Below are positions 1-64,000 of a stretch of 64,000 bases of DNA, piece by piece. The stretch comes from Aurantiacibacter luteus (lineage in GTDB: Bacteria > Pseudomonadota > Alphaproteobacteria > Sphingomonadales > Sphingomonadaceae). The stretch lies in NCBI RefSeq assembly GCF_001010945.1, contig NZ_LBHB01000001.1:1240001-1304000 (forward strand), written 5' to 3'. The translations under genes and the position numbers were made by a program. The stretch's first letter is position 1; each line of letters starts with the position of its first letter. The notes beneath the pieces are model-generated. The model worked only from the letters and a program-made list of their open reading frames with translations. It had not been told where the DNA came from and did no database searches.

Positions 1-774
1 AAAGCTCTCGAACGCGGTCTTCGTGCCGTAGAGGCGATCGGTGTAGACCTCGTAGGGGCCGATGGCGACCTCGATGGGCGTGCCTTCGAGGTCCATCCAG
101 GCCATCTCGCTTTCGAAATAGTCGTCCGACAGGAAGCTGTCGGCGCGCAGGTTCAGGAAGCGCTTGAGGCTGGGGTTGGTGGTGATGGCGGCGGCGCGGC
201 GCAGCAGGGCGGCGGCGGGCTCCAGCTGGGCGCGGTATTCGACGCTGTAGGGGACGGCGACGAAGCCACCCCGCCCGTCCCGCTTCACCACGGTATAGGG
301 ACTCATCATCGCCTCACGCTGATCGGGATGCGCGGCGAGCCAGGCGTCGAACTCCTCGCGCGTCAGGTCCTCGGGATAGAAGCCCGCACCCTCGGGCCAC
401 TCCTGCGTGCCGTAGAACGGGTGGTTGTCGGCCACGCTGTCCCAGGGCCCGAAATTGCGGTCGAACATGTCGAGGAGGTCATTGCGGCCGCTGCGGGCGA
501 GCTGGTCGCGCATGGCGGGCAGGTTCGCACCGCGCTGGCGCAGGTATATCTCGTCCATGAAGCCCGAAGCCTCGATCAACAGGTTCACCACCTGCTGTTC
601 CTCCGCCGAGAGATAGCTGGTGTCGGGCGACATGGTTACGTCGGCGATGCTCGCGCGGCTGGCGGCCATGTCGTAGGCCTCCGGCCCGGCCGATTTTTGC
701 GTATCCATCGTCGTGCAGGCGGCAATGGCGAGCGGGGCGGCGGCGAGGCAGAGGGCGATAAGGGCGCGGCGCAT
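1..774 (-). CDS. Dipeptidyl-peptidase III-like (M49 family) lipoprotein, 3' end cut by the window
   Basis: The 258 codons visible from ATG 774 are the N-terminal part; the gene runs off the left edge. Residues 1-20 form a lipoprotein signal peptide ending in a lipobox (IAAC, Cys about residue 20), so the product is probably an envelope-anchored lipoprotein. The stretch near residues 235-258 (IGPYEVYTDRLYGTKTAFE) resembles the conserved segment of bacterial M49 / Nudix-associated zinc peptidases ahead of the HEXXGH-type zinc site, which would lie outside the window. Known family members are cytosolic or secreted zinc exopeptidases. The activity here is inferred from that segment only, because no catalytic residue is visible. 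Confidence 0.6.
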   Translation of the reverse strand, partial: MRRALIALCLAAAPLAIAACTTMDTQKSAGPEAYDMAASRASIADVTMSPDTSYLSAEEQQVVNLLIEASGFMDEIYLRQRGANLPAMRDQLARSGRNDLLDMFDRNFGPWDSVADNHPFYGTQEWPEGAGFYPEDLTREEFDAWLAAHPDQREAMMSPYTVVKRDGRGGFVAVPYSVEYRAQLEPAAALLRRAAAITTNPSLKRFLNLRADSFLSDDYFESEMAWMDLEGTPIEVAIGPYEVYTDRLYGTKTAFESF

Positions 775-929
775 GGGGCAAGTCCTTGCTAGAAATAGGT
801 TCAGGCGAAACCGCCTATACCCTTCGCCGGGCAGTGTCACCTGCCCTCCGACAGCGCCTCGGTCACGCCTCTCGATAACTTAACAAGCATCAATTGGCGC
901 TGCGGGCGATTTGCTCTAGCCCGCGGGCG

Positions 930-1151
930 ATGGACGAGAGGGACGATCTGGAAGACTATATCCACGCTGCGCGTAACTGCACGCAGATGCTCTTCGCTAT
1001 CGAGCGGATGATGGGCAAGGCCCTGGAATCGCTGGAGGCCGGTGACACGGAGGCGCTTCGCCAACGTCTCGCCATGCTCAAGGAAGCGGTGCCGCAGGCC
1101 ATCGCCGTCATCGATCACGACAGGCGCCGGCGCGGGGAGCAAGACTGTTAG
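930..1151 (+). CDS. Small hypothetical protein, 73 aa
   Basis: A short acidic, helix-prone ORF starting at ATG 930 (an in-frame ATG at 894 gives a 12-residue extension that looks unlike protein). It has two Cys (in RNCTQ and at the C-terminus) and many charged residues, with no membrane segment or signal peptide. I do not recognise a family. It lies between the divergent M49 lipoprotein gene and the persulfide dioxygenase gene, 53 bp before the latter's start. Codon use resembles its neighbours (GC-rich third positions), which is the main reason to keep it. No strong ribosome binding site was seen. Confidence 0.45.
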   Translation: MDERDDLEDYIHAARNCTQMLFAIERMMGKALESLEAGDTEALRQRLAMLKEAVPQAIAVIDHDRRRRGEQDC

Positions 1152-1184
1152 GTCCGGCCGGCCATGCATTGACAGGTCGCGCTT

Positions 1185-1208
1185 GCATATTAGATAAGCC
1201 TGATATGC
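1185..1208. promoter_or_regulatory. Candidate operator: 6-bp inverted repeat at the start of the persulfide dioxygenase gene
   Basis: GCATAT (1185-1190) and ATATGC (1203-1208) form a perfect inverted repeat with a 12-nt AT-biased spacer, overlapping the ATG at 1205. BigR/SqrR-type ArsR repressors bind AT-rich palindromes at promoters of sulfide-detoxification operons, and a BigR-like gene lies at 3005-3361. The position would block transcription or initiation. This is an inference from symmetry and context. Confidence 0.35.
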
Positions 1209-2146
1209 CTGACAACGCGCCCTCCGATCCTGCCCTGAATGCCGCCACGGCGCAGGTGCTGCGCGCACAGGACGACAAGGCGCTGCGCCCCTCCATCGCC
1301 GGCTTCTTCGACGAGGCGACCAATACGGTCAGCTACGTGGTCCACGACCCGGCGACGAAGGCGGCCGCGATCATCGACTCGGTGCTCGATTACGATGCCG
1401 CCGCGGGGCGCACGTCGAACGGATCGGCCGACCGCATCGTCGAATATGTCGAGAAGAACGTACTGTCGGTCGCCTGGGTGATCGAGACCCACGCTCACGC
1501 AGACCACATCTCCGCGGCGCCCTATCTGCAGCAGAAGCTCGGCGGCAAGCTGGCGATCGGGCGCGAAATCGTGCGGGTGCAGGAGGTGTTCGGCAAACTG
1601 TTCAATGCCGGTACCGACTTCGAGCGCGACGGGTCGCAGTTCGACCACCTGTTCGACGATGGCGACCGCTTCACGCTAGGCACGCTGGAGGGCATCGCCC
1701 TGCACGTGCCGGGGCACACGCCAGCCGACTTCGCCTTCGTGATCGGCGATGCCGCCTTCATCGGCGACACCATGTTCATGCCCGACTTCGGCACCGCCCG
1801 CGCCGACTTCCCCGGCGGCGACGCGCGCCAGCTTTATCGCTCCATCCGCCGCCTGCTGCGCCTGCCGGAGGACACGCGGCTGTTCCTGTGCCACGATTAC
1901 AAGGCGCCTGGGCGCGATGTCTATGCCTGGGAGACCACGGTGGGCCAGCAGCGCAGCGGCAACGTCCACGTCAAGGACGGCACGAGCGAGGACGAATTCG
2001 TCGCGATGCGCACCGCGCGTGACGCCACGCTCGCCATGCCGCAGCTCATCATGCCCAGCGTGCAGGTCAACATTCGCGGCGGCCGCCTGCCCGAACCGGA
2101 GGACAACGGAGTGAGCTACATCAAGATTCCGGTGAATGCGGTATGA
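1205..2146 (+). CDS. blh: MBL-fold persulfide dioxygenase (Blh/ETHE1-like)
   Basis: A metallo-beta-lactamase-fold protein of 313 aa. The metal motif THAHADH is at residues 95-101 and is followed by VPGHTPAD, the GDTMF segment and LCHDYK, the pattern of ETHE1/Blh persulfide dioxygenases, which oxidise glutathione persulfide to sulfite with a single non-heme iron. It lacks an N-terminal DUF442 domain and a C-terminal rhodanese domain. ATG 1205 was chosen over an in-frame ATG at 1169 because the family alignment begins shortly after it. The stop overlaps the next gene's start (ATGA), so it is translationally coupled to the YeeE pair. Together with the ArsR gene it forms a BigR-like sulfide-response module. 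Confidence 0.85.
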   Translation: MPDNAPSDPALNAATAQVLRAQDDKALRPSIAGFFDEATNTVSYVVHDPATKAAAIIDSVLDYDAAAGRTSNGSADRIVEYVEKNVLSVAWVIETHAHADHISAAPYLQQKLGGKLAIGREIVRVQEVFGKLFNAGTDFERDGSQFDHLFDDGDRFTLGTLEGIALHVPGHTPADFAFVIGDAAFIGDTMFMPDFGTARADFPGGDARQLYRSIRRLLRLPEDTRLFLCHDYKAPGRDVYAWETTVGQQRSGNVHVKDGTSEDEFVAMRTARDATLAMPQLIMPSVQVNIRGGRLPEPEDNGVSYIKIPVNAV

Positions 2147-2592
2147 CGCTGCCCGGCTTTCCCGATGCCGCCCCGCTGGCGGGCCTTGCCGGCGGGCTGC
2201 TGATCGGCCTCTCCGCCGCGCTGATGCTGCTGGGGCTCGGGCGGATTGCCGGCGTCTCCGGCCTCGCCGCACGGGCCACCGGGCTGGCGGATTCGACCCT
2301 GCCGCGCGTAGCCGCATTCGCTTTCGTAGTCGGGCTGCCGCTCGGCGCGCTTGTCGTCATGCTGTTCACCGGTACGCTCACCCCGCAATTCGCCGATCCC
2401 ATCACGCTGGTCATCGCGGGCCTCCTCGTCGGCTTCGGCACCCGGCTCGGCAGCGGCTGCACGAGCGGGCACGGCGTGTGCGGGATGAGCCGGCTGTCGC
2501 AGCGATCGCTGGTAGCGACGGCCACCTTCATCGCCAGCGGCGTGGCGACAGTGGCCATCGCCAACGCGCTCGGCTTGGGGTTCCGGCCATGA
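2143..2592 (+). CDS. YeeE/YedE family sulfur-compound transporter half, N-terminal type
   Basis: A hydrophobic protein of 149 aa with about four membrane segments and the signature GSGCTSGHGVCG (residues 103-114; Cys106 and Cys113) of the YeeE/YedE (DUF395) family. Known relatives import thiosulfate or move reactive sulfur species across the inner membrane through conserved Cys. Here the usual full-length transporter is split in two; this is the first half. Start and stop overlap both neighbours (ATGA junctions), so the three genes are one coupled operon with the persulfide dioxygenase. Confidence 0.85.
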   Translation: MTLPGFPDAAPLAGLAGGLLIGLSAALMLLGLGRIAGVSGLAARATGLADSTLPRVAAFAFVVGLPLGALVVMLFTGTLTPQFADPITLVIAGLLVGFGTRLGSGCTSGHGVCGMSRLSQRSLVATATFIASGVATVAIANALGLGFRP

Positions 2593-3008
2593 TCCGCACC
2601 GTCATCGTAACGCTGCTGGCTGGCACGCTGTTCGGCGCCGGGCTGACCGTCGGCGGGATGACCGATCCTGCGCGCGTGATCGGTTTCCTCGACCTGTTCG
2701 GCGACTGGGATCCGACGCTGGCCTTCGTCATGGCCGGTGCCGTGGCCGTCATGGTGGTGGCCTGGGCCGTCCAGAAGCGCCTCGCCCACCCGCTGTTCGC
2801 GCAGAAGTTCTCGCTGCCCGATCGCACCGATCTCGACCCGCGGCTGGTCGGAGGCGCGGTGCTGTTCGGCGTGGGCTGGGGCATCGCGGGCCTGTGCCCC
2901 GGACCGGGCCTTGCCGCCCTCGCCATCGCGCCGCTGCCCGCGGCGATATTCTGCGCGGCCATGCTGGCCGGCATGGCGCTGCACCGCTTCGGGTTCGACG
3001 GCGACTAG
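2589..3008 (+). CDS. YeeE/YedE family sulfur-compound transporter half, C-terminal type (DUF6691-like)
   Basis: A 139-aa membrane protein starting at ATG 2589, overlapping the previous stop (ATGA). It has about four hydrophobic segments, a glycine-rich N-terminus with GGMTDP, and the motif GLCPGPG (Cys103) that marks the second half of split YeeE/YedE transporters. It probably pairs with the preceding half to form one pore for thiosulfate, sulfite or persulfide-type substrates. Its 3' end overlaps the stop of the ArsR gene on the opposite strand by four bases. Confidence 0.85.
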   Translation: MIRTVIVTLLAGTLFGAGLTVGGMTDPARVIGFLDLFGDWDPTLAFVMAGAVAVMVVAWAVQKRLAHPLFAQKFSLPDRTDLDPRLVGGAVLFGVGWGIAGLCPGPGLAALAIAPLPAAIFCAAMLAGMALHRFGFDGD

Positions 3009-3361
3009 CCTTTCGCCCGCGCCTCGGCGGAGCAGAACAGTCCGTGCAGCGTCTCGATGACCGCGCGCGCCTCCGGCGAGGCCAGCGAATAAAGTACGAA
3101 TTGCGCATCGCGCCGGGTCGTCACCAGCCCTTCTGCACGCAGCAGTGCGAGATGTTGCGAGAGCGCCGACTGGGACAGCGGGATATGGCTGCACAGCTCG
3201 CCCACGCTCAGCTCGCCCTCGCACAGCAGGCACAGGATCTGCAGCCGCGATTCGTTGGCAAGCGACTTCAGGAGCTTGCTCGCTTCGTGCACGCCGGCAA
3301 AGCGTTCGTCGGCAGCCAGCGGCGCGCCGTCGATGGCGAGGGTGGTGTCGAGTGTGATCAT
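3005..3361 (-). CDS. ArsR-family repressor, BigR/SqrR-like persulfide sensor
   Basis: A winged-helix ArsR/SmtB protein of 118 aa; the recognition helix lies around LSQSALSQHLALLRAEG (residues 62-78). It has no ArsR metal-box CVC. Cys44 (in ILCLLC) and Cys110 (in GLFC) are 66 residues apart, the same spacing as the redox pair Cys41/Cys107 of SqrR and Cys42/Cys108 of BigR, which form a polysulfide bridge to sense persulfide. It sits convergent to the persulfide dioxygenase/YeeE operon, which it probably represses. The start at 3361 gives the usual family length. Confidence 0.85.
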   Translation of the reverse strand: MITLDTTLAIDGAPLAADERFAGVHEASKLLKSLANESRLQILCLLCEGELSVGELCSHIPLSQSALSQHLALLRAEGLVTTRRDAQFVLYSLASPEARAVIETLHGLFCSAEARAKG

Positions 3362-3450
3362 GGTTGGTCCGCGCGCAACTTTATGGGCAAATTGACGTAG
3401 CCGCAAACGGGATAAGGCCCGATCCGGCGCAAATTCGGCACCTGCTGCAT

Positions 3451-5970
3451 CTAGACCTCGGGCAAGGCCTGCTCGGCAAAGCCCCATCCGGCCAGCGTCT
3501 TGCTGCCCGCACGGTCGAGCAGCCGCCGCGCATCGTCGATGGAGAAGGGATGGGCGTTCTCCATGCCTTTGAGTTCGCCCCAGGCGATGGGCGCGGCCAC
3601 CGGGGCTCCGCTGCGCGCACGGGCCGAGTAGGGCAGGACGGCGGTGCTGCCGCGCTGGTTGCGCAGCCAGTCGATGAAGATCCGGCCCTTGCGCTTGGCC
3701 TTGCTCATCGTCGCGGTGAAGCGGTCGGGCTCTGCGAGCGACAGCGCCTCGGCAAAGCGGCGGGCGAAGTCCTTGTGCGTTTCCCAGTCGTGGCCGGGCG
3801 ACAGCGGCACCACGACGTGCACGCCCTTTCCGCCCGACAGCATGGCGAAGCTGACGAGGCCGAGGTCGGCCAGCCGGTCGCGGATGTGGGTGGCGGCGCT
3901 CTTGACCTCGGCGAAGTCCAGCCCCTCGTCCGGATCGAGGTCGAAGATCATGCGGTCGGGCTTCTCGACCTCGCTGCTGCGCGCAGCCCAGCCGTGGAAT
4001 TCGATCGTGCCCATCTGCACGCACTGGAGCAGGCCGCGGAGGTCGTCGATCCACAGGTAATCCTCGCTGCCCCCGTCCTTTTCGCGGATCGGCACGTGGT
4101 GCACGGCATCGCCGAAGGCACCGCTGTCGTGCTTCTGGAAAAAGCATTTCTTCCCCCGCCCCTGCGGACAGCGCACCAGGCTGACCGGCCTGCGGGCGGC
4201 GAAGGGGAGCATGATCGGGGCGACCGCGGCGTAGTAATCAGCAAGGTCGCCCTTGGTCTGCCCGCCGTCGGGAAAGATCACCCGCTCGCGGCTGGATATC
4301 GCGACCTCGGCAGGGGCTGCGGGCGCGGGCTCGGCCTTTTCGGGTGTGACGGCGCTCGCCTTCTTGTCGCCGCGCAGGCCGAGGAAGCTGCCGTGGCGGA
4401 TGTTGCCGTCCGCCGTGAACTCGGCAAAGGCGACCTCGGCGACCAGCTTAGGCGTCAGCCAGGTAACGCCGCGCGCGCTGGCCTTGTCCGCTTCGGCGGG
4501 CGGCGTCTTGCGCTCCAGCCGCGCCATCCGCGCCGCAAGGTCGTCGAGGTCGTCGGACGAGAAGCCGGTGCCGACATTGCCCTTGTAGACAAGCGCATCA
4601 CCTTCATGCTGGGCCATCAGCAGCGAGGAGAACGGGCGCCCCTTCGCGCTACTCGCCTTGTAGCCGATGACGACGAACTCCTGCCGCCGGGTGCACTTGA
4701 CCTTCACCCAGCGCTTCCCGCGCGAGCCGGAATAGCGCCCGTCCACGGTCTTGGAGATAATGCCTTCCTGTCCCGCCTCGCACATCCGGCGGTAGAGTGT
4801 TTCGCCCGCGCCGATGACGTGGTAGGCCACGAAGACCGGCGGTTCCGCCGTGCCGAGCAGCGCCTCCAGCCGCTCCTTGCGCTCGATGTTGGGCAGGTCG
4901 GCAAGGTCCTCTCCGCCGAGTTCTAGCAGGTCGAAGGCGTGAAACTGCAGCGCATCGCCCGGGCCCTGCGCGCCGTGACCGCGCTTCAGAACGCCTTGCA
5001 GGGTGGAGAAATCGGGATTGCCCTTGGCATCCACCGCCACGATCTCGCCGTCGACCAGGCAGCTTGGCAGGTCGAGCGCGGCGAGCGCCTCGACCAGCGG
5101 TGCGAACTTGTCGGTCCAGTCCTTGCCGCTACGGGTGTAGACGCGCACCTTGTCGGCCTTTGCAGCGATCAGCGCGCGGTAACCGTCGAACTTGATCTCG
5201 TGCATCCAGCCGTTGCCAGTAGGGACATCGTCCACCAGCGTGGCGAGCTGGGGCTTGCGGAACTTCGGCAGCGGCGCGCTCTTCTTCGGCGCCTTGCGCT
5301 TTGTCGCGGTGTGCGCGCTGGCCTTTTGCATCTGCGCGAGGAAGGCATCGTCCTTCTTGCCCGCGAGCGAGAACTGGCCCTGCTTGTCGGCCGCGATCTC
5401 CGCCATCGATCGGCCGGTCGCCACGCTGGTCAGCTCGCGCTGCACCAGCGCGTCGCCGGGCTCCGCGTGCTTGTCCTGCAATTTGCGCAGCAGCCAGTTC
5501 TCGCGCTTTTCGCCCGGCCTCGGCTTGAGGCGGATAAGCAGCCACTCGCCCTGCATCCGCTCGCCCTGCAGGCAGAAATGCAGATGGCCGTCGTCGATAT
5601 CCTCGGCGCTCTTGCCCGCGATCGGGTTCCAGGTGCCGCGATCCCACAGCATGACCGTGCCGCCGCCGTATTCGCCCTTCGGGATGGTGCCCTCGAAGTC
5701 GTTGTAGGACAGCGGGTGATCCTCGGTGCGCACGGCGAGGCGCTTGATGTCGGGGTCGGGCGAAGGGCCCTTGGTCACGGCCCAGCTCTTCATCACCCCG
5801 TCCACCTCGAGCCGCAGGTCCCAGTGGAGCCGCGTGGCATCGTGCTTCTGGACGATGAAGGCATTGCCGCTCGCGCTGCTCTCGGCCTTGCCGGCGGGCT
5901 CCGGGGTTTTCGTGAAGTCGCGCTTGGCGTTGTATTGCGCGAGCGGATCGGCCTTGCGCGCCCGGGCCAT
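3451..5970 (-). CDS. ligD: DNA ligase D, three-domain NHEJ ligase
   Basis: An 839-aa protein with the PE-LIG-POL order. The 3'-phosphoesterase domain is about residues 35-160 (KHDATRLHWDLRLE, 42-55). The ATP-dependent ligase domain is about 240-550, with the adenylated lysine in HEIKFDGYR (Lys260). The archaeo-eukaryotic primase-type polymerase domain is about 558-839, with the metal motif FDLDPDEG (677-681 acidic residues). It seals double-strand breaks after end processing and works with Ku. The start at 5970 follows the Ku stop by two bases, so both are one transcription unit. All three domains look intact. Confidence 0.95.
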   Translation of the reverse strand: MARARKADPLAQYNAKRDFTKTPEPAGKAESSASGNAFIVQKHDATRLHWDLRLEVDGVMKSWAVTKGPSPDPDIKRLAVRTEDHPLSYNDFEGTIPKGEYGGGTVMLWDRGTWNPIAGKSAEDIDDGHLHFCLQGERMQGEWLLIRLKPRPGEKRENWLLRKLQDKHAEPGDALVQRELTSVATGRSMAEIAADKQGQFSLAGKKDDAFLAQMQKASAHTATKRKAPKKSAPLPKFRKPQLATLVDDVPTGNGWMHEIKFDGYRALIAAKADKVRVYTRSGKDWTDKFAPLVEALAALDLPSCLVDGEIVAVDAKGNPDFSTLQGVLKRGHGAQGPGDALQFHAFDLLELGGEDLADLPNIERKERLEALLGTAEPPVFVAYHVIGAGETLYRRMCEAGQEGIISKTVDGRYSGSRGKRWVKVKCTRRQEFVVIGYKASSAKGRPFSSLLMAQHEGDALVYKGNVGTGFSSDDLDDLAARMARLERKTPPAEADKASARGVTWLTPKLVAEVAFAEFTADGNIRHGSFLGLRGDKKASAVTPEKAEPAPAAPAEVAISSRERVIFPDGGQTKGDLADYYAAVAPIMLPFAARRPVSLVRCPQGRGKKCFFQKHDSGAFGDAVHHVPIREKDGGSEDYLWIDDLRGLLQCVQMGTIEFHGWAARSSEVEKPDRMIFDLDPDEGLDFAEVKSAATHIRDRLADLGLVSFAMLSGGKGVHVVVPLSPGHDWETHKDFARRFAEALSLAEPDRFTATMSKAKRKGRIFIDWLRNQRGSTAVLPYSARARSGAPVAAPIAWGELKGMENAHPFSIDDARRLLDRAGSKTLAGWGFAEQALPEV

Positions 5971-5972
5971 GG

Positions 5973-6809
5973 TCAGGCGCTCTTCGTGCGGCGACTTGTC
6001 GTCTTGGCCGCCGGCTTGGCCTCGCCGCCGACCGACTTCTTCAGCGCCGCCATCAGGTCGATGACGTTGCCGCCGCCACCCGCCGGTTCGCCCGCATCCT
6101 CGATGATGGCCTTCTTGCTCCTCGACTTGGCCTTCTTGTCGATCAGGCGGCGCAGTGCATCGACGTAGCGGTCCTCGAACTCGCTGGCATCGAAGGGCGC
6201 GCTCTTCTGCTCGATCAACGCGGTGGCCAGGTCGAGCAGTTCCTTCTTCGGCTTGGCGTCGTCGATCTCGGTGAAGAACGACTGGCCCTTGCGGACCTCG
6301 TCGGCATAACGCAGCGTCTCCAGCAGCAGGCCCTTGCCGCAGGGTTTGATGGCGACGAGCTTCTCCGTGCCGCGCACGGCCAACTGGCCCAGCGCCACCT
6401 TCCTGGCCTTGCGCAGCGCCTCGCGCAGCACGACGAAGGCTTCCTCCGCCAGTTCGTCCTTGGGCGCGACGTAGTATGGCTTCTCGTAGTAAAGCGGGTC
6501 GATCTCGTCGCTGTCGACGAACTGGACGAGCTCGAGGGTCTTCTTGCTCTCCAGCTTGACCGCCTCGATCTCCTCGTCCTCGAGCAGGACGTACTCCCCC
6601 TTGGAAATCTCGTAGCCCTTGATGATCTCGTCCCGGTCGACCGGGCCGAGGCCGGGCACCACCTTCTCGTAGGCGATGCGCTTGCCGCTGGGTTCGTGGA
6701 TCTGGTTGAAGCTGATCTTCGCGCCGCTCTTGGTCGCGGTGTAGATTTCCACCGGGATCGAGACCAGCGCCAGCCTGATCTGTCCCTGCCAGTATGCGCG
6801 TGCCGCCAT
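5973..6809 (-). CDS. ku: Ku family DNA end-binding protein
   Basis: A 278-aa bacterial Ku homodimer subunit. It begins with the family-typical ARAYWQGQIRLALVSIPVEIY, followed by the beta-barrel ring core; a Lys/Arg-rich C-terminal tail (about residues 215-278) extends beyond the minimal Ku core and is used in some Ku proteins for LigD or DNA contact. It encircles DNA ends and recruits LigD. It is first in the two-gene ku-ligD unit. It is separated from the aromatic operon's last gene by 163 bp without a recognisable gene. Confidence 0.95.
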   Translation of the reverse strand: MAARAYWQGQIRLALVSIPVEIYTATKSGAKISFNQIHEPSGKRIAYEKVVPGLGPVDRDEIIKGYEISKGEYVLLEDEEIEAVKLESKKTLELVQFVDSDEIDPLYYEKPYYVAPKDELAEEAFVVLREALRKARKVALGQLAVRGTEKLVAIKPCGKGLLLETLRYADEVRKGQSFFTEIDDAKPKKELLDLATALIEQKSAPFDASEFEDRYVDALRRLIDKKAKSRSKKAIIEDAGEPAGGGGNVIDLMAALKKSVGGEAKPAAKTTSRRTKSA

Positions 6810-6972
6810 GTGCCTGCGTGCCTCCTTTACAGGGGACAGCGAACGAGCGCGCCTATGGTTTCACGAAGGCACGCGCTTCCATCCGCGCCGCGCGGCGTGG
6901 ACGAAGAGCGCGCGACTGTCGGGCGATGCCGCCGCGGAGCTTGCTCGGATGGTCCAGCCGGAAGCGACCTCC

Positions 6973-8142
6973 CTACACCGGCAGCCCGACGTAGTTCTCG
7001 GCGATGGCGGTTTGCGCTGCGCGGCTGGAGGCGATGTAGTCGAGTTCGGCGACCTGCATGGCGCGCTCGAAGGGCCCGTCCTCGGGGAAGCGGTGCATGA
7101 GCCGGGTGAGCGACCAACTGAACCGCTCGGACTTCCACACCCGGGCGAGCGCGGTGTCGGAGTAGGCGGCGATCGCCTCGGCATCGTTGCGGCGGAAGTA
7201 GCCGGTCAGCGCCTCGGCGGCGTAGTGCACGTCGCTGGCGGCGAGATTCAGGCCCTTGGCCCCCGTCGGCGGGACGATGTGCGCGGCATCGCCGCACAGC
7301 AGCAGGCTGCCGTGGCGCATGGGCGCGAAGACGTAGCTGCGTAGCGGCGCGATGCTCTTTTCGATGGCAGGCCCGCGGGTCATGTGCGCGGCGGCCTCGG
7401 GGCCGAGACGGATTGCCAGCTCGTCCCATAGCCGCTCGTCGCTCCATTCCTCCACCCGGTCGGTGAGCGGCACGTCGACGTAGTAGCGGCTGCGGCTCTC
7501 GGAGCGCATACTGGCGAGCGCGAAGCCGCGTTCGTGGTTGGCGTAGATCAGTTCGTGGTTGCAGGGCGGAACGTCGGCCAGGATGCCGAGCCAGCCGAAG
7601 GGGTATTCGCGCAGGTATTCCTTCGCCACGCCAGCGGGGATGGCCTTGCGGCTGGGGCCGTGGAAGCCGTCGCAGCCGACCACGAAGCGTGCGTCCACCC
7701 GGTGCTCGGTGCCGTCTTTCGTGTAGGTGACGAAGGGCGCATCGCTCTCCACGTCGTGCAGCGCCACGTCGGCGGCCTCGTACACGACCTCCAGCCCGCG
7801 CTCCTCGCGCGCCGCCATCAGGTCGCGGGTGAGCTCGGTCTGGCCGTAGACCACCACCTGCTTGCCCGTCAGGTCGGCGATATCGATGCGGATCAGCCGC
7901 TCGCCGTCGGCCAGGTTGAAGCCGCCGTGCGGCAGGCCCTCGGCCCTCAGCCGCGCATCGAGCCCCAGCCGCGCCATCAGCGAGACGGTGATCTCCTCCA
8001 GCACGCCTGCACGGATGCGGCCGAGGATGTAATCGGGCGTCTGCCGCTCGATCACCACGCACTCCACCCCCTCGGCACGCAGCAGGTGGCCGAGCAAAAG
8101 GCCGGCAGGGCCGGCGCCGATGATGCAGACTCGGGTTTTCAA
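6973..8142 (-). CDS. pobA: 4-hydroxybenzoate 3-monooxygenase (PobA-like FAD hydroxylase)
   Basis: A class A flavoprotein monooxygenase of 389 aa, close to the 390-394 aa of known PobA. It shows GAGPAG (residues 9-14, FAD ADP-binding), the DG motif in GCDGFHGPSR, and the GD motif CGDAAHIVPPTGAKGLN. PobA converts 4-hydroxybenzoate to protocatechuate using NAD(P)H and O2. It is the last gene of a nine-gene minus-strand operon; its start overlaps the FAH-family gene's stop. No protocatechuate ring-cleavage genes of the usual beta-ketoadipate or 4,5-type are in the window, so the product must be handled by the operon's own dioxygenase or by genes elsewhere. Confidence 0.85.
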   Translation of the reverse strand: MKTRVCIIGAGPAGLLLGHLLRAEGVECVVIERQTPDYILGRIRAGVLEEITVSLMARLGLDARLRAEGLPHGGFNLADGERLIRIDIADLTGKQVVVYGQTELTRDLMAAREERGLEVVYEAADVALHDVESDAPFVTYTKDGTEHRVDARFVVGCDGFHGPSRKAIPAGVAKEYLREYPFGWLGILADVPPCNHELIYANHERGFALASMRSESRSRYYVDVPLTDRVEEWSDERLWDELAIRLGPEAAAHMTRGPAIEKSIAPLRSYVFAPMRHGSLLLCGDAAHIVPPTGAKGLNLAASDVHYAAEALTGYFRRNDAEAIAAYSDTALARVWKSERFSWSLTRLMHRFPEDGPFERAMQVAELDYIASSRAAQTAIAENYVGLPV

Positions 8143-9083
8143 GCTTGCACTACCCTCTGCTCTATGACGCCGAACGGGCTTTCGCCGGACGCAGCGACGG
8201 CCTCCATGCGGACCGTGTCGCCGAACCGCATAAACTCGGTCCTAGGTGCGCCCTCGTCGACGATCTCGATGCCGCGCCGCTCGGCGATGCAGGAGGAGCC
8301 GACCTCGCGAAAGTCGGCGTTGGAAACGGTGCCCGAGCCGATGATCGTACCGGCCACCAGGTGGCGCGTGCGCGCGGCGCGGGCGACCAGTTCGTGGAAA
8401 CCGTAGGCCATCGGCTCCCCGTTGGCCGCGCCGAAGCGCTCGCCGTTCCAGTCGACCAGCAAATCGAGGCAGACGCGGCCGTTTCGCCATGCCCCGCCCA
8501 GTTCGTCCGGCGTAACGGCGAAGGGGGCCATGCTGCAATGCGGCTTGGCCCAGACCCAGCCGAAGCCGGTGGCCATCTCGGGCCCCGCCAGCGACCGCAG
8601 CGACCAGTCGTTGATCTGCACCACCAGCCGGATGCGCTCCATCGCCGCCCCGGCATCAGTGCCCATGGGCACGTGATCGACGATGACGCCGAACTCGCCT
8701 TCGAAATCGATGCCGAGATCCTCCGAGGGAAAGGGCACGTCGTCGCTGGCGCCGTAGAACCTGTCCGAGGCTCCTTGGTACATCAGCGGGAAATCGATCT
8801 TCGGCTTGGTAACCCCGAAGACCTTGTCCATCAGATCGCCGTGCGCGGTGTAGGCCGATCCGTCGAGCCACTGCCATGCGCGCGGCATGGGGGCTGCCAG
8901 CCGCGAGCGATCCAACCGGTTCGGGAACTGCGTCAGGGCGCCCAGTTGCGGGGCAACCTTGTCCCAGTCATCCAGCGCGGCCTGCAATGTCTGCGCCGGA
9001 GCCTCGGCGTAGCTTTCGCCATCGGGCGACACCACGATCAGGCGGCCGTCGGGCGTGCCGTCTCGAAGGGTGGCGAGCCGCAT
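8139..9083 (-). CDS. Fumarylacetoacetate hydrolase (FAH) family protein
   Basis: A 314-aa member of the FAH superfamily. The metal-binding segment DFEGEFGVIVDHV (acidic residues of the E-x-E type) is followed by the NDWSLRSLAGPEM stretch and a GSGTVSNADF segment near the end. Family members hydrolyse C-C bonds of 3-oxo acids or act as dienoate hydratases and isomerases in ring-cleavage pathways. Placed after a ring-cleaving dioxygenase and a GST, a role in processing the ring-fission product is likely. The exact reaction cannot be read from sequence. It is four bases upstream-coupled to the cyclase gene and overlaps pobA. Confidence 0.8.
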   Translation of the reverse strand: MRLATLRDGTPDGRLIVVSPDGESYAEAPAQTLQAALDDWDKVAPQLGALTQFPNRLDRSRLAAPMPRAWQWLDGSAYTAHGDLMDKVFGVTKPKIDFPLMYQGASDRFYGASDDVPFPSEDLGIDFEGEFGVIVDHVPMGTDAGAAMERIRLVVQINDWSLRSLAGPEMATGFGWVWAKPHCSMAPFAVTPDELGGAWRNGRVCLDLLVDWNGERFGAANGEPMAYGFHELVARAARTRHLVAGTIIGSGTVSNADFREVGSSCIAERRGIEIVDEGAPRTEFMRFGDTVRMEAVAASGESPFGVIEQRVVQA

Positions 9084-9086
9084 GGT

Positions 9087-9866
9087 CTAGTCCTCGAAGA
9101 TGGCGACAGCGCGGGTCCAGCCCGCGCTCGCGCCCTTGATCTTGTGGGGGAAGCAGCTGACCGTAAACCCGTTGCCCGGCAAAACCTCGAGATTGTGCAG
9201 CTTCTCGAGGTGGCAATACCCGATGTCGCGCCCGGCCTTGTGGCCTTCCCAGATAAGCGAGGTGTCACCGGTTTCGGCCACCTTGGCCGCGGTGTGCGCG
9301 AAAGGCGCATCCCAGCTCCAGGCGTCGGTGCCCGTCACGCGTACGCCGCGGCTGGTGAGGTACATGGTCGCCTCGTAGCCCATGCCGCAGCCGCGATTGA
9401 CGAAGTCGGGATCGCCAAGCGCCTTGCCGGCTGCCGTATTGACCAGCACGATGTCGAGCGGGCGAAGCTCGTGCCCGATGCGCGCCAATTCCCGCTCCAC
9501 GTCGTCGGCAGTGACGACGTAGCCGTCGGGCATGGCGGTAAAGTCCAGCTTGACCCCGGGCTGGAAGCACCATTCCAGCGGTATCTCGTCGATCGTCAAC
9601 GCCCGCTTGCCGCCGTCCTGCGTGGGATGGAAATGCCAAGGCGCATCGAGATGCGTGCCGTTGTGCGTCGTCAGCGTCACCCATTCCGCCGCGGCAAAAC
9701 CTTCGCCATCGGGCAGGTCCTTTTCGGTGACGCCGGGGAAGAAGGTGTTCAGCTCCTCCACCGTGTCGGCGTGACTCTGGTAGGTGATCTCGGGCCGCAT
9801 GAAGGGCGGGTCGCTCACCACGTCGTTGCACAGCGTGATCGACAAGTCGACGAAACGGCGGGGCAT
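9087..9866 (-). CDS. Cyclase family protein (kynurenine-formamidase-like metal hydrolase)
   Basis: A 259-aa protein with the family hallmark HNGTHLDAPWHFH, the HxGTHxDxPxHF-type divalent-metal site of the cyclase/KynB superfamily. Members include kynurenine formamidase, isatin hydrolase and polyketide cyclases; several open lactone, lactam or amide rings in aromatic catabolism. No tryptophan-pathway genes are near, so formamidase is not the preferred call. It lies within the aromatic operon between GST and FAH genes, with short spacers on both sides. Confidence 0.8.
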   Translation of the reverse strand: MPRRFVDLSITLCNDVVSDPPFMRPEITYQSHADTVEELNTFFPGVTEKDLPDGEGFAAAEWVTLTTHNGTHLDAPWHFHPTQDGGKRALTIDEIPLEWCFQPGVKLDFTAMPDGYVVTADDVERELARIGHELRPLDIVLVNTAAGKALGDPDFVNRGCGMGYEATMYLTSRGVRVTGTDAWSWDAPFAHTAAKVAETGDTSLIWEGHKAGRDIGYCHLEKLHNLEVLPGNGFTVSCFPHKIKGASAGWTRAVAIFED

Positions 9867-9881
9867 GGCGATTCCTCTCCT

Positions 9882-10556
9882 TCAGGAGAGCGGGACGGAG
9901 AAGCCCGCCCGCTCGAGTTCGTCCTGCGCCGCCGCCTCGATGGCCAGCGCGCGCTGTGCCGACGGGCGCGCATCGGCGCGGTGGTGATGATCTGCAAGAG
10001 CGGGAAAGGCCGCAACCTCGAAACCGGCGCCGGCGATGCGAAACCACACCCACGACAGGTAGGCATCGATGATCGACCAGTCCTGTCCCATGAGCCACGG
10101 CCGCCCGCGCAACGTGCGCTCGGCATCGGCAAGCTGAAAGGCCATCGCTTCCATGGCCAGCGCCCTGACGCGGCCGGGCGCACCATCGAGATCGCAGAAG
10201 AAGTGCGGCATCCTGATGCGGGTGACGAGCGGGTGAAGGTCCGCCGCGAGCCAGGCGAGGCGGGACTGGATCTTTGCATCGTTCAGCGCGTCCCCGGTGT
10301 AGGGCAGCAGCCGCGCCTCCGGAAAGCGCCGGGCGAGATAGGGCAGGATCGCGCCGTTCTGCGTCAGCGGTTCGCCATCGACTTCCAGCAGGGGCACCTT
10401 TCCAGCCGGGTTTCGCGCCAGAAACGCGGGATCGCGGTGATCCCCCGCCATGAAGCGCACCAGCCGTGTCTCGAATGGCGCGCCCGTTTCCTCCAACGCC
10501 ACCAGCGCGACGCGCGCGCAGGTCTGCGGCGCGAAGTGGAGGACGAGACCTGTCAC
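9882..10556 (-). CDS. Glutathione S-transferase family protein
   Basis: A 224-aa protein with an N-terminal thioredoxin-like domain (LHFAPQTCARVALVALEETG, glutathione site; NPAGKVPLLEVDG with the cis-Pro loop; LTQNGAILPYLA) and an all-helical C-terminal domain. Residues S/C near position 12-13 (PQTC) fit a bacterial beta-class or zeta-like GST. In aromatic operons such proteins often isomerise maleyl-type ring-fission products (glutathione as cofactor) or cleave ethers. Its start overlaps the stop of the alpha/beta hydrolase gene. The role is inferred from position. Confidence 0.8.
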   Translation of the reverse strand: MTGLVLHFAPQTCARVALVALEETGAPFETRLVRFMAGDHRDPAFLARNPAGKVPLLEVDGEPLTQNGAILPYLARRFPEARLLPYTGDALNDAKIQSRLAWLAADLHPLVTRIRMPHFFCDLDGAPGRVRALAMEAMAFQLADAERTLRGRPWLMGQDWSIIDAYLSWVWFRIAGAGFEVAAFPALADHHHRADARPSAQRALAIEAAAQDELERAGFSVPLS

Positions 10557-11710
10557 GCGGTATGGCCGCCCAGCGTCTCGGCGAACCAGTCCGCTATCAG
10601 ATCCCTCCCGTAGGCCATGTTGTCCGCCCCGACGTGCTCCACGCCCCCCTCGCGCTCGGTGAAGATCACCTTTTCGCGGCGCGGTGAGTTGACGAGCTGG
10701 TCGTAGAGATCGTGCGCGTATTTCGGGCTGATCTGCCGGTCGTGCGCGCCGTGGGTGACGAGGAAGGGCACGCGGATGCGGTCCATGTGGCCGTTAAGGT
10801 TCATCTCCTCGGACTTCGCCAGGAAATCCTCCTGCCCTTCAGCGCCGAAGGCCCAGTGCACGTGCTGCCAGTAGTGGGGGACGGGGTTCTCGCCCTCGCG
10901 CTCCATGCGCTTGTTCTGCACCTCGCGCCAATTGTGGTTTGCGCCCCACACCGCACCGCTGGCGAAGCGCGGTTCGTAGGCCACTGCGCGGGGAGCGAAG
11001 TGACCGCCGAGGGAAATGCCGGTCATGCCGATGCGGGCGTCGTCGACCTCGTCGCGGCTTTCCAGCCAGTCTACCGCCTTGCTGGCCCAGCTTTCCGCGT
11101 GCGGATCGACGGGCAAGCCTTGCAAGCGCAGCGCCTCGCCGGTGCCGGGCTGGTCGACGCAGAGGGTCGAGATGCCCCGCCGCGCGAGGGCAGCCGGCAT
11201 GCCGGTCCAGTAGAGCATCTCCTTGCAGCTATCGAGGCCGTTACAGAAGACGACGCACGGCCTGGCCCCCTCGCCCGGCGCGCGGGTGAAGATGGCGGAC
11301 ATCGTGCCTGCAACCAGCGGAATTTCGACCCGCTCCCGGTTCAGCCTGCCGAGCCCGGTCGAGCGATCGAAAGTCTCGCGGGCGAGCGCGTAGGTCTCCT
11401 TGCGGCCCTCGCTGCCGTGGCCCTGCATCCGTTCGGCCACCAGCAGGTAGAGCGCAGCGCGCTCCAGCTTGTCGGAGGCGGAAAAGGCACGGCCCTTCGC
11501 CTCGTCCTCGCCCGCCAGTTCGAGCAACTTGTGGCCCATCGCGGCCCAGGCCTGCATGAACTGCGGCGTTCCGGCGTCGGCGCCGCTGTCGGCCGCATCG
11601 AGGATGGGCTGGCACATATCGACGATCTCGCCGATGCGCCCTCCGCTCTCCATCGCGATGGCGACCGAGAGGTTCCAGATGTAGTTCGGGAAGGGAGAGT
11701 AAAGTGCCAC
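10553..11710 (-). CDS. Alpha/beta hydrolase, C-C bond hydrolase-like (DHPON-hydrolase type)
   Basis: A 385-aa protein with a helical N-terminal region (about 1-130) and an alpha/beta-hydrolase core. The nucleophile elbow is GISLGGHF (Ser), the acid is in THGAHDRQIS (Asp) and the base is in GVEHVGADN (His). The layout resembles 2,6-dihydroxypseudooxynicotine hydrolase and related long N-terminal-cap C-C hydrolases. It follows the extradiol dioxygenase by four bases, so it is a good candidate for splitting the ring-cleavage product or a side chain. The substrate is unknown. Confidence 0.75.
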   Translation of the reverse strand: MALYSPFPNYIWNLSVAIAMESGGRIGEIVDMCQPILDAADSGADAGTPQFMQAWAAMGHKLLELAGEDEAKGRAFSASDKLERAALYLLVAERMQGHGSEGRKETYALARETFDRSTGLGRLNRERVEIPLVAGTMSAIFTRAPGEGARPCVVFCNGLDSCKEMLYWTGMPAALARRGISTLCVDQPGTGEALRLQGLPVDPHAESWASKAVDWLESRDEVDDARIGMTGISLGGHFAPRAVAYEPRFASGAVWGANHNWREVQNKRMEREGENPVPHYWQHVHWAFGAEGQEDFLAKSEEMNLNGHMDRIRVPFLVTHGAHDRQISPKYAHDLYDQLVNSPRREKVIFTEREGGVEHVGADNMAYGRDLIADWFAETLGGHTA

Positions 11711-11714
11711 GGCG

Positions 11715-12617
11715 TCAGGCCTCCGCCGGCTGGAACAGGCAGGGGTCGGGCGCGGGCTTGGGCATGGTCTGCGGGCCGCCGACGCCGATGCCCCACTGGT
11801 CCATTACCCGGGGACCAGGCTCGTGCACCTGCGGCTCGTGCGTGTCGAAATCGACGTCCTCCAGCTCGGCGGTGTATTCCACCGCGAACCCGTTGGGCGT
11901 GCAGAAATAGCTGAAGGTGTTGTCGCCCGCGGTGTGGCGACCGGGGCCCCACAAGATGTCGATCTCCCGCTGCTTGAGGCGCGAGACACCGCGCAGCATG
12001 TCGTCCGCGCCCAGCATGTCGAAGGCGACGTGGTTGAGGCACGGCGGCCCCGGCAGGATGGCCAGCCGGTGGTGCGCACTGTTGCAGCGCAGGAAGCACA
12101 TGAAGTCGCCCAGCCAGTCGCTGACCTTGAAGCCCAGCACGTCGGTGAAGAATTTCACCGTGGCATGATGGTCGGGCGAATGCAGCACGATGTGGCTGAT
12201 CTTGACCGGCATGCCTTCCCAGCGCTGCATGGCGCGCTTGTCCAGAACCTCGACCTCGGCGGAAACCTCGAAAGGCAGGCCGTCGGGCGAGAAGAAGCGG
12301 AAGCCGTATCCGCCGCCCGGCGCATCGAGTTGGCGCGCTTCGTGAACGATCCTGCAGCCGGCCTCGGCTACCCTGGCCTGCAACGCATCGACATCCTCGC
12401 GGGTGTCGGCGGCCAACGCGATTACCTCCACGCAGTTCGTCCCGCTCTTGTGGATGCGCACGACGTGATGCTCGTCGTGGCCGTGGGTCTTGAACCAGGC
12501 CATGTCGTCGCGCGCATCGACTTCGACGAGGCCCCAGTCCTCGGCGTAGAACTTGCGCTCCGTCTCGAAGTCTTGAACGCCATACCCGACGTAGCGGATT
12601 TCGGTCACTCGGCTCAT
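11715..12617 (-). CDS. Two-domain extradiol ring-cleavage dioxygenase (VOC family, BphC type I)
   Basis: A 300-aa protein with two vicinal-oxygen-chelate modules. The C-terminal module carries the expected iron ligands: His in KISHIVLHSPD (about residue 146), His in LNHVAFDM and Glu in FAVEYTAE. These match the 2-His-1-Glu site of BphC/catechol 2,3-dioxygenases, which open catechols next to the hydroxyls. The start ATG 12617 is supported by AAGGAAAG upstream. It is preceded by a flavin hydroxylase that could make the catechol and followed by a hydrolase. The exact catechol is unknown. Confidence 0.85.
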   Translation of the reverse strand: MSRVTEIRYVGYGVQDFETERKFYAEDWGLVEVDARDDMAWFKTHGHDEHHVVRIHKSGTNCVEVIALAADTREDVDALQARVAEAGCRIVHEARQLDAPGGGYGFRFFSPDGLPFEVSAEVEVLDKRAMQRWEGMPVKISHIVLHSPDHHATVKFFTDVLGFKVSDWLGDFMCFLRCNSAHHRLAILPGPPCLNHVAFDMLGADDMLRGVSRLKQREIDILWGPGRHTAGDNTFSYFCTPNGFAVEYTAELEDVDFDTHEPQVHEPGPRVMDQWGIGVGGPQTMPKPAPDPCLFQPAEA

Positions 12618-12642
12618 GTCATCTTTCCTTGGAAGGGAGGGA

Positions 12643-13758
12643 TCAGATCGGCTGCGCGGTGACGGCGAACATCTCCGCGGTGGCCTTGTGGTTGTCGACC
12701 GGGGGGCCCTTGCCCAGCTGGCCGTGGCAGATCGCAAGCGAGCTCTCGACGATGAAGCGGCAGCGTTCGAAGCGGCGATCGCGATAGGCGGCGAAGGCCT
12801 CTTCGGGCGTTTCAGCCCGCGCCAATTCCTCAGCCAGGACGATGCTGTCCTCGATCGCCATTCCCGCACCCTGCCCCAGGTGCGGCGTCGTCGCGTGCAC
12901 GGCATCGCCTAGCAGCACGATGCGGCCGGCGTGCCAAGGACCGGGCAGCATGATCGCCTCCAGCGGGCGGTAAACCACGCCTTCGTCGTCGGTGATGCCT
13001 TCGGCGAGATCGCGGATCGGTTGCGCGGTGCCCGCCAGCTTGTCACGCATGGCCTTGGCGAGACCCTGCTTTTCGTACCACGGGTTGCCGGGCTCGGGCG
13101 TGGTGACGAACATGTACATCAGCTCTTCGCTGATCGGCACCAGCCCGATCCCGGTCGGGCCGTTGTAAACGTGAAGAGCGTCGAGATCGGCGGGTCGCGG
13201 CAGGTTGTAGCGCCAGACTGCCTGCCCGGTGTATTCGGGTTTCGGCGCATCCGGCATGATCTTGCCGCGGGTATCGGAATAGACGCCGTCGGCGCCGATG
13301 ACGATATCGAAGGACTGCCCGCTGCCATCGGAGAACCGCACGTCGACGCCCTCGCCCGTGTCCTCGATCATCTCTGCCGTGATGCCCAACCGCACCTCGG
13401 CACCGGCCGCGATGGCCCGCTCGCCCAGGACCTTGTGCAGGGCGGGACGGCCGATGCCGACGTTGGCGGGCGCGCCCTCGACGAGCCTGGGGCTCGGCAC
13501 GCGGGCGACCTGCGTGCCGTCGGGCGCGTGGATGGCCACGAAATCGAAGCCGACGGCAGCATCCATGTAATTGTCGAGCAGGTCCAGATGCTGCATGGCG
13601 CGCAGCACGTTGCCCTGCTGGATGATGCCGACCCCGTAGACCGCCCAGTTGGGATCCTTTTCGATCACCGTCACCTTGTGACCGTCGCGGCGCAGCGCGA
13701 TGGCCGCGGTCAAGCCGCCGATCCCTCCGCCGATTACCAGGATGTCGAGGTCGCGCAT
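12643..13758 (-). CDS. FAD-dependent monooxygenase (salicylate / 6-hydroxynicotinate hydroxylase-like)
   Basis: A 371-aa class A flavin hydroxylase. It has GGGIGGL (residues 10-16), the DG motif in GADGVYSDTR, and the GD motif LGDAVHATTPHLGQGAGMAIED. Relatives ortho-hydroxylate or oxidatively decarboxylate aromatic acids with NADH, producing a diol for ring cleavage. It sits directly upstream of the extradiol dioxygenase gene, consistent with supplying its substrate. The spacing to the exported MBL hydrolase gene upstream is two bases. The substrate is not deducible. Confidence 0.85.
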   Translation of the reverse strand: MRDLDILVIGGGIGGLTAAIALRRDGHKVTVIEKDPNWAVYGVGIIQQGNVLRAMQHLDLLDNYMDAAVGFDFVAIHAPDGTQVARVPSPRLVEGAPANVGIGRPALHKVLGERAIAAGAEVRLGITAEMIEDTGEGVDVRFSDGSGQSFDIVIGADGVYSDTRGKIMPDAPKPEYTGQAVWRYNLPRPADLDALHVYNGPTGIGLVPISEELMYMFVTTPEPGNPWYEKQGLAKAMRDKLAGTAQPIRDLAEGITDDEGVVYRPLEAIMLPGPWHAGRIVLLGDAVHATTPHLGQGAGMAIEDSIVLAEELARAETPEEAFAAYRDRRFERCRFIVESSLAICHGQLGKGPPVDNHKATAEMFAVTAQPI

Positions 13759-13760
13759 TA

Positions 13761-14753
13761 TCAGAACCTTTCCAGATCGCCGGCAATGACAGCCGGGCCG
13801 TCATAGCTTTCGGCGATTGTCCGCAAGTAAGCCAGGTGCCCGTCCTCGCCCGGCTCCAGTCCGACGAAATGCGTGACGACCAGCGCTCCTACGCCCGCAC
13901 GCGATGCCATCGCGCCGACATCGGCGGGGACGAGGTGATGGCCGCGTAAGTGGCTCTCCATCTCGGATGCAATGTGCGGCGGCAGGTTCGGCGAATTGCG
14001 GCGCACCGCGGCCACGGTAAACTCGACGTCCATCATCTCGGCAACGAGCAGGTCCGCACCGCGCGCCAGGTCCTCGACCGCAGGGCTCGGCCCGGTGTCG
14101 CCGGTGTAGACGATGGAGCGTGTCGGGGTGTCGAAGCGGAATGACAGGCTCTCGAACCGATCGGCAAGGCCGCTTTCGGCCGCGAAGCTGTAGTGCGTGT
14201 TGTTGCGGACGGTAACGCGCATGGCCCCCACTGCCACGCTCTCGCCGTCGCGCAGTTCGACCACGCGGACCTCGTCAGCGGGATTGCGCTCGGTCGCGCC
14301 GGGCACGCCGTAGCCAGCCGTCGTTCCGGGCACCATCGACGCCACCAGTCCCTCGACCATGTCCTCCGTTCCGGGTGGGCCGTAAACGACGAGCGGACGC
14401 GGCGCATTGGTCTGCCAGCGCAGGCCGAGCAGTCCGGCAAGGCCCGCCGTGTGGTCGAAATGCAGGTGACTGATGAACACCGCGGCAATCGCGGCGGTCG
14501 GCAAGCCTGCCTTGGCCAGCTGGCCTGCCGTGCCGTCGCCCGCGTCGACAAGGTAGTTCATGCCATCGACGACCAGCAGGTTCGCCGGTTGGGAACGGGT
14601 ATCGCTGGCGACCGGGCCGCCCCTCGTCCCCAGCGTGACCCATTGCACCGTGGCGGCAGCCTCGCCCGCATCCTGCGCCAAGGCAGGAGCGGATAGCGGT
14701 GCCATCCACATCGCCGCCATGGCCAGCGCCGCGCAGGAAACGCGCAAAGCCAT
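13761..14753 (-). CDS. Exported MBL-fold metallo-hydrolase
   Basis: A 330-aa protein with a Sec signal peptide (hydrophobic stretch about 5-25, cleavage near ALAQ) and the MBL metal motif SHLHFDHTAG (HxHxDH, residues 96-101). Later metal ligands are plausible at YTGDTGPS and VTHFV. The organisation resembles arylsulfatase/RNase Z-like exported hydrolases or lactonases. Its start codon overlaps the TonB receptor's stop (TGATG), so it is co-translated. An envelope hydrolase next to a receptor suggests pre-processing of the imported aromatic, for example ester or lactone opening. Confidence 0.8.
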   Translation of the reverse strand: MALRVSCAALAMAAMWMAPLSAPALAQDAGEAAATVQWVTLGTRGGPVASDTRSQPANLLVVDGMNYLVDAGDGTAGQLAKAGLPTAAIAAVFISHLHFDHTAGLAGLLGLRWQTNAPRPLVVYGPPGTEDMVEGLVASMVPGTTAGYGVPGATERNPADEVRVVELRDGESVAVGAMRVTVRNNTHYSFAAESGLADRFESLSFRFDTPTRSIVYTGDTGPSPAVEDLARGADLLVAEMMDVEFTVAAVRRNSPNLPPHIASEMESHLRGHHLVPADVGAMASRAGVGALVVTHFVGLEPGEDGHLAYLRTIAESYDGPAVIAGDLERF

Positions 14754-17251
14754 CAGAACTCGTATCCCACCCGCACGCCGTAGCGGCGCGGCGGCTCGTA
14801 CCCACCTGCGGCCACGTTGCCCGCGCCCACCTGCAACAGCGTGGGCACGAACTCATCGGTCAGGTTTCGCACGAAGGCGGTGACGTACCAGTCGCCGAGG
14901 TCCGGGCGCAACGTGATCGCGGCATCGATGGTGAGATCGTCGCCCGTCTCGCTGGTCGGCAGGTAGTTGAAGCCGGCCACGCGATTGCTGCGGTAGCGCC
15001 CATCGACGCTGCCCGTCAGCTCGAACCCGCCGAGCAGCACGGTCTGCTGCACGCCGAGGTTCACCGTCCACTTCGGCGCGTTGAGCGCAGGGCGGCCCGA
15101 ACAGTCGATGTCGAATGAGCGGCGCGGGGTCAGCACCTGGGTGAAATCGCAGCCCGTCAGCGGGGTGAGGAAGTTGGGCGGATCGCCGGCAGCCGACAGG
15201 TCGACCTGGTTGTAGGTGAAGCTGTCGTAGGTGGCATCGAGATACTGCACCCCGCCGCGCACCAGCGTGGTGTCGGTCACAAGGGCCTGGAAGTCCATCT
15301 CCGCGCCAAGGATCGTCGATTCGCCCACGTTGCGGGTGTAGAACGAGTTGTTGCCCCGTCCGTCCACGCCGAGCGCGGCGAGCTGCTGGCCGCGGTAGTC
15401 CCAGTAGAACCCCTCGAGGTTCAGCTGCAGCCGGTTGTCGAAGAACTCGTTCTTGGATCCGATCGTCCAAGCGTCGATGTATTCCGGGGCATACTCTTCC
15501 TGCCCGAAGGTGATGTTGAAACCGCCCGCGCGAAAACCCGTCTCGAAGCTGGCGTAGACGAGGTTGTCGGGCGTGACGTCGTATTCTGCCGCGAGCCTGT
15601 AGGTAATCTCGTCGTCGCCGGAGGTGCGCTCGATATCGGTCGGGGTCACGATAATCAGGGCATAGGGTCCGCGCGGACCGATGGGTCCGTAAGGATAGGT
15701 GCCCACGATCGGACCGCCGGTGAACACGGGCCGCGCCCGGAACAGCGCCGGATCGAGCTGGCCCAGCGAATCCGCCACCGTCAGTCCGACCGGAATCGTC
15801 GGTACCAGCGGGCAGCTGGGCGGGCCGAAGGCGGAAGGACGATTGAGACAGACGGCCGCCAGATTGTCGACACGCGCATCGATCTCGCGCCTCTCGTCGG
15901 TATAACGCAGGCCGCCGACCAGGCGGAAGTCGTCCGTCACGCTGAAGACGAGGCGGCCAAAGGCGGCGAGGCTGCGGGTATCTGTCTGGAATTCGTTGAA
16001 CGAGACCGTCGCGAACTGGTTGTAGGAATCGCGCCCTTCGACGCTCTCGTCGAAATAATAGCCGCCTACCAGCCATTCGACCGGGCCGACATCGCCGGTC
16101 AGCCGCGCCTCGAAGCTCGTCTGTTCGGCCACGTTGTCGTTCAGCGCGCCCTTGAACGGCGCACCGTTGAAGCCGTTGTCGAGCACCGACTTGCGATAGG
16201 CCGGGATGAAGGTCAGCTCGGCAAATCCAAGGTCGGCACTCAATTCGGCGTTGATGCCCCAGTAGCTGTCGTCGCGGAACGGATAGGCGTAGTCGGTCAG
16301 CGGCGAATAGAGCGGTGCGCCGACAGCCGTGTTGCGGATGAAGTCCAGCGTCTGGGGCGCGAACAGGCCGGTGAAGGGTTCGGTCACGTTGGCGGGTGCC
16401 GGGACAAACGTGAAATTGCCCGCCGTCGCGTTGGGACTGAAGGGTGTGAACGAGTAGACGCCCTGCACGTTGAGGCCGCGTCCGCTGCCCTGCTGCGTCG
16501 AGTAGTCGCCCGACAGGCGCAGTGTCACATCGTCCGAAAGCTCCGCCAGGATCTGCCCGCGAAAGGCGAGGTCCTCGGTCGATTCCGTGCCGTCCGAATA
16601 GTATCCGTCGTTCCGGCTGTAGGCGGCGGCGAAGCGGGTTGCGAGACCATCGGCCAGCGGCACGTTGAGCGCGCCGGTCAGCTGCAGGGCGTCGTAGTTG
16701 CCGTATTGCGCGGCGAACTCTCCACCGAACTGGCCGAGGCGCGGGATATTAGGAATGACGTTGACTGCGCCGCCCGTGGCATTGCGCCCGTAGAGCGTGC
16801 CCTGCGGCCCCTTGAGCACCTCGACCCTGTTGACGTCGAGGAACGAGGCGACGGTCGACGAGGGGCGGCCGATATAGACGCCGTCCAGATTGAAGGCGAC
16901 GGCGGGATTGGTGTATCCGTTGTTGCTGAAATTGCCGACGCCGCGCACGAAATAACCGGCATTCGCACCGCCCGCGGCAACGACGTAGAGAGCGGGAGCG
17001 ACCTTGTTGAGCGCCGTCGCGTCGTTCACGCCCGACTGCACCAGTTCCTCGCCGGAGACGGCGTTGATCGGGATCGCCGCATCCTGCAACGTCTCCTCGC
17101 GGCGCTGGGCGGTGACGATGATGGTGTTGAGACCGGCCTCGGCTTCCTGCTCCTCGCTGGAACTCTGCGGCGCCGGCATATCCTGCGCATGAGCGCCAAT
17201 GGGGGTCAGAATGACCAGCGCGGCGGTCGCGCGCAAATACGATTTGAACAT
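14753..17251 (-). CDS. TonB-dependent outer-membrane receptor for the aromatic operon
   Basis: An 832-aa protein with a signal peptide ending near GAHAQ and an N-terminal plug starting with a TonB-box-like NTIIVTAQRREE stretch. The plug continues with DVNRVEVLKGPQGTLYGRNATGGAVNV, and the large beta-barrel ends in the terminal motif YGVRVGYEF (C-terminal Phe). Sphingomonads use such receptors to take up large or hydrophobic aromatics and siderophores. It is the first gene of the nine-gene minus operon and is divergent from a LysR regulator. The substrate is therefore inferred to be an aromatic compound. Confidence 0.9.
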   Translation of the reverse strand: MFKSYLRATAALVILTPIGAHAQDMPAPQSSSEEQEAEAGLNTIIVTAQRREETLQDAAIPINAVSGEELVQSGVNDATALNKVAPALYVVAAGGANAGYFVRGVGNFSNNGYTNPAVAFNLDGVYIGRPSSTVASFLDVNRVEVLKGPQGTLYGRNATGGAVNVIPNIPRLGQFGGEFAAQYGNYDALQLTGALNVPLADGLATRFAAAYSRNDGYYSDGTESTEDLAFRGQILAELSDDVTLRLSGDYSTQQGSGRGLNVQGVYSFTPFSPNATAGNFTFVPAPANVTEPFTGLFAPQTLDFIRNTAVGAPLYSPLTDYAYPFRDDSYWGINAELSADLGFAELTFIPAYRKSVLDNGFNGAPFKGALNDNVAEQTSFEARLTGDVGPVEWLVGGYYFDESVEGRDSYNQFATVSFNEFQTDTRSLAAFGRLVFSVTDDFRLVGGLRYTDERREIDARVDNLAAVCLNRPSAFGPPSCPLVPTIPVGLTVADSLGQLDPALFRARPVFTGGPIVGTYPYGPIGPRGPYALIIVTPTDIERTSGDDEITYRLAAEYDVTPDNLVYASFETGFRAGGFNITFGQEEYAPEYIDAWTIGSKNEFFDNRLQLNLEGFYWDYRGQQLAALGVDGRGNNSFYTRNVGESTILGAEMDFQALVTDTTLVRGGVQYLDATYDSFTYNQVDLSAAGDPPNFLTPLTGCDFTQVLTPRRSFDIDCSGRPALNAPKWTVNLGVQQTVLLGGFELTGSVDGRYRSNRVAGFNYLPTSETGDDLTIDAAITLRPDLGDWYVTAFVRNLTDEFVPTLLQVGAGNVAAGGYEPPRRYGVRVGYEF

Positions 17252-17349
17252 GATGGTTTCTCTCTCCCGCGCCGATCACATAGTGCCCGGCTGCACGCAC
17301 AAATTCGCAAGGGATAGAAAAGCAGTCCAACTTTTTGTTTTTGTCACAG

Positions 17350-17370
17350 ATCATCAATGCTACTGATGAT
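17350..17370. promoter_or_regulatory. Perfect palindrome, candidate LysR-type operator
   Basis: ATCATCA (17350-17356) and TGATGAT (17364-17370) form a perfect 7-bp inverted repeat with a 7-nt spacer, three bases before the LysR start. Within it lies ATC-N9-GAT (17353-17367), the half-site form described for NodD-like LysR proteins and a variant of the T-N11-A rule. It sits in the divergent 17252-17372 promoter region, so it could serve both autoregulation and activation of the TonB-receptor operon. Confidence 0.6.
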
Positions 17371-17372
17371 TG

Positions 17373-18278
17373 ATGCGGCTCGACAGCTTCGATCTTAACC
17401 TGTTGGTGGCCTTCGACGTGCTTTTGCAGGAGCGGAACGTCACGCGCGCAGCCGAACGGCTGAGCGTGACGCAATCCGCCATGAGCGCCTCGCTCAAGCG
17501 CCTGCGGGAGAGCTTTCAGGACGATATCCTCACCCAGCATGGCAAGCGGATGATCCCCACGCCCTTTGCCATGGCCATGCATCCCGACATCGCCGCTAAG
17601 ATTTCCGAGCTGCGCTCCCTAATCGCGCGCAAGGGGCGCTTCGATCCGCAGCGGTCCGACCGGCGCTTCCGCATCGCTGCGTCCGACTACATTACCACCG
17701 TGCTGCTCACCCCGTTGTTGCAGGAACTCGAGACGTTGGCTCCCTCGGTAAGCTTCGAATTCACGCTGCCCGGCCCGGCATCCCAGGTGCGGCTTGCCAA
17801 CGGCGAACTGGACCTGCTGCTTACGCCGCGGGGCTTCGCCCATCCCGACCACCCGCTGGAGGCGATCTTCGAAGAACAGCACGTCGTGGTGGCATGCGCT
17901 AATGGCCCGCTTGCGACCTCCCCGCTCGATCCGTCCACCTTTGCGCGAGCAGGCCATGTCGGCGTCAGCATTTCGGGCCGCTACACCTTTGCCGAAGAAT
18001 GGCTGCGAGCACACGGCATCGAACGGCGCATCGAAGTCCACGTGCCCTCGTTCGTGCAGGCGCCTTTCATGGTCTCGGGCACCAGCCGACTGTGCGTAAT
18101 GCACGAACGCCTGGCGCGGTTCATGGCACCCCGGCTCGCGCTGGAGGTCATGCCCATGCCCTTCCCGATCCCCGCAATGGAGGAAATCATGCAGTTCCAT
18201 GCCACGCGACAGGAAGACCCGGGCCTGTCGTGGCTGCGCGAGCAAATCGCGCACCGGGCCGCAAGCGATGCCGCCTAG
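17373..18278 (+). CDS. LysR-family transcriptional regulator of the aromatic operon
   Basis: A 301-aa LysR protein of the NodD/NahR-like group. The N-terminal winged helix (FDLNLLVAFDVLLQERNVTRAAERL, with SVTQSAMSASLKRLRE as recognition helix, about residues 6-60) is followed by a periplasmic-binding-like effector domain. ATG 17373 was taken as start; TTG 17370 is an alternative giving one more residue. It is divergent from the nine-gene aromatic operon with a palindrome between them, so it very probably controls that operon. Its stop overlaps the stop of the dctM remnant on the other strand. Confidence 0.9.
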   Translation: MRLDSFDLNLLVAFDVLLQERNVTRAAERLSVTQSAMSASLKRLRESFQDDILTQHGKRMIPTPFAMAMHPDIAAKISELRSLIARKGRFDPQRSDRRFRIAASDYITTVLLTPLLQELETLAPSVSFEFTLPGPASQVRLANGELDLLLTPRGFAHPDHPLEAIFEEQHVVVACANGPLATSPLDPSTFARAGHVGVSISGRYTFAEEWLRAHGIERRIEVHVPSFVQAPFMVSGTSRLCVMHERLARFMAPRLALEVMPMPFPIPAMEEIMQFHATRQEDPGLSWLREQIAHRAASDAA

Positions 18279-18705
18279 GCCAAGACCGCCGGCAGCCAGA
18301 GCGAGAGGACGGGGATCGCGATGACGCAGAGCAGCGCCACCAGCAGCGCCAGATAGAACGGCCAGATCGTCTTCAGCGCCTGGCCGATGGGGATGCCCTG
18401 CGCCGCGCATCTGACGAATAGCACCGATCCCACCGGCGGCGTCAGCAGGCCTATGCCCAGTGCAAGCATCAGCATGAGGCCGAAATGCACCGGGTCCATC
18501 CCGACCGCGGTGGCGATCGGCAGGAAGATGGGCGTGGTGATGAGGATAAGCGGGGCCATTTCCCTGAAGGTTCCCAGCACCAGCAGCATAACACCATAAC
18601 CTGCTCCAACCGCACCGGCTCGGCGCAAACGATCGTATCCGCGAGCGAAGACGAGGGCCGTTCGATGGTCACGCCGCTCTGCTCGATCCGGTCTCGCAGC
18701 AGCAT
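18275..18705 (-). pseudogene. Composite remnant: DctB-like sensor kinase fragment joined to the C-terminus of a TRAP permease DctM
   Basis: On the minus strand about 18705-18595 reads MLLRDRIEQSGVTIER and then AEPVRLEQVMV, the DctB-type histidine-kinase segment that normally runs on into the VNLLQNALDA N-box. It breaks off there. From about 18601 to 18275, in another frame, the DNA encodes the last 100 or so residues of a TRAP large permease (GTFREMAPLILITTPIFLP, then GLLTPPVGSVLFVRC and AIPVLSLWLP). The N-terminal 300 or more residues of DctM, the kinase ATPase domain, DctP and DctQ are absent. This looks like a deletion that fused two neighbouring dct genes. No functional product is expected. 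Confidence 0.8.
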
Positions 18706-18871
18706 GGCGGAAATTTTCCCACCAAGCGCACTGTGTCCATTTCGAAAGTTGCCACCATCTAGACACGCGCAATACGGGATGGAGGCGGCGTACATCTTCC
18801 ATCGCAGTGCTCTTGCCGATTAGGCCACGCTTACGACCTTGCTCTTTTTACCAGCTTGTCCGGACGCGGCG

Positions 18872-20356
18872 CTAGGCAGGGCCTGCCGCGACGATCGCGC
18901 GCACCCTTGCGAGGGCGCCGGTATTGAGGGCAACGGCGTCTTCCCACGAAATCGCCTCGGTGTAGCAGCGAAGTTCAGGGGCGTTTCCTGAGGGTCTGAA
19001 ATGAATGATGTCCCCCGACGTGAACGTGATGCGCAGGCCGTCGGTTTCGTCAATGGCGGCGGGCTGGCCGGCGATATCGCCGAAGTGCCGCTCGATCTCG
19101 GTCAGGGTTTGCGCCGTGTCTCCGGCGGTCAGCTGCCCGAGGAACTGCCAGCTCGCGCTCGTGGCCATACCCGCTATGCGGTCGCTGTAGGTAACTCGCC
19201 GCGGCAAGGCGGCGACGAGGTCGGAAAGCGGATTGTCACCGGCTTCGACCAAAGCCGCGACCACGGGCAGGACCGCGTCCCGCGTCGGCAATGCCCGCAG
19301 CGGCCCCTCGCCCAAAGTGATGTCACTGCCGAGCAGGAATCCGCCGTTGGCCTCGTATCCGCAGACGCGCTTGCCCCCGCTCGCGATCTGCGTCTGCATC
19401 TCGGCAATGACGTAAGGGGAACCGATCCGCGTACGCGTGGTGACGGGGAAAGCGCCGGACATTTCGAGCATGGTGTTGCTGGATACGGGCGTCACCACCC
19501 GATCCGCGCCCAGATGCCGGGCACAGATGACGCCGAGAACGTCGCCGCGCAGCCATTCGCCGCTCTCATCCGCAAGCAGGGGGCGATCCGAATCACCGTC
19601 GGTCGAGACGATCGCATCGAACCCGTGCTCGGCAGCCCATGCTCGGGCTAGGGCCACGTCCTCTTCGCGGATGGCCTCCGTATCGACCGGAACGAATTGC
19701 AGGGAACGCCCAAGCGGCGTTACGTCAGCGCCGAGCGCTTCGAGGATATCCACTACGATTTCGCGGCCGACCGCCGAGTGTTGGTAGACGCCGATCCGCT
19801 TTCCCTCGAGTGCGCCGGAGCCGAACGCCGCTACATAGCGGGCGACATAGGCGGGTCCGATTTCCGCTGGCTGGTCCGGCAGCGCGGCTGGAGCAGCCAG
19901 CGCGCCGTCGGCGAACGATCGCCCGGCGACCTCCACCGACTGGGCCATCATGGGCGCCTCGTCGCTCTTCAGCAGTTCGCCGTGTGGGCGGTAGAACTTT
20001 ATGCCGTTGCAATCCGCGGGGATGTGACTGCCGGTGACCATCAGCGAGGGGATACCCTCGGAAAAGGCGTAAACAGCCAGCGTCGGCGTCGGCTGCAATC
20101 CGCAGTAGACGGGGTGGCCGCCCATGTCCTCGACGGCGGCGGCACAGGCCGCGAGGATCCAGGGCGTGGAGGGGCGCAGGTCTCCTGACAGCGCAACCCT
20201 GTCGCCCGGGCTAAATTCACCGATGGAGGCGAGATATCTGAGGAAACCCACGGTATAACCATGACAAACCCGGTCGGTCATCGCGGCAACGGTTCCGCGG
20301 GCACCGCTCGTGCCGAAAGCGACTTCGCTTTCGGCCATCAGTTCACCGACGTTCAT
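18872..20356 (-). CDS. Phosphohexomutase (phosphomannomutase/phosphoglucomutase family)
   Basis: A 494-aa alpha-D-phosphohexomutase with all four functional loops: the catalytic phosphoserine in VTGSHIP (Ser110), the Mg site STDGDSDRP (Asp253, Asp255, Asp257), the sugar loop GYEANGGF, and the phosphate loop RPSGNAPELR. It interconverts hexose 1- and 6-phosphates. Because a GH130 mannoside phosphorylase-type enzyme and a glycosyltransferase follow in the same direction upstream, mannose 1-phosphate to mannose 6-phosphate is the likely reaction, but glucose specificity is not excluded. Confidence 0.85.
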   Translation of the reverse strand: MNVGELMAESEVAFGTSGARGTVAAMTDRVCHGYTVGFLRYLASIGEFSPGDRVALSGDLRPSTPWILAACAAAVEDMGGHPVYCGLQPTPTLAVYAFSEGIPSLMVTGSHIPADCNGIKFYRPHGELLKSDEAPMMAQSVEVAGRSFADGALAAPAALPDQPAEIGPAYVARYVAAFGSGALEGKRIGVYQHSAVGREIVVDILEALGADVTPLGRSLQFVPVDTEAIREEDVALARAWAAEHGFDAIVSTDGDSDRPLLADESGEWLRGDVLGVICARHLGADRVVTPVSSNTMLEMSGAFPVTTRTRIGSPYVIAEMQTQIASGGKRVCGYEANGGFLLGSDITLGEGPLRALPTRDAVLPVVAALVEAGDNPLSDLVAALPRRVTYSDRIAGMATSASWQFLGQLTAGDTAQTLTEIERHFGDIAGQPAAIDETDGLRITFTSGDIIHFRPSGNAPELRCYTEAISWEDAVALNTGALARVRAIVAAGPA

Positions 20357-20441
20357 GACATGCTCCCGATGAGGCTCGTTCTTACAGTAAGCGAGCGGGC
20401 TGGCTCGTCGCGCGGCTGTGCGGATTGGCAGCCCACGCCTA

Positions 20442-21752
20442 TCAGCTCATCGTCTTGACCAGATCGTCGATAGCCACGTTCGCAAAGCCGACGGAGCTGT
20501 CGGAAATGCCGTAGGGAATGATCAGCTGCTCGCCCACGCGCATGGCCCCGCAGGTATAGACAACGTTCGGCACGTAACCGGACCGGTCCGCGTTCTCCGC
20601 GGTCAGCACGGGCTGCGCTGTGCGGGCGAGGAGCTTGGACGGGTCGTCCCTGTCGAGGAGGGCGCAGCCCAGAGCATATTTGCGCATGGCGCCGACGCCG
20701 TGGGTGAACAGCAGCCAGCCGTGGTCGGTCAGGATCGGGCTGCCGCAGTTGCCGATCTGGATGAATTCCCAAGGGTATTTGGGCTGCATGAGCAACACGC
20801 CTTCGCTGTCCCAGCGATCGATGCGGCGGCTGCGCAGCAGATAGAGATTCTTGCCGTCCTGCCGGCCGATCATCGCGTAGTATCCGCCGACCTTGCATGG
20901 AAACAGCGCCATGCCCTTGTTGCGACCGGCCCGCCCTTGGATCGGTTCGAGCAGGAAGCGGCGGAAGTCCGTCGTACGTAGGAGTTCCGAGCGGATCGTC
21001 GAACCCGAATAGGCGGTATAGGTGCCGATCCATTCGTGTTCGCCGGGCGCGTGCTCGAAGCGCACCAGCCGCAGATCCTCCAGCCCGTTGCGCTGCTGCT
21101 CGGTGATGGGGAAGATGACGGTGTTGGACAGGCTGCTGTCGGGATGGCGGTGAACCGTCACCCCAAGGTCGCTGTCGGACAGGGTGGAATCGTCGAGCTG
21201 CACCGAGGTGCCAAAGGCGTTCTGGGGCCACAGGTCGATCCGGCCGTCCGGGAACGCGATTCCTTCGCGAAAAACGATCGAGCTGATATGGCCCTCACCA
21301 ACTGCGCGCAGCGACATGACGAAGCGCACCGCGCCGCCCGCACAACCGCTCTGGTCGTGGTGCGGGACGATCGACGGGTTCATCAGTGCCGCCGCCGCAT
21401 AAGTGTATTCGTGGCAAAAATAGGCGCCGATCAGCTTTTCGCGGGTCGGGGAATACTCTTCGCCTTTCAGTTCCAGCGAGCGTTCGACTTCATCCCAGCG
21501 CTCGGCGAACATCGCCTCGGTCTGCCAGTGACGCTCCCCGAAATCGGCCAGTACCTTTCGATATTCGGCGTCGACCTCCGCCTCGCTCAGCCTGGCGACA
21601 TCGCGGACCAGTCGCATCGCGCGGCTGCCCTCGGCGTTGCGCGCCTGCCACCCGAGATGGAAGGGCCGCAAGACGACACGAGATGGGTCTGCATGCAACC
21701 GCAGGTCATGAATATGCAAGGGGCCGCGAGCCGTTTTGTTTCTGGTTTCCAA
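20442..21752 (-). CDS. Glycoside hydrolase family 130 protein (beta-mannoside phosphorylase/mannosidase type)
   Basis: A 436-aa five-bladed propeller enzyme of GH130. The general acid is probably Asp226 in NGLEDLRLVRF. Further family motifs are RNKGMALFP, PWEFIQIGNCGSPILT, WLLFTHGVG and YVPNVVYTCG. GH130 members phosphorolyse or hydrolyse beta-linked mannosides; a phosphorylase would release mannose 1-phosphate, the substrate of the adjacent mutase. The N-terminus overlaps the end of the GT4 gene by 47 bp. The LHADPSRVVLRPF segment, near residue 20, argues against a later start. Whether it is a phosphorylase or a mannosidase cannot be told here. Confidence 0.85.
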   Translation of the reverse strand: METRNKTARGPLHIHDLRLHADPSRVVLRPFHLGWQARNAEGSRAMRLVRDVARLSEAEVDAEYRKVLADFGERHWQTEAMFAERWDEVERSLELKGEEYSPTREKLIGAYFCHEYTYAAAALMNPSIVPHHDQSGCAGGAVRFVMSLRAVGEGHISSIVFREGIAFPDGRIDLWPQNAFGTSVQLDDSTLSDSDLGVTVHRHPDSSLSNTVIFPITEQQRNGLEDLRLVRFEHAPGEHEWIGTYTAYSGSTIRSELLRTTDFRRFLLEPIQGRAGRNKGMALFPCKVGGYYAMIGRQDGKNLYLLRSRRIDRWDSEGVLLMQPKYPWEFIQIGNCGSPILTDHGWLLFTHGVGAMRKYALGCALLDRDDPSKLLARTAQPVLTAENADRSGYVPNVVYTCGAMRVGEQLIIPYGISDSSVGFANVAIDDLVKTMS

Positions 21753-24027
21753 ACGGCTTCCCCGAATCCTTCTTATCCTTGGGCAGCAGCGCTAGCATGG
21801 AATGATAGCCGAGTTGAAACGCGAGGATACTTTCTGCACCGCAATTCAGGTTTGCCCCGCGTGGATTGATTCCGTCGCGGCAAAGACCGCTAACGGGATC
21901 CGCCAAGACGACCCCGCGATCGTTGGCCCCGAAGAACCAGTTCCAGGCGGCAGTTCCGTGTATTTGCCACCGCTGCGACGGGCGTACGCGGAACGCTGAG
22001 GCACAGGCATCGAGAGCGGCCTGCGCCTCCAGCGGTTGCTGGTCGAACGGCATCTGCTCGTAGAGTAAACCAAACCCTTCAGAGCCGATCGGCCGGAAAT
22101 GCCCGCCCGGCGCGGTCTGACGATCGCAGATCCATGCCAGCGTCTCCAGGCCGAGCTCCATCCAGTCAGGGCGTTCGAGCACCTCGCCGGCGGCGATCAG
22201 CGCCTGCGGCATGCGCGGGTTGTCGTAGGCCAGGACGCTCTCGAACCACTTCCAGTCCGGCCGGCGCGAGGCGTGGAGAAGCCGCTCGAGAATGTCGCCG
22301 CCGCGCTCCACGGCGATACGCGAGGGGTCGTGCCCGGGCCGCACACCCAGCATGGCCGCGGCGCCAAGCGTGATGAACGACAGCGCGCGCGGGCTATCGA
22401 GTTCGACCGAATGCTCCAAAACCTGGTCATAGAGCCGCGTGGCCCATTCGCGCAGCTCGCGGCTCGGGCTGTCGAGAGCCGTCCGCGCCAGCGCCCAGAT
22501 CGTGCGACCGTTGGAATCGTCCGATCCGCGATCCTCGCACCAGCCTCGATCGAAGCGCATAAAGTTGCGGAAGGCGCCCACATCGGGGTTCCAGGCGTGC
22601 TGGATGAACGATGCGTAGACCGTCGCGCGGTCCAGGCTTTCGGCAGGCGACATCGCCGAGGTTACGTTCGCGAGCATCAGGGCGCGGACATTATCGTCGA
22701 GGCAGTATCCATGCCGGCGATCGGGAATGGCACCGATCGCGTGCTGGAACATGCCGGTCGAATCGCTCATGCGGCGGACCGCCTCGAAGCTCGGCTCCCG
22801 GCGCGCGGGCGGCGCGGCGGGGTCGGCGACGGTGCGCTCGACCATCTTCATCACCGCATCGGCAAAGCGCGGCCAGATCGTCTGCCGCCCGCGCTCCCAG
22901 GCTGCGCGTTTCTGCGCCGCGAGCACTTCGGGGTCATCAAGCAAGGCGCTCACCGCATCGGCGATGGCCTCCGACGATTTCGCCGGCACCAGGACGCCCA
23001 CTCCATCGCCAAGCAGTTCCCTGGCATGCACATAGGGCGTGGAAACCACGGCTTTCCCTAACGCTACGGCATAGCTGAGCGTGCCGCTCGTCGACTGGTC
23101 GAGATTGGGATAAGGCGTGAGATAGACGTCGCACGCCTCAAGCTGATCGAGCAACTCGTCCGTTTCCAGGTAGCGATTGTCCCACTCGATCGCACTGGCC
23201 ACGCCCAACCGGGTCGCCAGCTGTTCGAGGCCTTCGCGGTACCGCTCGCCCTCTTCGTCGACGAGGTTGGGATGCGTCGCGCCGACGATCCGGTAGCAGA
23301 CATCGGGATGGGCGCGCACGATCGCCGGCAGCGCCTCGATCACGGTCTCCAGGCCTTTGCCGGGTCCGAGCAGGCCGAAAGTCGTCAGGACCGGGCGATC
23401 CGCCACGCCCAGCGCGGCCTTGAATTCCTCCTCGCGGCCGAAAGGACGATCGGGCGCCCCGTGCTCGATGACCTCGACGATCTCCTGGGGAGCGGAATGG
23501 TTGTCGATAAGCCGCTGACGGGACAAGGGGCTCATGACCATGATGCGCGAGGCACGGCGCACGAGATAATCAACGATGCGGCGCTGGTTGACGGACGGAT
23601 TTTCAAGAATGGTGTGAAATGTCACGATCAACGGGGCAGCGACCCTGTCGACGAGTTCGATAACCAACTCGCCGTCCGGTCCGCCGAAGATGCCGAATTC
23701 GTGCTGCAGCCAGAACGCGTCGGCAGCGGTCGCATTTATCTCCGCGGCGGCCGACCGGTAGCTGGCGACATCGTCAGAAATGATGGAACCGGCAGCAGAG
23801 GGCGCCAATTGGTCGGTTGGCCTGGACATTGCCCAGACGTCGAACCGTACATTTTCCTGCGACCCACCCACGTATTCCACAACGTCGGACGCAAACGTCG
23901 CCAAGCCGCATTTGCGGGGAGGATACGTGCTGACCAGGGCGACGCGAAAGGCGCGCTTGCGCGACTTAAGAGTGATGACGTTGAGAAGTTCGTTCTTTGG
24001 CGGACTGTTGCTTTGCCCAAAAAACAT
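21706..24027 (-). CDS. GT4 glycosyltransferase fused to a C-terminal helical-barrel domain
   Basis: A 773-aa protein in two parts. Residues about 25-400 are a GT-B family 4 glycosyltransferase (STYPPRKCGLATFASDV, LQHEFGIFGG, GLLGPGKGLETVIEALP, PNLDQSTSGTLSYAVALGKAVV). Residues about 420-750 resemble an (alpha/alpha)6-barrel, Trp-rich with repeated helix pairs (HGYCLDDNVRALM, RFDRGWCEDRGSDDSNGRTI, WKWFESVLAYDNPRMPQALI). ATG 24027 is preferred over TTG 24045 because GGAG lies eight bases upstream. It heads the GT4-GH130-mutase cluster. The acceptor and product are unknown; a beta-mannoside is inferred from GH130. Confidence 0.85.
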   Translation of the reverse strand: MFFGQSNSPPKNELLNVITLKSRKRAFRVALVSTYPPRKCGLATFASDVVEYVGGSQENVRFDVWAMSRPTDQLAPSAAGSIISDDVASYRSAAAEINATAADAFWLQHEFGIFGGPDGELVIELVDRVAAPLIVTFHTILENPSVNQRRIVDYLVRRASRIMVMSPLSRQRLIDNHSAPQEIVEVIEHGAPDRPFGREEEFKAALGVADRPVLTTFGLLGPGKGLETVIEALPAIVRAHPDVCYRIVGATHPNLVDEEGERYREGLEQLATRLGVASAIEWDNRYLETDELLDQLEACDVYLTPYPNLDQSTSGTLSYAVALGKAVVSTPYVHARELLGDGVGVLVPAKSSEAIADAVSALLDDPEVLAAQKRAAWERGRQTIWPRFADAVMKMVERTVADPAAPPARREPSFEAVRRMSDSTGMFQHAIGAIPDRRHGYCLDDNVRALMLANVTSAMSPAESLDRATVYASFIQHAWNPDVGAFRNFMRFDRGWCEDRGSDDSNGRTIWALARTALDSPSRELREWATRLYDQVLEHSVELDSPRALSFITLGAAAMLGVRPGHDPSRIAVERGGDILERLLHASRRPDWKWFESVLAYDNPRMPQALIAAGEVLERPDWMELGLETLAWICDRQTAPGGHFRPIGSEGFGLLYEQMPFDQQPLEAQAALDACASAFRVRPSQRWQIHGTAAWNWFFGANDRGVVLADPVSGLCRDGINPRGANLNCGAESILAFQLGYHSMLALLPKDKKDSGKPFGNQKQNGSRPLAYS

Positions 24028-24136
24028 TCCATCGACTCCAATCAAATAGGCTTACGCCGAGATGAACACAAAGTTCCGCTGCACTGCACAAATTTCGCGT
24101 TCGGATCGGATCAGGACCAACCCAAAAAACATCCGG

Positions 24137-27100
24137 TTAAAGTTCGCGGAGGAGTTGTTGCGTGCGCTTCAGTCGATCGTCGGGATCGGCGATCTTTTCG
24201 TTCAGGATCAGGCGATCCTGTTTCGCGAGAAGCGTGCTGCTGGTGATGTCCTTGCCGGGCCGCGGGTTCAGCGCGATGGCGCCGGGTCCGGCATCGATGC
24301 GGGCGATCCCCGCGCGCTTGGCCAGCAGCCGCACCTGTACCATCCGCACGAACAACCTCGCTTTCGCTGGGAGGCGGCCAAAGCGATCGCGCAATTCGCT
24401 CGTGAACGCGCGCAACTCGCCTTGGCTCGCGATGCGCGCGGCCCGGGCATAGAGGCCGATGCGGATGTCGTCTTCCCCCACCCATTCGGCGGGCAGTGAG
24501 CCCTCGATCCCGGCGTTGAGCCGCGGCGTCCAGCGTTCGGGCACCGCTTCACCGCGCGCGGTGCGCACTGCCTGTTCGAGCAGGAACTGATAAAGGTCGC
24601 CGCCGATCAGTTTCATGTGTCCGGTCTGGTCGTCGCCGGCGAGGTCGCCCGATCCGCGCAGGTCGAGATCGCGGGCGCTGATGGCAAAGCCCGCCCCCAG
24701 CGTATCGAAGGCCGCGAGCGTGCCGAGCCGCTTGACGGTATGCGGCGCCAGTTCGCGCCCCGGGTCGGTCATCAGCACGATCGTCCCCCGCCGCCGGCCG
24801 CGCCCCACACGGCCGCGCAGCTGATGCAACTGCGACAGACCGAACCGATCCGCGTCGAGCACAATCATGGTGTTGGCGCGCGGCACGTCCAGCCCGGCCT
24901 CGATGATATTGGTCGCCAGAAGCACGTCGCCCTGCCCCGTGGCGAACCCGACCATCGCTTCGTCGATTTCGGCGGCCTTCATGCATCCGTGCACGGTGAT
25001 GACGGACAGCTCGGGCACCAGCTTCGCCAGCCGCCTGGCCAGCGGGTCGATATCGGCGATGCGGGGCACAACGACGAAGCTCTGCCCCTTGCGCGCCTTT
25101 TCGCCCAGCAGGGCGCTACGCAGCAGCGCGTCGTCGCTTTCCACGATGCGCGTGGCAATCGGCTGACGGCGCGCCGGCGGAGTGGCGAGTACCGACAGGT
25201 CCTGCAGACCGATCAGCGCGCTCTGCAACGATCGCGGGATGGGCGTTGCGGACAGGCTGAGGCTGTGCCCGGCGGACAATTCCCGCAGCCGGTCCTTGTC
25301 CTTCGATCCGAACCGCTGCTCCTCGTCGATCACCACCAATGCCAGGCTAGCGTAGGTCATTCCCGCGCCCGCCACCGCGCCGGTGCCGACCACCACCGCG
25401 ATCGTGCCATCGGCTAGCCCCTCTTTCACCCGCTTCGCCTCCGCTGGCGTCGTCAGGCGCGAGAGCATGGCGACATCGACGCCGCTGTCGGCAAAACGCT
25501 GGCGGAAGGTCTCGTAATGCTGACGCGCGAGCACGCTGGTGGGCGCAGCCACGGCTACCTGGTGTCCGCTCAGCGCAGCGATAACGGCGGCGCGCAGGGC
25601 GATCTCGGTCTTGCCATATCCCACGTCGCCGACCACCAGCCGGTCCATTGGCCGGCCGCTCGCCAGATCGTCGCGCACGGCCTCGATCGCGCGCAACTGA
25701 TCTGCCGTCTCGCTGAAAGCAAACCCGGCGCAAAAGCGTTCGTAGGCATCGACCGGAGGATCCAGCACCGGTGCCTCCCGTCCGGCGCGCTCGGCCGCCA
25801 TTGCCACAAGCTGCTGGGCGGTCTGCGCCATCGCCGCCTCGATTTTCGCGCGTCGCCGGGTCCACGAGGTGCCATTCAGGGTATCGAGCGTCACCGCCTC
25901 GGGTTCGGCGCCGTAGCGCCAGATCCGGTCGAGCTCGGCGACGGGGACCAGCCGGACCGTATCCTTCGCAAAGGTCAGCTGCAGTGCATCGCCAGCTTCG
26001 CCGTCACCGGCTGACGGCATTGGGACGATCCCGCTCACCAGCGCAAGGCCGTGCTCTTCGTGCACCACCACGTCGCCCAAGTGAATGTCGGAAAGCGCGA
26101 AGAGGCATGCCGAGCTGACGGCGGACACGCTGTCGCCGCGGCGCTGGGCGCGGCCACCAAGTAGGTCGGCGCCGGCGATGATGCACAGTCGATCCGTCAC
26201 GAACCCCCGATCGGCGCAGACGGCGAGCGCGCCGAAGGGGGCATCGCTCGCCCTTGCCTCCGCCCACGTCGCGAAGATCTCAACCTTTCCCGGTTCCGGC
26301 ATCTGGCGCTGCAGGAAGCGCAGGTCGCGCTGGCCGGCGAGGACGAGGACGCGGCGTCCGGCCGCGCGCTGTGCGGCTACGAAAGCCTGCGCCGACATAG
26401 CCGGCTCGTCGTCCTCGACGAACCGCGGCGCGATCTCCTGCGGCGGGTCGATAGGCAGCGCTGTCATCGCCTCGCGCGCCGTTTTCCAGTCCTTTTCCGA
26501 TACCGTCGCCAAGCCGACGCCTTGCGCGGGCGACAGGCCGGCGTCCGCGACAAGCCGCAGCATAGCTCGCCGCGCCTTGTCGGCAGCGGGGGTGATGGTG
26601 AGCTGCGCGGTGGGCAGATGCGCCGTCAGCGGTACAGGCTCGCTGCCCGGTTCCGGCTCGGCGGCGCGGCCGATAAGGCAGCTGTCGAGGTCGGCGAGGG
26701 TCAACTGGTCGATCGCATCATAGGAGCGGATGGCCACGACCGCGCCCTTCGAGGTCTCGACCCTGACCGGCCGCTGCGCGTCGACCGGAAAGACGTCGAG
26801 GACCTGCCCGTGGAGGCCGAATTCGCCGGGCTCGTCGACCCGCTCGTCCGAGCGGTAGCCGATCTGTTCGAGTTCCTCGGCAAGCGCCTCAAGATCGATC
26901 CTGGCTCCCACCGCGACCTCGGGCGGCGCAGCGATGTACTGCCCAGGCGGCGCGTAAGCATAGGCCAACGCCTCGCCGCTGGTGACGAGCGCGATCCGCT
27001 CAGCCTTTTCGCCCATTGCGACGCCAACTTGGCGCAGGGCGGCGACTCTCTGGCCGATATTGACTGCCGAGGCCGGTGCATCCTCTCCCGGCAGCGCATC

Positions 27101-27265
27101 GGTGGCTGGCACGTGGACGACCGTCGCATCCGGCGCGCACTGGCGGAGCAGCTCTGCGGTGGCCATTGCCGAAGCCTCGTCGGGCGCGGCGTAGACGACG
27201 GGCCCCGCTTCCATCGCATCGGCCAGGAAGGCGGCATGGTGAGCGGTGGACTGTATCTGGGTCAT
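24137..27265 (-). CDS. Mfd-like transcription-repair coupling helicase, possibly a divergent paralog
   Basis: A 1042-aa superfamily 2 translocase with the Mfd plan. A degenerate UvrB-homology region contains VDEPGEFGLHGQVLDVFP. An RNA-polymerase-interacting CarD-like domain follows (GDVVVHEEHGLALVSGI). The helicase core has Walker A GDVGYGKTE, DEEQRFG, SATPIPRSL, ATPPARR and LSQLHQLRGRVGR. The C-terminal TRCF domain includes GAGFAISARDLDLRGSGDLAGDDQTG. Compared with E. coli Mfd it has VGTGAVA for IGTHKLL and DEEQ for DEEH, and it is about 100 residues shorter. ATG 27265 is preferred over an in-frame start at 27376, whose extra 37 residues look non-coding. Confidence 0.8.
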   Translation of the reverse strand: MTQIQSTAHHAAFLADAMEAGPVVYAAPDEASAMATAELLRQCAPDATVVHVPATDALPGEDAPASAVNIGQRVAALRQVGVAMGEKAERIALVTSGEALAYAYAPPGQYIAAPPEVAVGARIDLEALAEELEQIGYRSDERVDEPGEFGLHGQVLDVFPVDAQRPVRVETSKGAVVAIRSYDAIDQLTLADLDSCLIGRAAEPEPGSEPVPLTAHLPTAQLTITPAADKARRAMLRLVADAGLSPAQGVGLATVSEKDWKTAREAMTALPIDPPQEIAPRFVEDDEPAMSAQAFVAAQRAAGRRVLVLAGQRDLRFLQRQMPEPGKVEIFATWAEARASDAPFGALAVCADRGFVTDRLCIIAGADLLGGRAQRRGDSVSAVSSACLFALSDIHLGDVVVHEEHGLALVSGIVPMPSAGDGEAGDALQLTFAKDTVRLVPVAELDRIWRYGAEPEAVTLDTLNGTSWTRRRAKIEAAMAQTAQQLVAMAAERAGREAPVLDPPVDAYERFCAGFAFSETADQLRAIEAVRDDLASGRPMDRLVVGDVGYGKTEIALRAAVIAALSGHQVAVAAPTSVLARQHYETFRQRFADSGVDVAMLSRLTTPAEAKRVKEGLADGTIAVVVGTGAVAGAGMTYASLALVVIDEEQRFGSKDKDRLRELSAGHSLSLSATPIPRSLQSALIGLQDLSVLATPPARRQPIATRIVESDDALLRSALLGEKARKGQSFVVVPRIADIDPLARRLAKLVPELSVITVHGCMKAAEIDEAMVGFATGQGDVLLATNIIEAGLDVPRANTMIVLDADRFGLSQLHQLRGRVGRGRRRGTIVLMTDPGRELAPHTVKRLGTLAAFDTLGAGFAISARDLDLRGSGDLAGDDQTGHMKLIGGDLYQFLLEQAVRTARGEAVPERWTPRLNAGIEGSLPAEWVGEDDIRIGLYARAARIASQGELRAFTSELRDRFGRLPAKARLFVRMVQVRLLAKRAGIARIDAGPGAIALNPRPGKDITSSTLLAKQDRLILNEKIADPDDRLKRTQQLLREL

Positions 27266-27362
27266 GCTGTCTTCGTCGGTGGGTGGACACGTAGCCGGAC
27301 AAGTGACGGGAATGTCCAATGGCGGGGTCGCTGATCGCGGGATTGGAATATGCGCGCGGGCA

Positions 27363-27965
27363 TTACGCTTCGCCACGCCATGCCAGCGCCTCCGCTTCGT
27401 CCGGCCAGTCGCCGTCCGTCAGCGTGGGTGCGCGATCGAGCCATGCGTTGTCGTGCCGCAACACCACGCGATCGCCGTGCCAGTCGAGATCCTCGCCCCC
27501 TACGGCCACGACGCGCTCCGAAAGCGATTTCCCTCCATTCACCGCGAGAACAACGTAGGCGATGGAGCGATCGCGGGAGCAGAGCAGGACATCGACGCCG
27601 TGGCCGATCCTGTCCCCGCCGCGGTCGATCAGCGGCATGGCCGCAAAGCCCGCGCCGCCGACCAGGTTCGATCCGGGCCGCGTTTCGGACTTTTCCGCCG
27701 CCGCCCTCGCTCCGTCCTCGTATGCGCGCTGCCGGCCGAGCCAGCGCCAGATGCCGACGAGGTTGACTAAGGTAAGGAAACCGTTGGTCACCAGCAGGCC
27801 GGTCTGCCCGGTCGCCATGCCGATGTATGACCACAGCAGCGAGCCCACGGTGAATACGATGAAGCCCGAACCGGTAACCCGCGCGCCGAGATTGGCGGCG
27901 GTCATCATGGCGGCGATCATCGTCGCTGCGGGGGCGCCCCATTCCGCCAACGCCTGAAGATCCAT
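27363..27965 (-). CDS. Membrane protein (YgjV-like) with C-terminal PRC-barrel-like domain
   Basis: A 200-aa protein. The N-terminal about 80 residues hold two or three membrane helices (GSGFIVFTVGSLLWSYIG, LLVTNGFLTLVNLVGIWRWL), which resemble the YgjV/YgdD-type inner-membrane family. Residues about 95-190 resemble a PRC-barrel (AMPLIDRGGDRIGHGVDVLL and a beta-rich segment after it). The fusion would place a soluble small barrel on the cytoplasmic side of a membrane anchor. It follows the direction of the Mfd-like gene, about 100 bp away. Function is unknown. Confidence 0.65.
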   Translation of the reverse strand: MDLQALAEWGAPAATMIAAMMTAANLGARVTGSGFIVFTVGSLLWSYIGMATGQTGLLVTNGFLTLVNLVGIWRWLGRQRAYEDGARAAAEKSETRPGSNLVGGAGFAAMPLIDRGGDRIGHGVDVLLCSRDRSIAYVVLAVNGGKSLSERVVAVGGEDLDWHGDRVVLRHDNAWLDRAPTLTDGDWPDEAEALAWRGEA

Positions 27966-28045
27966 TGGCCGTCGCTCCTGCCAGCGGTTTTACGAAGCGC
28001 GCGCCGATGACGCGCGAAGCCGCCTGACGGTGCGCGTCCGCGTCA

Positions 28046-28891
28046 TCACTGTGCTTTCTCGCCGTCGACTATCGTCGGCTGGCGGAAATGCCGGTCTGTC
28101 GGATCGACGGCGCTTGTTTCCCGTGAGCGGGGATCCTGGAACGGGCATTGCCAGTCGCCCCCGACCCGCCGGCCGGAATATTGCAGCGCTTCGCTGCTCG
28201 TCCCGTGCCGCGCCAGCATGGGATTGATCGACCCCGCAACCGCCTCGTCCCGCGCAAGGATGGATTCGCGCAGCTTCTCGTAACGGTTCGCGGCGCGCAG
28301 CTGTTCGAACTGGTCGTGGAGGTTGAAGACTATCACCGGGGTGCGGAAGCGGCGCGCCGGCCGGCTCGCCGCGGGATGCAGGCCGATGGCGAAAAAAGCT
28401 TCCCCGCCGAACGACAGGGAAAAGTGCGGATCGCCGGGATCGGCACTGACCCTCTCGTCGTACGGCTGGCCGAGCCAGGCATCCTTGTCGGCCAAAGACT
28501 GGATCCGGGCCCACAGCGCTTTCTCGAACCCAATCTCATCTAGATCGTTGGGGCCAGAGAAAACGAACGCGATCGAGCGGAACAGGCCGGGATTCTGACG
28601 GTAGGAATGGGCCCAGTCGAGCAGTTCGCGGTGGATGAGAACGTCGCTCCAAGCGCTCGTGATCGACCAACAGGGAATCATCCGCATGGTCTCGCGAGCC
28701 AGCGCCGATTTCGCGCCGACGCAGGGGAATTCGGGTTCGCGAATGAATTCCGCAAAAGCTTCGAGAAGTTCGGGCTTGGCCAGCGGATCGGCGACCGTTC
28801 GCCTGCTCGCACGTGCAGGCGCGCGGGTCATCGATCGATGCCGGGATTTACAAGTGGCCTCTTGCGGCGGTTCGGCAAGCATATTCGACAT
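28046..28891 (-). CDS. YqcI/YcgG (GntA-like) heme-dependent oxygenase family protein
   Basis: A 281-aa protein with YqcI/YcgG family features: FPCVGAKSALARETMRM near residue 55, SYRQNPGLFRSI, FFAIGLHPAASRPARRF and FNLHDQFEQLRAANRYEKLRE. A characterised relative, GntA of guanitoxin biosynthesis, is a heme-dependent N-hydroxylase; other members are uncharacterised. In-frame ATGs at 28882 and 28831 are alternative starts, and no Shine-Dalgarno sequence decides between them. It stands alone, with about 500 bp of gene-free DNA upstream and no toxin-biosynthesis partners nearby. Function here is therefore open. Confidence 0.7.
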   Translation of the reverse strand: MSNMLAEPPQEATCKSRHRSMTRAPARASRRTVADPLAKPELLEAFAEFIREPEFPCVGAKSALARETMRMIPCWSITSAWSDVLIHRELLDWAHSYRQNPGLFRSIAFVFSGPNDLDEIGFEKALWARIQSLADKDAWLGQPYDERVSADPGDPHFSLSFGGEAFFAIGLHPAASRPARRFRTPVIVFNLHDQFEQLRAANRYEKLRESILARDEAVAGSINPMLARHGTSSEALQYSGRRVGGDWQCPFQDPRSRETSAVDPTDRHFRQPTIVDGEKAQ

Positions 28892-29394
28892 GGGACTGCT
28901 GGCCTTTCGACGCTATGGTGCTCAGGGAAAGCAACTTAACACCCGCGCAATCCCTTTGTTCCGAACGCCGACGGCTTTTCTCGCTCGCCATAATCATATC
29001 TCAATGGGGCAAACATATGAATAGGCGCGTTTTTTCTGGCAACCTGCGTCGCGAGGAAGCAAAGCGAACATACCAGCGCGAAAACGACGCTCCGTGGCCA
29101 GCCAATTCAATGCATCTGCCGCTTTTCTAATTATTACGACCCCGTGTGCGTCGCGGTTCCTGAGCGCCCTGCTCGAGGGCATCCGCCTCTCCTCCTTGCC
29201 GGCCTAGTTAAATGAGACGACGAGCGTTGTTGCCCCTACAGCCGATCGGCCCGTCGAGTGATGGCACTCGAGCCGTCCACGCCCCGTCACAAGCCGCCTT
29301 GCAGCGGATATCCGCGACCTTTACGAGTCCGGCCATCATGCCCTCGATGCCTGTCCGCGCCCCTGCAGAAATTCCCTTGGCGCAGTAGCGGCCC
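28892..29394. other. Intergenic stretch of about 500 bp without a supported gene
   Basis: It lies between the divergently transcribed GntA-like gene and the GT4 gene. Only short ORFs are present (for example 29017-29130, 37 codons, no convincing ribosome site). A small hairpin CGAGTG/CACTCG with a four-base loop lies at 29255-29270, not followed by a T-run. The first part is less GC-rich than the surroundings. I see no tRNA, repeat or terminator. Confidence 0.5.
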
Positions 29395-30471
29395 GTGAAA
29401 ATCGCCGTCCTCGCGCATATTCGCTATCCCGTCGCGCCGCCGTTTATGGGCGGGATGGAGGCACACTGCTCGGCCCTGTGCGCAGGACTGGTGGCACGGG
29501 GGCACACAGTCACCCTGTTCGCAGCCCCCGGCAGCGCGACCGCAGCGCGGCTGGTCCCCATCAGCCCGGTACCTTACGAAGAGCGGCTGCCCTGGCACCA
29601 ATGGCGGGGCACCGCCGAACTGAACGTCTTCCAGGCGGACGCCTTCGCGGCGGCGTGGAGCGCAATCGGGGCCGGCTCTTTCGACGTAGTCCACAACAAT
29701 GCGCTTTACCCCCAGCTGCTCGCCTGGGCCGAACGGGACGGTGTCCCGATGCTGACCTCGCAGCACGTGCCACCCTTCGCGGCAATGCATGAGGCGGTCC
29801 GGCGCGCAGCGGGCAACCCGCTGCTGCAGGTCAGCGTCACCTCGACCAGCCAGCTCGCTCTGTGGGCCGATCCGCCGCCTGCCAACCTCTCGTGCGTCTA
29901 CAACGGTATCGATACCGCGGCATGGCAGCCAGCCGATAGAACGGGTCCGCTGCTTTGGTCCGGCCGGATAACGCCGAACAAGGGAACGGCGCAGGCCGTG
30001 GCCGCCGCCCGGCAAGCCGATGTCGCGCTCGACCTCGTCGGGACGATCGAGGATGCAGCCTATTACGCCAACGAGATCGAACCGCTTCTCGATGAGCGCC
30101 GATGCTACCTCGGCCACTGCAGCGGTGCTGACCTGCGTGAGCGGGTTTCGCGCGCGCGGGCGCTGGTGATGACGCCAATGTGGGACGAACCCTTCGGTCT
30201 CGTCGCGGCAGAGGCGCTGTCGTGCGACGTTCCCGTCATCGCCTTCGACAATGGCGCCATGCGCGAGGTCGTGGGCGATTGCGGAACGATCGTGCCGGCA
30301 GGCGACGTGGGCGGACTTGCGGCGGCGATGCGACAGCCGCCCGCCCTTCCCGCCGGCCAGGCGCGCGCAAGGGCCGAGCGCATGTTCTCCATCGCGGCCA
30401 TGATCGACGGGTACGAGCGACTCTACGGCGTGGCCACGGCCGCTGCCGCCAAGCGGCGCGCCGCGGCGTGA
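29395..30471 (+). CDS. Glycosyltransferase family 4 protein
   Basis: A 358-aa GT-B glycosyltransferase starting at GTG 29395 (MKIAVLAHIRYPVAPPFMGGMEAHC, a typical GT4 start). The C-terminal donor half has WSGRITPNKGTAQAVAAARQ, the E-x7-E type motif in DEPFGLVAAEALSCDVPVI, and a nucleotide-sugar-binding fold. It transfers a sugar from a nucleotide donor; sugar and acceptor are not deducible. The stop overlaps the GTG start of the sulfotransferase gene (GTGA), so the two are translationally coupled and probably modify one molecule in sequence. Confidence 0.85.
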   Translation: MKIAVLAHIRYPVAPPFMGGMEAHCSALCAGLVARGHTVTLFAAPGSATAARLVPISPVPYEERLPWHQWRGTAELNVFQADAFAAAWSAIGAGSFDVVHNNALYPQLLAWAERDGVPMLTSQHVPPFAAMHEAVRRAAGNPLLQVSVTSTSQLALWADPPPANLSCVYNGIDTAAWQPADRTGPLLWSGRITPNKGTAQAVAAARQADVALDLVGTIEDAAYYANEIEPLLDERRCYLGHCSGADLRERVSRARALVMTPMWDEPFGLVAAEALSCDVPVIAFDNGAMREVVGDCGTIVPAGDVGGLAAAMRQPPALPAGQARARAERMFSIAAMIDGYERLYGVATAAAAKRRAAA

Positions 30472-31247
30472 TCCCGCACCGCTACGTGTTCGTCGCCGGC
30501 CTGCACCGGTCCGGCACCAGCCTCGTCGCGCAGCTTCTGGCCCAGCATCCGGCCATCGCCGCGATCACCGGCGCCCCGGTACCGGAGAACGAGGGTTGCT
30601 ACCTGCAAGGGGCGATCCCCCACACGGCGCGGCACGGGATCCCCGGCCATTTCGCGACCGACCCGGCGCAACATCATGTCGAGGGCTGCGCTCTTGATAT
30701 GCTCGCCACCCGCGAGCGGCTGGAGGCGGACTGGAATCCATGGTTTCCGGCTGGCGCAGCGTGGCGGGTCGAGAAGTCGCCGGTAAACCTCACGCGGATG
30801 CGCTTGCTGCAATCGCTCTATCCGCTGGCGCAGTTCGTCGTCGTCACCCGGCATCCGGCCTTCGTCGATCTGGCCATGCGCAAGTGGGGGATCGGTCCGG
30901 AAGACGCGTTCTCCGGTCACTGGCGGGCGGCGCACGACACGGTGATGGAAGACCTGACCTATCTCCATGCGGCCATGGTGCTGCGCTACGAAGACCTGGT
31001 GTCCGACCCTGAGTGCCACGTGGCGGCGCTGTGGGCCTTCCTGGGCCTCGATCCGGTCGCGCCCGATGTGGCCCACGTGCGCGACGGCAATGTTAGATAC
31101 CGGGAGGACGCGGCATCTCACGACGCGGCATACGAAGCCCTGGGCTATGCAACCGGCGGACGGACCGAGTCCTCACCGCCGATTGTGCGCCACCCGTTGC
31201 GCCAGGTGCGCGAGGCGACCCTGGCGGCGCTGGCTAGTCCACCGTAA
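30468..31247 (+). CDS. Sulfotransferase family protein
   Basis: A 259-aa protein starting at GTG 30468 inside the previous stop. GLHRSGTSLVAQ (residues 11-22) is the PAPS 5'-phosphosulfate-binding loop, and FVVVTRHPAFVDLAMRKW fits the 3'-phosphate-binding segment (Arg and Ser/Asp region). Such enzymes transfer sulfate to carbohydrate or lipid hydroxyls. Coupled to a GT4, it suggests a sulfated glycan or glycolipid. It ends convergent with the Crp/Fnr gene, overlapping its 3' end by 14 bp. Confidence 0.75.
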   Translation: MIPHRYVFVAGLHRSGTSLVAQLLAQHPAIAAITGAPVPENEGCYLQGAIPHTARHGIPGHFATDPAQHHVEGCALDMLATRERLEADWNPWFPAGAAWRVEKSPVNLTRMRLLQSLYPLAQFVVVTRHPAFVDLAMRKWGIGPEDAFSGHWRAAHDTVMEDLTYLHAAMVLRYEDLVSDPECHVAALWAFLGLDPVAPDVAHVRDGNVRYREDAASHDAAYEALGYATGGRTESSPPIVRHPLRQVREATLAALASPP

Positions 31248-31992
31248 GTTCGTCGCGCAGTTTCAGCGGACCATCACCGTAGAGGTAGCGCGCGTCGAAC
31301 TTGGCCACTGCTTCCAGCCGCGCGCGATCCTTGATGGTCACCCGCCCCCGCGAGAGGTGGCAGATGTCCTGTTCGCGAAGTTGCCGCACGATACGGTTGA
31401 GATGGACCGGGGTAGTGCCGCAGGCATCGGCCAGCTCGACCTGCGTCAGCGGCATGGCGTAGCCGTCCTCTTCCGCCAGGCCAACAAATTCGAGCCGGTG
31501 CCACATTTCGGCGAGCAGGTGGGCGAAGCGGCCGTCGAGCGTGAGATGTTCCATCGTCAGGATCCATTCGCGGTGAATCGCTGCGTCGAGCAAGGTCTGG
31601 AACCACAGCATCCGGCCGAGATGGGGGTGCGCATCGATCAGCTCTTCCAGCTTGTCATGCGAGACGTAGCCGACCTTGGCAGGACCGATGGCGATCACGT
31701 CATGGTCGAGCCGCTTCAGGGGAAAGGCATGTAAGTCGACGAAATCGCCCGCGATCTGCAGCGAGACGATGTGCCTGCGCTCCTCGCGCCAGGCCAGGCG
31801 GGCGATCCACCCCTCGATCAGGAAAGTGCTGCGATCGACCTTGTCGCCGCAGGCGACGACCTCCTGCCCGTGCTCGAGCCGCTGGACGTCGCCGATCATC
31901 GCTTCCACGATCTGCCGCTCTTCGGCCGTCAGCGCATGGCGTGCGCGGCCCATGAGGAAGCGGAACGTGTTCGGGCAGGACTGCTCCACCAT
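31234..31992 (-). CDS. Crp/Fnr-family transcriptional regulator
   Basis: A 252-aa protein with an N-terminal cyclic-nucleotide-binding-type beta-roll (LEHGQEVVACGDKVDRSTFLIEGW and following residues, about 35-125), a dimer helix, and a C-terminal winged helix (LTQVELADACGTTPVHLNRIVRQLRE, about 180-205). It lacks the N-terminal Cys cluster of FNR, so it is not an oxygen-sensing iron-sulfur protein. It is downstream of and in the same direction as the GT2-GT-SPS genes and convergent to the GT4-sulfotransferase pair, so it may control this glycan region. Its ligand is unknown. Confidence 0.85.
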   Translation of the reverse strand: MVEQSCPNTFRFLMGRARHALTAEERQIVEAMIGDVQRLEHGQEVVACGDKVDRSTFLIEGWIARLAWREERRHIVSLQIAGDFVDLHAFPLKRLDHDVIAIGPAKVGYVSHDKLEELIDAHPHLGRMLWFQTLLDAAIHREWILTMEHLTLDGRFAHLLAEMWHRLEFVGLAEEDGYAMPLTQVELADACGTTPVHLNRIVRQLREQDICHLSRGRVTIKDRARLEAVAKFDARYLYGDGPLKLRDELTVD

Positions 31993-32085
31993 TGTCGCCG
32001 CTTCCCTTCGTCTTGCTGTTGGCCATGCAAATAAGGCTTATCAAACGATAACGCAATATTGGCTGAGGCAAGGTGGTTGAAACAG

Positions 32086-33012
32086 CTAGGCGGACACCGT
32101 TTCCGCCGTGGCCAACCGGCTTTCACGGCTTTCGAGTTGTTCGAGCACCACCCTTGTCGAGGCGAAGGGCTCATGCTCCTGCTGGCGGGTCAGCGCGAGG
32201 TCGGCCTCGCACACATCGCGCAGCCGATGCCAACCTTGGGGACCTGGAGCGGCCAGGCCCATCAGCCGGAACGCCCGAAGCCAGTGCTGCATCGTCGGCT
32301 CGCCCCACTTTCCGGCGAAATACCGTGCGTTGGCAATCACGCTGTCGATGTGGTGGACGGGCGGCATGTGGTGCGGGTGATACTGGTGGTAGGTCTTTGC
32401 CCCTCGAACCCACCACAGAGCCTGCCCGGCTTCGGCGCACAGGCGTCCGAAATCCGTGTCCTCGCCGCCGTAGCCCGAATAGCCCTCGTCAAACCCGCCC
32501 ACGGCGTCGAATGCGGCGCGCGTCATGGCGAAGTTGAGCGACCAGAAGCAGCGGTAATCGCCGCAAGGTCCTAAAGCGCCTTCGGGCGGCCCTGCGCGCT
32601 CGGTATGCTTGACCGCAACGGTGTCCAGCAAGGCGAAATCCAGCGGGTCGAGCGGAGTGCCCTTGGGCAGGTAGCCGACCTCGCCCATGAACAGGCCCTC
32701 GGCTTCGCTTGCCGCGAGCACGTAGTCGCCGATCAGCGAGGGATGAGGAATGCAGTCGACGTCGAGAAAGATCAGGAACTCGCCCTCGGCCCGGCGGGCG
32801 GCAAAATTGCGCGCCGCCGACAGCGAGAGCCCGTTGGCATCCGGCCGAACCTGCCGGATCGGAAAGGCGGTTGACGGCAGGTCGTAGAGGTCTTCCTGCA
32901 GGACCGAGATGACCAGTTCGTCCGGCTGCCGGACGCTTGCCGCCAGCCCCCGCACGAGGTTGCGCAAATGATCGGCGCGCCCGTGCGCCAAGGTGCAGAT
33001 CGAGACCTTCAC
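32086..33012 (-). CDS. Glycosyltransferase family 2 protein
   Basis: A 308-aa GT-A enzyme starting at GTG 33012, overlapping the previous stop (GTGA). The N-terminal nucleotide-sugar domain has KVSICTLAHGRADHL, and the DXD-type metal motif is in FLDVDCIPHP. A galactosyltransferase-type C-terminal segment shows GGFDEGYSGYGGEDTDFG with acidic catalytic residues. It transfers a hexose from UDP-sugar or a similar donor. It is third in the minus operon after the SPS/SPP-like and MGT-like genes, so three glycosyltransferases with different folds act together. Confidence 0.85.
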   Translation of the reverse strand: MKVSICTLAHGRADHLRNLVRGLAASVRQPDELVISVLQEDLYDLPSTAFPIRQVRPDANGLSLSAARNFAARRAEGEFLIFLDVDCIPHPSLIGDYVLAASEAEGLFMGEVGYLPKGTPLDPLDFALLDTVAVKHTERAGPPEGALGPCGDYRCFWSLNFAMTRAAFDAVGGFDEGYSGYGGEDTDFGRLCAEAGQALWWVRGAKTYHQYHPHHMPPVHHIDSVIANARYFAGKWGEPTMQHWLRAFRLMGLAAPGPQGWHRLRDVCEADLALTRQQEHEPFASTRVVLEQLESRESRLATAETVSA

Positions 33013-34151
33013 GCCGCCGCCTCCAGCCTCATCGGCGGCGCCGATTGGCAGCGATTCGCCAGCGCGTCGATCCACTCGGCGGCGCGCGTCGCCGCGGCGG
33101 CATCGACGAAAGTCGGTCCCAGTTCGCTGCCGACGCGGTCCGCCCGATCCCACAGCGCCTGCCAGCGCGCCGCGTCCGAAGGCCAGGTAGGGGCCGTCGC
33201 ACAGACGCCGGCCGCACCCAGCGCCGCCGCCTTGGCCTCCTGCTCGGCGAAGTAGCGCCATTCGGGTATGGCCACCCACGGCTTGCCGGTGGCGAGCACC
33301 TGATGAACCGTGGTGTTGCCGCAGCTCGAGACCACGCGATCGGCGGCCGCGAGGTAGCGCGGGGCATCCTCGACCCAGCCGCGCAGTTCGAGGTTGCCCG
33401 GCGGCGTCTCGTGCCATTCGCTGTAGGTCTTGCCGATGACCACCCAGTGCCCTTCCGCATCGGCGCGCGCGCCCAGCGTCAGCGGCGCGGTCGGCGTACC
33501 CTGCCCGCCGCCGCCCGCGAGGACGAGCGTGATCCGGCGACCCCTCGGAAGCCTTAGCGCGGCACGCGCCGCGTCCCGATCGGTGTGTTCGACGCCGACG
33601 CCGATGCCGCCGCAATAGCAGGTTTTGGTGCGCAGGCCGGCGGGGCGGTCTGGCTGCTCGAGCCGCTCGTCGAACGGGGCCAGCAGCCCCACTGCGGCGT
33701 CGTAGGCCGCCATGTGACCGGGATCGCCGCGGTCCCCGTGTTGCAGCACCGCGACGTGCGGGATGGAGGCGATGCGCGCCAGCTGTCCGAGTTCGGCGGA
33801 AACGTCGGTGACGAATAGCGCGGGCCGCGCCTCGGCGAACCAGCGCGTGAGGGTCGCCACGGCATCGGTTATCGTCGCCCAGCCGAGCGGCGCACAGTGG
33901 AAGATGTCGGGTGTGGGCCGGCTCTCGAGGAAGGCGTTGCCGCTGCCCGATCCCTCGAACAGCGAGGGGATGCGGCGCACCGAAACGGCGTCGGCCAGCG
34001 GCGGGAAGATATCGTCGCGCGCGCTGAACAGCACGGTCTCGCGCATCGGGGCGAGCGCGTTGGCGAGATCGGCCGCGCGCTCGGCATGGCCGCGCCCCTG
34101 ATGGTGAACGAAGATGCCGATGGGCGCGGGAATAAGGTCACGCTGCGACAT
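33009..34151 (-). CDS. Glycosyltransferase, GT1/MurG-like GT-B fold
   Basis: A 380-aa protein that starts at ATG 34151 inside the 3' end of the SPS-like gene (14-bp overlap). The N-terminus IGIFVHHQGRGHAERA is the glycine-histidine loop of MGT/MurG-type enzymes, and the C-terminal half has VVSSCGNTTVHQVLATGKPWVAIPEWRYFAEQEAKA, the donor-binding helix region. These enzymes glycosylate lipids or small molecules. Both sides are coupled to other glycosyltransferase genes by overlaps. Substrate is unknown. Confidence 0.8.
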   Translation of the reverse strand: MSQRDLIPAPIGIFVHHQGRGHAERAADLANALAPMRETVLFSARDDIFPPLADAVSVRRIPSLFEGSGSGNAFLESRPTPDIFHCAPLGWATITDAVATLTRWFAEARPALFVTDVSAELGQLARIASIPHVAVLQHGDRGDPGHMAAYDAAVGLLAPFDERLEQPDRPAGLRTKTCYCGGIGVGVEHTDRDAARAALRLPRGRRITLVLAGGGGQGTPTAPLTLGARADAEGHWVVIGKTYSEWHETPPGNLELRGWVEDAPRYLAAADRVVSSCGNTTVHQVLATGKPWVAIPEWRYFAEQEAKAAALGAAGVCATAPTWPSDAARWQALWDRADRVGSELGPTFVDAAAATRAAEWIDALANRCQSAPPMRLEAAA

Positions 34152-36204
34152 CGGTCGCCTCCATCCGGGCATGGCGCCGGGTGTGCCACAGCAATCCCTC
34201 GAGCACCCCGCCCGCATGGGCGCGCCGCGCGCGGTAGACGTGATCGAGGCTCGCCACCTCGGCGAGGTCCTCGTCGTAATTGGCGACTACCACGGCGCCG
34301 GGGCAGGCGGTGAGCATGTCGGCATCGTTGCCGCTGTCGCCGGCTGCGATCACGCGCTCGCACGGCAGGCCCAGCACCTGGGAGACGTGGTGCATGGCAT
34401 TGCCCTTGCCCGCGTTCACCGGCAGCACGTCGAGGAACCGCGAGTGGCTGAAAACCACCCGGGCCCTGACGCCCGCCGCCCGAAGGCCTGCCTCGACGAG
34501 GGGCGCGGCTTCGGGCCCTTCGACGAAATAGCTGCGCTTGAAGGCGCGCTGTTCGATGGTGGCCTGGGGGACGAGGCCGGGAATGCCTGCCAGTGCCTGC
34601 TCGATAGCGGCGGTGTCCCACCCCTCGGCAATCCTGGTGGCAAAAGCGACGTCGGGCACGAAGTCGTCGCCGTCGCGCCAGTAGATTTCCGTGCCGACGG
34701 AGGAGACGACGACGTCCGGCTCGGGCAGGCCCCATTCGAGCAGCAGGCGCCGCGCCTCTACCAGCGACCGCCCGGTAGCGACGCCGAAGCGGGTGGTGGC
34801 GTAATGGCGCGACAGGTATCGCGCCAGACGGTTCGCGCCCGCCGGGCAACCGGTCAGCGTGTTGTCGATGTCGCTCAGCAGCAGCCGCTCCGGCGAGCGG
34901 GCGCGCCAGTCGGGGCGGGGATGGATCAGCCGCTGGGCGAGCGTCATGAATCCCTCGGCATAACTGTCCCAGTTCATCGCGCGCACGTTGCGCAGAGCAT
35001 TTGTCGAACAGGCCTGCCAGCGGTCGCGCCGGGTAACGAGCTCCGCGGCCGCCGCGCCGATTTCGGCCGGGGAGCGCGGATCGACGAGCGTGCCGTGCTC
35101 GAGCTCGGCCACGATGTCCTGCGGCCCGCCCTCGCGCGTGGCGACGACCGGCAGCCCGTGCGCCGCCGCCTCTATCAGCGTCAGGCCATAGGGTTCGACC
35201 AGCGCGGGATTGACGAACACGCCGCCCGATCGGCGGGCTAGCGCGTACAGCGCGTCGACATGCGCGCGCGTGTGCGACCTCGGCCAGGCGATCTGGCCGT
35301 GCAGGTCGTGGCGGTCGATCGCATCGACGAGACCCAGCATGACCTCGCGCTGCTCGGCCTCACCGTCCAGCAGTCCGCTGCGCAGGCCCGCCAGCAGCAC
35401 GAGGTTGGTCCGCTCCCGCAAAACTTGGTTGCCGGCATAGGCTTCGACCAGCGTCAGCAGGTTCTTCTTTTGCACCGGGCGCGCGATGCTGAGCACCATG
35501 GGGCGGTCGGGATCGCGAAGGAACGGGGCAATCAGTCCTCGTGCCGAGGCGAGGTCGCTCGCTGACGGCGTCGCCACAGCAATGCCGGGACGCAGGCGAT
35601 TAATGCGCCCCGCCCGCGCCGACGGGTAGGCCATCAGCTGGCGTTCGCACTCGTCACGCGAGGAGGCGATGATGGCGTCGGCGGCGGCGATGGCGCGGTC
35701 TTCCTCCGCCAGCCGCGCGGCCAGCTGGAGACCGTGACCGTCGGCCCTGCACTTGTCGGCGCCCAGCGAATGCGCGGTGTAGATAAAGGGAATTCCGTAC
35801 ACCTCGCGCACCTGCGCGGCCACGTCGGCGGCATCGGCGAAATGCGCGTGGATGATGTCGGGCCGCTGGGCAGGATCGGCGAGATGGTCCAGCAGCGCCG
35901 CCAGAAACCCGGGCCGATCTCGGGCGAGGTCTTCCTTGGCAAGGTAATCCGGATTGCCGCTTTGGATCCGCACTATCCGCAGCCGGGGCGAGATCCACTC
36001 TTCCGCCTGCGCGTGGATGGCGCCGTAGGCAGAATGCTCGAACCGCCGGGTAACGATGTCGACCCGGGCCACGTTGGGATTGCGCGACAGCGTGTCGGCC
36101 GCGCCGAGCACGTAAGTGATGTGCCCGCCGGTATCCTCGGTGATGCCATAGGCGACGGGCGGGGCACGAAGGCATCCGCCCAGCGCAATGGTCATGATTT
36201 TCAC
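34138..36204 (-). CDS. Sucrose-phosphate synthase-like GT4 fused to a HAD sucrose-phosphatase-like domain
   Basis: A 688-aa bifunctional-looking protein. Residues 1-430 are a GT4 domain of the sucrose-phosphate-synthase type (DTGGHITYVLGAADTL, AHSLGADK, SIARPVQKKNLLTLVEAY; E-x7-E in VEPYGLTLIEAAAHG, 337-345). Residues about 440-675 are a HAD-IIB phosphatase (LSDIDNTLTG with nucleophile Asp445, VATGRSL, AGDSGNDADML). Such fusions make and dephosphorylate sucrose 6-phosphate from UDP-glucose and fructose 6-phosphate. Its linkage to other glycosyltransferases leaves open a related glycoside instead of free sucrose. It is first gene of the operon. Confidence 0.85.
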   Translation of the reverse strand: MKIMTIALGGCLRAPPVAYGITEDTGGHITYVLGAADTLSRNPNVARVDIVTRRFEHSAYGAIHAQAEEWISPRLRIVRIQSGNPDYLAKEDLARDRPGFLAALLDHLADPAQRPDIIHAHFADAADVAAQVREVYGIPFIYTAHSLGADKCRADGHGLQLAARLAEEDRAIAAADAIIASSRDECERQLMAYPSARAGRINRLRPGIAVATPSASDLASARGLIAPFLRDPDRPMVLSIARPVQKKNLLTLVEAYAGNQVLRERTNLVLLAGLRSGLLDGEAEQREVMLGLVDAIDRHDLHGQIAWPRSHTRAHVDALYALARRSGGVFVNPALVEPYGLTLIEAAAHGLPVVATREGGPQDIVAELEHGTLVDPRSPAEIGAAAAELVTRRDRWQACSTNALRNVRAMNWDSYAEGFMTLAQRLIHPRPDWRARSPERLLLSDIDNTLTGCPAGANRLARYLSRHYATTRFGVATGRSLVEARRLLLEWGLPEPDVVVSSVGTEIYWRDGDDFVPDVAFATRIAEGWDTAAIEQALAGIPGLVPQATIEQRAFKRSYFVEGPEAAPLVEAGLRAAGVRARVVFSHSRFLDVLPVNAGKGNAMHHVSQVLGLPCERVIAAGDSGNDADMLTACPGAVVVANYDEDLAEVASLDHVYRARRAHAGGVLEGLLWHTRRHARMEATDVAA

Positions 36205-36393
36205 GTGCAGGTTCCTCGCTGGTTCAGCGATGTAACCTGTCGCTAACCGTATCGTTCCGCACGCAATGCACTTGCCCTGGAATCAATTTTTGAGCTGGCT
36301 GCCGGTAGCATCCGCACGCTCGGCGCGTCGCACAGGATAATTCTGGCCAATAGGCCCCTCACGCGGTGCCAGAAAGACGGACTTTGTGCCGCG

Positions 36394-36489
36394 TCATCGG
36401 GCTTGGTGTACGCAGTTGAGTTCGATCGGACGGACCGCGAAGAGAATCAGCACGCCGATCATGATGCCGAGCGATGACACAGTGTGCAT
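36394..36489 (-). CDS. Candidate small membrane protein, 31 aa
   Basis: ATG 36489 is preceded by AAGGA at a good distance (TAAGGATACCG before ATG). The product has one hydrophobic helix (LGIMIGVLILFAV, residues 7-19) and a short polar C-terminus with one Cys, then TGA at 36394. This fits a single-pass small inner-membrane protein with its N-terminus outside. No family is recognised, and the length is near the limit of what can occur by chance. The ribosome site is the main support. Confidence 0.35.
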   Translation of the reverse strand: MHTVSSLGIMIGVLILFAVRPIELNCVHQAR

Positions 36490-36864
36490 CGGTATCCTTA
36501 ACGACGCGTCGCGATGGATCGGCGCGCAGGCGTTTGGAATAAGGCCGAGGGCGTAGCGGAAAGTTCAAGCTGTAAGGGTCATCCAATGTTCGCCTAGAAG
36601 CGACCACGGTTGATTGTTAGTTGAATGTCAGCTTACCCCACCATCTTCCGAAAGCCCACCGGAGGAATATAACATACAAGCCGCTATATTTGCCATGCAC
36701 GCCGGTTCAGTAAGCGTCGCTTCTTATTCAGCTGCCAGCGTGTTTCGTGAGCATCAAGCTTCGATCCGACTGGCCGGTAGAGCCCCTTAATTAGATTATT
36801 CGTCACGAAAGTCGGCGTGCGCCATAGGGCAAACCGTCGCCAACGGGTCGCAAAAGCGAATAGG

Positions 36865-36884
36865 CAAAATTTCGCAGAATTTTG
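36865..36884. repeat. AT-rich inverted repeat
   Basis: CAAAATT (36865-36871) and AATTTTG (36878-36884) are perfect inverted repeats separated by six bases. They could be a hairpin, a protein-binding site or an integrase arm/core-type sequence near the tRNA remnant 50 bp away. There is no T-run to make a terminator. Confidence 0.4.
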
Positions 36885-36935
36885 TGTGTTCCGGGCTTTC
36901 GCGATGGTTTGCCAGCGATCACCGAGGTAAGATTC

Positions 36936-36958
36936 TGGCGGAGAGGGTGGGATTCGAA
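36936..36958 (-). other. tRNA-Ser 3'-end remnant, candidate attachment-site scar
   Basis: Read on the minus strand (36958 to 36936) the 23 bases begin TTCGAATC, the T-loop, then CCACC of the T-stem and CCTCTCCGCCA. That matches the acceptor 3' strand, discriminator G and CCA of an alphaproteobacterial tRNA-Ser. The sequence before the T-loop is not tRNA, so only the 3' end is present. Tyrosine-recombinase islands leave such copies of the tRNA 3' end at their distal edge. By polarity, an intact minus-strand tRNA-Ser would be expected to the right, outside the window. Confidence 0.65.
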
Positions 36959-37161
36959 AGATGACCTCAAGCTTTTGAAATATTTGTGGCTCTCCACTCT
37001 GCGTAATAATTTTACCCCTATTCCTACCCCTAAAATTGAAGGCACCTGCTGTACGACGTCAAAGCGAGGCCACGACCTCTCTTGTGATACCAACCTTGCG
37101 TTTGCCGTGACGCTCCGCCCTAGGATCCTTCGTTGACCTTACCATCCCACGCCTTTAGATA

Positions 37162-37172
37162 AAGTCAGACAA
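37162..37172. promoter_or_regulatory. Palindromic GntR-type operator in front of the GH42 operon
   Basis: AAGTCAGACAA matches nine of eleven positions of the consensus TTGTCNGACAA. It lies 19 bases before the GTG start of the GH42 gene, just upstream of its ribosome site (GGGAGG). The position suggests repression. Same motif family as at 46309, 46395, 52790, 54364, 59056 and 63451. Confidence 0.65.
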
Positions 37173-37191
37173 TTATGTTGGGAGGTTCAAA

Positions 37192-39291
37192 GTGCCATCG
37201 GGATTCGCAAAGATAGTCGCGCGGTTTGGTCTTCCGATGGCGGTCGCTGGCGTTGTGATGAGCGGCCCTGTCGCTGCACAGGATGGAAGCCGTCTGCCAG
37301 ACACGATCCTTTACGGTGTCGCCTATTATGACGAGTACACCCCCGTCGATCGCATCGACGAGGACTTTCGCCTCATGCGCGAGGCGAACATTTCTGTTGT
37401 CCGTATCGCTGAATCGACTTGGGGCACTCTCGAGCCGCAGCCCGGCGTCTTCGATTTCACCCATGTCGATCGCATGCTGGCCGCGGCGCAGGCCAACGGT
37501 ATCTCGGTTATCGTCGGCACGCCCACCTATGCCATCCCCACTTGGCTTGCGCGCGAACATCCCGACGTGCTCGTCACGCGTCCGGAGGGGCAGGCGCGCT
37601 TCGGCTATCGCCAGAACATGGACATCACCAACCCGCATTACCGCGAGGCGGCCGAACGTGTGATCCGCGCGCTCATTGCCCACGTGGCCGATCATCCCAG
37701 CGTTATCGGCTATCAGGTCGACAATGAGACCAAGGCCTACAACACTGCCGGGCCCAACGTGCAAGCAGCCTTCGTCGCGGCGATGCGCGAGCGTTTTACG
37801 CTCGACGAGTTGAACGATGCTTGGGGGCTGAACTACTGGAGCAACCGCATCAACAGCTGGGAGGATTTCCCCTCCACCACCGGCACGATGAATGCCAGCG
37901 TCGGCAATGCCTTTGCCGCGTTCCAGCGCGATCTGGTGACCGAATTCCTCGCCTGGCAAGCCGGCATCGTGCGCGAATATGCCCGCCCGGACCAATTCGT
38001 CACCCAGAACTTCGACCTCGGCTGGCGCGGACATTCCTATGGCGTCCAGCCGGAGGTAAACCACTGGGAGGCGGCCGAGGCGCTTGATGTCGCTGGCGTC
38101 GATATCTACCACCCGACGCAGGACGACCTTACTGGGGCCGAGATCGCCTTCGGCGGAGACCTCACCCGCTCGCTTCGCGACGGGCAGAACTACTTCGTCA
38201 TGGAAACAGAAGCGCAGGGTTTCCCCCAGTGGACGCCCTACCCAGGGCAATTGCGCCTTCAGGCTTTCAGCCACCTCGCCTCGGGCGCCGACATGCTCGC
38301 CTATTGGCACTGGGCGACGACGGCCAATGCCGTGGAAACTTATTGGCGCGGGCTGCTTGCGCAGGATTACCAGCCGAATGAACTTTACGAGGCCGCGCAG
38401 GGTATCGGCGCCGATATCGCGAGGCTCGGACCCGCGCTGCACGGCATGGAAAAACACAACCAGGTGGCGGTCTACGTCAGTAATGCCTCGCTGAGCGCGA
38501 TGGACTGGTTCCGCCTGCCCGGCAATAACGGCTACAACGAGGTGATGCGCCCGTTCTACGACGCGCTCTACCGCCAGAACATCGAGGCCGACATCATCTC
38601 CCCCGACGGCGAGGCGGACCTGTCGCAGTACCGCATGATCGTGGTGCCCGCGCTCTATGCCGCCAGCGACGAGGAGATCGAGCGGCTCAACGCATACGCG
38701 CGCGCCGGCGGGCATCTCGTCTACACCTTCAAGAGCGGCTTCTCCGACGAGAACACGCAGGTCCGATATGCCACGCAGCCCGGCGCGATCGCCGAGGCCG
38801 CGGGGGTCACCTACCAGACCTTCACCGAGCCGCAGGAGGTGTCGCTCGACACGCCGCTCTACGATCTGGAGGGTGAGGCGCTGAACGTGCGCTGGTGGAT
38901 GGAATTCCTCCATCCCACCACGGCCGAAGTGCTTGCCCGCTACAAACACCATTCCTGGCCTGACTATGCCGCGATCACGCGCAACAGTTACGGCGCTGGG
39001 GAGGTCACTTACATCGGTTTCATGCCCAGCGACGCGCTGATCGCCGGCCTCTTGGCCGATACGGCACATAGGGCCGGCGTCACTTGGCACGAGGATGCCG
39101 ACTGGCCATTGATTGTGCGCGAGGGCACGCTGAGAGACGGTAGCCGGGTGCGCTATTTGCTCAACTACTCGCGCGACGCGATTGCCGTCCCGGCAGACCT
39201 TCGCGGCGGAACCAGCCTGCTTTCCCAAGCCGACTTCCAGAACACCGATCTGGCGCCGTGGGGCGTCGCCATCATGCGCATAGAGGACTGA
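37192..39291 (+). CDS. Exported GH42 beta-galactosidase
   Basis: A 699-aa protein starting at GTG 37192 behind a strong GGGAGG ribosome site. A Sec signal peptide (residues about 1-30, cleaved near VAAQ) is followed by a GH42 TIM barrel. The acid/base is in YQVDNETKAYN (Glu179) and the nucleophile in YFVMETEAQGFPQW (Glu338). A trimerisation-type domain and a short C-terminal beta domain complete it. It removes terminal beta-galactose from galactans or arabinogalactan side chains, probably in the periplasm. First gene of the GH42-GH43-GH3 operon. Confidence 0.9.
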   Translation: MPSGFAKIVARFGLPMAVAGVVMSGPVAAQDGSRLPDTILYGVAYYDEYTPVDRIDEDFRLMREANISVVRIAESTWGTLEPQPGVFDFTHVDRMLAAAQANGISVIVGTPTYAIPTWLAREHPDVLVTRPEGQARFGYRQNMDITNPHYREAAERVIRALIAHVADHPSVIGYQVDNETKAYNTAGPNVQAAFVAAMRERFTLDELNDAWGLNYWSNRINSWEDFPSTTGTMNASVGNAFAAFQRDLVTEFLAWQAGIVREYARPDQFVTQNFDLGWRGHSYGVQPEVNHWEAAEALDVAGVDIYHPTQDDLTGAEIAFGGDLTRSLRDGQNYFVMETEAQGFPQWTPYPGQLRLQAFSHLASGADMLAYWHWATTANAVETYWRGLLAQDYQPNELYEAAQGIGADIARLGPALHGMEKHNQVAVYVSNASLSAMDWFRLPGNNGYNEVMRPFYDALYRQNIEADIISPDGEADLSQYRMIVVPALYAASDEEIERLNAYARAGGHLVYTFKSGFSDENTQVRYATQPGAIAEAAGVTYQTFTEPQEVSLDTPLYDLEGEALNVRWWMEFLHPTTAEVLARYKHHSWPDYAAITRNSYGAGEVTYIGFMPSDALIAGLLADTAHRAGVTWHEDADWPLIVREGTLRDGSRVRYLLNYSRDAIAVPADLRGGTSLLSQADFQNTDLAPWGVAIMRIED

Positions 39292-39293
39292 CC

Positions 39294-40403
39294 ATGCGCG
39301 CGCCGTTTTCCGCCTTGGCTGCGGCGGCACATCTTGCGGGCTGCGCTACCCTCCCCGCCGAGCCCCCAAACGGCGAGCCGCGACTGCAGATCGTGGAGAC
39401 GGTCAGCCCGACGGCAGCCGTGCGGCGCGAAGCGAGTGGCGAGCGCTCGGCCTACCTGATGAGCTATTTCAAGGACGCGACGCATTCGCTCTATTTTGCC
39501 ACGTCGCGGGACGGCTACATCTGGGCCGACATCAATAGCGGCGAACCCATCCTCTCCGGCTACGACATCGCCGACCAGCACGGCATCCGCGATCCGCACA
39601 TCATTCGCGGAGCGGACGGCGCCTTCTATCTGACGATGACCGACCTCCACATCTTCGGCCAGCGCGAGGGTTATCGCGATACCGAATGGGAGCGGCCGGG
39701 CGACCAGTATGGCTGGGGCAACAATCGCAACCTCGTCTTCATGAAATCCTACGACCTCGTACATTGGACCCATGCGCTGGTTCCCGTGTCGGAACTGTTC
39801 CCGCGCTACGCCAACGCCGGCAACATGTGGGCGCCGCAGAGCATCATGGACCCGGACAACGGACGGATGATGGTCTACTTCACCACGCGCGATGGGGCGA
39901 GCCCAAACTACATGGTCTCGTCCTACGCCAACGAGGCATTCGATACCCTGGCGACCGAGCCGCAGCAGATCCTCAACTATCCGGATCCCAGCGTAAATAC
40001 GATCGACGCGGACATCACCCGCGTGGGCGATACCTGGCATATGTTCTATGTCGCGCACGACGCGCCCGGGAACATCCGCGAGGCTCACTCGCAGTCGATC
40101 AACTCGGGCTACGTCACGGATCGCCAGAAGGTCGATCCGGAGGAGCGCGCCGCCGAGGCGCCAAATCTCTGGCGACGGTACGGCACCGACACCTACGTGC
40201 TGATGTACGACGTATTCGGCGTGGATCCGCACAACATGGGCTTTGCTGAAACCACCGACTTCGAGCACTTCACCAACCTCGGCCGCTTCAACGAGCCCGG
40301 ATCGCCGATGCGGACGACCAACTTTTCCTCTCCCAAGCACGGATCGGTCATGCCCATCACCCTCGCCGAGGCCGAGCGCGTCGAGCGCTGGTTCGCACGC
40401 TGA
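39294..40403 (+). CDS. GH43-family glycosidase, lipoprotein
   Basis: A 369-aa lipoprotein whose lipobox HLAGC puts the anchored Cys at residue 17. It is a five-bladed propeller of the GH43/62 clan with the conserved Asp of the first blade in QHGIRDPHIIRG, NMWAPQSIMDPDNGRMMVYF in the middle, and NTIDADITRVGDTWHMFYV further on. GH43 enzymes are alpha-L-arabinofuranosidases, beta-xylosidases or exo-beta-1,3-galactanases; the galactose/arabinose context favours the first or third. It starts two bases after the GH42 stop. Confidence 0.8.
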   Translation: MRAPFSALAAAAHLAGCATLPAEPPNGEPRLQIVETVSPTAAVRREASGERSAYLMSYFKDATHSLYFATSRDGYIWADINSGEPILSGYDIADQHGIRDPHIIRGADGAFYLTMTDLHIFGQREGYRDTEWERPGDQYGWGNNRNLVFMKSYDLVHWTHALVPVSELFPRYANAGNMWAPQSIMDPDNGRMMVYFTTRDGASPNYMVSSYANEAFDTLATEPQQILNYPDPSVNTIDADITRVGDTWHMFYVAHDAPGNIREAHSQSINSGYVTDRQKVDPEERAAEAPNLWRRYGTDTYVLMYDVFGVDPHNMGFAETTDFEHFTNLGRFNEPGSPMRTTNFSSPKHGSVMPITLAEAERVERWFAR

Positions 40404-40417
40404 AGCCGGAACCTGCC

Positions 40418-43048
40418 ATGACCCGATCCCCGTTCCGAGCCGCCCTACTCGCCACTGCCATGCTGGTTCCTGTTGCGGCGCACGCGCAGGTCTATGCCGA
40501 TCCGGATGCGTCCATCGAGGAACGTGCCGCGGACTACGTCGCGCGCATGACGCTCGAGGAAAAGGCGCGGCAGATGCAAAACAGCGCACCCGCCATCCCC
40601 CGGCTCGACCTGCCGGCCTACGACTGGTGGAACGAGGGCCTGCACGGCCTCGCACGCGCCGGCGAGGCGACGGTATTTCCGCAGGCGATCGGCATGGCCG
40701 CGACCTGGGACCGCGAGCTGCTCCATGCCGAGGGGCGCGTCATCGGTACCGAGGCGCGCGCACGCTACAATCAGGCTCAGCGCGAGGGCAACACGGACCG
40801 GTACTTCGGTCTCACCATCTGGTCACCCAACATCAACATCTTCCGCGATCCGCGCTGGGGGCGCGGGCAGGAGACGCTGGGCGAAGACCCGTATCTCACC
40901 GGCGTGCTCGCGACGGCATTCGTACAAGGAATGCAGGGAGACGATCCCGATTACCGCCTCGCCATCGCCACACCCAAGCATTTCGCGGTCCACTCCGGCC
41001 CGGAACCGCTGCGCCACGAATTCGACGTCGATGTCGATCCGCAGGATCTCGCCGAGACCTATCTTCCCGCCTTCCGCCGCACCATGATCGAGGGCGACGC
41101 GGACTCACTGATGTGCGCCTACAACGCGGTCGATGGCGTTCCGGCCTGCGGCAGCAGTTTCCTGATGCAGGACATTCTGCGGGATGCCTGGGGATTCGAC
41201 GGTTTCGTCACCTCCGACTGCGGCGCGATCGAGGATTTCGTCAGCGGCCATCGCACCCACGAAGATCACGCCGCCGCGTCCGCCGCCTCGATCATCGCCG
41301 GCACTGATACCGGCTGCAACTTCCGCAACGAGTACTGGGCCATACCCGAGGCGGTCGAGCGCGGCCTGATCAGCGAAGAGCGTGTCGACGTGGCGATGCG
41401 GCGACTGATGGAAGCCCGATTGCGACTGGGGATGCTCGATCCGGCTGAGCGCGTGCCTTACGCTCAGATACCGATCACCGAGAACCACAGCGCTGCTCAT
41501 GCCGAGGTGGCGCTTCGGGCGGCGCGAGAATCCATCGTGCTGCTGGCAAACGACGGCATCCTGCCTCTGGCCGCCGACGGCAGGCGCTTGCTGGTAGTCG
41601 GTCCGGCCGCCGTTTCGCGCGAGGCGCTGAACGGCAATTACAAGGGTACGCCCGTCGGCCAGGCCCTCCCGCTCGATGGCATCATCGCAGCCTTCGGAGC
41701 CGGGAACGTCAGCTTCGCGCAGGGCTCGCCGTTCGTTGAGGAAGTTGGCCTGACAGTGCCACGCACCGTGTTCGGGCCCGCGGGCGTGCAGGCACGCTTC
41801 TGGAACGGTAACGGCTTTGCCGGCCCCGTGACCGCCACGACCACGCAGGCAGAGATCGACAACGACTGGAACGGCGTTGCGCCTGCACCCGGCGTCCAGC
41901 GCGAAGCCTTCAGCGCAGAGTTCACCGGCACGATCACCGTTCCCGCAGACGGCGAATACGTGTTCGCCGTCGGCGACCGGAAATGCGATTTTTCCGACGA
42001 TCACCAGAGCTACATACTCGCCATTGAAGGCTTCGAGACGCGGCGAGCCTGGGCGAGCTGCGGACAGGGCGTGCCGCTCTCGACAGAGCCGGTTTTCATG
42101 CGCGCTGGCGAGGCACACGCTTTCAGCCTTGCCTTTACCCATCGCTCGCCACGCTTGGGTGCCGGGCTGACGCTGACCTGGCGCCCACCGGCTGCCGCCC
42201 TGCTCGCCGAAGCGCGCGACGCCGCGCGCGATGCCGACGTGATCGTCGCGCTCGTCGGCCTGACCGCCGGGCTCGAGGGCGAGGAGATGCGTGTCGACGC
42301 CGAGGGCTTTCAGGGTGGCGACCGCTCCGACATCGCCCTCCCTGCCGTGCAGCGCGAGCTGCTCGAGGCGATGGAGGCCAGCGGCAAGCCGCTCATCATC
42401 GTCGGCCTGACCGGCTCGGCCGTCGCCTACGGGCAGGCGGGTGAGGATGCCGCCGCCTTGCTCCACGCATGGTATGGCGGCGAGGCGGGCGGACAGGCGA
42501 TCGGCGAGGTGCTGGCAGGCACCGTCAACCCCTCAGGTCGCCTCCCGGTCACCTTTTACCGTGGCCTCGACGACCTGCCGGCTTTCGACGACTACGCCAT
42601 GGATGGCCGCACCTATCGCTACTACACGGGGGCGCCGGAATTCGCGTTCGGCCATGGCCTTAGCTACACCAGCTTCGCCTATTCCAACCTTGTGCTCCCT
42701 AGCGAGACCAGGGCGGGCGAGCGCATGGATGTGTCGGTCGCGGTGACCAACACCGGCGCGCGCGCCGGCGACGAGGTCGTGCAGCTCTATCTCGAGCCGC
42801 TCGATCGGCCCGATCTCCCGCGTCGCTCGCTCAAGGGTTTTGCGCGCTTAGCGCTCGAGCCCGGAGAAAGCGGCATAGTCGGCTTTTCCCTCGTTCCGCG
42901 CGACTTGGCTTTTGCCGATGCCGCGGGCGCGATGCGTGTTCAGCCAGGACGGTATCGCCTGTGGGTTGGCGGTGGACAGGACGGCACCAGCGCACCCGGC
43001 TTGGCGGGCACGTTCACCATCACGGGTGAAGCTTCGCTACCCCGCTGA
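40418..43048 (+). CDS. Exported GH3 glycosidase with PA14 insertion
   Basis: An 876-aa protein with a signal peptide ending at AHAQ. The GH3 N-terminal barrel (about 30-330) includes LGEDPYLTG, TPKHFAVHSG and the nucleophile Asp267 in GFVTSDCGA. The GH3 C-terminal sandwich begins near residue 355 and is interrupted by a PA14 carbohydrate-binding-type domain (about 445-590, VQARFWNGNGF, GEYVFAVGDRKC). A fibronectin-III-like end follows. Relatives are beta-xylosidases, alpha-L-arabinofuranosidases or beta-glucosidases; WWNEGLHG near residue 70 is common in the xylosidase/arabinosidase group. Last gene of the plus-strand operon. Confidence 0.88.
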   Translation: MTRSPFRAALLATAMLVPVAAHAQVYADPDASIEERAADYVARMTLEEKARQMQNSAPAIPRLDLPAYDWWNEGLHGLARAGEATVFPQAIGMAATWDRELLHAEGRVIGTEARARYNQAQREGNTDRYFGLTIWSPNINIFRDPRWGRGQETLGEDPYLTGVLATAFVQGMQGDDPDYRLAIATPKHFAVHSGPEPLRHEFDVDVDPQDLAETYLPAFRRTMIEGDADSLMCAYNAVDGVPACGSSFLMQDILRDAWGFDGFVTSDCGAIEDFVSGHRTHEDHAAASAASIIAGTDTGCNFRNEYWAIPEAVERGLISEERVDVAMRRLMEARLRLGMLDPAERVPYAQIPITENHSAAHAEVALRAARESIVLLANDGILPLAADGRRLLVVGPAAVSREALNGNYKGTPVGQALPLDGIIAAFGAGNVSFAQGSPFVEEVGLTVPRTVFGPAGVQARFWNGNGFAGPVTATTTQAEIDNDWNGVAPAPGVQREAFSAEFTGTITVPADGEYVFAVGDRKCDFSDDHQSYILAIEGFETRRAWASCGQGVPLSTEPVFMRAGEAHAFSLAFTHRSPRLGAGLTLTWRPPAAALLAEARDAARDADVIVALVGLTAGLEGEEMRVDAEGFQGGDRSDIALPAVQRELLEAMEASGKPLIIVGLTGSAVAYGQAGEDAAALLHAWYGGEAGGQAIGEVLAGTVNPSGRLPVTFYRGLDDLPAFDDYAMDGRTYRYYTGAPEFAFGHGLSYTSFAYSNLVLPSETRAGERMDVSVAVTNTGARAGDEVVQLYLEPLDRPDLPRRSLKGFARLALEPGESGIVGFSLVPRDLAFADAAGAMRVQPGRYRLWVGGGQDGTSAPGLAGTFTITGEASLPR

Positions 43049-43150
43049 CCCCGCCCTTCCGGCACCACACATTGCCGGAACATCAGCAGTGCCTCCCCTG
43101 GCATGAGCAAGCATGCGCGCGCATCGGATACAGCCTATTGCTCTAGGCAC

Positions 43151-43188
43151 AAAAAAACCCGGCCGGTTTCTGGAGAAACCGACCGGGT
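43151..43188 (-). terminator. Rho-independent terminator of the TonB receptor gene
   Basis: On the minus strand the hairpin CCCGG-mismatch-CGGTTTC / GAAACCG-mismatch-CCGGG with a four-base loop (43158-43187) is followed by seven Ts (43157-43151). It lies 49 bases past the receptor's stop at 43237. On the plus strand there is no T-run, so it acts mainly leftward, although the stem may also slow read-through from the GH3 operon. Confidence 0.85.
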
Positions 43189-43236
43189 AATTCTAGCGAC
43201 CTTAGGGAGGAGAGATGGCCGCAGTCTGGTGTCGTG

Positions 43237-46200
43237 TCACTCGCCGAAGCGGAAGCGCAGGCCGGCGCCGAAGTACCGGCCCTCGTCACGCACGTCGATC
43301 GGGAAGGTCGCCTGTGAGGTATAGCCGACGAAGTTTCGGAACGGCCGCGCCAGGATGTTGGCGACGTCCGCGAATACGGTGAAGTTCGGCGTGATGTCGT
43401 AGCTGAAGTTCGCATCGAGGCGGTCGCGGGCCAGCGTACCGTTGCCAGTGTACTGGAAGCCGTTGTCCGGATCGGTGTTGTAACCGTTCACCCAGTCCGA
43501 CCGACGGTTATACGACAGGCGAGTGGTGATACCGTTGGCTTCGTAGAAAAGCGCCAAGTTGTAGGTCCACTCCGAGAGACCCGGGATGCGAACGTACTCT
43601 CCTTCGCCCTCAAAGACATCCGTTTCCGGGTTGTATCCGTTCGGGAGCCGGGTCTCGCCCTTCAGGTAGGTAACGTTGGCCGACACGCCGAATCCGCTGA
43701 AGGCATCGGGCAGGAAATCGTCGAGGAAGGTCTGGAAATTGACCTCAAAGCCCTCGATCCAGGAGTCAGCCGCATTTATCGGGCTGCTGAGTTGCAGGGT
43801 GCCATAGACCGGATCGTTCCTGAACCGAGTCACGCCGGTGGTGAAGCCGTAGATATCGCGGTAAAACGCCGCCACGCTCGCAAATCCCGTGCGCGAGAAA
43901 TAGTATTCCAGGCTCACGTCGTAGTTGTTCGAGGTGAAGGGCTGAAGCTCCGGATTACCCTGCGACCCGGTATAATCCGGGTAGGTTCGCCCGGGGATAC
44001 GGCAACTCGTCGTGTCGGTCGGATCGTAGTTCGGATCCGTCGATTCGAGGCAAGGCTGATAGATTACCGGGCGGATCTGGAGCGCGGGATTGAGCGCCCC
44101 GAAATCAGGCTTCGTGCGGGTCTGGGTGTATCCCAAGCGCAGTTGCAACTTATCGGTGAAGCGCGCACGAAGACTGATGTTGGGAAGCCAGTCGGTGTAA
44201 TTCTGGTACTCGGTCCGCGGCGTCAGCGTTTCGTCGCAGGAGTCGTCCGTCGGATTGTTCGGCGTCCCGCCATCGTTAAGCAGGCACACGGTAGAGATAC
44301 CAAAGGTGCTCCCGTCGGTGATGACGGCCCGGAGACCTGCGATACCGTCTACGCGCACCGCCCCAACGTCGAAATTCCAATGGGTCTGAAGGTAGGCAGC
44401 GTACGTATTTTCGTCACCCATCCAACCTGATGTCTCGGGAATCTGGATGTTCTCGGTCGAGAAATCCTCGATGAGACTGCTATAATAACCATTACCGGGG
44501 AACCGGGCCAACAGGTCCTGGGAGGTCTGCAGCGTGAATTGACGCAGGGCCTCCCGGTTATCATAAATCCCGCTCCGCGGTACGGACAGATAGGAGTTGA
44601 ATCCTACGTTATTACGGAACGGATTGATCGTTGGTGTCAACCCGCCAATGGGCAGGTCGGCCAGCGGGATACGTGCTTCCGATACATCGGCGTAACGGAA
44701 CCCGTTTTCGGTGAGCTCGCTGTGGCGCGTGGTTGCCCGAACGCCGAACTTGAGCCGCGGGAAATTGTCCCAGGGCGTATCCCAGCTCGCATCGGCACGG
44801 GCTTGCAGGCCGTCGCCACTCACGTCGTAACGGGCTTCGTAATAGCCGCGGAAAATGTATCCGGCCGGATCGAACGGGTCCCAGTCGGGGAAATTGAAAT
44901 CGACACCGCCGTTGGAATCGAAGGATGCATTCACGGTGCGAGCGCCGACCGTGCGGAAGTCGAGGCTGTAGTTGTCCCGCTGATAGCGACTCCAGCTATA
45001 GGCGACGTCGGCCGAAAGCGTCAGCGTATCGGTCGCATCCCAAATCGCGCCAGCAGCGACCTGATAGGTGTTCGTTTCGTCCTGCGTGGTATTGCGATAG
45101 CCCTGCGGATCGGAGCCGGACATCTTGGTCAGCGAGGCTGCCTGCGGCACTGTCGGATTGTCGCGATAAGGCGGGTCGTAGCCATCGAGAATGATCTGAT
45201 CGTACGACTGGCCGTCAAGCAGGACTACGTTGCTGAATACCGCCGGGGTCGAGTTGGGGCCCCAAGGCTCGAGCGGCACGTCGAAGTTATCAGCGAAGCC
45301 GCGTCCGCGGTAGCCTTGATAGACGCCCTCGACATAGAACTGCAGATCGTCGCTGGGTGCATACTGCGCAGCGAAATTGGCCGAGGGGCGGATGCGCTTG
45401 CCGCCGTCATTGTAGAGGCCGATGTTATTGGGGAAGAAGAACAGACCGTTCGGAAAGTCCGGCTGGTTGCGAACGTTCTGGCCCTGCGTCTCGATATCCG
45501 ACCAGTAGGAGTTCTGAATGAAGCTCGAGTTGTAGCGAGCGCCGTTGTAGTACTGCTGCTGCGCATAGGTGAAGTTGGCGAGGAAGCCGAACTCGCCGTC
45601 GCCCACGTCCCAACGATCGGAGAACAGGATGTTGCCATCGCCGTCGATCTTCTCGCTCTGGTCGTTGTAGGTGCCGTGGATGCCGCCGGCGATGACCTGG
45701 TCGGTGAAGTCGAACGGGCGCCGGGTGCGCACGTTGACCAAGCCCGCCAAGCCCGGCTCGATAATGTCGGCGGTGCCCGACTTGTAGACTTCGATCCCCG
45801 CCAGTGCCTGCGCCGGGAAATCCTGAAGCTGCACGCGGCGAAGTTCGGCTGTGAAGATTTCGCGGCCGTTGTAAGACGTGGCGACGTCGGGCAGGCCGCG
45901 GATGAGGATGCCGCTCGCCTCGTCGCTAAAGCGGTTGACCTGCACACCGGCGATACGGGCGATGGTTTCGGCTGCGGTGTTATCGGGCAGCTTGCCGATG
46001 TCCTCGGCGACGATCACGTCCATGATCGAATCGGATTCCCGCTTGATGCCCTGCGCTGATTCCAGACTGGCGCGGATGCCGGACACATAGATAGTCTCAC
46101 CCGGGTTGGCATCCGCCTCCTCAGGCGCCTCTGGCGAGGCATCTTCTTGCGCCTCGACGGCGGGATCGTCCTGATCGGTATCCTGGGCGTAGGCGGATTG

Positions 46201-46257
46201 GGCGGCCAGCATCATGGGCACGGCAGCGACGGACGATAGCAACGAAAGACGGCGCAT
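43237..46257 (-). CDS. TonB-dependent receptor for oligosaccharides
   Basis: A 1006-aa receptor of the large carbohydrate type (TonB-dependent receptor, TIGR01782-like layout). It has a signal peptide to about SAYAQ, an acidic linker, a TonB-box/plug start (ETIYVSGIRASLESAQGIKRESD) and the plug segment VVAEDIGKLPDNTAAETIARIAGVQV. The barrel ends FGAGLRFRFGE. ATG 46257 is preferred over 46278 because GGGAG lies upstream and the signal peptide begins there. It imports polysaccharide fragments. Two palindromic operators lie upstream and a terminator downstream, so it is a separate unit. Confidence 0.93.
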   Translation of the reverse strand: MRRLSLLSSVAAVPMMLAAQSAYAQDTDQDDPAVEAQEDASPEAPEEADANPGETIYVSGIRASLESAQGIKRESDSIMDVIVAEDIGKLPDNTAAETIARIAGVQVNRFSDEASGILIRGLPDVATSYNGREIFTAELRRVQLQDFPAQALAGIEVYKSGTADIIEPGLAGLVNVRTRRPFDFTDQVIAGGIHGTYNDQSEKIDGDGNILFSDRWDVGDGEFGFLANFTYAQQQYYNGARYNSSFIQNSYWSDIETQGQNVRNQPDFPNGLFFFPNNIGLYNDGGKRIRPSANFAAQYAPSDDLQFYVEGVYQGYRGRGFADNFDVPLEPWGPNSTPAVFSNVVLLDGQSYDQIILDGYDPPYRDNPTVPQAASLTKMSGSDPQGYRNTTQDETNTYQVAAGAIWDATDTLTLSADVAYSWSRYQRDNYSLDFRTVGARTVNASFDSNGGVDFNFPDWDPFDPAGYIFRGYYEARYDVSGDGLQARADASWDTPWDNFPRLKFGVRATTRHSELTENGFRYADVSEARIPLADLPIGGLTPTINPFRNNVGFNSYLSVPRSGIYDNREALRQFTLQTSQDLLARFPGNGYYSSLIEDFSTENIQIPETSGWMGDENTYAAYLQTHWNFDVGAVRVDGIAGLRAVITDGSTFGISTVCLLNDGGTPNNPTDDSCDETLTPRTEYQNYTDWLPNISLRARFTDKLQLRLGYTQTRTKPDFGALNPALQIRPVIYQPCLESTDPNYDPTDTTSCRIPGRTYPDYTGSQGNPELQPFTSNNYDVSLEYYFSRTGFASVAAFYRDIYGFTTGVTRFRNDPVYGTLQLSSPINAADSWIEGFEVNFQTFLDDFLPDAFSGFGVSANVTYLKGETRLPNGYNPETDVFEGEGEYVRIPGLSEWTYNLALFYEANGITTRLSYNRRSDWVNGYNTDPDNGFQYTGNGTLARDRLDANFSYDITPNFTVFADVANILARPFRNFVGYTSQATFPIDVRDEGRYFGAGLRFRFGE

Positions 46258-46308
46258 TTCAGGATCTCCCAACCCCATGTCAGTTATGACACTTTTGCTA
46301 AATCACAT

Positions 46309-46319
46309 TTGTCTGACTT
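46309..46319. promoter_or_regulatory. Palindromic GntR-type operator, proximal site of the TonB receptor
   Basis: TTGTCTGACTT matches nine of eleven positions of the consensus TTGTCNGACAA. It lies 52 bases upstream of the receptor start. A second site lies 86 bases further upstream at 46395. Confidence 0.65.
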
Positions 46320-46394
46320 ACAAGCATGAAATGGTGCCGCTATCTCGACCGTTCAAAAAAAGTGCAAGGGAATCAACGAAGCCGACTGCATTCC

Positions 46395-46405
46395 TAGTCA
46401 GACAA
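46395..46405. promoter_or_regulatory. Palindromic GntR-type operator, distal site of the TonB receptor
   Basis: TAGTCAGACAA matches ten of eleven positions of the consensus TTGTCNGACAA. The 86-bp centre-to-centre distance from the proximal site is about eight helical turns, which would put both on the same DNA face and allow looping. The 46258-46518 interval between receptor and GH30 gene is otherwise AT-richer and gene-free. Confidence 0.65.
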
Positions 46406-46518
46406 CAAGTGATTTTCTCCTTTTATACGTTGCAAAAGAGCGACAGGGCCTCGTCAAATTGCACGCCAAACGCACGAATCGCTGACACGGCAGATGCAAT
46501 AATGTGCAATTTGTCCAA

Positions 46519-47994
46519 CTAATGCGCCGGTGCGGTGCAAGGCCTGTCGCCTGTATCGAGCGTCAGGACTAAGGTCGAGATTGAGCGAGGAGGAAGCTCG
46601 CTGTCAAAATTGCATTGGGCGGTATGCATTGCGTCGGTGACGATCAAGTCGCGGTGCCAGCCTTGCGGTGTGACGAACGGTCGCGCCTCGTCGTCGGAAT
46701 TGACATGCACCATGACAATTTGCCGTCCATCGGGCGAGATTGCTGCAACGCTGTCTTGATTTTCGATTGGCAACAGTTCGAAGCCCGGTCGAATAAACCG
46801 GCTGAACTGTGCCATTGCCCAGTACTTGCGCGTTATATGGATTGCGTGCGGGCCCTCTGGACCGCTCCTGAGGTCTGCCTTGAGCAATCCCCAATTCGAA
46901 CCCCGCCGTCCGTCGCGTGCGCTGATATCCTCGACGGCCTGCCAGAACACCCAGGCCGAGGGTTCCAGCCGCCGCAGATCGCCGATAACGTGTTCAGCGA
47001 AATAGAGCGCGGAAGTCATGCCCTCGAAATTCTCGGGATCGCCCGGCTGCGGCGCATCGACCTCACTCATCCACAGGCGTATCCCCGCGGCTCGGGCAAT
47101 ATCGCGAACCGCCACTTGGCCGGTGTTCCCATAGCTGTGAACATTGAGCTGGCCGATCCGCTCGCGGGTGGACTGGGGATAGCCTTCCCAGTCGCTCACG
47201 AAAAGTTCGGAATTGGTTTCGTCCGGTCCGGACACGACCGTTTCGAGTCCGTGCCGCTGCAGCGCCGCGAAGGTCGCATCGAACATGGCCGCCTGCCGTG
47301 CCGGGCTCCAGTGCGAGCCTTCCTGGCGATTGCCGGCATACCAGTAGTCCGTGCCGGGCTCGTTCACCGGCGACAACGTGCGGAAGGCTATGGCGTGACG
47401 CTTTTGAAGCTCGGCGGTGACGCGCACGAGATACTCGGCGAACTCGTCCTCCATACCCTCCCGCAGATTGTCCTGCAGCCGCCGCGGCGCGCCTGACACC
47501 TCTCCGGACACCGTCATGAACCACGGCGGCGAGTTGGAGAATGCCTCGAAGATCGGTGCCTCGACCCGCCTCGCGATGGCATCCAGCCACCAGCGCTGGT
47601 TGGCGTCGGCTGACCAGTCCCACATCCGCTGATCGTCGGGTCGCCACCAGTCGCGGCCATGTGCACCTTCTGGTTGGCGCCAGAAGCCGGGAACGTTAGC
47701 GCCCGGCTGCGTCAGCGGCATGGCGCCCGGCCGCGCCCCGCCACCGATATTGTAGCGCGCGATGGACCAGCGCAGTCCCTCATCGCCGTAAAGCAGGTCG
47801 GCGATGCGCTCCCGCTCCGCATCGGGCCAGCCGCCCGTGATATTGGCGAACCAGGCGAGCGCCGTCCCCCAGCCCTCAAACTCTGTCCGGGGGCCGTCGA
47901 GATCGGGCTGCAGAACGACCTCGCGCGGACGTTCTTGCGCCATCGCCGGCTCGGCTGCGCCGAGCAGCAGCGCGATTGCAGCAAGAACCCTCAC
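46519..47994 (-). CDS. Exported GH30 glycosidase, probably endo-beta-1,6-galactanase type
   Basis: A 491-aa protein starting at GTG 47994 (GTGA overlap with the GH27 stop). The signal peptide ends at PAMAQ. The GH30 barrel has FEGWGTALAWFANITGGW near the start, FSNSPPWFMT, the acid/base Glu212 in LSPVNEPGTDYW and the nucleophile Glu311 in LWMSEVDAP. The GWGT-x-LAW opening is characteristic of GH30 subfamily 5 beta-1,6-galactanases. It would cut the galactan side chains of arabinogalactan. Last gene of a six-gene coupled operon that also holds the galactose catabolic genes. Confidence 0.83.
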   Translation of the reverse strand: MRVLAAIALLLGAAEPAMAQERPREVVLQPDLDGPRTEFEGWGTALAWFANITGGWPDAERERIADLLYGDEGLRWSIARYNIGGGARPGAMPLTQPGANVPGFWRQPEGAHGRDWWRPDDQRMWDWSADANQRWWLDAIARRVEAPIFEAFSNSPPWFMTVSGEVSGAPRRLQDNLREGMEDEFAEYLVRVTAELQKRHAIAFRTLSPVNEPGTDYWYAGNRQEGSHWSPARQAAMFDATFAALQRHGLETVVSGPDETNSELFVSDWEGYPQSTRERIGQLNVHSYGNTGQVAVRDIARAAGIRLWMSEVDAPQPGDPENFEGMTSALYFAEHVIGDLRRLEPSAWVFWQAVEDISARDGRRGSNWGLLKADLRSGPEGPHAIHITRKYWAMAQFSRFIRPGFELLPIENQDSVAAISPDGRQIVMVHVNSDDEARPFVTPQGWHRDLIVTDAMHTAQCNFDSELPPRSISTLVLTLDTGDRPCTAPAH

Positions 47995-49331
47995 GACAGC
48001 TTGTAGAGCCCCGCACCATGCGAGGGGATGGTGCGCTCGAATCGCCTAGTTGCCGAGCCGTCGGCCTGTCGCGTCCAGAGATCGCGGACCGGGCGCGTTC
48101 CGCCCAGACCAAGCACCGCCAGATCGATCCCGACGCTGGCCGGGTGATCCTGTGGATTGAACAGCGCAACATATGTGCCTCCGTCGGCAGCCCGCGCCGA
48201 CCAGATATGCACGAAATCCTGCACGAAATGCGGTTGGTTGAGCCGCGACGACTGGTTGACTGCCAAGACCTCGGGATTGGTCAGCAGCGCCTTGGTCGGC
48301 GCATCGAGATAGCGCAGGTCCCCGCCCATGATCAGCGGAGAGCGGGCGATCGACCACAGCGTCATCAGCGTGCGCTGTTCGTCGGGCGTGAAATTGGTGT
48401 CGCGGTCGCCGAGAGCCAGCCGGCCGAGCGGCAGCATGTCGGCATCGGGCCAACCGCCCTCGCCCATGAACGGGTTCCAGTTGGCGAGCCGGGTGAACTG
48501 TGCGTCCAGCATCCGCCAGTCGTCCCAGAAATCGTCCGAAATCCGCCACATCTGCGAATGGGTCCCAGCATGGTGACCACGATATACCGGCGTCTCGCCG
48601 GGCGACATCGAGAGAACCATCGGCCTGCCGGAATTGTCCATCGCCCGGCGGATCGCCTCGATCTCGGGCACATGGTCGTCGTAGGGCCGCGAGAGGTCGT
48701 CGACCTTGACGAAGTCTACTTTCCATTCCGCCATCAGCACGAAGACGCTGTCGTAATAGGCCTGCGCGCCGGGCTTCGTCATGTCGACCCCGTACATGTC
48801 GGGATTCCACGAACAGGTGCTGGAGCGATCGGCGATCGCGCCGGCGGTGGTATTCGTGCCCAGCACCGGCAAGTCGTGCTCGACCGCGAGGCGCGGGATG
48901 CCGCGCATCAGGTGGACGGCGAACTTCAGGCCAAGGGCATTTACCCGCTCGGCCAGCGGCAGGAAGCCCGCTCCGTTCACGGAAGACGGGAAGCGGTTCG
49001 GCGCTGGCAACAACCTGCCGTAGCCGTCCATCGTCGGCACCGGGGAGCTGTCGTATTCGTAGCTCGAGGCATTGGGCTCGTACCACTGGATATCGACGGT
49101 GAAGATATCATAGCCCGACGGCAGCAGTTCGCGCGCCATGATGGTCGCCTGCTCGAGCGCCTGCTCCTCGGTGATGGTGGTGGCGAAGCTGTTCCAGCTG
49201 TTCCAGCCCATTGGGGGCGTCGGCGCGAGCGCCCTGCCCCCGCCGTCCGTAAGCTGGGCAACGCGCGTCATGGCCGGCGTCGCCGCAAGCGCAGCCGAGC
49301 CGCCAAGCATCGAGCGCCTGGTGATCCTCAT
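47991..49331 (-). CDS. GH27 alpha-galactosidase / beta-L-arabinopyranosidase, Tat-exported
   Basis: A 446-aa protein. ATG 49331 overlaps the upstream stop (ATGA) and opens a twin-arginine-like signal (RITRRSMLGG). The GH27 barrel shows PPMGWNSWNSF, the nucleophile Asp211 in DFVKVDD, and a probable acid/base in RISDDFWDDW (Asp266/267), followed by a C-terminal beta-sandwich. The family removes terminal alpha-galactose or beta-L-arabinopyranose; both occur on plant arabinogalactans. An upstream in-frame extension to 49427 does not look like protein. Confidence 0.88.
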   Translation of the reverse strand: MRITRRSMLGGSAALAATPAMTRVAQLTDGGGRALAPTPPMGWNSWNSFATTITEEQALEQATIMARELLPSGYDIFTVDIQWYEPNASSYEYDSSPVPTMDGYGRLLPAPNRFPSSVNGAGFLPLAERVNALGLKFAVHLMRGIPRLAVEHDLPVLGTNTTAGAIADRSSTCSWNPDMYGVDMTKPGAQAYYDSVFVLMAEWKVDFVKVDDLSRPYDDHVPEIEAIRRAMDNSGRPMVLSMSPGETPVYRGHHAGTHSQMWRISDDFWDDWRMLDAQFTRLANWNPFMGEGGWPDADMLPLGRLALGDRDTNFTPDEQRTLMTLWSIARSPLIMGGDLRYLDAPTKALLTNPEVLAVNQSSRLNQPHFVQDFVHIWSARAADGGTYVALFNPQDHPASVGIDLAVLGLGGTRPVRDLWTRQADGSATRRFERTIPSHGAGLYKLS

Positions 49332-50272
49332 TCGATGAAATCCTCGACCATCGTGATGCGCCCACACAGGAAGGCGTCGGCGACCAGCCTCAGCGGACTG
49401 ACATCGACGTCCGAAACGCTCGCCCACACGAGCGCGGCGAAGCGCTTGTAAAGACCGGGATATTCGCCCTCCATGGCGTTCTCCTCAGATCGGTTCTCGA
49501 CCCCGGCGATCGAAAGCTTGGCGCCGCCGTGGCTCAGCGACAGCGTGCCCGCATCGGTTTCGACATCGATGTCCCAATGCTGCGGGCCCTCCTGCCGGAA
49601 ATCGAGATCCATCTCGACCGGCACGCCCTTGCGATCGCGCATCGAGACCTCGGCCGCGATGGGCGCCGCCTGATTACCTGGGAAGAAGAGCTGCGACTTG
49701 GTGACGAAGAGCGGTTCGGGCAGGATGCGCGTGATGATGGACAGCGCGTTGATTCCCGGGTCGAACACGCCAAATCCGCCGGGTTGCCAGATCCATTCTT
49801 GCCCCGGATGCCAGACGCGCACGTCCTCGCGCCAGGTTATCTTTGCCCTGCGGATTTCACGCCCCCTGAGCCAGGCCCGAGCAGGTTCGACCATCGCCGC
49901 GTAGCGCGAATGCCAAGTGGCAAACAAAGTCACACCTGCCGCCTTCGCCGCGTCGCGCAAAGCGATCACCTCGGCGAGCGTCGCGCCGGGCGGCTTTTCC
50001 AACATGGTGTGCCAGCCCTGTTCGATGGCGAACTGTGCTATATCGTGGCGCACCTGCGGCGGAGTGCAGATCGAGACGGCGTCGATCCCGATACCGCTGT
50101 CGGCCAGTTCCTCGATGCTGCGCACGCACTGCACGCCGTCGACGCTCGGCTTGCCGTCACGACTGACGGTCGCGACAAGCTCGAACTTTTGCGTTCCGGC
50201 GATGGAAGGCAGGTGCTGGTCGCAGGCGATCTTGCCCATGCCGATCACGGCGAGCCTGATGGGCTTTGTCAT
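49328..50272 (-). CDS. Gfo/Idh/MocA-family dehydrogenase, likely D-galactose / L-arabinose 1-dehydrogenase
   Basis: A 314-aa NAD(P)-dependent oxidoreductase with a Rossmann N-terminus (IRLAVIGMGKIACDQHLPSI) and the EKPPGATLAE active-site Lys/Pro segment. The overall form is that of bacterial galactose and arabinose 1-dehydrogenases (for example the Azospirillum arabinose enzyme), which oxidise C1 to the lactone and often take both sugars. ATG 50272 forms an ATGA overlap with the AraD1 gene, favouring it over 50290. This is the first step of the oxidative pathways in this locus. Confidence 0.8.
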   Translation of the reverse strand: MTKPIRLAVIGMGKIACDQHLPSIAGTQKFELVATVSRDGKPSVDGVQCVRSIEELADSGIGIDAVSICTPPQVRHDIAQFAIEQGWHTMLEKPPGATLAEVIALRDAAKAAGVTLFATWHSRYAAMVEPARAWLRGREIRRAKITWREDVRVWHPGQEWIWQPGGFGVFDPGINALSIITRILPEPLFVTKSQLFFPGNQAAPIAAEVSMRDRKGVPVEMDLDFRQEGPQHWDIDVETDAGTLSLSHGGAKLSIAGVENRSEENAMEGEYPGLYKRFAALVWASVSDVDVSPLRLVADAFLCGRITMVEDFIE

Positions 50273-51264
50273 AGCGTGCGGACTTTCCATTGCTCGGCCT
50301 CGGCCAGTTGCAGCCGGTTCCGCAGCGGCAGGGCGAAACCCTCGGCCGATATCTCGAAAACATCGCCATCGCGGGTGGTGAAGTGATCTGCGAACGAGAG
50401 GGTGGCCGTTCCGAAGAAATGGACGTGGACATCTCCGGGCCGGCGGAACTGTGCGTATTTGAAATGATGCGCTTCGAGGTTCGCGAGGTGGTGCGACATG
50501 TTGTCCTCGCCGGTTAGGAAAGGCTTTTCCCAGGCAACCTTGCCGTCACGAAGGATGCGGCTCGTTCCGCGCAGGTCGCCGGGCGGATCGCCAAGCAGCA
50601 GTTCAGCCCCCAGCGCCGCGGGCCGCAGCTTGGAATGGGCGAGCCAGAGATAGTTGTGACGCTCGGTCACGTGGTCGCTGAACTCGTTGGCCAGCGCGAC
50701 GCCGAGCCGCCATGGCGTGCCGTCGGGTCCGATGAGATAGATGCCGGCAAGTTCTGGTTCCTCGCCGCCATCCCTGGCAAAGGCAGGAGACACGAGCGGA
50801 TCGCTCGGCCCGACCAGTCCTTGACCGTCGCCCTTGTAGAACCACTCAGGTTGCTGCCCAGTAGCGCCATTCGCGGGTTTCCCGCCTTCGACGCCTTCGA
50901 GGAACATCTTCATGGAATCGGTCTGGTTATCGCTCTCCGCCATCTCGCGGTGCATAAGGTCGCGCCCCTCGGCCGAGCCCATGTGGGTGAGCCCCGTGCC
51001 GGCAAGCATCATGCGCGCCGGATCCGAGTGGTCGATGGCCGAAAGTAGACGTCCCGCGTCGAATTCCGCGTCGAGATCGACCGCCTCGCCCGAGCGCGCA
51101 CTTTCCGCAGCCGTAAGCAGCGAGATGCCCCTGTCGATGGCTTCACCAGCGAGTTCGATCACCGTGGCAGGACCGGCGAGAAAATGCGCTCCCTCGTCGT
51201 CGGCGATGATCACGCGCCGGGAGCCGTCGTCGGCTCGGTGCTGGAGCAGTCGGGATTGGGTCAT
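50269..51264 (-). CDS. AraD1-family dehydratase, likely L-2-keto-3-deoxyarabonate dehydratase
   Basis: A 331-aa FAH-superfamily protein of the AraD1 type (GTGLTHMGSAEGRDLMH, PEWFYKGDGQGLVGP, AGIYLIGPDGTPWRLGVALANEFSDHVTE, with metal-binding Glu residues). Known members convert L-2-keto-3-deoxyarabonate to 2-oxoglutarate semialdehyde in the Weimberg route. Start 51264 and stop 50269 each overlap neighbours by ATGA. Its presence between galactonate-pathway genes indicates that one operon serves both pentose and hexose acids. Confidence 0.82.
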   Translation of the reverse strand: MTQSRLLQHRADDGSRRVIIADDEGAHFLAGPATVIELAGEAIDRGISLLTAAESARSGEAVDLDAEFDAGRLLSAIDHSDPARMMLAGTGLTHMGSAEGRDLMHREMAESDNQTDSMKMFLEGVEGGKPANGATGQQPEWFYKGDGQGLVGPSDPLVSPAFARDGGEEPELAGIYLIGPDGTPWRLGVALANEFSDHVTERHNYLWLAHSKLRPAALGAELLLGDPPGDLRGTSRILRDGKVAWEKPFLTGEDNMSHHLANLEAHHFKYAQFRRPGDVHVHFFGTATLSFADHFTTRDGDVFEISAEGFALPLRNRLQLAEAEQWKVRTL

Positions 51265-51893
51265 ATCAGGTCTTTCATCGTGGCCACCATCGCCGCTGCG
51301 TCGCGCGCGACGTCCTGCGCGGTCTTGCCCGGCCGGTAGAGATTGGAGCCCAGGCCGAAACCGTCGGCCCCGGCATCGCACCAGCAAGCCATGTTGCCCG
51401 CATCAATTCCGCCGACCGCGAGCACGCGCGTATCCTTGGGCAGCACCGCGCGGTGGGCCTTCAGCATGGCTGGCGATGCGCCGTCGGCAGGAAAGAGCTT
51501 GAGCGCGGTCGCACCCGCATCGAGCGCGGCAAAGGCCTCCGTCGGAGTGAAATATCCCGGAAGCGCCGCCATCCCGCGACTTGCCGCCTCGGAGATGACC
51601 GCGGGATTGGTGTTGGGCGAAATGCACAAGGTGCCGCCCGCGTCGGCCAAGCGGGAAACATCCTGAGTCGACAAGACCGTACCCGCCCCGACGACCGCCC
51701 GCCCTTCGAGCCCGCGCGCGAGCGCGGCGATGCTGTCGAGCGGCGAGGGAGAGTTGAGCGGCACCTCAACCAGTGTGAAGCCCGCGTCAACTAGCGCCTC
51801 GCCAATGGCGGGTGCCTCCATAGGTGTCAGCCCGCGCAGGATGGCAACGAGCGGGCAGCGGGCAAATGCCTGGTCGAAGGTCAGGCCGGACAT
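51261..51893 (-). CDS. dgoA: 2-dehydro-3-deoxy-6-phosphogalactonate aldolase
   Basis: A class I aldolase of 210 aa. The general base Glu43 is in LVEVPLNSP, and the Schiff-base Lys132 is in TALKLFPAD. Phosphate-binding glycines lie in AVGGIDAGN and GLGSNLY. It cleaves KDPGal to pyruvate and glyceraldehyde 3-phosphate, the last step of the De Ley-Doudoroff pathway. The context (dgoK next door, overlap of 13 bp) separates it from the near-identical KDPG aldolase Eda. ATG 51893 gives the usual length. Confidence 0.88.
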   Translation of the reverse strand: MSGLTFDQAFARCPLVAILRGLTPMEAPAIGEALVDAGFTLVEVPLNSPSPLDSIAALARGLEGRAVVGAGTVLSTQDVSRLADAGGTLCISPNTNPAVISEAASRGMAALPGYFTPTEAFAALDAGATALKLFPADGASPAMLKAHRAVLPKDTRVLAVGGIDAGNMACWCDAGADGFGLGSNLYRPGKTAQDVARDAAAMVATMKDLI

Positions 51894-52768
51894 ACGATCG
51901 ATTCCTGCAAGGCGTGAATACCGGCGAGAAAAGCGATCGAAGAATCGATAGCCACGACCGTGGCGCCTGCATGCTCGATCGCGGTGCGGTAGAGGTCGGC
52001 AAGGTTTCCGGCGCTGAGCAGGTAGATGGTGCGCCCGGCAAGGTCGCCCTGCCCGCGCACGTCCGCCCCGATCAGCAACCCGCTGCACCAAGCCGCCGCA
52101 TCCTCACGTGCCAGCCTACCGAGCAGCACCCGAGCCCGCGTTCCGAAAAGCGCGCCCAAAGCGTCACCGCCTTCGAGCCCCTGCTGCAATCCGGCGGCGA
52201 ACGCCGGCCCGGCGGCAACAGGGCCGCCCAGCATTTCGGAAAGGATCGAGCGGCCCCGCAGAAGAGCGAACAGTTCGCCCGTCATGGCGGTCGAGAACCG
52301 GGCGATCTTCCCGTCTTCCAGCGCGATCCACTTGCAATGAGTGCCGGGTTGGCAAAACAGGGCCGTGTCGGACGCGAGCCCGGCTGCGACGGCACCGAGC
52401 ACCTGCACCTCCTCGCCGCGCATGACATCTGCTGCGCGCTCGTCCAAATGAGAAACGCCGGGGACAATACTGACGCCGGGCGCTGGATGAGCGCAGGCGG
52501 CGGCAACATCGGCCAGCGAAGCAGGCGTTGCGACATACGGCACCTCCACCCAGCCACGGCTGGAGCCGACCATGCCCGCCGCGATAAGGGGGAGGTCTCC
52601 ATGGGCCTCACGCATGGCCTGAATCTCGCCGGGAATGTCTAAAGCGTCGATAGCTAGGACACCGCGATCGTCGGACGTGCTATCAACGCACTCGCCATCC
52701 GCACGCATTCGGTAGATGCGGCGGTTGGTCGTGCCCCAGTCGATGGCGAGATATTCGCCCCCAGCCAC
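51881..52768 (-). CDS. dgoK: 2-dehydro-3-deoxygalactonokinase
   Basis: A 295-aa ASKHA-fold kinase of the DgoK family, starting at GTG 52768 behind GGGAG. The phosphate-1 loop IDWGTTNRRIY is at the N-terminus, with AAGMVGSSRGWVEVPYV and a VPGVSHLD segment further on. It phosphorylates 2-keto-3-deoxygalactonate at O6. It is the first gene of the operon dgoK-dgoA-araD1-dehydrogenase-GH27-GH30, all joined by overlaps. A palindromic operator lies 22 bases upstream. Confidence 0.9.
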   Translation of the reverse strand: MAGGEYLAIDWGTTNRRIYRMRADGECVDSTSDDRGVLAIDALDIPGEIQAMREAHGDLPLIAAGMVGSSRGWVEVPYVATPASLADVAAACAHPAPGVSIVPGVSHLDERAADVMRGEEVQVLGAVAAGLASDTALFCQPGTHCKWIALEDGKIARFSTAMTGELFALLRGRSILSEMLGGPVAAGPAFAAGLQQGLEGGDALGALFGTRARVLLGRLAREDAAAWCSGLLIGADVRGQGDLAGRTIYLLSAGNLADLYRTAIEHAGATVVAIDSSIAFLAGIHALQESIVCPA

Positions 52769-52789
52769 TCCAGACTCCCGTTGCGTTAT

Positions 52790-52800
52790 TTGTAGGACAA
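52790..52800. promoter_or_regulatory. Palindromic GntR-type operator in front of the dgoK operon
   Basis: TTGTAGGACAA is a variant of TTGTCNGACAA that keeps both TTGT and ACAA arms in symmetric positions. It is in the 52-bp gap between dgoK and the aldehyde dehydrogenase gene and lies 21 bases upstream of the dgoK start. Confidence 0.6.
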
Positions 52801-52820
52801 TATAGATTTTGCCGTTCGGG

Positions 52821-54350
52821 TCAAGCGAGTTTGCCGTCGACTAGCCGCGGGACCCCGGCATCGTCGTGCAACTCCGGCGGCAGCAGGTCGGCCGGCATGT
52901 TCTGATAGCTCACCGGCCGAAGGAAGCGCTCAATGGCCAGCGTGCCGACGGACGTGGTGCGCCCGTCGATCGTCGCCGGGAACGGCCCGCCGTGAACCAT
53001 GGCGTGCGCGACCTCGACTCCCGTGGGCCAACCGTTCACGAGGATGCGGCCGCACTTGCGCTCGAGGATGGGCAGCAGGCTCGCCGCCTGCGCATGGTCT
53101 GAAGCAGACAGGTGCAACGTGGCGGTCAACTGGCCCTCCAGCCCGGCGAGAACGCTCTGCAATTCGTCCGCATCCTCGCAGCGCACGATAAGGGATGACG
53201 CACCGAAAACTTCGTCCAACAGTTCGGGCACATCGGCCACCGCACGGCCCGTTACCGCGAACAGCCGCGCCGTGGCCTGGCAAGCGAGGCTGTCGCCGCC
53301 CGTGGCAAGCAACTCCACCGGAGCGGCGGCTTCGAGCCGAGCGACACCAGCCTGATAGGCCTCTCTGATGCCGGACGTGAGCATGACCTGCCCGGCCGCA
53401 CCGGCGACCACCTCAGCAGCGGCAGCTTCGAAGGCGCGCAAATCCGGGCTGTCCACGGCAATGACCAGCCCCGGATTGGTGCAGAACTGGCCAGCGCCCA
53501 TCGTCAGTGATCCGACGAAAGCCGCGCCAAGCGCCGCTGCATTTTCCGACAAGGCACCTGGCAGAAGCACGACCGGGTTCACGCTGGACATTTCGGCGTA
53601 GACCGGAATCGGCACCTCGCGCTCCTGCGCGATTGCGGCCAGCGCCAGGCCTCCCGCGCGCGATCCGGTAAAGCCGACCGCCGCGATGTTGGGATCGCGC
53701 ACCAGAGCAGCGCCGAGTTCGTTGCCCGTGCCCATCACATGGCCGAACACGCCAGTGGGCATTCCGGTCTTCTCCGCGGCACGAGCGATGGCGCCCGCCA
53801 CCATGCTGTCGGTGCCAGGATGAGCCGGGTGACCCTTGACCACCACAGGACAGCCAGCCGCCAGCGCCGAGGCAGTGTCCCCGCCGGCGGTGGAAAAAGC
53901 GAGAGGGAAGTTGGATGCACCGAATACCGCGACCGGGCCGAGTGGGATCATCCGCAACCGCAAATCGGGACGCGGCAGGGGTTCGCGATCTGGCAGCGCC
54001 GGATCGATCCGCACTCCGCGCCAGCGATCCGAACGGACCAGGTCAGCAAACAGCCTCAGTTGCCCTACCGTGCGCCCGCGTTCGCCGGTAAGGCGTGCCG
54101 CGGGCAAGCCACTCTCCAATTCAGCGCGCTTGAGCAGAGGGTCGCCCAAGGCCATGATTTCGTCTCCGATCGCCTCGAGAAAGGCGGCACGCGCCTCCGA
54201 TGAGGTAGCACGATAAGCGTCGAAGGCGGCCCCGGCCGCTTTGCAGACAGGGGCAACGTCAGCGGCCGATTGCGCCGGAAAAGCGAGCTCAAGCGGCTCG
54301 CCGGTCGCCGCTTCGACTCCACGGAAGGTCTCGGTGTGCTGCTGGTCCAT
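52821..54350 (-). CDS. NADP-type aldehyde dehydrogenase, likely 2-oxoglutarate semialdehyde dehydrogenase
   Basis: A 509-aa aldehyde dehydrogenase of the 2-oxoglutarate-semialdehyde group (type III KGSADH). It has [24 protein letters not shown] at the cofactor site, the catalytic Glu in [10 protein letters not shown] and Cys in [14 protein letters not shown] 54350 follows AGAGAG. It yields 2-oxoglutarate at the end of the arabinose (Weimberg) pathway. It is divergent from the lactonase gene with an operator between them, so both are probably controlled together. Confidence 0.85.
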
Positions 54351-54363
54351 GAATTCTCTCTTT

Positions 54364-54374
54364 AAGTCTGACAA
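54364..54374. promoter_or_regulatory. Palindromic GntR-type operator between aldehyde dehydrogenase and lactonase genes
   Basis: AAGTCTGACAA matches nine of eleven positions of TTGTCNGACAA. It lies in the 73-bp divergent gap, 13 bases from the dehydrogenase start and 49 from the lactonase start, so one site may control both directions. Confidence 0.65.
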
Positions 54375-54423
54375 TTGCGAGGGTATATGGTCTATGTTGC
54401 CGCAGCGCAACCGGGAGAGGCAC

Positions 54424-55299
54424 ATGGAAATGACCGAGGTACGCCAGTTGTGGCGCGGCGAAGCAACTCTTGGAGAGGGGCCGGCCTGGGATTCCCGGCG
54501 CGGCGTGCTTTGGTTCGTCGACATCAAGCAGCGCCATGTTCTCTGTTACAGCCCGCGCGACGGCGAGGTGCAACGTTGGGCCGCACCCGCGCAGGTCGGC
54601 TGGGTTCTCCCCACAGCCGGCGAAACCTTGCTGACCGGTTTGCAAACCGGCCTCGCGCTGTTCGATCCGCGTGACGGCAGTTTCACGCATCGCGCCGATG
54701 TCGAGGGCGATCTGCCCGGCAACCGGCTAAACGATGCGACGGTGGCACAGGACGGGTCGGTCTGGTTCGGCTCGATGGACGATCGTGAGACTGCGGTGAG
54801 CGGGCGTTTCTATCGCTGGGATGGCAATCGCGTGGTCGACTCCGGGCTTTCTCCGGTCGCCATTACCAACGGCCCATGCCTTTCGCCTGCCAATGATCGG
54901 CTCTACCACGTGGATACGATCGGCGGACGCATTGACGTGGCCACGCTGGACAAAAACGGCGCGGTCGAATGCGTCGAGGAGTTTGCGCGTATCGATCCGG
55001 CCGACGGGCATCCCGATGGGGTCAGCATCGATTCTGCAGGAAACGTCTGGCTCGGCCTGTGGGGCGGCTGGCGGGCGCGGCTGTATTCGCCAACCGGAGA
55101 AATCCTGCGCGAGGTGCGGCTGCCAGCATCCAACGTAACCAAAGTCGCTCTCGGCGGTCCCGATCTGACAACGGCCTATGTCACCACCGCGCGCGCCGGA
55201 TTGACCGATGCGCAACTTGCCGAGCAACCCGACGCGGGCAGCCTGTTTGCCTTTGACGTCGATGTACCGGGCCTGCCGCTGCCGCCCGCGCGCTTGTGA
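54424..55299 (+). CDS. SMP-30/gluconolactonase-family sugar lactonase
   Basis: A 291-aa six-bladed propeller of the SMP-30 family: metal-binding Glu in [18 protein letters not shown] (about residue 18), Asn/Asp in [28 protein letters not shown], and Asp in [20 protein letters not shown]. It hydrolyses galactono- or arabinonolactone from the 1-dehydrogenase to the free acid. ATG 54424 was used; ATG 54430 is possible. It ends three bases from the convergent GH127 stop. Confidence 0.88.
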
Positions 55300-55302
55300 T
55301 TT

Positions 55303-57660
55303 TTAACCCTCGGGCTCCATCATGCGCACCTCGTAAAGTAGCGCATGCTCCCGCAGTGCGCGGACGCCGATGACAGCCTCGGCTCGCCCCTGTTCGCCGA
55401 CCGGGGGCAAGGAAAAGGAAAGGGTGACGAACCCGTCGCCCGGCGACGGCTCCGGCCAAGCCAATTCAAGCGGCGCGCCATCCACCGTTATGCCGAACGG
55501 ACGAGCGGCATCGGCACTGAACACCGTCACTTGCAGCACGGCGTCGCCCGGTCGGCGAGCCAGAGTCATGCGCATCTCGTCGCCGGGCGGCAGCCGCCGC
55601 GCGGCCCTGCCATTCCAGTTTACCACCTCGCTTCGGCCCGGAACGAAATCGTGGTCGCGCTCGGGTTGCATTTCGCCGAGATAGAGCGTGTCGACGGTCC
55701 GCCGGGACAGCGCCTGTGCAGCTTCTTGCGAGCGAATGTATTCACCCCGCCGCGCAGCCCATTCCGCCGAAGTAAAGGTGGGGAAGTAGACGGCGCTGCG
55801 CCGGTCGTACTGCCGGAAGAACGGTTTCAGAAAGAGCGTTTCCCCCAGCCCGCCCTCGGTCGTGAATACCCCGGATTTGGAGGCGGACCGCAACGCGGCG
55901 GCTGGATTGCCCTGCCCTGCGACGAGGACCGGGCCGGTGCCGACAAAGTCTTCGTCGGCCGGGCCAAGATCGGCAGCCAAGATCAGCGGCCCGCGGGTGA
56001 ACGCAAGGATCGAAGGGTCGTCAGGTACGCGCTCGACGCCCAGCGTCATGGGTAGGGTCAGGTCGACCGTATCGCCCACATCCCAAGGCCGCGTTATGCG
56101 AGAGTATCCGTCTGCCATCTCGGTTTCGACCGGCACGCCGTTCACGGCAATCTGCGGCGCGGCGCTCCAGGCGGGGATGCGCATGGCCAGCGTCGTCGCA
56201 CGAAGAGAGGGACGGCTCACGGATAACCGCACACTGCCTTCGTCTGGCATGGCGCTCGCCATGCGCCAGCCCAGCTCACGCTCCGGCCAGTCGAGCGACG
56301 AGGGAATGAACAGGTTAACGAAGAGCGTGCACGCCGCGGCGTCGTGCCACCAGATGGAATCGGCATGCTTGGCGTGGCTCTCCATTCCCGACCCCACGCA
56401 ACACCAGAAGCTGTCCTCGGGGTCCGAATATATGCGCCTGGCCCCTGCAGCGAGCGGCATGAAGTAGACAAAGCGGCCATTGTCGGGGCGTTGGTGCGCC
56501 ATTATGTGGTTGATCTGCGCCTGCTCGTAGAAATCAAACCACCGCGCATCGGGCTGCCAGCTGTACAAATGCCGGGTGAGCTTGAGCATGTTGTAGGTGT
56601 TGCATGCCTCGCACGTCGCCTCGCCGATGCGATGCGCGCGCTGGTCCGGTGGCCCGAAATGCTCGCGTTCCGAATTGCCGCCGATCACGTAGCTGTGATG
56701 CTGCGTCACGCGCTTGTGAAAGAATTGCGCGGCCCCTGCATAGCGCGCATCAGGTGCGACTTCGTGCAGACGCGCCAGGCCGATGACCTTGGGAATCTGC
56801 GTGTTGGCGTGCAGGCCTTCGAGCCGGTCCTCCTGCGCCACCAGCGGATCGAGCACGGCGCGGTGATAGATGCGCCGCGCCAGTCGCAGCCAGCGCCGGT
56901 TTCCGGTCAGCGCAAAGGTGTCGGCGTAGCTTTCGTTGAGACCGCCGTGCTCGGCGTGCAGAACCCGCTGCATCTGCTCGTCGTCGAGTGGCTCGAGCAC
57001 CTCGGCGAGATAGGTCGACATGCCCAGCAGGATCGGCATCGCCGACTGCCGTCTTGCGAGGCGATAGGCGTCGATAAGCCCGGCGTGGATCTTGTGCCAG
57101 GTGTAGAGCGGAACCCACCCACCGTTGAGATCGAAGCCTCCGCTGCGAATGTCGCCGCGGCGCACTTCTTCGAACACGATCTTGCCGTCCACGATCTCGC
57201 CGTCCCGCTCGACAGTCGTCCCACCGATGTAACCATCGCCGTGTGCCGACTGGATTTGGGCCATCTGCGCCAGCGCATGGTCGAGATTGGCAGCGAGTTC
57301 GACATCACCGGTATTGGCGACCAGCAACGAGACCGCGCTGAGCCAATGGCCGAGCGAGTGCCCGGCGATACCCATCGCCTCCCACCCGCCGTAGACCGGA
57401 GCGGGCGGCTCGAGCCCCGCGGATAGGTAGAAGTTGTGCAGCAAGCGCTCGGGATCGAGCGAGGCGAGATAACTGCGGTTGGCGGCCTGGGCGTCGGCAA
57501 AGATCGACGGCGCCAAACGCACCTTGTCGAGAGGAACAGGCTCGACGAGGGCTGTAAGATAACCGCCCGTCGCCGCTCGCAAGGCCCCCGCCGGGATGGT
57601 ACCGGCGAGGGCGAGCGAACTCACCCCCGCCAACCATCGACGGCGATCGACTTGCACCAT
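55303..57660 (-). CDS. GH127 beta-L-arabinofuranosidase, Tat-exported
   Basis: A 785-aa protein of the former DUF1680 family. The N-terminal VDRRRWLAGVSSLALAG is a twin-arginine signal. The (alpha/alpha)6 core carries the zinc/nucleophile set: Glu and Cys in ATCEACNTYN, and the Cys pair in FWCCVGSGMESHAK, matching the Glu-Cys3-zinc site of the Bifidobacterium enzyme, where the first Cys of the pair is the nucleophile. It removes beta-L-arabinofuranose. ATG 57660 is one base after the MFS gene's stop, so they are cotranscribed. Confidence 0.9.
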   Translation of the reverse strand: MVQVDRRRWLAGVSSLALAGTIPAGALRAATGGYLTALVEPVPLDKVRLAPSIFADAQAANRSYLASLDPERLLHNFYLSAGLEPPAPVYGGWEAMGIAGHSLGHWLSAVSLLVANTGDVELAANLDHALAQMAQIQSAHGDGYIGGTTVERDGEIVDGKIVFEEVRRGDIRSGGFDLNGGWVPLYTWHKIHAGLIDAYRLARRQSAMPILLGMSTYLAEVLEPLDDEQMQRVLHAEHGGLNESYADTFALTGNRRWLRLARRIYHRAVLDPLVAQEDRLEGLHANTQIPKVIGLARLHEVAPDARYAGAAQFFHKRVTQHHSYVIGGNSEREHFGPPDQRAHRIGEATCEACNTYNMLKLTRHLYSWQPDARWFDFYEQAQINHIMAHQRPDNGRFVYFMPLAAGARRIYSDPEDSFWCCVGSGMESHAKHADSIWWHDAAACTLFVNLFIPSSLDWPERELGWRMASAMPDEGSVRLSVSRPSLRATTLAMRIPAWSAAPQIAVNGVPVETEMADGYSRITRPWDVGDTVDLTLPMTLGVERVPDDPSILAFTRGPLILAADLGPADEDFVGTGPVLVAGQGNPAAALRSASKSGVFTTEGGLGETLFLKPFFRQYDRRSAVYFPTFTSAEWAARRGEYIRSQEAAQALSRRTVDTLYLGEMQPERDHDFVPGRSEVVNWNGRAARRLPPGDEMRMTLARRPGDAVLQVTVFSADAARPFGITVDGAPLELAWPEPSPGDGFVTLSFSLPPVGEQGRAEAVIGVRALREHALLYEVRMMEPEG

Positions 57661-57661
57661 G

Positions 57662-58996
57662 TCAGGCCAGGGTTTCGTCGGCCCCCTGCGCGGCGAGATT
57701 ACCTTCCGGCAGCGCATTGGTGGGCTTGGAGCCGTAGAGCGCGTACCAGAGCACGTAGACTTCGCAGGCTACAGTCAGCCAGAAGCTGGTCTGGAGACCA
57801 TAGGCATCCGCGAGCAGGCCTTGGATGGCCACCAGTGCGCCGCCGGCGATCGCCGTGATCAGCAGGCCCGAGCCTTCCTCGGTCAGCGGGCCCAGTCCCT
57901 TGATGCCCAGCGCAAAGATCGCCGGGAACATGATCGAATGGCCAAGCCCGACAAGGATCAGGCACCACAGCGCAAGCTGTCCCTGCAGGGTCGCCGCGCC
58001 GATCATTACTACCATGGCGAACAAGGCAAAGCAGGCGAGCACGCGGCTCGGACTGAAGCGACTCATCAAATAACTGCCGGCAAACCGTCCGACCATCATG
58101 CCGCCCCACATCATCGTGAGATACTTCGCCGCATCGGCGGGCGTGATCCCGCCGATTTCCGGCAGGATGGCGAAGTTGATGAAGAGGTTGGCAACGCCGA
58201 TTTCAGCGATCAGGTAAATGAAGATCGCCGGAATGCCGTAGACCAGATTCTTGTGCGACCACAGCGACAGCTTCTTGCGCTCTTCGCGATTGGCCTTGCG
58301 GGTGCTTTCGCCCATCTGCGGAAGGTTGGCGCGCCAGATGATGAAGACGATGATTGCGAGGACGATCGCGACGAGCAGGTAGGGCAGCTGTGTCGCCTGA
58401 GCGTCCGCGATGCGTTCCGCAGCGGTCAGCTCGGTCCCGGCCAGCGAGGTGCCGCCGGTGGTTCGCGAAAGGATGAGGTAGCCGCCGAAATAGGGCGCGA
58501 AGAACGTGCCCATCGAGTTGAAGGCCTGCACCAGCGTGAGGCGCGATTCCGAACTCTCCGCCGGTCCGATGACCGCCACGTAGGGGTTGGCCGCGACCTG
58601 CAGGAGGGTAATTCCGCTCGCAATGACGAAAAGCGAGATCAGCGTGACCGGATAGGAGATCAGCTCCGCCGCGCCGATCATGCCGAGCGCGCCGAGCGCC
58701 ATCACCGTCAGTCCGATGATCAGTGCCTTCTTGTAACCGATGCGCTCGATCAGGAAGGCCGAAGGCATACCCATCACGCCATAGGCGATGAACCAGACCG
58801 ATTCGATGACGGTCGTCTGGAAGTAGTTGAGCTCGAAGACGCTGCGCAGATGCGGCAGGAGCGTTCCGTTGATGACGGTGATGAAGCCCCACATGAAGAA
58901 CAAGCTGGCGAGCAGCGCCAGCGCCCTGCCGTACGGCTGTGTCGCTCCACCGGACGCAGGCGCGACACGGGCACTGGTATTTGTTGGCACTGGCAT
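57662..58996 (-). CDS. MFS sugar permease, FucP/GluP-like (glucose/galactose transporter)
   Basis: A 444-aa protein with 12 predicted membrane segments. It begins LASLFFMWGFITVINGTLLPHL, the family opening of FucP/GluP-type proton-sugar symporters, and includes LLQVAANPYVAVIGP and LVQAFNSMGTFFAPYFGGYL, the NP and FNS-x-G motifs of that family. It carries released galactose or arabinose into the cytoplasm. Start 58996 is supported by GGGAG upstream. It precedes the GH127 gene by one base and is divergent from the mutarotase. Confidence 0.9.
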   Translation of the reverse strand: MPVPTNTSARVAPASGGATQPYGRALALLASLFFMWGFITVINGTLLPHLRSVFELNYFQTTVIESVWFIAYGVMGMPSAFLIERIGYKKALIIGLTVMALGALGMIGAAELISYPVTLISLFVIASGITLLQVAANPYVAVIGPAESSESRLTLVQAFNSMGTFFAPYFGGYLILSRTTGGTSLAGTELTAAERIADAQATQLPYLLVAIVLAIIVFIIWRANLPQMGESTRKANREERKKLSLWSHKNLVYGIPAIFIYLIAEIGVANLFINFAILPEIGGITPADAAKYLTMMWGGMMVGRFAGSYLMSRFSPSRVLACFALFAMVVMIGAATLQGQLALWCLILVGLGHSIMFPAIFALGIKGLGPLTEEGSGLLITAIAGGALVAIQGLLADAYGLQTSFWLTVACEVYVLWYALYGSKPTNALPEGNLAAQGADETLA

Positions 58997-59055
58997 CGTC
59001 CAAGGCTCCCGTATTTTTGCAATGCGACCAAATTCGCCACTTGCAAATTTTCGAT

Positions 59056-59066
59056 ATGTCTGACTA
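59056..59066. promoter_or_regulatory. Palindromic GntR-type operator between MFS and mutarotase genes
   Basis: ATGTCTGACTA keeps the TGTC/GAC core of TTGTCNGACAA and is flanked by GATA on the left and TATC on the right, extending the symmetry. It lies midway in the 130-bp divergent gap, 59 bases from each start codon, suited to control both directions. Confidence 0.65.
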
Positions 59067-59126
59067 TATCGAAATCGCAAAGGCGGTCAATCGCTAAAAG
59101 TGCCGGAACTACGGGAAGGGGCATGC

Positions 59127-60278
59127 ATGACAAAAGTGTACAAATGGGCGGCGCTGGCGCTTGCGTCACTGGCGCATGGGGCCCTGGCGGCCGCGTCGAG
59201 CGCTTCCACGGCAGAGCGCGGCACCTTCGATCGCCTGCCATCGGGCGAAGCAGTCGAGGCGGTGACGCTCACCGGCACGAACGGTGTCAGTGCCAAGATT
59301 ATCACCTTCGGCGCCACCTTGCAGGAATTCAACGTGCCCGACCGCGAGGGGCGCGTCGCCGACATAACCATCGGGCATGACAACATCGCCGCCTATCTCG
59401 AAACACCCAACTACTGGGGCCAGACGATCGGGCGTTACGCCAACCGCATCGCCGGTGGGCGCTTCTCGCTCGACGGACGGAACTACCAGCTCACGCTCAA
59501 TAATGGCGTCAATTCGCTCCACGGCGGGGCCGAGGGTTGGGATATGCGCAACTGGCGCATCGTGTCGGTCGATGAAGACGGGCCGGTTGCGAGCGTCACC
59601 CTCGCTCTTAGCAGCCCCAACGGCGACCAAGGCTATCCCGGCACCGTAAATGCGCGCGTGACCTACAGTCTCGACGACCGCGGGTCGCTCACCATTGCCT
59701 TCGAGGCGACGACCGATGCGCCGACCATCATCAACATGACGAACCATGCGCTGTTCAATCTGGGCGGCGAGGGTTGGCCTTACGGCACCTACGACCAGCG
59801 CCTGACCATCCCCGCCAGCCAATACCTGCCGGTGGACGCGACGCTGATTCCCACCGGAGAGCGCCGCGGAGTGGAAGGCACAGTCTTCGACTTCCGCAAT
59901 GGCCGCATGATGTACGACGGCGTTCGCGACGGAGCGGACGAACAGATCGTGCTCGGTCACGGATGGGATCACAACTGGATCCTCGACAAGGGTCGAACGG
60001 CGCGCCCCGAACTCGCGGCGCGGGTCGAGCATACGCTTTCCGGCCGTGTCCTCGAGGTGCTGTCCACCGAACCGGGCCTGCAATTCTATTCGGGAAACTT
60101 CCTCGTCGGCGAACTGGTCGGCGAAGACAATTTGGTGTTCCGGATGGGCGACGGGATCGCGCTGGAGCCACAGCTTTTCCCGGATACACCCAATCAGTCC
60201 GATTTCGGGTCAGCGCGGCTTGATCCCGGACAGACCTATCGCCACACGATGATCTACCGCGTTTCCGTCGCGGGCTGA
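59127..60278 (+). CDS. galM: Exported aldose 1-epimerase (mutarotase)
   Basis: A 383-aa GalM-family beta-sandwich with an N-terminal signal peptide (ALALASLAHGALAAASS). It has TFGATLQEFNVPDREG, YWGQTIGRYANRIAGG and NNGVNSLHGG (His), NMTNHALFNLGG (His), and WDHNWIL (the Glu/His-containing end). It equilibrates alpha and beta anomers of released galactose in the periplasm, so the permease or 1-dehydrogenase receives the right form. ATG 59127 is preferred over 59100 because GGGAAGGGG lies upstream and the signal peptide starts there. It is 13 bases before the dehydratase gene. Confidence 0.88.
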   Translation: MTKVYKWAALALASLAHGALAAASSASTAERGTFDRLPSGEAVEAVTLTGTNGVSAKIITFGATLQEFNVPDREGRVADITIGHDNIAAYLETPNYWGQTIGRYANRIAGGRFSLDGRNYQLTLNNGVNSLHGGAEGWDMRNWRIVSVDEDGPVASVTLALSSPNGDQGYPGTVNARVTYSLDDRGSLTIAFEATTDAPTIINMTNHALFNLGGEGWPYGTYDQRLTIPASQYLPVDATLIPTGERRGVEGTVFDFRNGRMMYDGVRDGADEQIVLGHGWDHNWILDKGRTARPELAARVEHTLSGRVLEVLSTEPGLQFYSGNFLVGELVGEDNLVFRMGDGIALEPQLFPDTPNQSDFGSARLDPGQTYRHTMIYRVSVAG

Positions 60279-60291
60279 GGAGTAACCCAAG

Positions 60292-62094
60292 ATGTCCGCG
60301 TCCCCCTCGCCCGGATCGAAGCTGCGCAGCCGCGCCTGGTTCGACAACCCGGACAATGCCGACATGACTGCTCTCTATCTCGAGCGGTACATGAACTTCG
60401 GGCTTACCCTTGAAGAGCTGCAAAGCGATAAGCCGATCATCGGCATCGCCCAGACCGGCAGCGATCTTTCGCCCTGCAACCGTCACCACATCGTATTGGC
60501 CGAGCGCGTGCGCGAGGGCATTCGCGAGGCAGGCGGCATCGCCATCGAATTTCCCGTCCATCCTATCCAGGAGACTGGCAAGCGGCCGACAGCGGGGCTG
60601 GATCGCAACCTTTCCTATCTTGGCCTGGTCGAAGTGCTTTACGGCTATCCCCTCGATGGCGTGGTGCTGACGATCGGCTGCGACAAAACGACACCGGCCA
60701 TGCTGATGGGCGCGGCAACGGTGAATATCCCGGCAATCGCGCTCTCCGTCGGGCCCATGCTCAATGGCTATTTCAAGGGCGAACGCACGGGATCGGGCAC
60801 GATCGTCTGGAAGGCGCGTGAGCTACTGGCCTCGGGCGAAATCGACTACCAGGGCTTTATCCGCCTCGTCGCGTCCTCGGCCCCTTCGACCGGCTATTGC
60901 AACACGATGGGCACGGCGACCACGATGAATTCGCTGGCCGAGGCGCTGGGCATGTCGCTTACCGGATCGGCAGCCATTCCCGCGCCGTACAGGGATCGGC
61001 AGGAAGTAGCCTACCACACCGGCAAGCGCGCAGTGGAACTGGTGAACGAGGACGTCAAACCCTCGGACATCATGACCAAGGATTCCTTCGCCAACGCCAT
61101 CCGCGTCAATACCGCCATCGGCGGTTCGACCAACGCGCCGATCCACCTGGCGGCGATCGCCCGCCACATCGGTGTCGATCTCGACATCCGCGAGTGGGAA
61201 ACGTTGGGGCTCGACATTCCACTGCTGGTGAACATGCAGCCGGCGGGCGAATATCTCGGCGAGGACTACTACCGTGCCGGCGGCGTCTGTGCCGTGGTGG
61301 GCCAGCTCATCAAGCAGGGCTTGATCGCGGAGAACGCCATGACGGTTAACGGCAAGACCATCGGCGAGAACTGTCGGGGTGTCGAGATCGAGGACGAGCG
61401 GGTCATCCGGCCCTTCGACAATCCGCTGCGCCCAGCGGCGGGCTTCGTCGTGCTCTCGGGCAACCTGTTCGATTCCGCAATCATGAAGACCAGCGTGATC
61501 TCAGAGGAATTTCGCGGCCGCTACCTGTCCAACCCCGATGACCCGGATGCGTTCGAGGGAACCGCAGTAGTGTTCGACGGGCCCGAGGAATACCACGCCA
61601 AGATCGACGATCCTGCTCTCGGCATCACGCCAGAAACGATCCTGTTTATTCGCGGCGTGGGCCCGGTGGGCTATCCGGGCAGCGCCGAGGTGGTGAACAT
61701 GCGCCCGCCGACCTACCTGCTGAGCGAAGGGGTTCATGCCCTGCCTTGCGTGGGCGACGGTCGGCAATCAGGGACCAGCGGTAGTCCCTCGATCCTCAAC
61801 GCCAGCCCCGAAGCTGCCGCCGGCGGCGGCCTCGCCCTGTTACGGACCGGCGACCGTATCCGCATCGATCTTCGCGCGAAGACCGCCAACATGCTTGTCT
61901 CCGACGAGGATCTGGCCGAGCGACAGCGGCAGCTGGAAGCCGATGGCGGTTACAGCTATCCCGCGAGCCAAACTCCGTGGCAGGAAATCCAGCGCAATTA
62001 TGTAGGACAAATGTCGTCGGGTGCGATCCTTGAGGGTGCGGAGAAATTTCAGCGCATCGCCCAGGAACGAGGTTTGCCGCGCGACAGCCACTAG
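60292..62094 (+). CDS. IlvD/Edd-family aldonate dehydratase (arabonate/galactonate dehydratase)
   Basis: A 600-aa iron-sulfur dehydratase of the IlvD/Edd family, pentonate/hexonate group ([11 protein letters not shown] opening as in L-arabonate dehydratases). The cluster ligands are Cys in SPCNRHH, Cys in [10 protein letters not shown] and Cys in [11 protein letters not shown]. The Mg/phosphate-type site [13 protein letters not shown] and [13 protein letters not shown] follow. It removes water from arabonate and probably galactonate to give the 2-keto-3-deoxy acid, linking the lactonase to AraD1 and DgoK. It is in an operon with the mutarotase. Confidence 0.88.
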
Positions 62095-62097
62095 GCT

Positions 62098-62616
62098 CTA
62101 CCAGCCGGCGGACGTATCAGGTGTAACAGCCTGTCTGGCGAGCACGTGCGGATCGCTGGCGAGCGCGTGAAGGTAGCGAAACCGCTCGTCTGTGCCGTGG
62201 TCGAGTTCGCGCAGCAGCCCTTCCTGCGCACCCGTCAGCGCGAACTCAGCGTAGCCACGGTCGCGCAAGCACTGGTGCACGGTTTCAACCATCACGCCCT
62301 GCAGGGCCGGCACGTTGCCGCGGAAGCTGCGCTGGTAGACCATGTTGTAGTCGCGCAGCATGTCGTAGAGGTCCGCCCCGTCGCCCCTGATATCTAGATC
62401 CCGCTCCTGCTGGCGCACACCCCGAAGGATCTCGGCCAGTTCTTCGCGCTCGGAAATATTCTGGGTCGCGCCGAGCATGGCGCACTCAATCGAATCGACC
62501 CGGTAATCGATAAATGGCACGTCCGCCTTGCCCCACGAAATCTCGGGCTCCTGCGGCGCGCTGGCACAGGCTGACAGGATGGCAACGGCACCGATCGACA
62601 GGGTGCGCTTCTTCAT
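62098..62616 (-). CDS. Hypothetical lipoprotein coupled to the GntR gene
   Basis: A 172-aa protein with a lipobox ILSAC (Cys at about residue 17) and a helix-rich body with two more Cys (IECAML, HQCLRD). No family is recognised. GGGGAGGAG upstream of ATG 62616 is a strong ribosome site. It lies 15 bases after the GntR stop, in the same direction, so it is the second gene of that unit. A role in the locus is unproven; an envelope partner of the receptor or a surface-glycan factor is possible. Confidence 0.6.
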   Translation of the reverse strand: MKKRTLSIGAVAILSACASAPQEPEISWGKADVPFIDYRVDSIECAMLGATQNISEREELAEILRGVRQQERDLDIRGDGADLYDMLRDYNMVYQRSFRGNVPALQGVMVETVHQCLRDRGYAEFALTGAQEGLLRELDHGTDERFRYLHALASDPHVLARQAVTPDTSAGW

Positions 62617-62631
62617 GATGCTCCTCCCCGA

Positions 62632-63393
62632 TTACCCGGCCAGAGCCGCCTGCGTGTCGCGTTCAGCGTTGACGATCAACTCGACAGTTACCTCGCGCGC
62701 CCTTGGGCCGTCGCCGCCGGCGATAGCTTCGAAGAGGGCGCGATGTTCCTCTATGGGGTCGCGCGGACACTTCGACTGTCGATATTTAAAATAGGTGGTC
62801 CAACGTACGGCCGCGCCGATGCTGGCCGACAGGTTGACCAGCAGTTCGTTATCGGTCGCCTCAAGAATGGCCGCATGAAATTCCTGATCGGCGAGCTGGC
62901 CTTCGGCCGTGGACAGCTTGTAGCGGGCCATCTCCTCGATCGCGTGACCCATCACCGCAAGTTGGCGGGCCGTCTTCTTCTTGGCCGCAAGTTCCGCCGC
63001 CGCCGGTTCGACGATCAGGCGCAGCTCGAACAGGCTCTGCACGAATTTTGGCGGCGGCGCGGCCTCGAACATCCATTCGAGCAGCGTCGGGTCGAGCAGA
63101 TGCCAGGAATCGCGATCCTTGATCCGCGTGCCGATCTTCGGCTTGCTCTCGATCAGGCCGCGCGCGGACAGCATCCGCAGCGCCTCGCGCACCACGCTGC
63201 GCGAGATCCCGAACTTCTCGGCAATCTCGATCTCGCCGGGCAGAATGTCTCCGGGCTGGTGCTGCCCGGTGACGATTGCCACGCCGAGATCGCGCGAAAT
63301 CTTGACGTGCGATGGCTCTTTCTTGGTGGCGGGCACAGATGCCTCCCAGGTTTGCATGACTAATCCGCCGGGATCTATGAGCCTTGCAGCCAT
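62632..63393 (-). CDS. FadR-subfamily GntR repressor of the galactose/arabinose locus
   Basis: A 253-aa protein. The winged helix is about residues 28-95 (HVKISRDLGVAIVTGQ, GEIEIAEKFGISRSVVREALRML, ARGLIESKPKIGTRI), followed by a helical FCD effector domain of the FadR type with metal ligand candidates (ELRLIVEPAA, DQEFHAAILEAT, EEHRALFEAI). In-frame ATG 63357 is a possible start. Members bind palindromes of the TTGTNNNACAA kind and release on a sugar acid. The palindrome at 63451 between this gene and GH2, plus six like it across the locus, make it the likely regulator. Confidence 0.88.
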   Translation of the reverse strand: MAARLIDPGGLVMQTWEASVPATKKEPSHVKISRDLGVAIVTGQHQPGDILPGEIEIAEKFGISRSVVREALRMLSARGLIESKPKIGTRIKDRDSWHLLDPTLLEWMFEAAPPPKFVQSLFELRLIVEPAAAELAAKKKTARQLAVMGHAIEEMARYKLSTAEGQLADQEFHAAILEATDNELLVNLSASIGAAVRWTTYFKYRQSKCPRDPIEEHRALFEAIAGGDGPRAREVTVELIVNAERDTQAALAG

Positions 63394-63450
63394 GGGGAAG
63401 CAACCTTTTTCAGCGCCGTTTGACGCTTGACGTTTGGACGAGTCAGTATA

Positions 63451-63461
63451 TTGTCAGACAA
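63451..63461. promoter_or_regulatory. Perfect palindromic GntR-type operator between GntR and GH2 genes
   Basis: TTGTCAGACAA is a perfect inverted repeat (TTGTC/GACAA) around one central base, the best copy in the window. It is 33 bases before the GH2 start and 58 bases before the GntR start, fitting control of GH2 and autoregulation of GntR. Confidence 0.75.
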
Positions 63462-63493
63462 GATACAAGCAAGAACAATTTTGGAGCGGACGA

Positions 63494-64000
63494 ATGAACA
63501 GCTTGCGCGCGCTGGTTGCGCTGGGCCTGGCCTCGGTATCCACGGCTGCGCTGTCGACTGGCGCGCTGGCGCAGGATCCGCGGATCGATCCCGTGCAAAT
63601 CGATCCGTCGCGCCCTGACTGGGAAAATCCCACAGTCTTCGAGCGCAACCGCCTGCCCATGCGTGCCACGGGTTTCCCCTTCGAAAGCGGCGAACTGGCC
63701 TTGCAGGGCGAGCCGGAACGTTCGTCGCGTTACTTGTCACTCGACGGGACATGGGACTTCCATTTCTCGCCGGGCGCCGACGAAGCGCCGCAGGGTTTCG
63801 AACGCCCCGGCTACGACACTTCCGGCTGGGATCAGATCCCCGTGCCGTCGGACTGGCAAGCCGAGGGATATGGGCAGGCGATGTTCAACAACATTCGCTA
63901 CCCCTTTCCGGCCAATCGCCCGCTGATCCAGCACGACATCAACTCGGTCGGCTCTTACCGCCGCGACTTCACGCTGCCCGCGGGCTGGTCGGGCGAGAAT
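63494..64000 (+). CDS. GH2 beta-galactosidase, N-terminal part (window ends)
   Basis: 169 codons from ATG 63494, with GGAG upstream, run off the right edge. A signal peptide (residues 1-27, ending GALAQ) is followed by the GH2 sugar-binding sandwich start (DPSRPDWENPTVFERNRLP, YLSLDGTWDFHFSPG, IPVPSDWQAEGYGQAMFNN), typical of large LacZ-type enzymes. The catalytic Glu pair is beyond the window. Exported GH2 with the other enzymes fits galactan trimming. Confidence 0.88.
   Translation, partial: MNSLRALVALGLASVSTAALSTGALAQDPRIDPVQIDPSRPDWENPTVFERNRLPMRATGFPFESGELALQGEPERSSRYLSLDGTWDFHFSPGADEAPQGFERPGYDTSGWDQIPVPSDWQAEGYGQAMFNNIRYPFPANRPLIQHDINSVGSYRRDFTLPAGWSGEN

What the first reader, a model, noticed from the sequence alone, without database searches (positions are those of the whole stretch)
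37162..63461. Seven-site palindrome regulon (TTGTCNGACAA) covering the whole sugar locus
Copies lie at 37162, 46309, 46395, 52790, 54364, 59056 and 63451, in front of every transcription unit between 37 and 64 kb: GH42 operon, TonB receptor (two), dgoK operon, aldehyde dehydrogenase/lactonase, MFS/mutarotase and GntR/GH2. I saw no such site before the genes left of 37 kb. A FadR-type GntR gene lies beside the only perfect copy. I infer one regulator for enzymes, receptor, permease and both oxidative pathways.
Basis: partly seen in the sequence, partly recalled or inferred. Interest (0 to 1): 0.75.

Follow-up and report, generated by a model that had tools for sequence, protein, structure and literature searches.

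The report
One repressor switch for arabinogalactan genes
A bacterium appears to use one sugar-acid-sensing repressor protein to switch on, together, the genes for importing, cutting up and burning an arabinose-galactose polysaccharide; the DNA sites it would grip are kept in another genus, but binding has not been shown.

Summary
The seven sites are real and look functional. Only 63451 is a perfect TTGTCNGACAA; six of seven fit WWGTCWGACWW, found at 7 places in the 2.89-Mb genome, 6 of them here. The seventh (52790) is a variant: TTGTANGACAA has 2 places in the genome, 52790 and an eighth site right of the window. A genome of another genus (G283) keeps the gene order and a site at each of the seven places. 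Counting all palindromes around relatives' gntR genes, window and G283 left out, ranks TTGTC-N-GACAA first of 3191. GntR and the arabinose gene araD1 occur together in 57 of 65 genomes holding either. At dgoK, GH2 and MFS the operator overlaps a predicted -10 box, which points to repression. Best explanation: a local regulon of an FCD/FadR-type GntR repressor, DgoR-like in its metal site but not its sugar contacts, over arabinogalactan uptake, hydrolysis and oxidation of D-galactose and L-arabinose. Binding, effector and sign are not shown, and a sister group of GntR homologues lacks the motif. New member of a known kind.

The parts
37162..37172 (.). operator 1 (AAGTCAGACAA), 19 nt before the GTG of the GH42 operon
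   Evidence: site at the equivalent place in G283 (L078:7169), 9 of 11 identical, though a blind alignment did not pair them
37133..37161 (+). predicted promoter of the GH42 operon, TTGACC-N17-TAGATA, abutting operator 1
   Evidence: consensus scan, (prediction)
37192..39291 (+). GH42 beta-galactosidase
   Evidence: PF02449 E 1e-79
39258..40403 (+). glycoside hydrolase, distantly like an alpha-arabinofuranosidase
   Evidence: no Pfam match; NF052546, 88.8 bits, below cut-off 500
40418..43048 (+). GH3 glycosidase with PA14 domain
   Evidence: Pfam
43237..46257 (-). TonB-dependent receptor (TonB-Xanth-Caul type)
   Evidence: TIGR01782, 562 bits, cut-off 310; start with ribosome-binding site
46309..46319 (.). 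operator 2 (TTGTCTGACTT), 51 nt before the receptor gene
   Evidence: 11 of 11 identical in G283
46395..46405 (.). operator 3 (TAGTCAGACAA), 137 nt before the receptor gene, 86 nt from operator 2
   Evidence: 9 of 11 identical in G283, 84 nt apart there
46519..47994 (-). GH30, closest solved relative an endo-beta-1,6-galactanase
   Evidence: PF14587; 24td E 1e-45
47991..49427 (-). GH27 (alpha-galactosidase family)
   Evidence: PF16499, PF17801
49328..50290 (-). D-galactose / L-arabinose 1-dehydrogenase (GFO/IDH/MocA)
   Evidence: 4ew6 E 3e-105, 6jnj E 3e-98, 7cgq E 2e-97
50269..51387 (-). [quoted passage not shown]
   Evidence: NF040903, 498 bits, cut-off 340; reaction recalled; no solved relative
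51261..52091 (-). 2-keto-3-deoxy-6-phosphogalactonate aldolase
   Evidence: NF006600, 271 bits, cut-off 207
51881..52768 (-). dgoK, 2-keto-3-deoxygalactonokinase
   Evidence: PF05035 E 1e-82
52790..52800 (.). operator 4 (TTGTAGGACAA, variant), 21 nt before dgoK
   Evidence: G283 has TTGTAAGACAA at the same place, 10 of 11 identical
52797..52825 (-). predicted dgoK promoter CTTGAC-N17-TATTGT, -10 box running into operator 4
   Evidence: prediction
52821..54350 (-). aldehyde dehydrogenase, possibly for alpha-ketoglutarate semialdehyde
   Evidence: PF00171; 3v4c E 3e-145; substrate inferred from the pathway
54364..54374 (.). operator 5 (AAGTCTGACAA) between the divergent dehydrogenase (13 nt) and lactonase (49 nt) genes
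   Evidence: 9 of 11 identical in G283
54424..55299 (+). SMP-30/gluconolactonase-family lactonase
   Evidence: PF08450 E 3e-68
55303..57717 (-). GH127 beta-L-arabinofuranosidase
   Evidence: PF07944 E 3e-125
57662..58996 (-). MFS permease, glucose/galactose (GluP/FucP) type
   Evidence: TIGR01272, 268 bits, cut-off 203; start
59056..59066 (.). operator 6 (ATGTCTGACTA) midway between divergent MFS (59 nt) and mutarotase (60 nt) genes
   Evidence: 11 of 11 identical in G283
59127..60278 (+). aldose 1-epimerase (mutarotase)
   Evidence: PF01263; start
60292..62094 (+). IlvD/EDD-family galactonate / arabonate dehydratase
   Evidence: 7m3k galactonate dehydratase, 1063 bits
62632..63393 (-). GntR regulator, FCD (FadR) type; the start may be 63357
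   Evidence: PF00392 + PF07729; nearest solved chain 7c7e E 1e-33, named DgoR in PMC7674646
63426..63454 (+). predicted GH2 promoter CTTGAC-N17-TATTGT, -10 box running into operator 7
   Evidence: prediction
63451..63461 (.). operator 7 (TTGTCAGACAA, perfect) between gntR and GH2
   Evidence: 10 of 11 identical in G283
63494..64000 (+).
   Evidence: reading frame; family name taken from the finding, not scanned with Pfam here

Best explanation
The sites are operators of the FCD/FadR-type GntR protein encoded at 62632-63393. As a dimer it would grip the palindrome (T/A)(T/A)GTC-N-GAC(A/T)(A/T), or the variant TTGTA-N-GACAA, placed at several promoters over or just downstream of the -10 box, and so keep off RNA polymerase. 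A sugar acid made from D-galactose and/or L-arabinose (aldonate or 2-keto-3-deoxy acid) would bind the metal-containing FCD pocket and release it. One signal then opens the receptor, the permease, seven glycosidase genes in the window with more beyond it, and both oxidative branches, which would share dehydrogenase, lactonase and dehydratase. Shown by sequence: the sites, their conservation, their placement, the link to this GntR clade. Inferred: binding, repression, effector, substrate (arabinogalactan with beta-1,6-galactan).
For: WWGTCWGACWW: 6 of 7 genome places in the locus; TTGTANGACAA: 2 of 2. G283 has a site at each of the 7 places; an alignment that knew nothing of the motif paired 6 of the 7; identity over the 7 pairs is 0.90 in the 11-mer, 0.61 in flank 1-5, 0.33 in 6-12 and 0.35 in 13-60. 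TTGTC-N-GACAA ranks 1 of 3191 observed palindromes in 42 stretches around relatives' gntR, window and G283 left out: 14 against 0.31 expected; in the 13 stretches (12 genomes) with GntR 53% identical or more against 0.08. There 18 of 82 upstream regions hold a match of 9/10 or better against 1 of 82 in the reversed control, rank 1 of 1024 arms. GntR and AraD1: 57 both, 3 and 5 single, 233 neither of 298 genomes. CTTGAY-N17-TATTGT has 2 places in the genome, the dgoK and GH2 operators (control 0). AlkR, an FCD GntR of P. aeruginosa, footprints on ATTGTCAGACAAT, whose core equals operator 7 (PMC12042122, passages). FadR-subfamily sites have GT and AC 3 nt apart (PMC4494728, passages).
Against: No binding or expression data. 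The consensus as first written is not enriched in the genome (53 against 56 control), and WWGTCWGACWW in total is not rare (7 against 4; 1-14 in the genus). The G283 partners were found by motif, so identity in the core is partly by construction, and one (GH42) was not paired by the blind alignment. Of 14 motif matches in 60 kb of G283, 5 are not at operator places, four of them inside genes. In the 19 family stretches with a 45-52% GntR the palindrome is not enriched (1 against 0.15 perfect; 7 of 120 regions against 3); in the same-genus 45-50% group it ranks only 9 of 1367. Site 46395 lies 137 nt upstream and does not fit simple occlusion. Promoter-like scores over 25 contexts were only modestly above shuffles (7.5 against 6.1), and the -10 overlap was seen in 2 of 28 contexts at relatives' perfect sites, one of them weak.
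Confidence: 0.83

Rival explanations
1. Another transcription factor, not the linked GntR, binds the sites.
For: No binding test. The palindrome core is also bound by an FCD regulator of another pathway, AlkR, in P. aeruginosa, so other GntR paralogues could read it. One homologue at 30% identity was found in the genome (C20:58445, E 2e-9).
Against: The palindrome is enriched next to gntR orthologues, sits in the gntR/GH2 gap, and had no 9/10 match in 5 stretches (72 kb in all) with araD1 but no gntR hit at the cut-off; GntR and AraD1 co-occur.
Confidence: 0.09
2. GntR binds but activates, or activates some promoters (for example the receptor, with two sites) and represses others.
For: Operator 3 is 137 nt upstream of the receptor gene, a distance open to activation or looping; operators 2 and 3 are 86 nt apart, 84 in G283. 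At ALDH, SGL and the receptor no -10 overlap was predicted.
Against: Six of seven operators lie 13-60 nt before at least one start codon; the -10 box overlaps the operator with the same geometry at dgoK, GH2 and MFS in both genomes.
Confidence: 0.15
3. The conserved 11-mers are promoter sequences (-10 region) kept for RNA polymerase, the palindrome being incidental.
For: TATTGT and TATAGT are plausible -10 boxes.
Against: Both arms are kept, including the GACAA arm away from the -10 box, and even the positions where the pattern allows A or T on that side (10, 11) are the same in 7 of 7 pairs; CTTGAY-N17-TATTGT is found at no other place in the genome.
Confidence: 0.03
4. Chance cluster in a GC-rich genome.
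For: The loose consensus gives many hits.
Against: Sites at all seven places in G283 and out-of-sample enrichment.
Confidence: 0.01

Closest known systems
DgoR of E. coli (GntR/FadR repressor of D-galactonate metabolism)
   Same: nearest solved relative by sequence (7c7e, E 1e-33); metal residues D146/H150/H195 and R102 kept in the query and in 44 of 44 homologues; locus holds dgoK and aldolase genes; DgoR represses by two inverted repeats overlapping the promoter (PMC12288454, PMC7674646, passages)
   Different: six further residues near the docked galactonate (Q173, R179, W181, D184, T191, S221) are V, F, Y, R, P, A here; the regulon would cover a receptor, many glycosidases and an arabinose branch
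AlkR of P. aeruginosa SJTD-1 (GntR/VanR, FCD)
   Same: DNase I footprint ATTGTCAGACAAT contains operator 7 exactly; its site covers -10 regions too (PMC12042122, passages)
   Different: controls alkane-degradation genes and responds to long-chain acyl-CoA (same passages)
AraR2 (GntR family) of Halomonas, predicted regulator of L-arabinonate utilisation
   Same: GntR family, predicted by the same kind of comparative work over an oxidative arabinose pathway with several sites (PMC5507952, passages)
   Different: Halomonas with ABC and TRAP transport; no glycosidases or TonB receptor in the passages seen; its motif is in a supplement I did not see
Polysaccharide utilisation loci of Bacteroidota
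   Same: receptor, glycosidases and catabolism in one cluster (recalled)
   Different: no SusD-like match among the 20 reading frames scanned with Pfam between 34 and 64 kb; a local GntR in place of the regulators usual there (recalled)

Membership tests
FadR (FCD) subfamily of GntR regulators | N-terminal GntR winged helix-turn-helix (PF00392) | tested here: met
   E 2e-17, 62.9 bits, cut-off 27
FadR (FCD) subfamily of GntR regulators | C-terminal FCD domain (PF07729) | tested here: met
   E 1e-22, 81 bits, cut-off 24.3
FadR (FCD) subfamily of GntR regulators | palindromic operator with GT and AC 3 nt apart | tested here: met
   GTC-N-GAC in 6 of 7 sites, GTA-N-GAC in 52790; definition from PMC4494728 (passages). 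That the protein binds them is untested.
FadR (FCD) subfamily of GntR regulators | binds a small carboxylate that changes DNA binding | not testable with these tools
   needs protein
DgoR orthologue | metal-site residues D146, H150, H195, and R102 | tested here: met
   D169, H173, H217, R125; 44 of 44 homologues
DgoR orthologue | other residues near docked D-galactonate (Q173, R179, W181, D184, T191, S221) | tested here: not met
   0 of 6 kept in the query; R224 fell outside the alignment
DgoR orthologue | responds to D-galactonate | not testable with these tools
   needs protein
AlkR | operator ATTGTCAGACAAT | tested here: met
   11-mer core identical at 63451
AlkR | controls alkane oxidation genes | tested here: not met
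   the genes beside the sites are sugar genes; alkane genes elsewhere in the genome were not looked for
De Ley-Doudoroff D-galactose pathway | galactose dehydrogenase, lactonase, galactonate dehydratase, KDGal kinase, KDPGal aldolase | tested here: met
   five genes by homology in the locus; activities untested; step list recalled
Oxidative L-arabinose pathway to alpha-ketoglutarate | arabinose dehydrogenase, lactonase, arabonate dehydratase, KDA dehydratase, KGSA dehydrogenase | tested here: inconclusive
   dehydrogenase and AraD1 by homology; dehydratase nearest to galactonate dehydratase and below the arabinonate dehydratase cut-off; the aldehyde dehydrogenase misses the cut-off of each of the 25 NCBIfam families shown of 35

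The most novel reading that the evidence does not exclude
A single repressor reads one shared sugar-acid signal (such as L-arabonate, D-galactonate or a 2-keto-3-deoxy acid) through a DgoR-type metal site with a re-made pocket, and thereby switches a whole locus, from outer-membrane receptor to central metabolism, for a mixed C5/C6 polymer, in place of two sugar-specific regulators; related GntR clades of the family run the same pathway with a different operator.
Probability: 0.4. Interest if true: 0.55.

Novelty: new member of a known kind. Interest (0 to 1): 0.42.

Why it matters
It gives a testable operator, regulator and gene list for arabinogalactan use in the group of Aurantiacibacter and Qipengyuania (orthologous gntR loci). 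The listings of six paper searches showed no title or abstract reporting such a regulon. It also offers a natural experiment: how a DgoR-like pocket changes ligand, and how GntR clades change operator while keeping the same pathway.

Tried and rejected
Consensus as first written: too loose to separate the locus from the rest of the genome. Free-centre WWGTCNGACWW: 24 places against 27 control, so the A/T centre matters in this genome, although relatives have C or G there at gntR (L032, L035). The only WWGTCWGACWW outside the locus (C11:502063) falls on the start codon of an acetyltransferase reading frame; I treat it as coding chance. Helix-turn-helix residues do not separate clades with and without the palindrome: VV- and AY-type recognition helices both occur with it. 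The five genomes with araD1 but no gntR hit are a weak control: three of the stretches were short (8 to 13 kb), L124 has two distant GntR-like matches (34 and 30%), and one genome was 73% complete. The genome searches score only part of the candidates (up to 9 a genome, 7), so hits may be missed, and the co-occurrence count ignores phylogeny. In one search the GH42 upstream alignment did not pair the two sites; I paired them by motif and place. P-values are inflated by codon structure (GATCG-type palindromes also score high), so I rely on rank, observed over expected, and the reversed control, where divergent genes share regions. By matches of 8/10 or better TTGTC ranks 13, 8 and 86 of 1024 in the three groups (39 of 82 against 6, 31 of 62 against 14, 33 of 120 against 19). 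Rows left out: L046 and L047 (33-34% GntR, no match), L013 and L014, and neighbouring stretches without gntR (L031, L033, L034, L048). Of 59 other genomes with a GntR hit I fetched the 29 best-scoring. In one search the GH2 query was empty through an off-by-one start, mended. No structure was predicted; AraD1 had no solved relative.
Full report
What was checked. The window is bases 1,240,001-1,304,000 of contig C1 of a 2,887,216-base genome. Its genus holds G021 and G020, whose contigs match those of Aurantiacibacter xanthus and A. suaedae by length and place; Qipengyuania algicida has a further gntR orthologue. Written as TTGTCNGACAA with mismatches they are not convincing: 30 hits with up to two mismatches in the window against 13.4 in shuffles and 53 hits with up to one mismatch in the genome against 56 for the reversed pattern. 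But six of the seven share WWGTCWGACWW, which has 7 places in the genome, six inside the locus. The total is ordinary for the genus (1 to 14 in 37 genomes); the clustering is not: the chance that 6 of 7 fall in a 36-kb stretch is 3e-11, a figure made after the fact, since the pattern came from the sites.

The odd site and an eighth one. Site 52790 is TTGTAGGACAA. The exact pattern TTGTANGACAA occurs at 2 places in the genome: this one and C1:1313106, 9 kb right of the window, between divergent genes for a GH43 and for a nucleoside-hydrolase-like protein (below the Pfam cut-off) followed by GH29. In G283 the same gap holds TTGTCCTACAA, the same variant on the other strand, and the dgoK gap holds TTGTAAGACAA. 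So the variant is real and the regulon probably runs past the window: GH2 (63494-66715), GH51, two GH43, a DUF481 protein, an HpcH/HpaI aldolase, then GH43 and GH29.

Phylogenetic footprint. G283 belongs to another genus of the family and carries the same gene order from GH42 to GH2 and on to GH29, with GntR 79% identical; its GH3 is a fragment, and no match to DUF481 or the aldolase was seen between its GH43 genes. Each of the seven sites has a partner at the same place. I found the partners by motif, which partly fixes their core; but an alignment blind to the motif paired six of the seven, all but GH42. Over the seven ungapped pairs identity is 0.90 in the 11-mer (positions 3-5 and 7-11 the same in 7 of 7, the centre in 2 of 7), 0.61 in the five bases on each side, 0.33 in the next seven and 0.35 further out. 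Of 14 motif matches in 60 kb of G283, nine are at operator places (the seven, a third receptor-gene site at L078:14033, and the eighth); four lie inside genes and one (L078:5784) was not placed. A. suaedae has sites before gntR, in the mutarotase/MFS gap, before the aldehyde dehydrogenase and, weaker, before a TonB receptor gene.

Out-of-sample test. I counted all exact palindromes with 5-base arms and spacers 0-7 in 42 stretches (830,702 bases) around gntR homologues, leaving out the window and G283. TTGTC-N-GACAA ranked first of the 3191 observed (14 in 13 stretches, 0.31 expected). By group: GntR 53% identical or more (13 stretches, 12 genomes) 9 against 0.08, rank 1 of 1596; same genus, 45-50% (10 stretches) 4 against 0.08, rank 9 of 1367; other family members, 45-52% (19 stretches) 1 against 0.15, rank 681 of 2267. 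In upstream regions of homologous genes, matches of 9/10 or better were 18 of 82 (reversed control 1; rank 1 of 1024 arms), 6 of 62 (control 0; rank 7) and 7 of 120 (control 3; rank 33). The motif thus belongs to a clade of this GntR, not to all its homologues. Across 298 family genomes GntR (E up to 1e-45) and AraD1 (E up to 1e-90) occur together in 57, alone in 3 and 5, neither in 233; this ignores phylogeny and the limits of the search. The five AraD1-only stretches (72 kb) had no match of 9/10 or better.

What the genes do. The plain reading is a type II arabinogalactan locus whose two sugars, D-galactose and L-arabinose, share the first three enzymes and then split (inference). The arabinose branch is less certain: the aldehyde dehydrogenase reaches no NCBIfam cut-off among the 25 families shown.

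How it probably works. The regulator has GntR and FCD domains and its nearest solved relative is 7c7e, which PMC7674646 names as DgoR (passages). The DgoR metal residues D146, H150, H195 and the pocket residue R102 correspond to D169, H173, H217 and R125 and are invariant in 44 of 44 homologues, while six other residues near the docked galactonate are all different here. So a sugar acid held by a metal is likely; galactonate held in the DgoR way is not. Operators lie 13-60 nt before at least one start codon, except 46395 at 137 nt. At dgoK and GH2 the sequence reads CTTGAC-N17-TATTGT with the -10 box running into the operator; CTTGAY-N17-TATTGT has 2 places in the genome, these two (control 0). 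MFS has TTGACC-N16-TATAGT with the same overlap, and the geometry recurs at all three in G283. Elsewhere it is less clear: over the 25 site-and-direction contexts of the two genomes the mean promoter-like score was 7.5 against 6.1 in shuffles, and at 14 perfect sites of other relatives (28 contexts) the overlap was seen twice, well in G110 and weakly in A. xanthus. This favours repression by promoter occlusion and release by an intermediate, at least for those three promoters.

Against what is known. FadR-subfamily operators have GT and AC three bases apart (PMC4494728, passages), as here. AlkR of P. aeruginosa, another FCD regulator, protects ATTGTCAGACAAT over its -10 regions (PMC12042122, passages): same DNA word, other pathway. 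Halomonas AraR2 is a predicted GntR regulator of arabinonate use (PMC5507952, passages); I did not see its motif. PMC5343134 (passages) names no galactose or arabinose regulator among the GntR ones shown. Six searches, for the site letters, DgoR/galactonate/GntR, arabinogalactan loci with GntR, Sphingomonadales sugar regulons and related terms (listings only, of which 23, 44 and 66 were cut at 20 of 23, 12 of 15 and 10 of 18), showed no report of this regulon. RegPrecise itself was not searched and could hold it, and most subscription papers are not in the library.

Verdict. The finding stands and is stronger than its author could know, but it is a good example of a known kind of thing: a local GntR repressor with many operators over one catabolic locus.

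Noticed in passing
C1:1313106-1313116 (position 73106 on the window's scale; L029:9106): An eighth operator, variant TTGTATGACAA on the minus strand, between divergent GH43 and nucleoside-hydrolase-like/GH29 genes; same variant in the same gap of G283.
   Followed up: yes
L029:46-11773 (right of the window): The glycan locus goes on: GH2, GH51, GH43 twice, DUF481, HpcH/HpaI aldolase, GH43, GH29. The aldolase could give a second way to split a 2-keto-3-deoxy acid.
   Followed up: partly
L013:3607-3636: In an Oscillospiraceae MAG two near-matches, TTGTCTGATAA and TTGTCTGACTA, lie 19 bases apart about 80-110 bases before a 33%-identical GntR match, beside a distant IlvD homologue: perhaps the same operator type far from this family.
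   Followed up: no
L078:14033 (G283) against window about 46282: G283 has a third, perfect site before the receptor gene; the aligned window stretch looks like a decayed copy.
   Followed up: partly
L078:10534-10893 (G283): GH3 is only a fragment in G283 (residues 6-128 at 48%) although the window has it whole.
   Followed up: no
L090-L108: Nineteen family stretches, most with the same pathway genes, and a 45-52% GntR show no enrichment of the palindrome; their operator is unknown and may differ.
   Followed up: partly
L036 and L032 (A. xanthus, G021): One genome carries both a 77% and a 47% GntR; its AraD1 lies on the contig of the second one (C132), its dgoK beside the first.
   Followed up: no
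window 34138-36204: A glycosyltransferase joined to a sucrose-phosphate phosphatase domain just left of the locus, without an operator.
   Followed up: no
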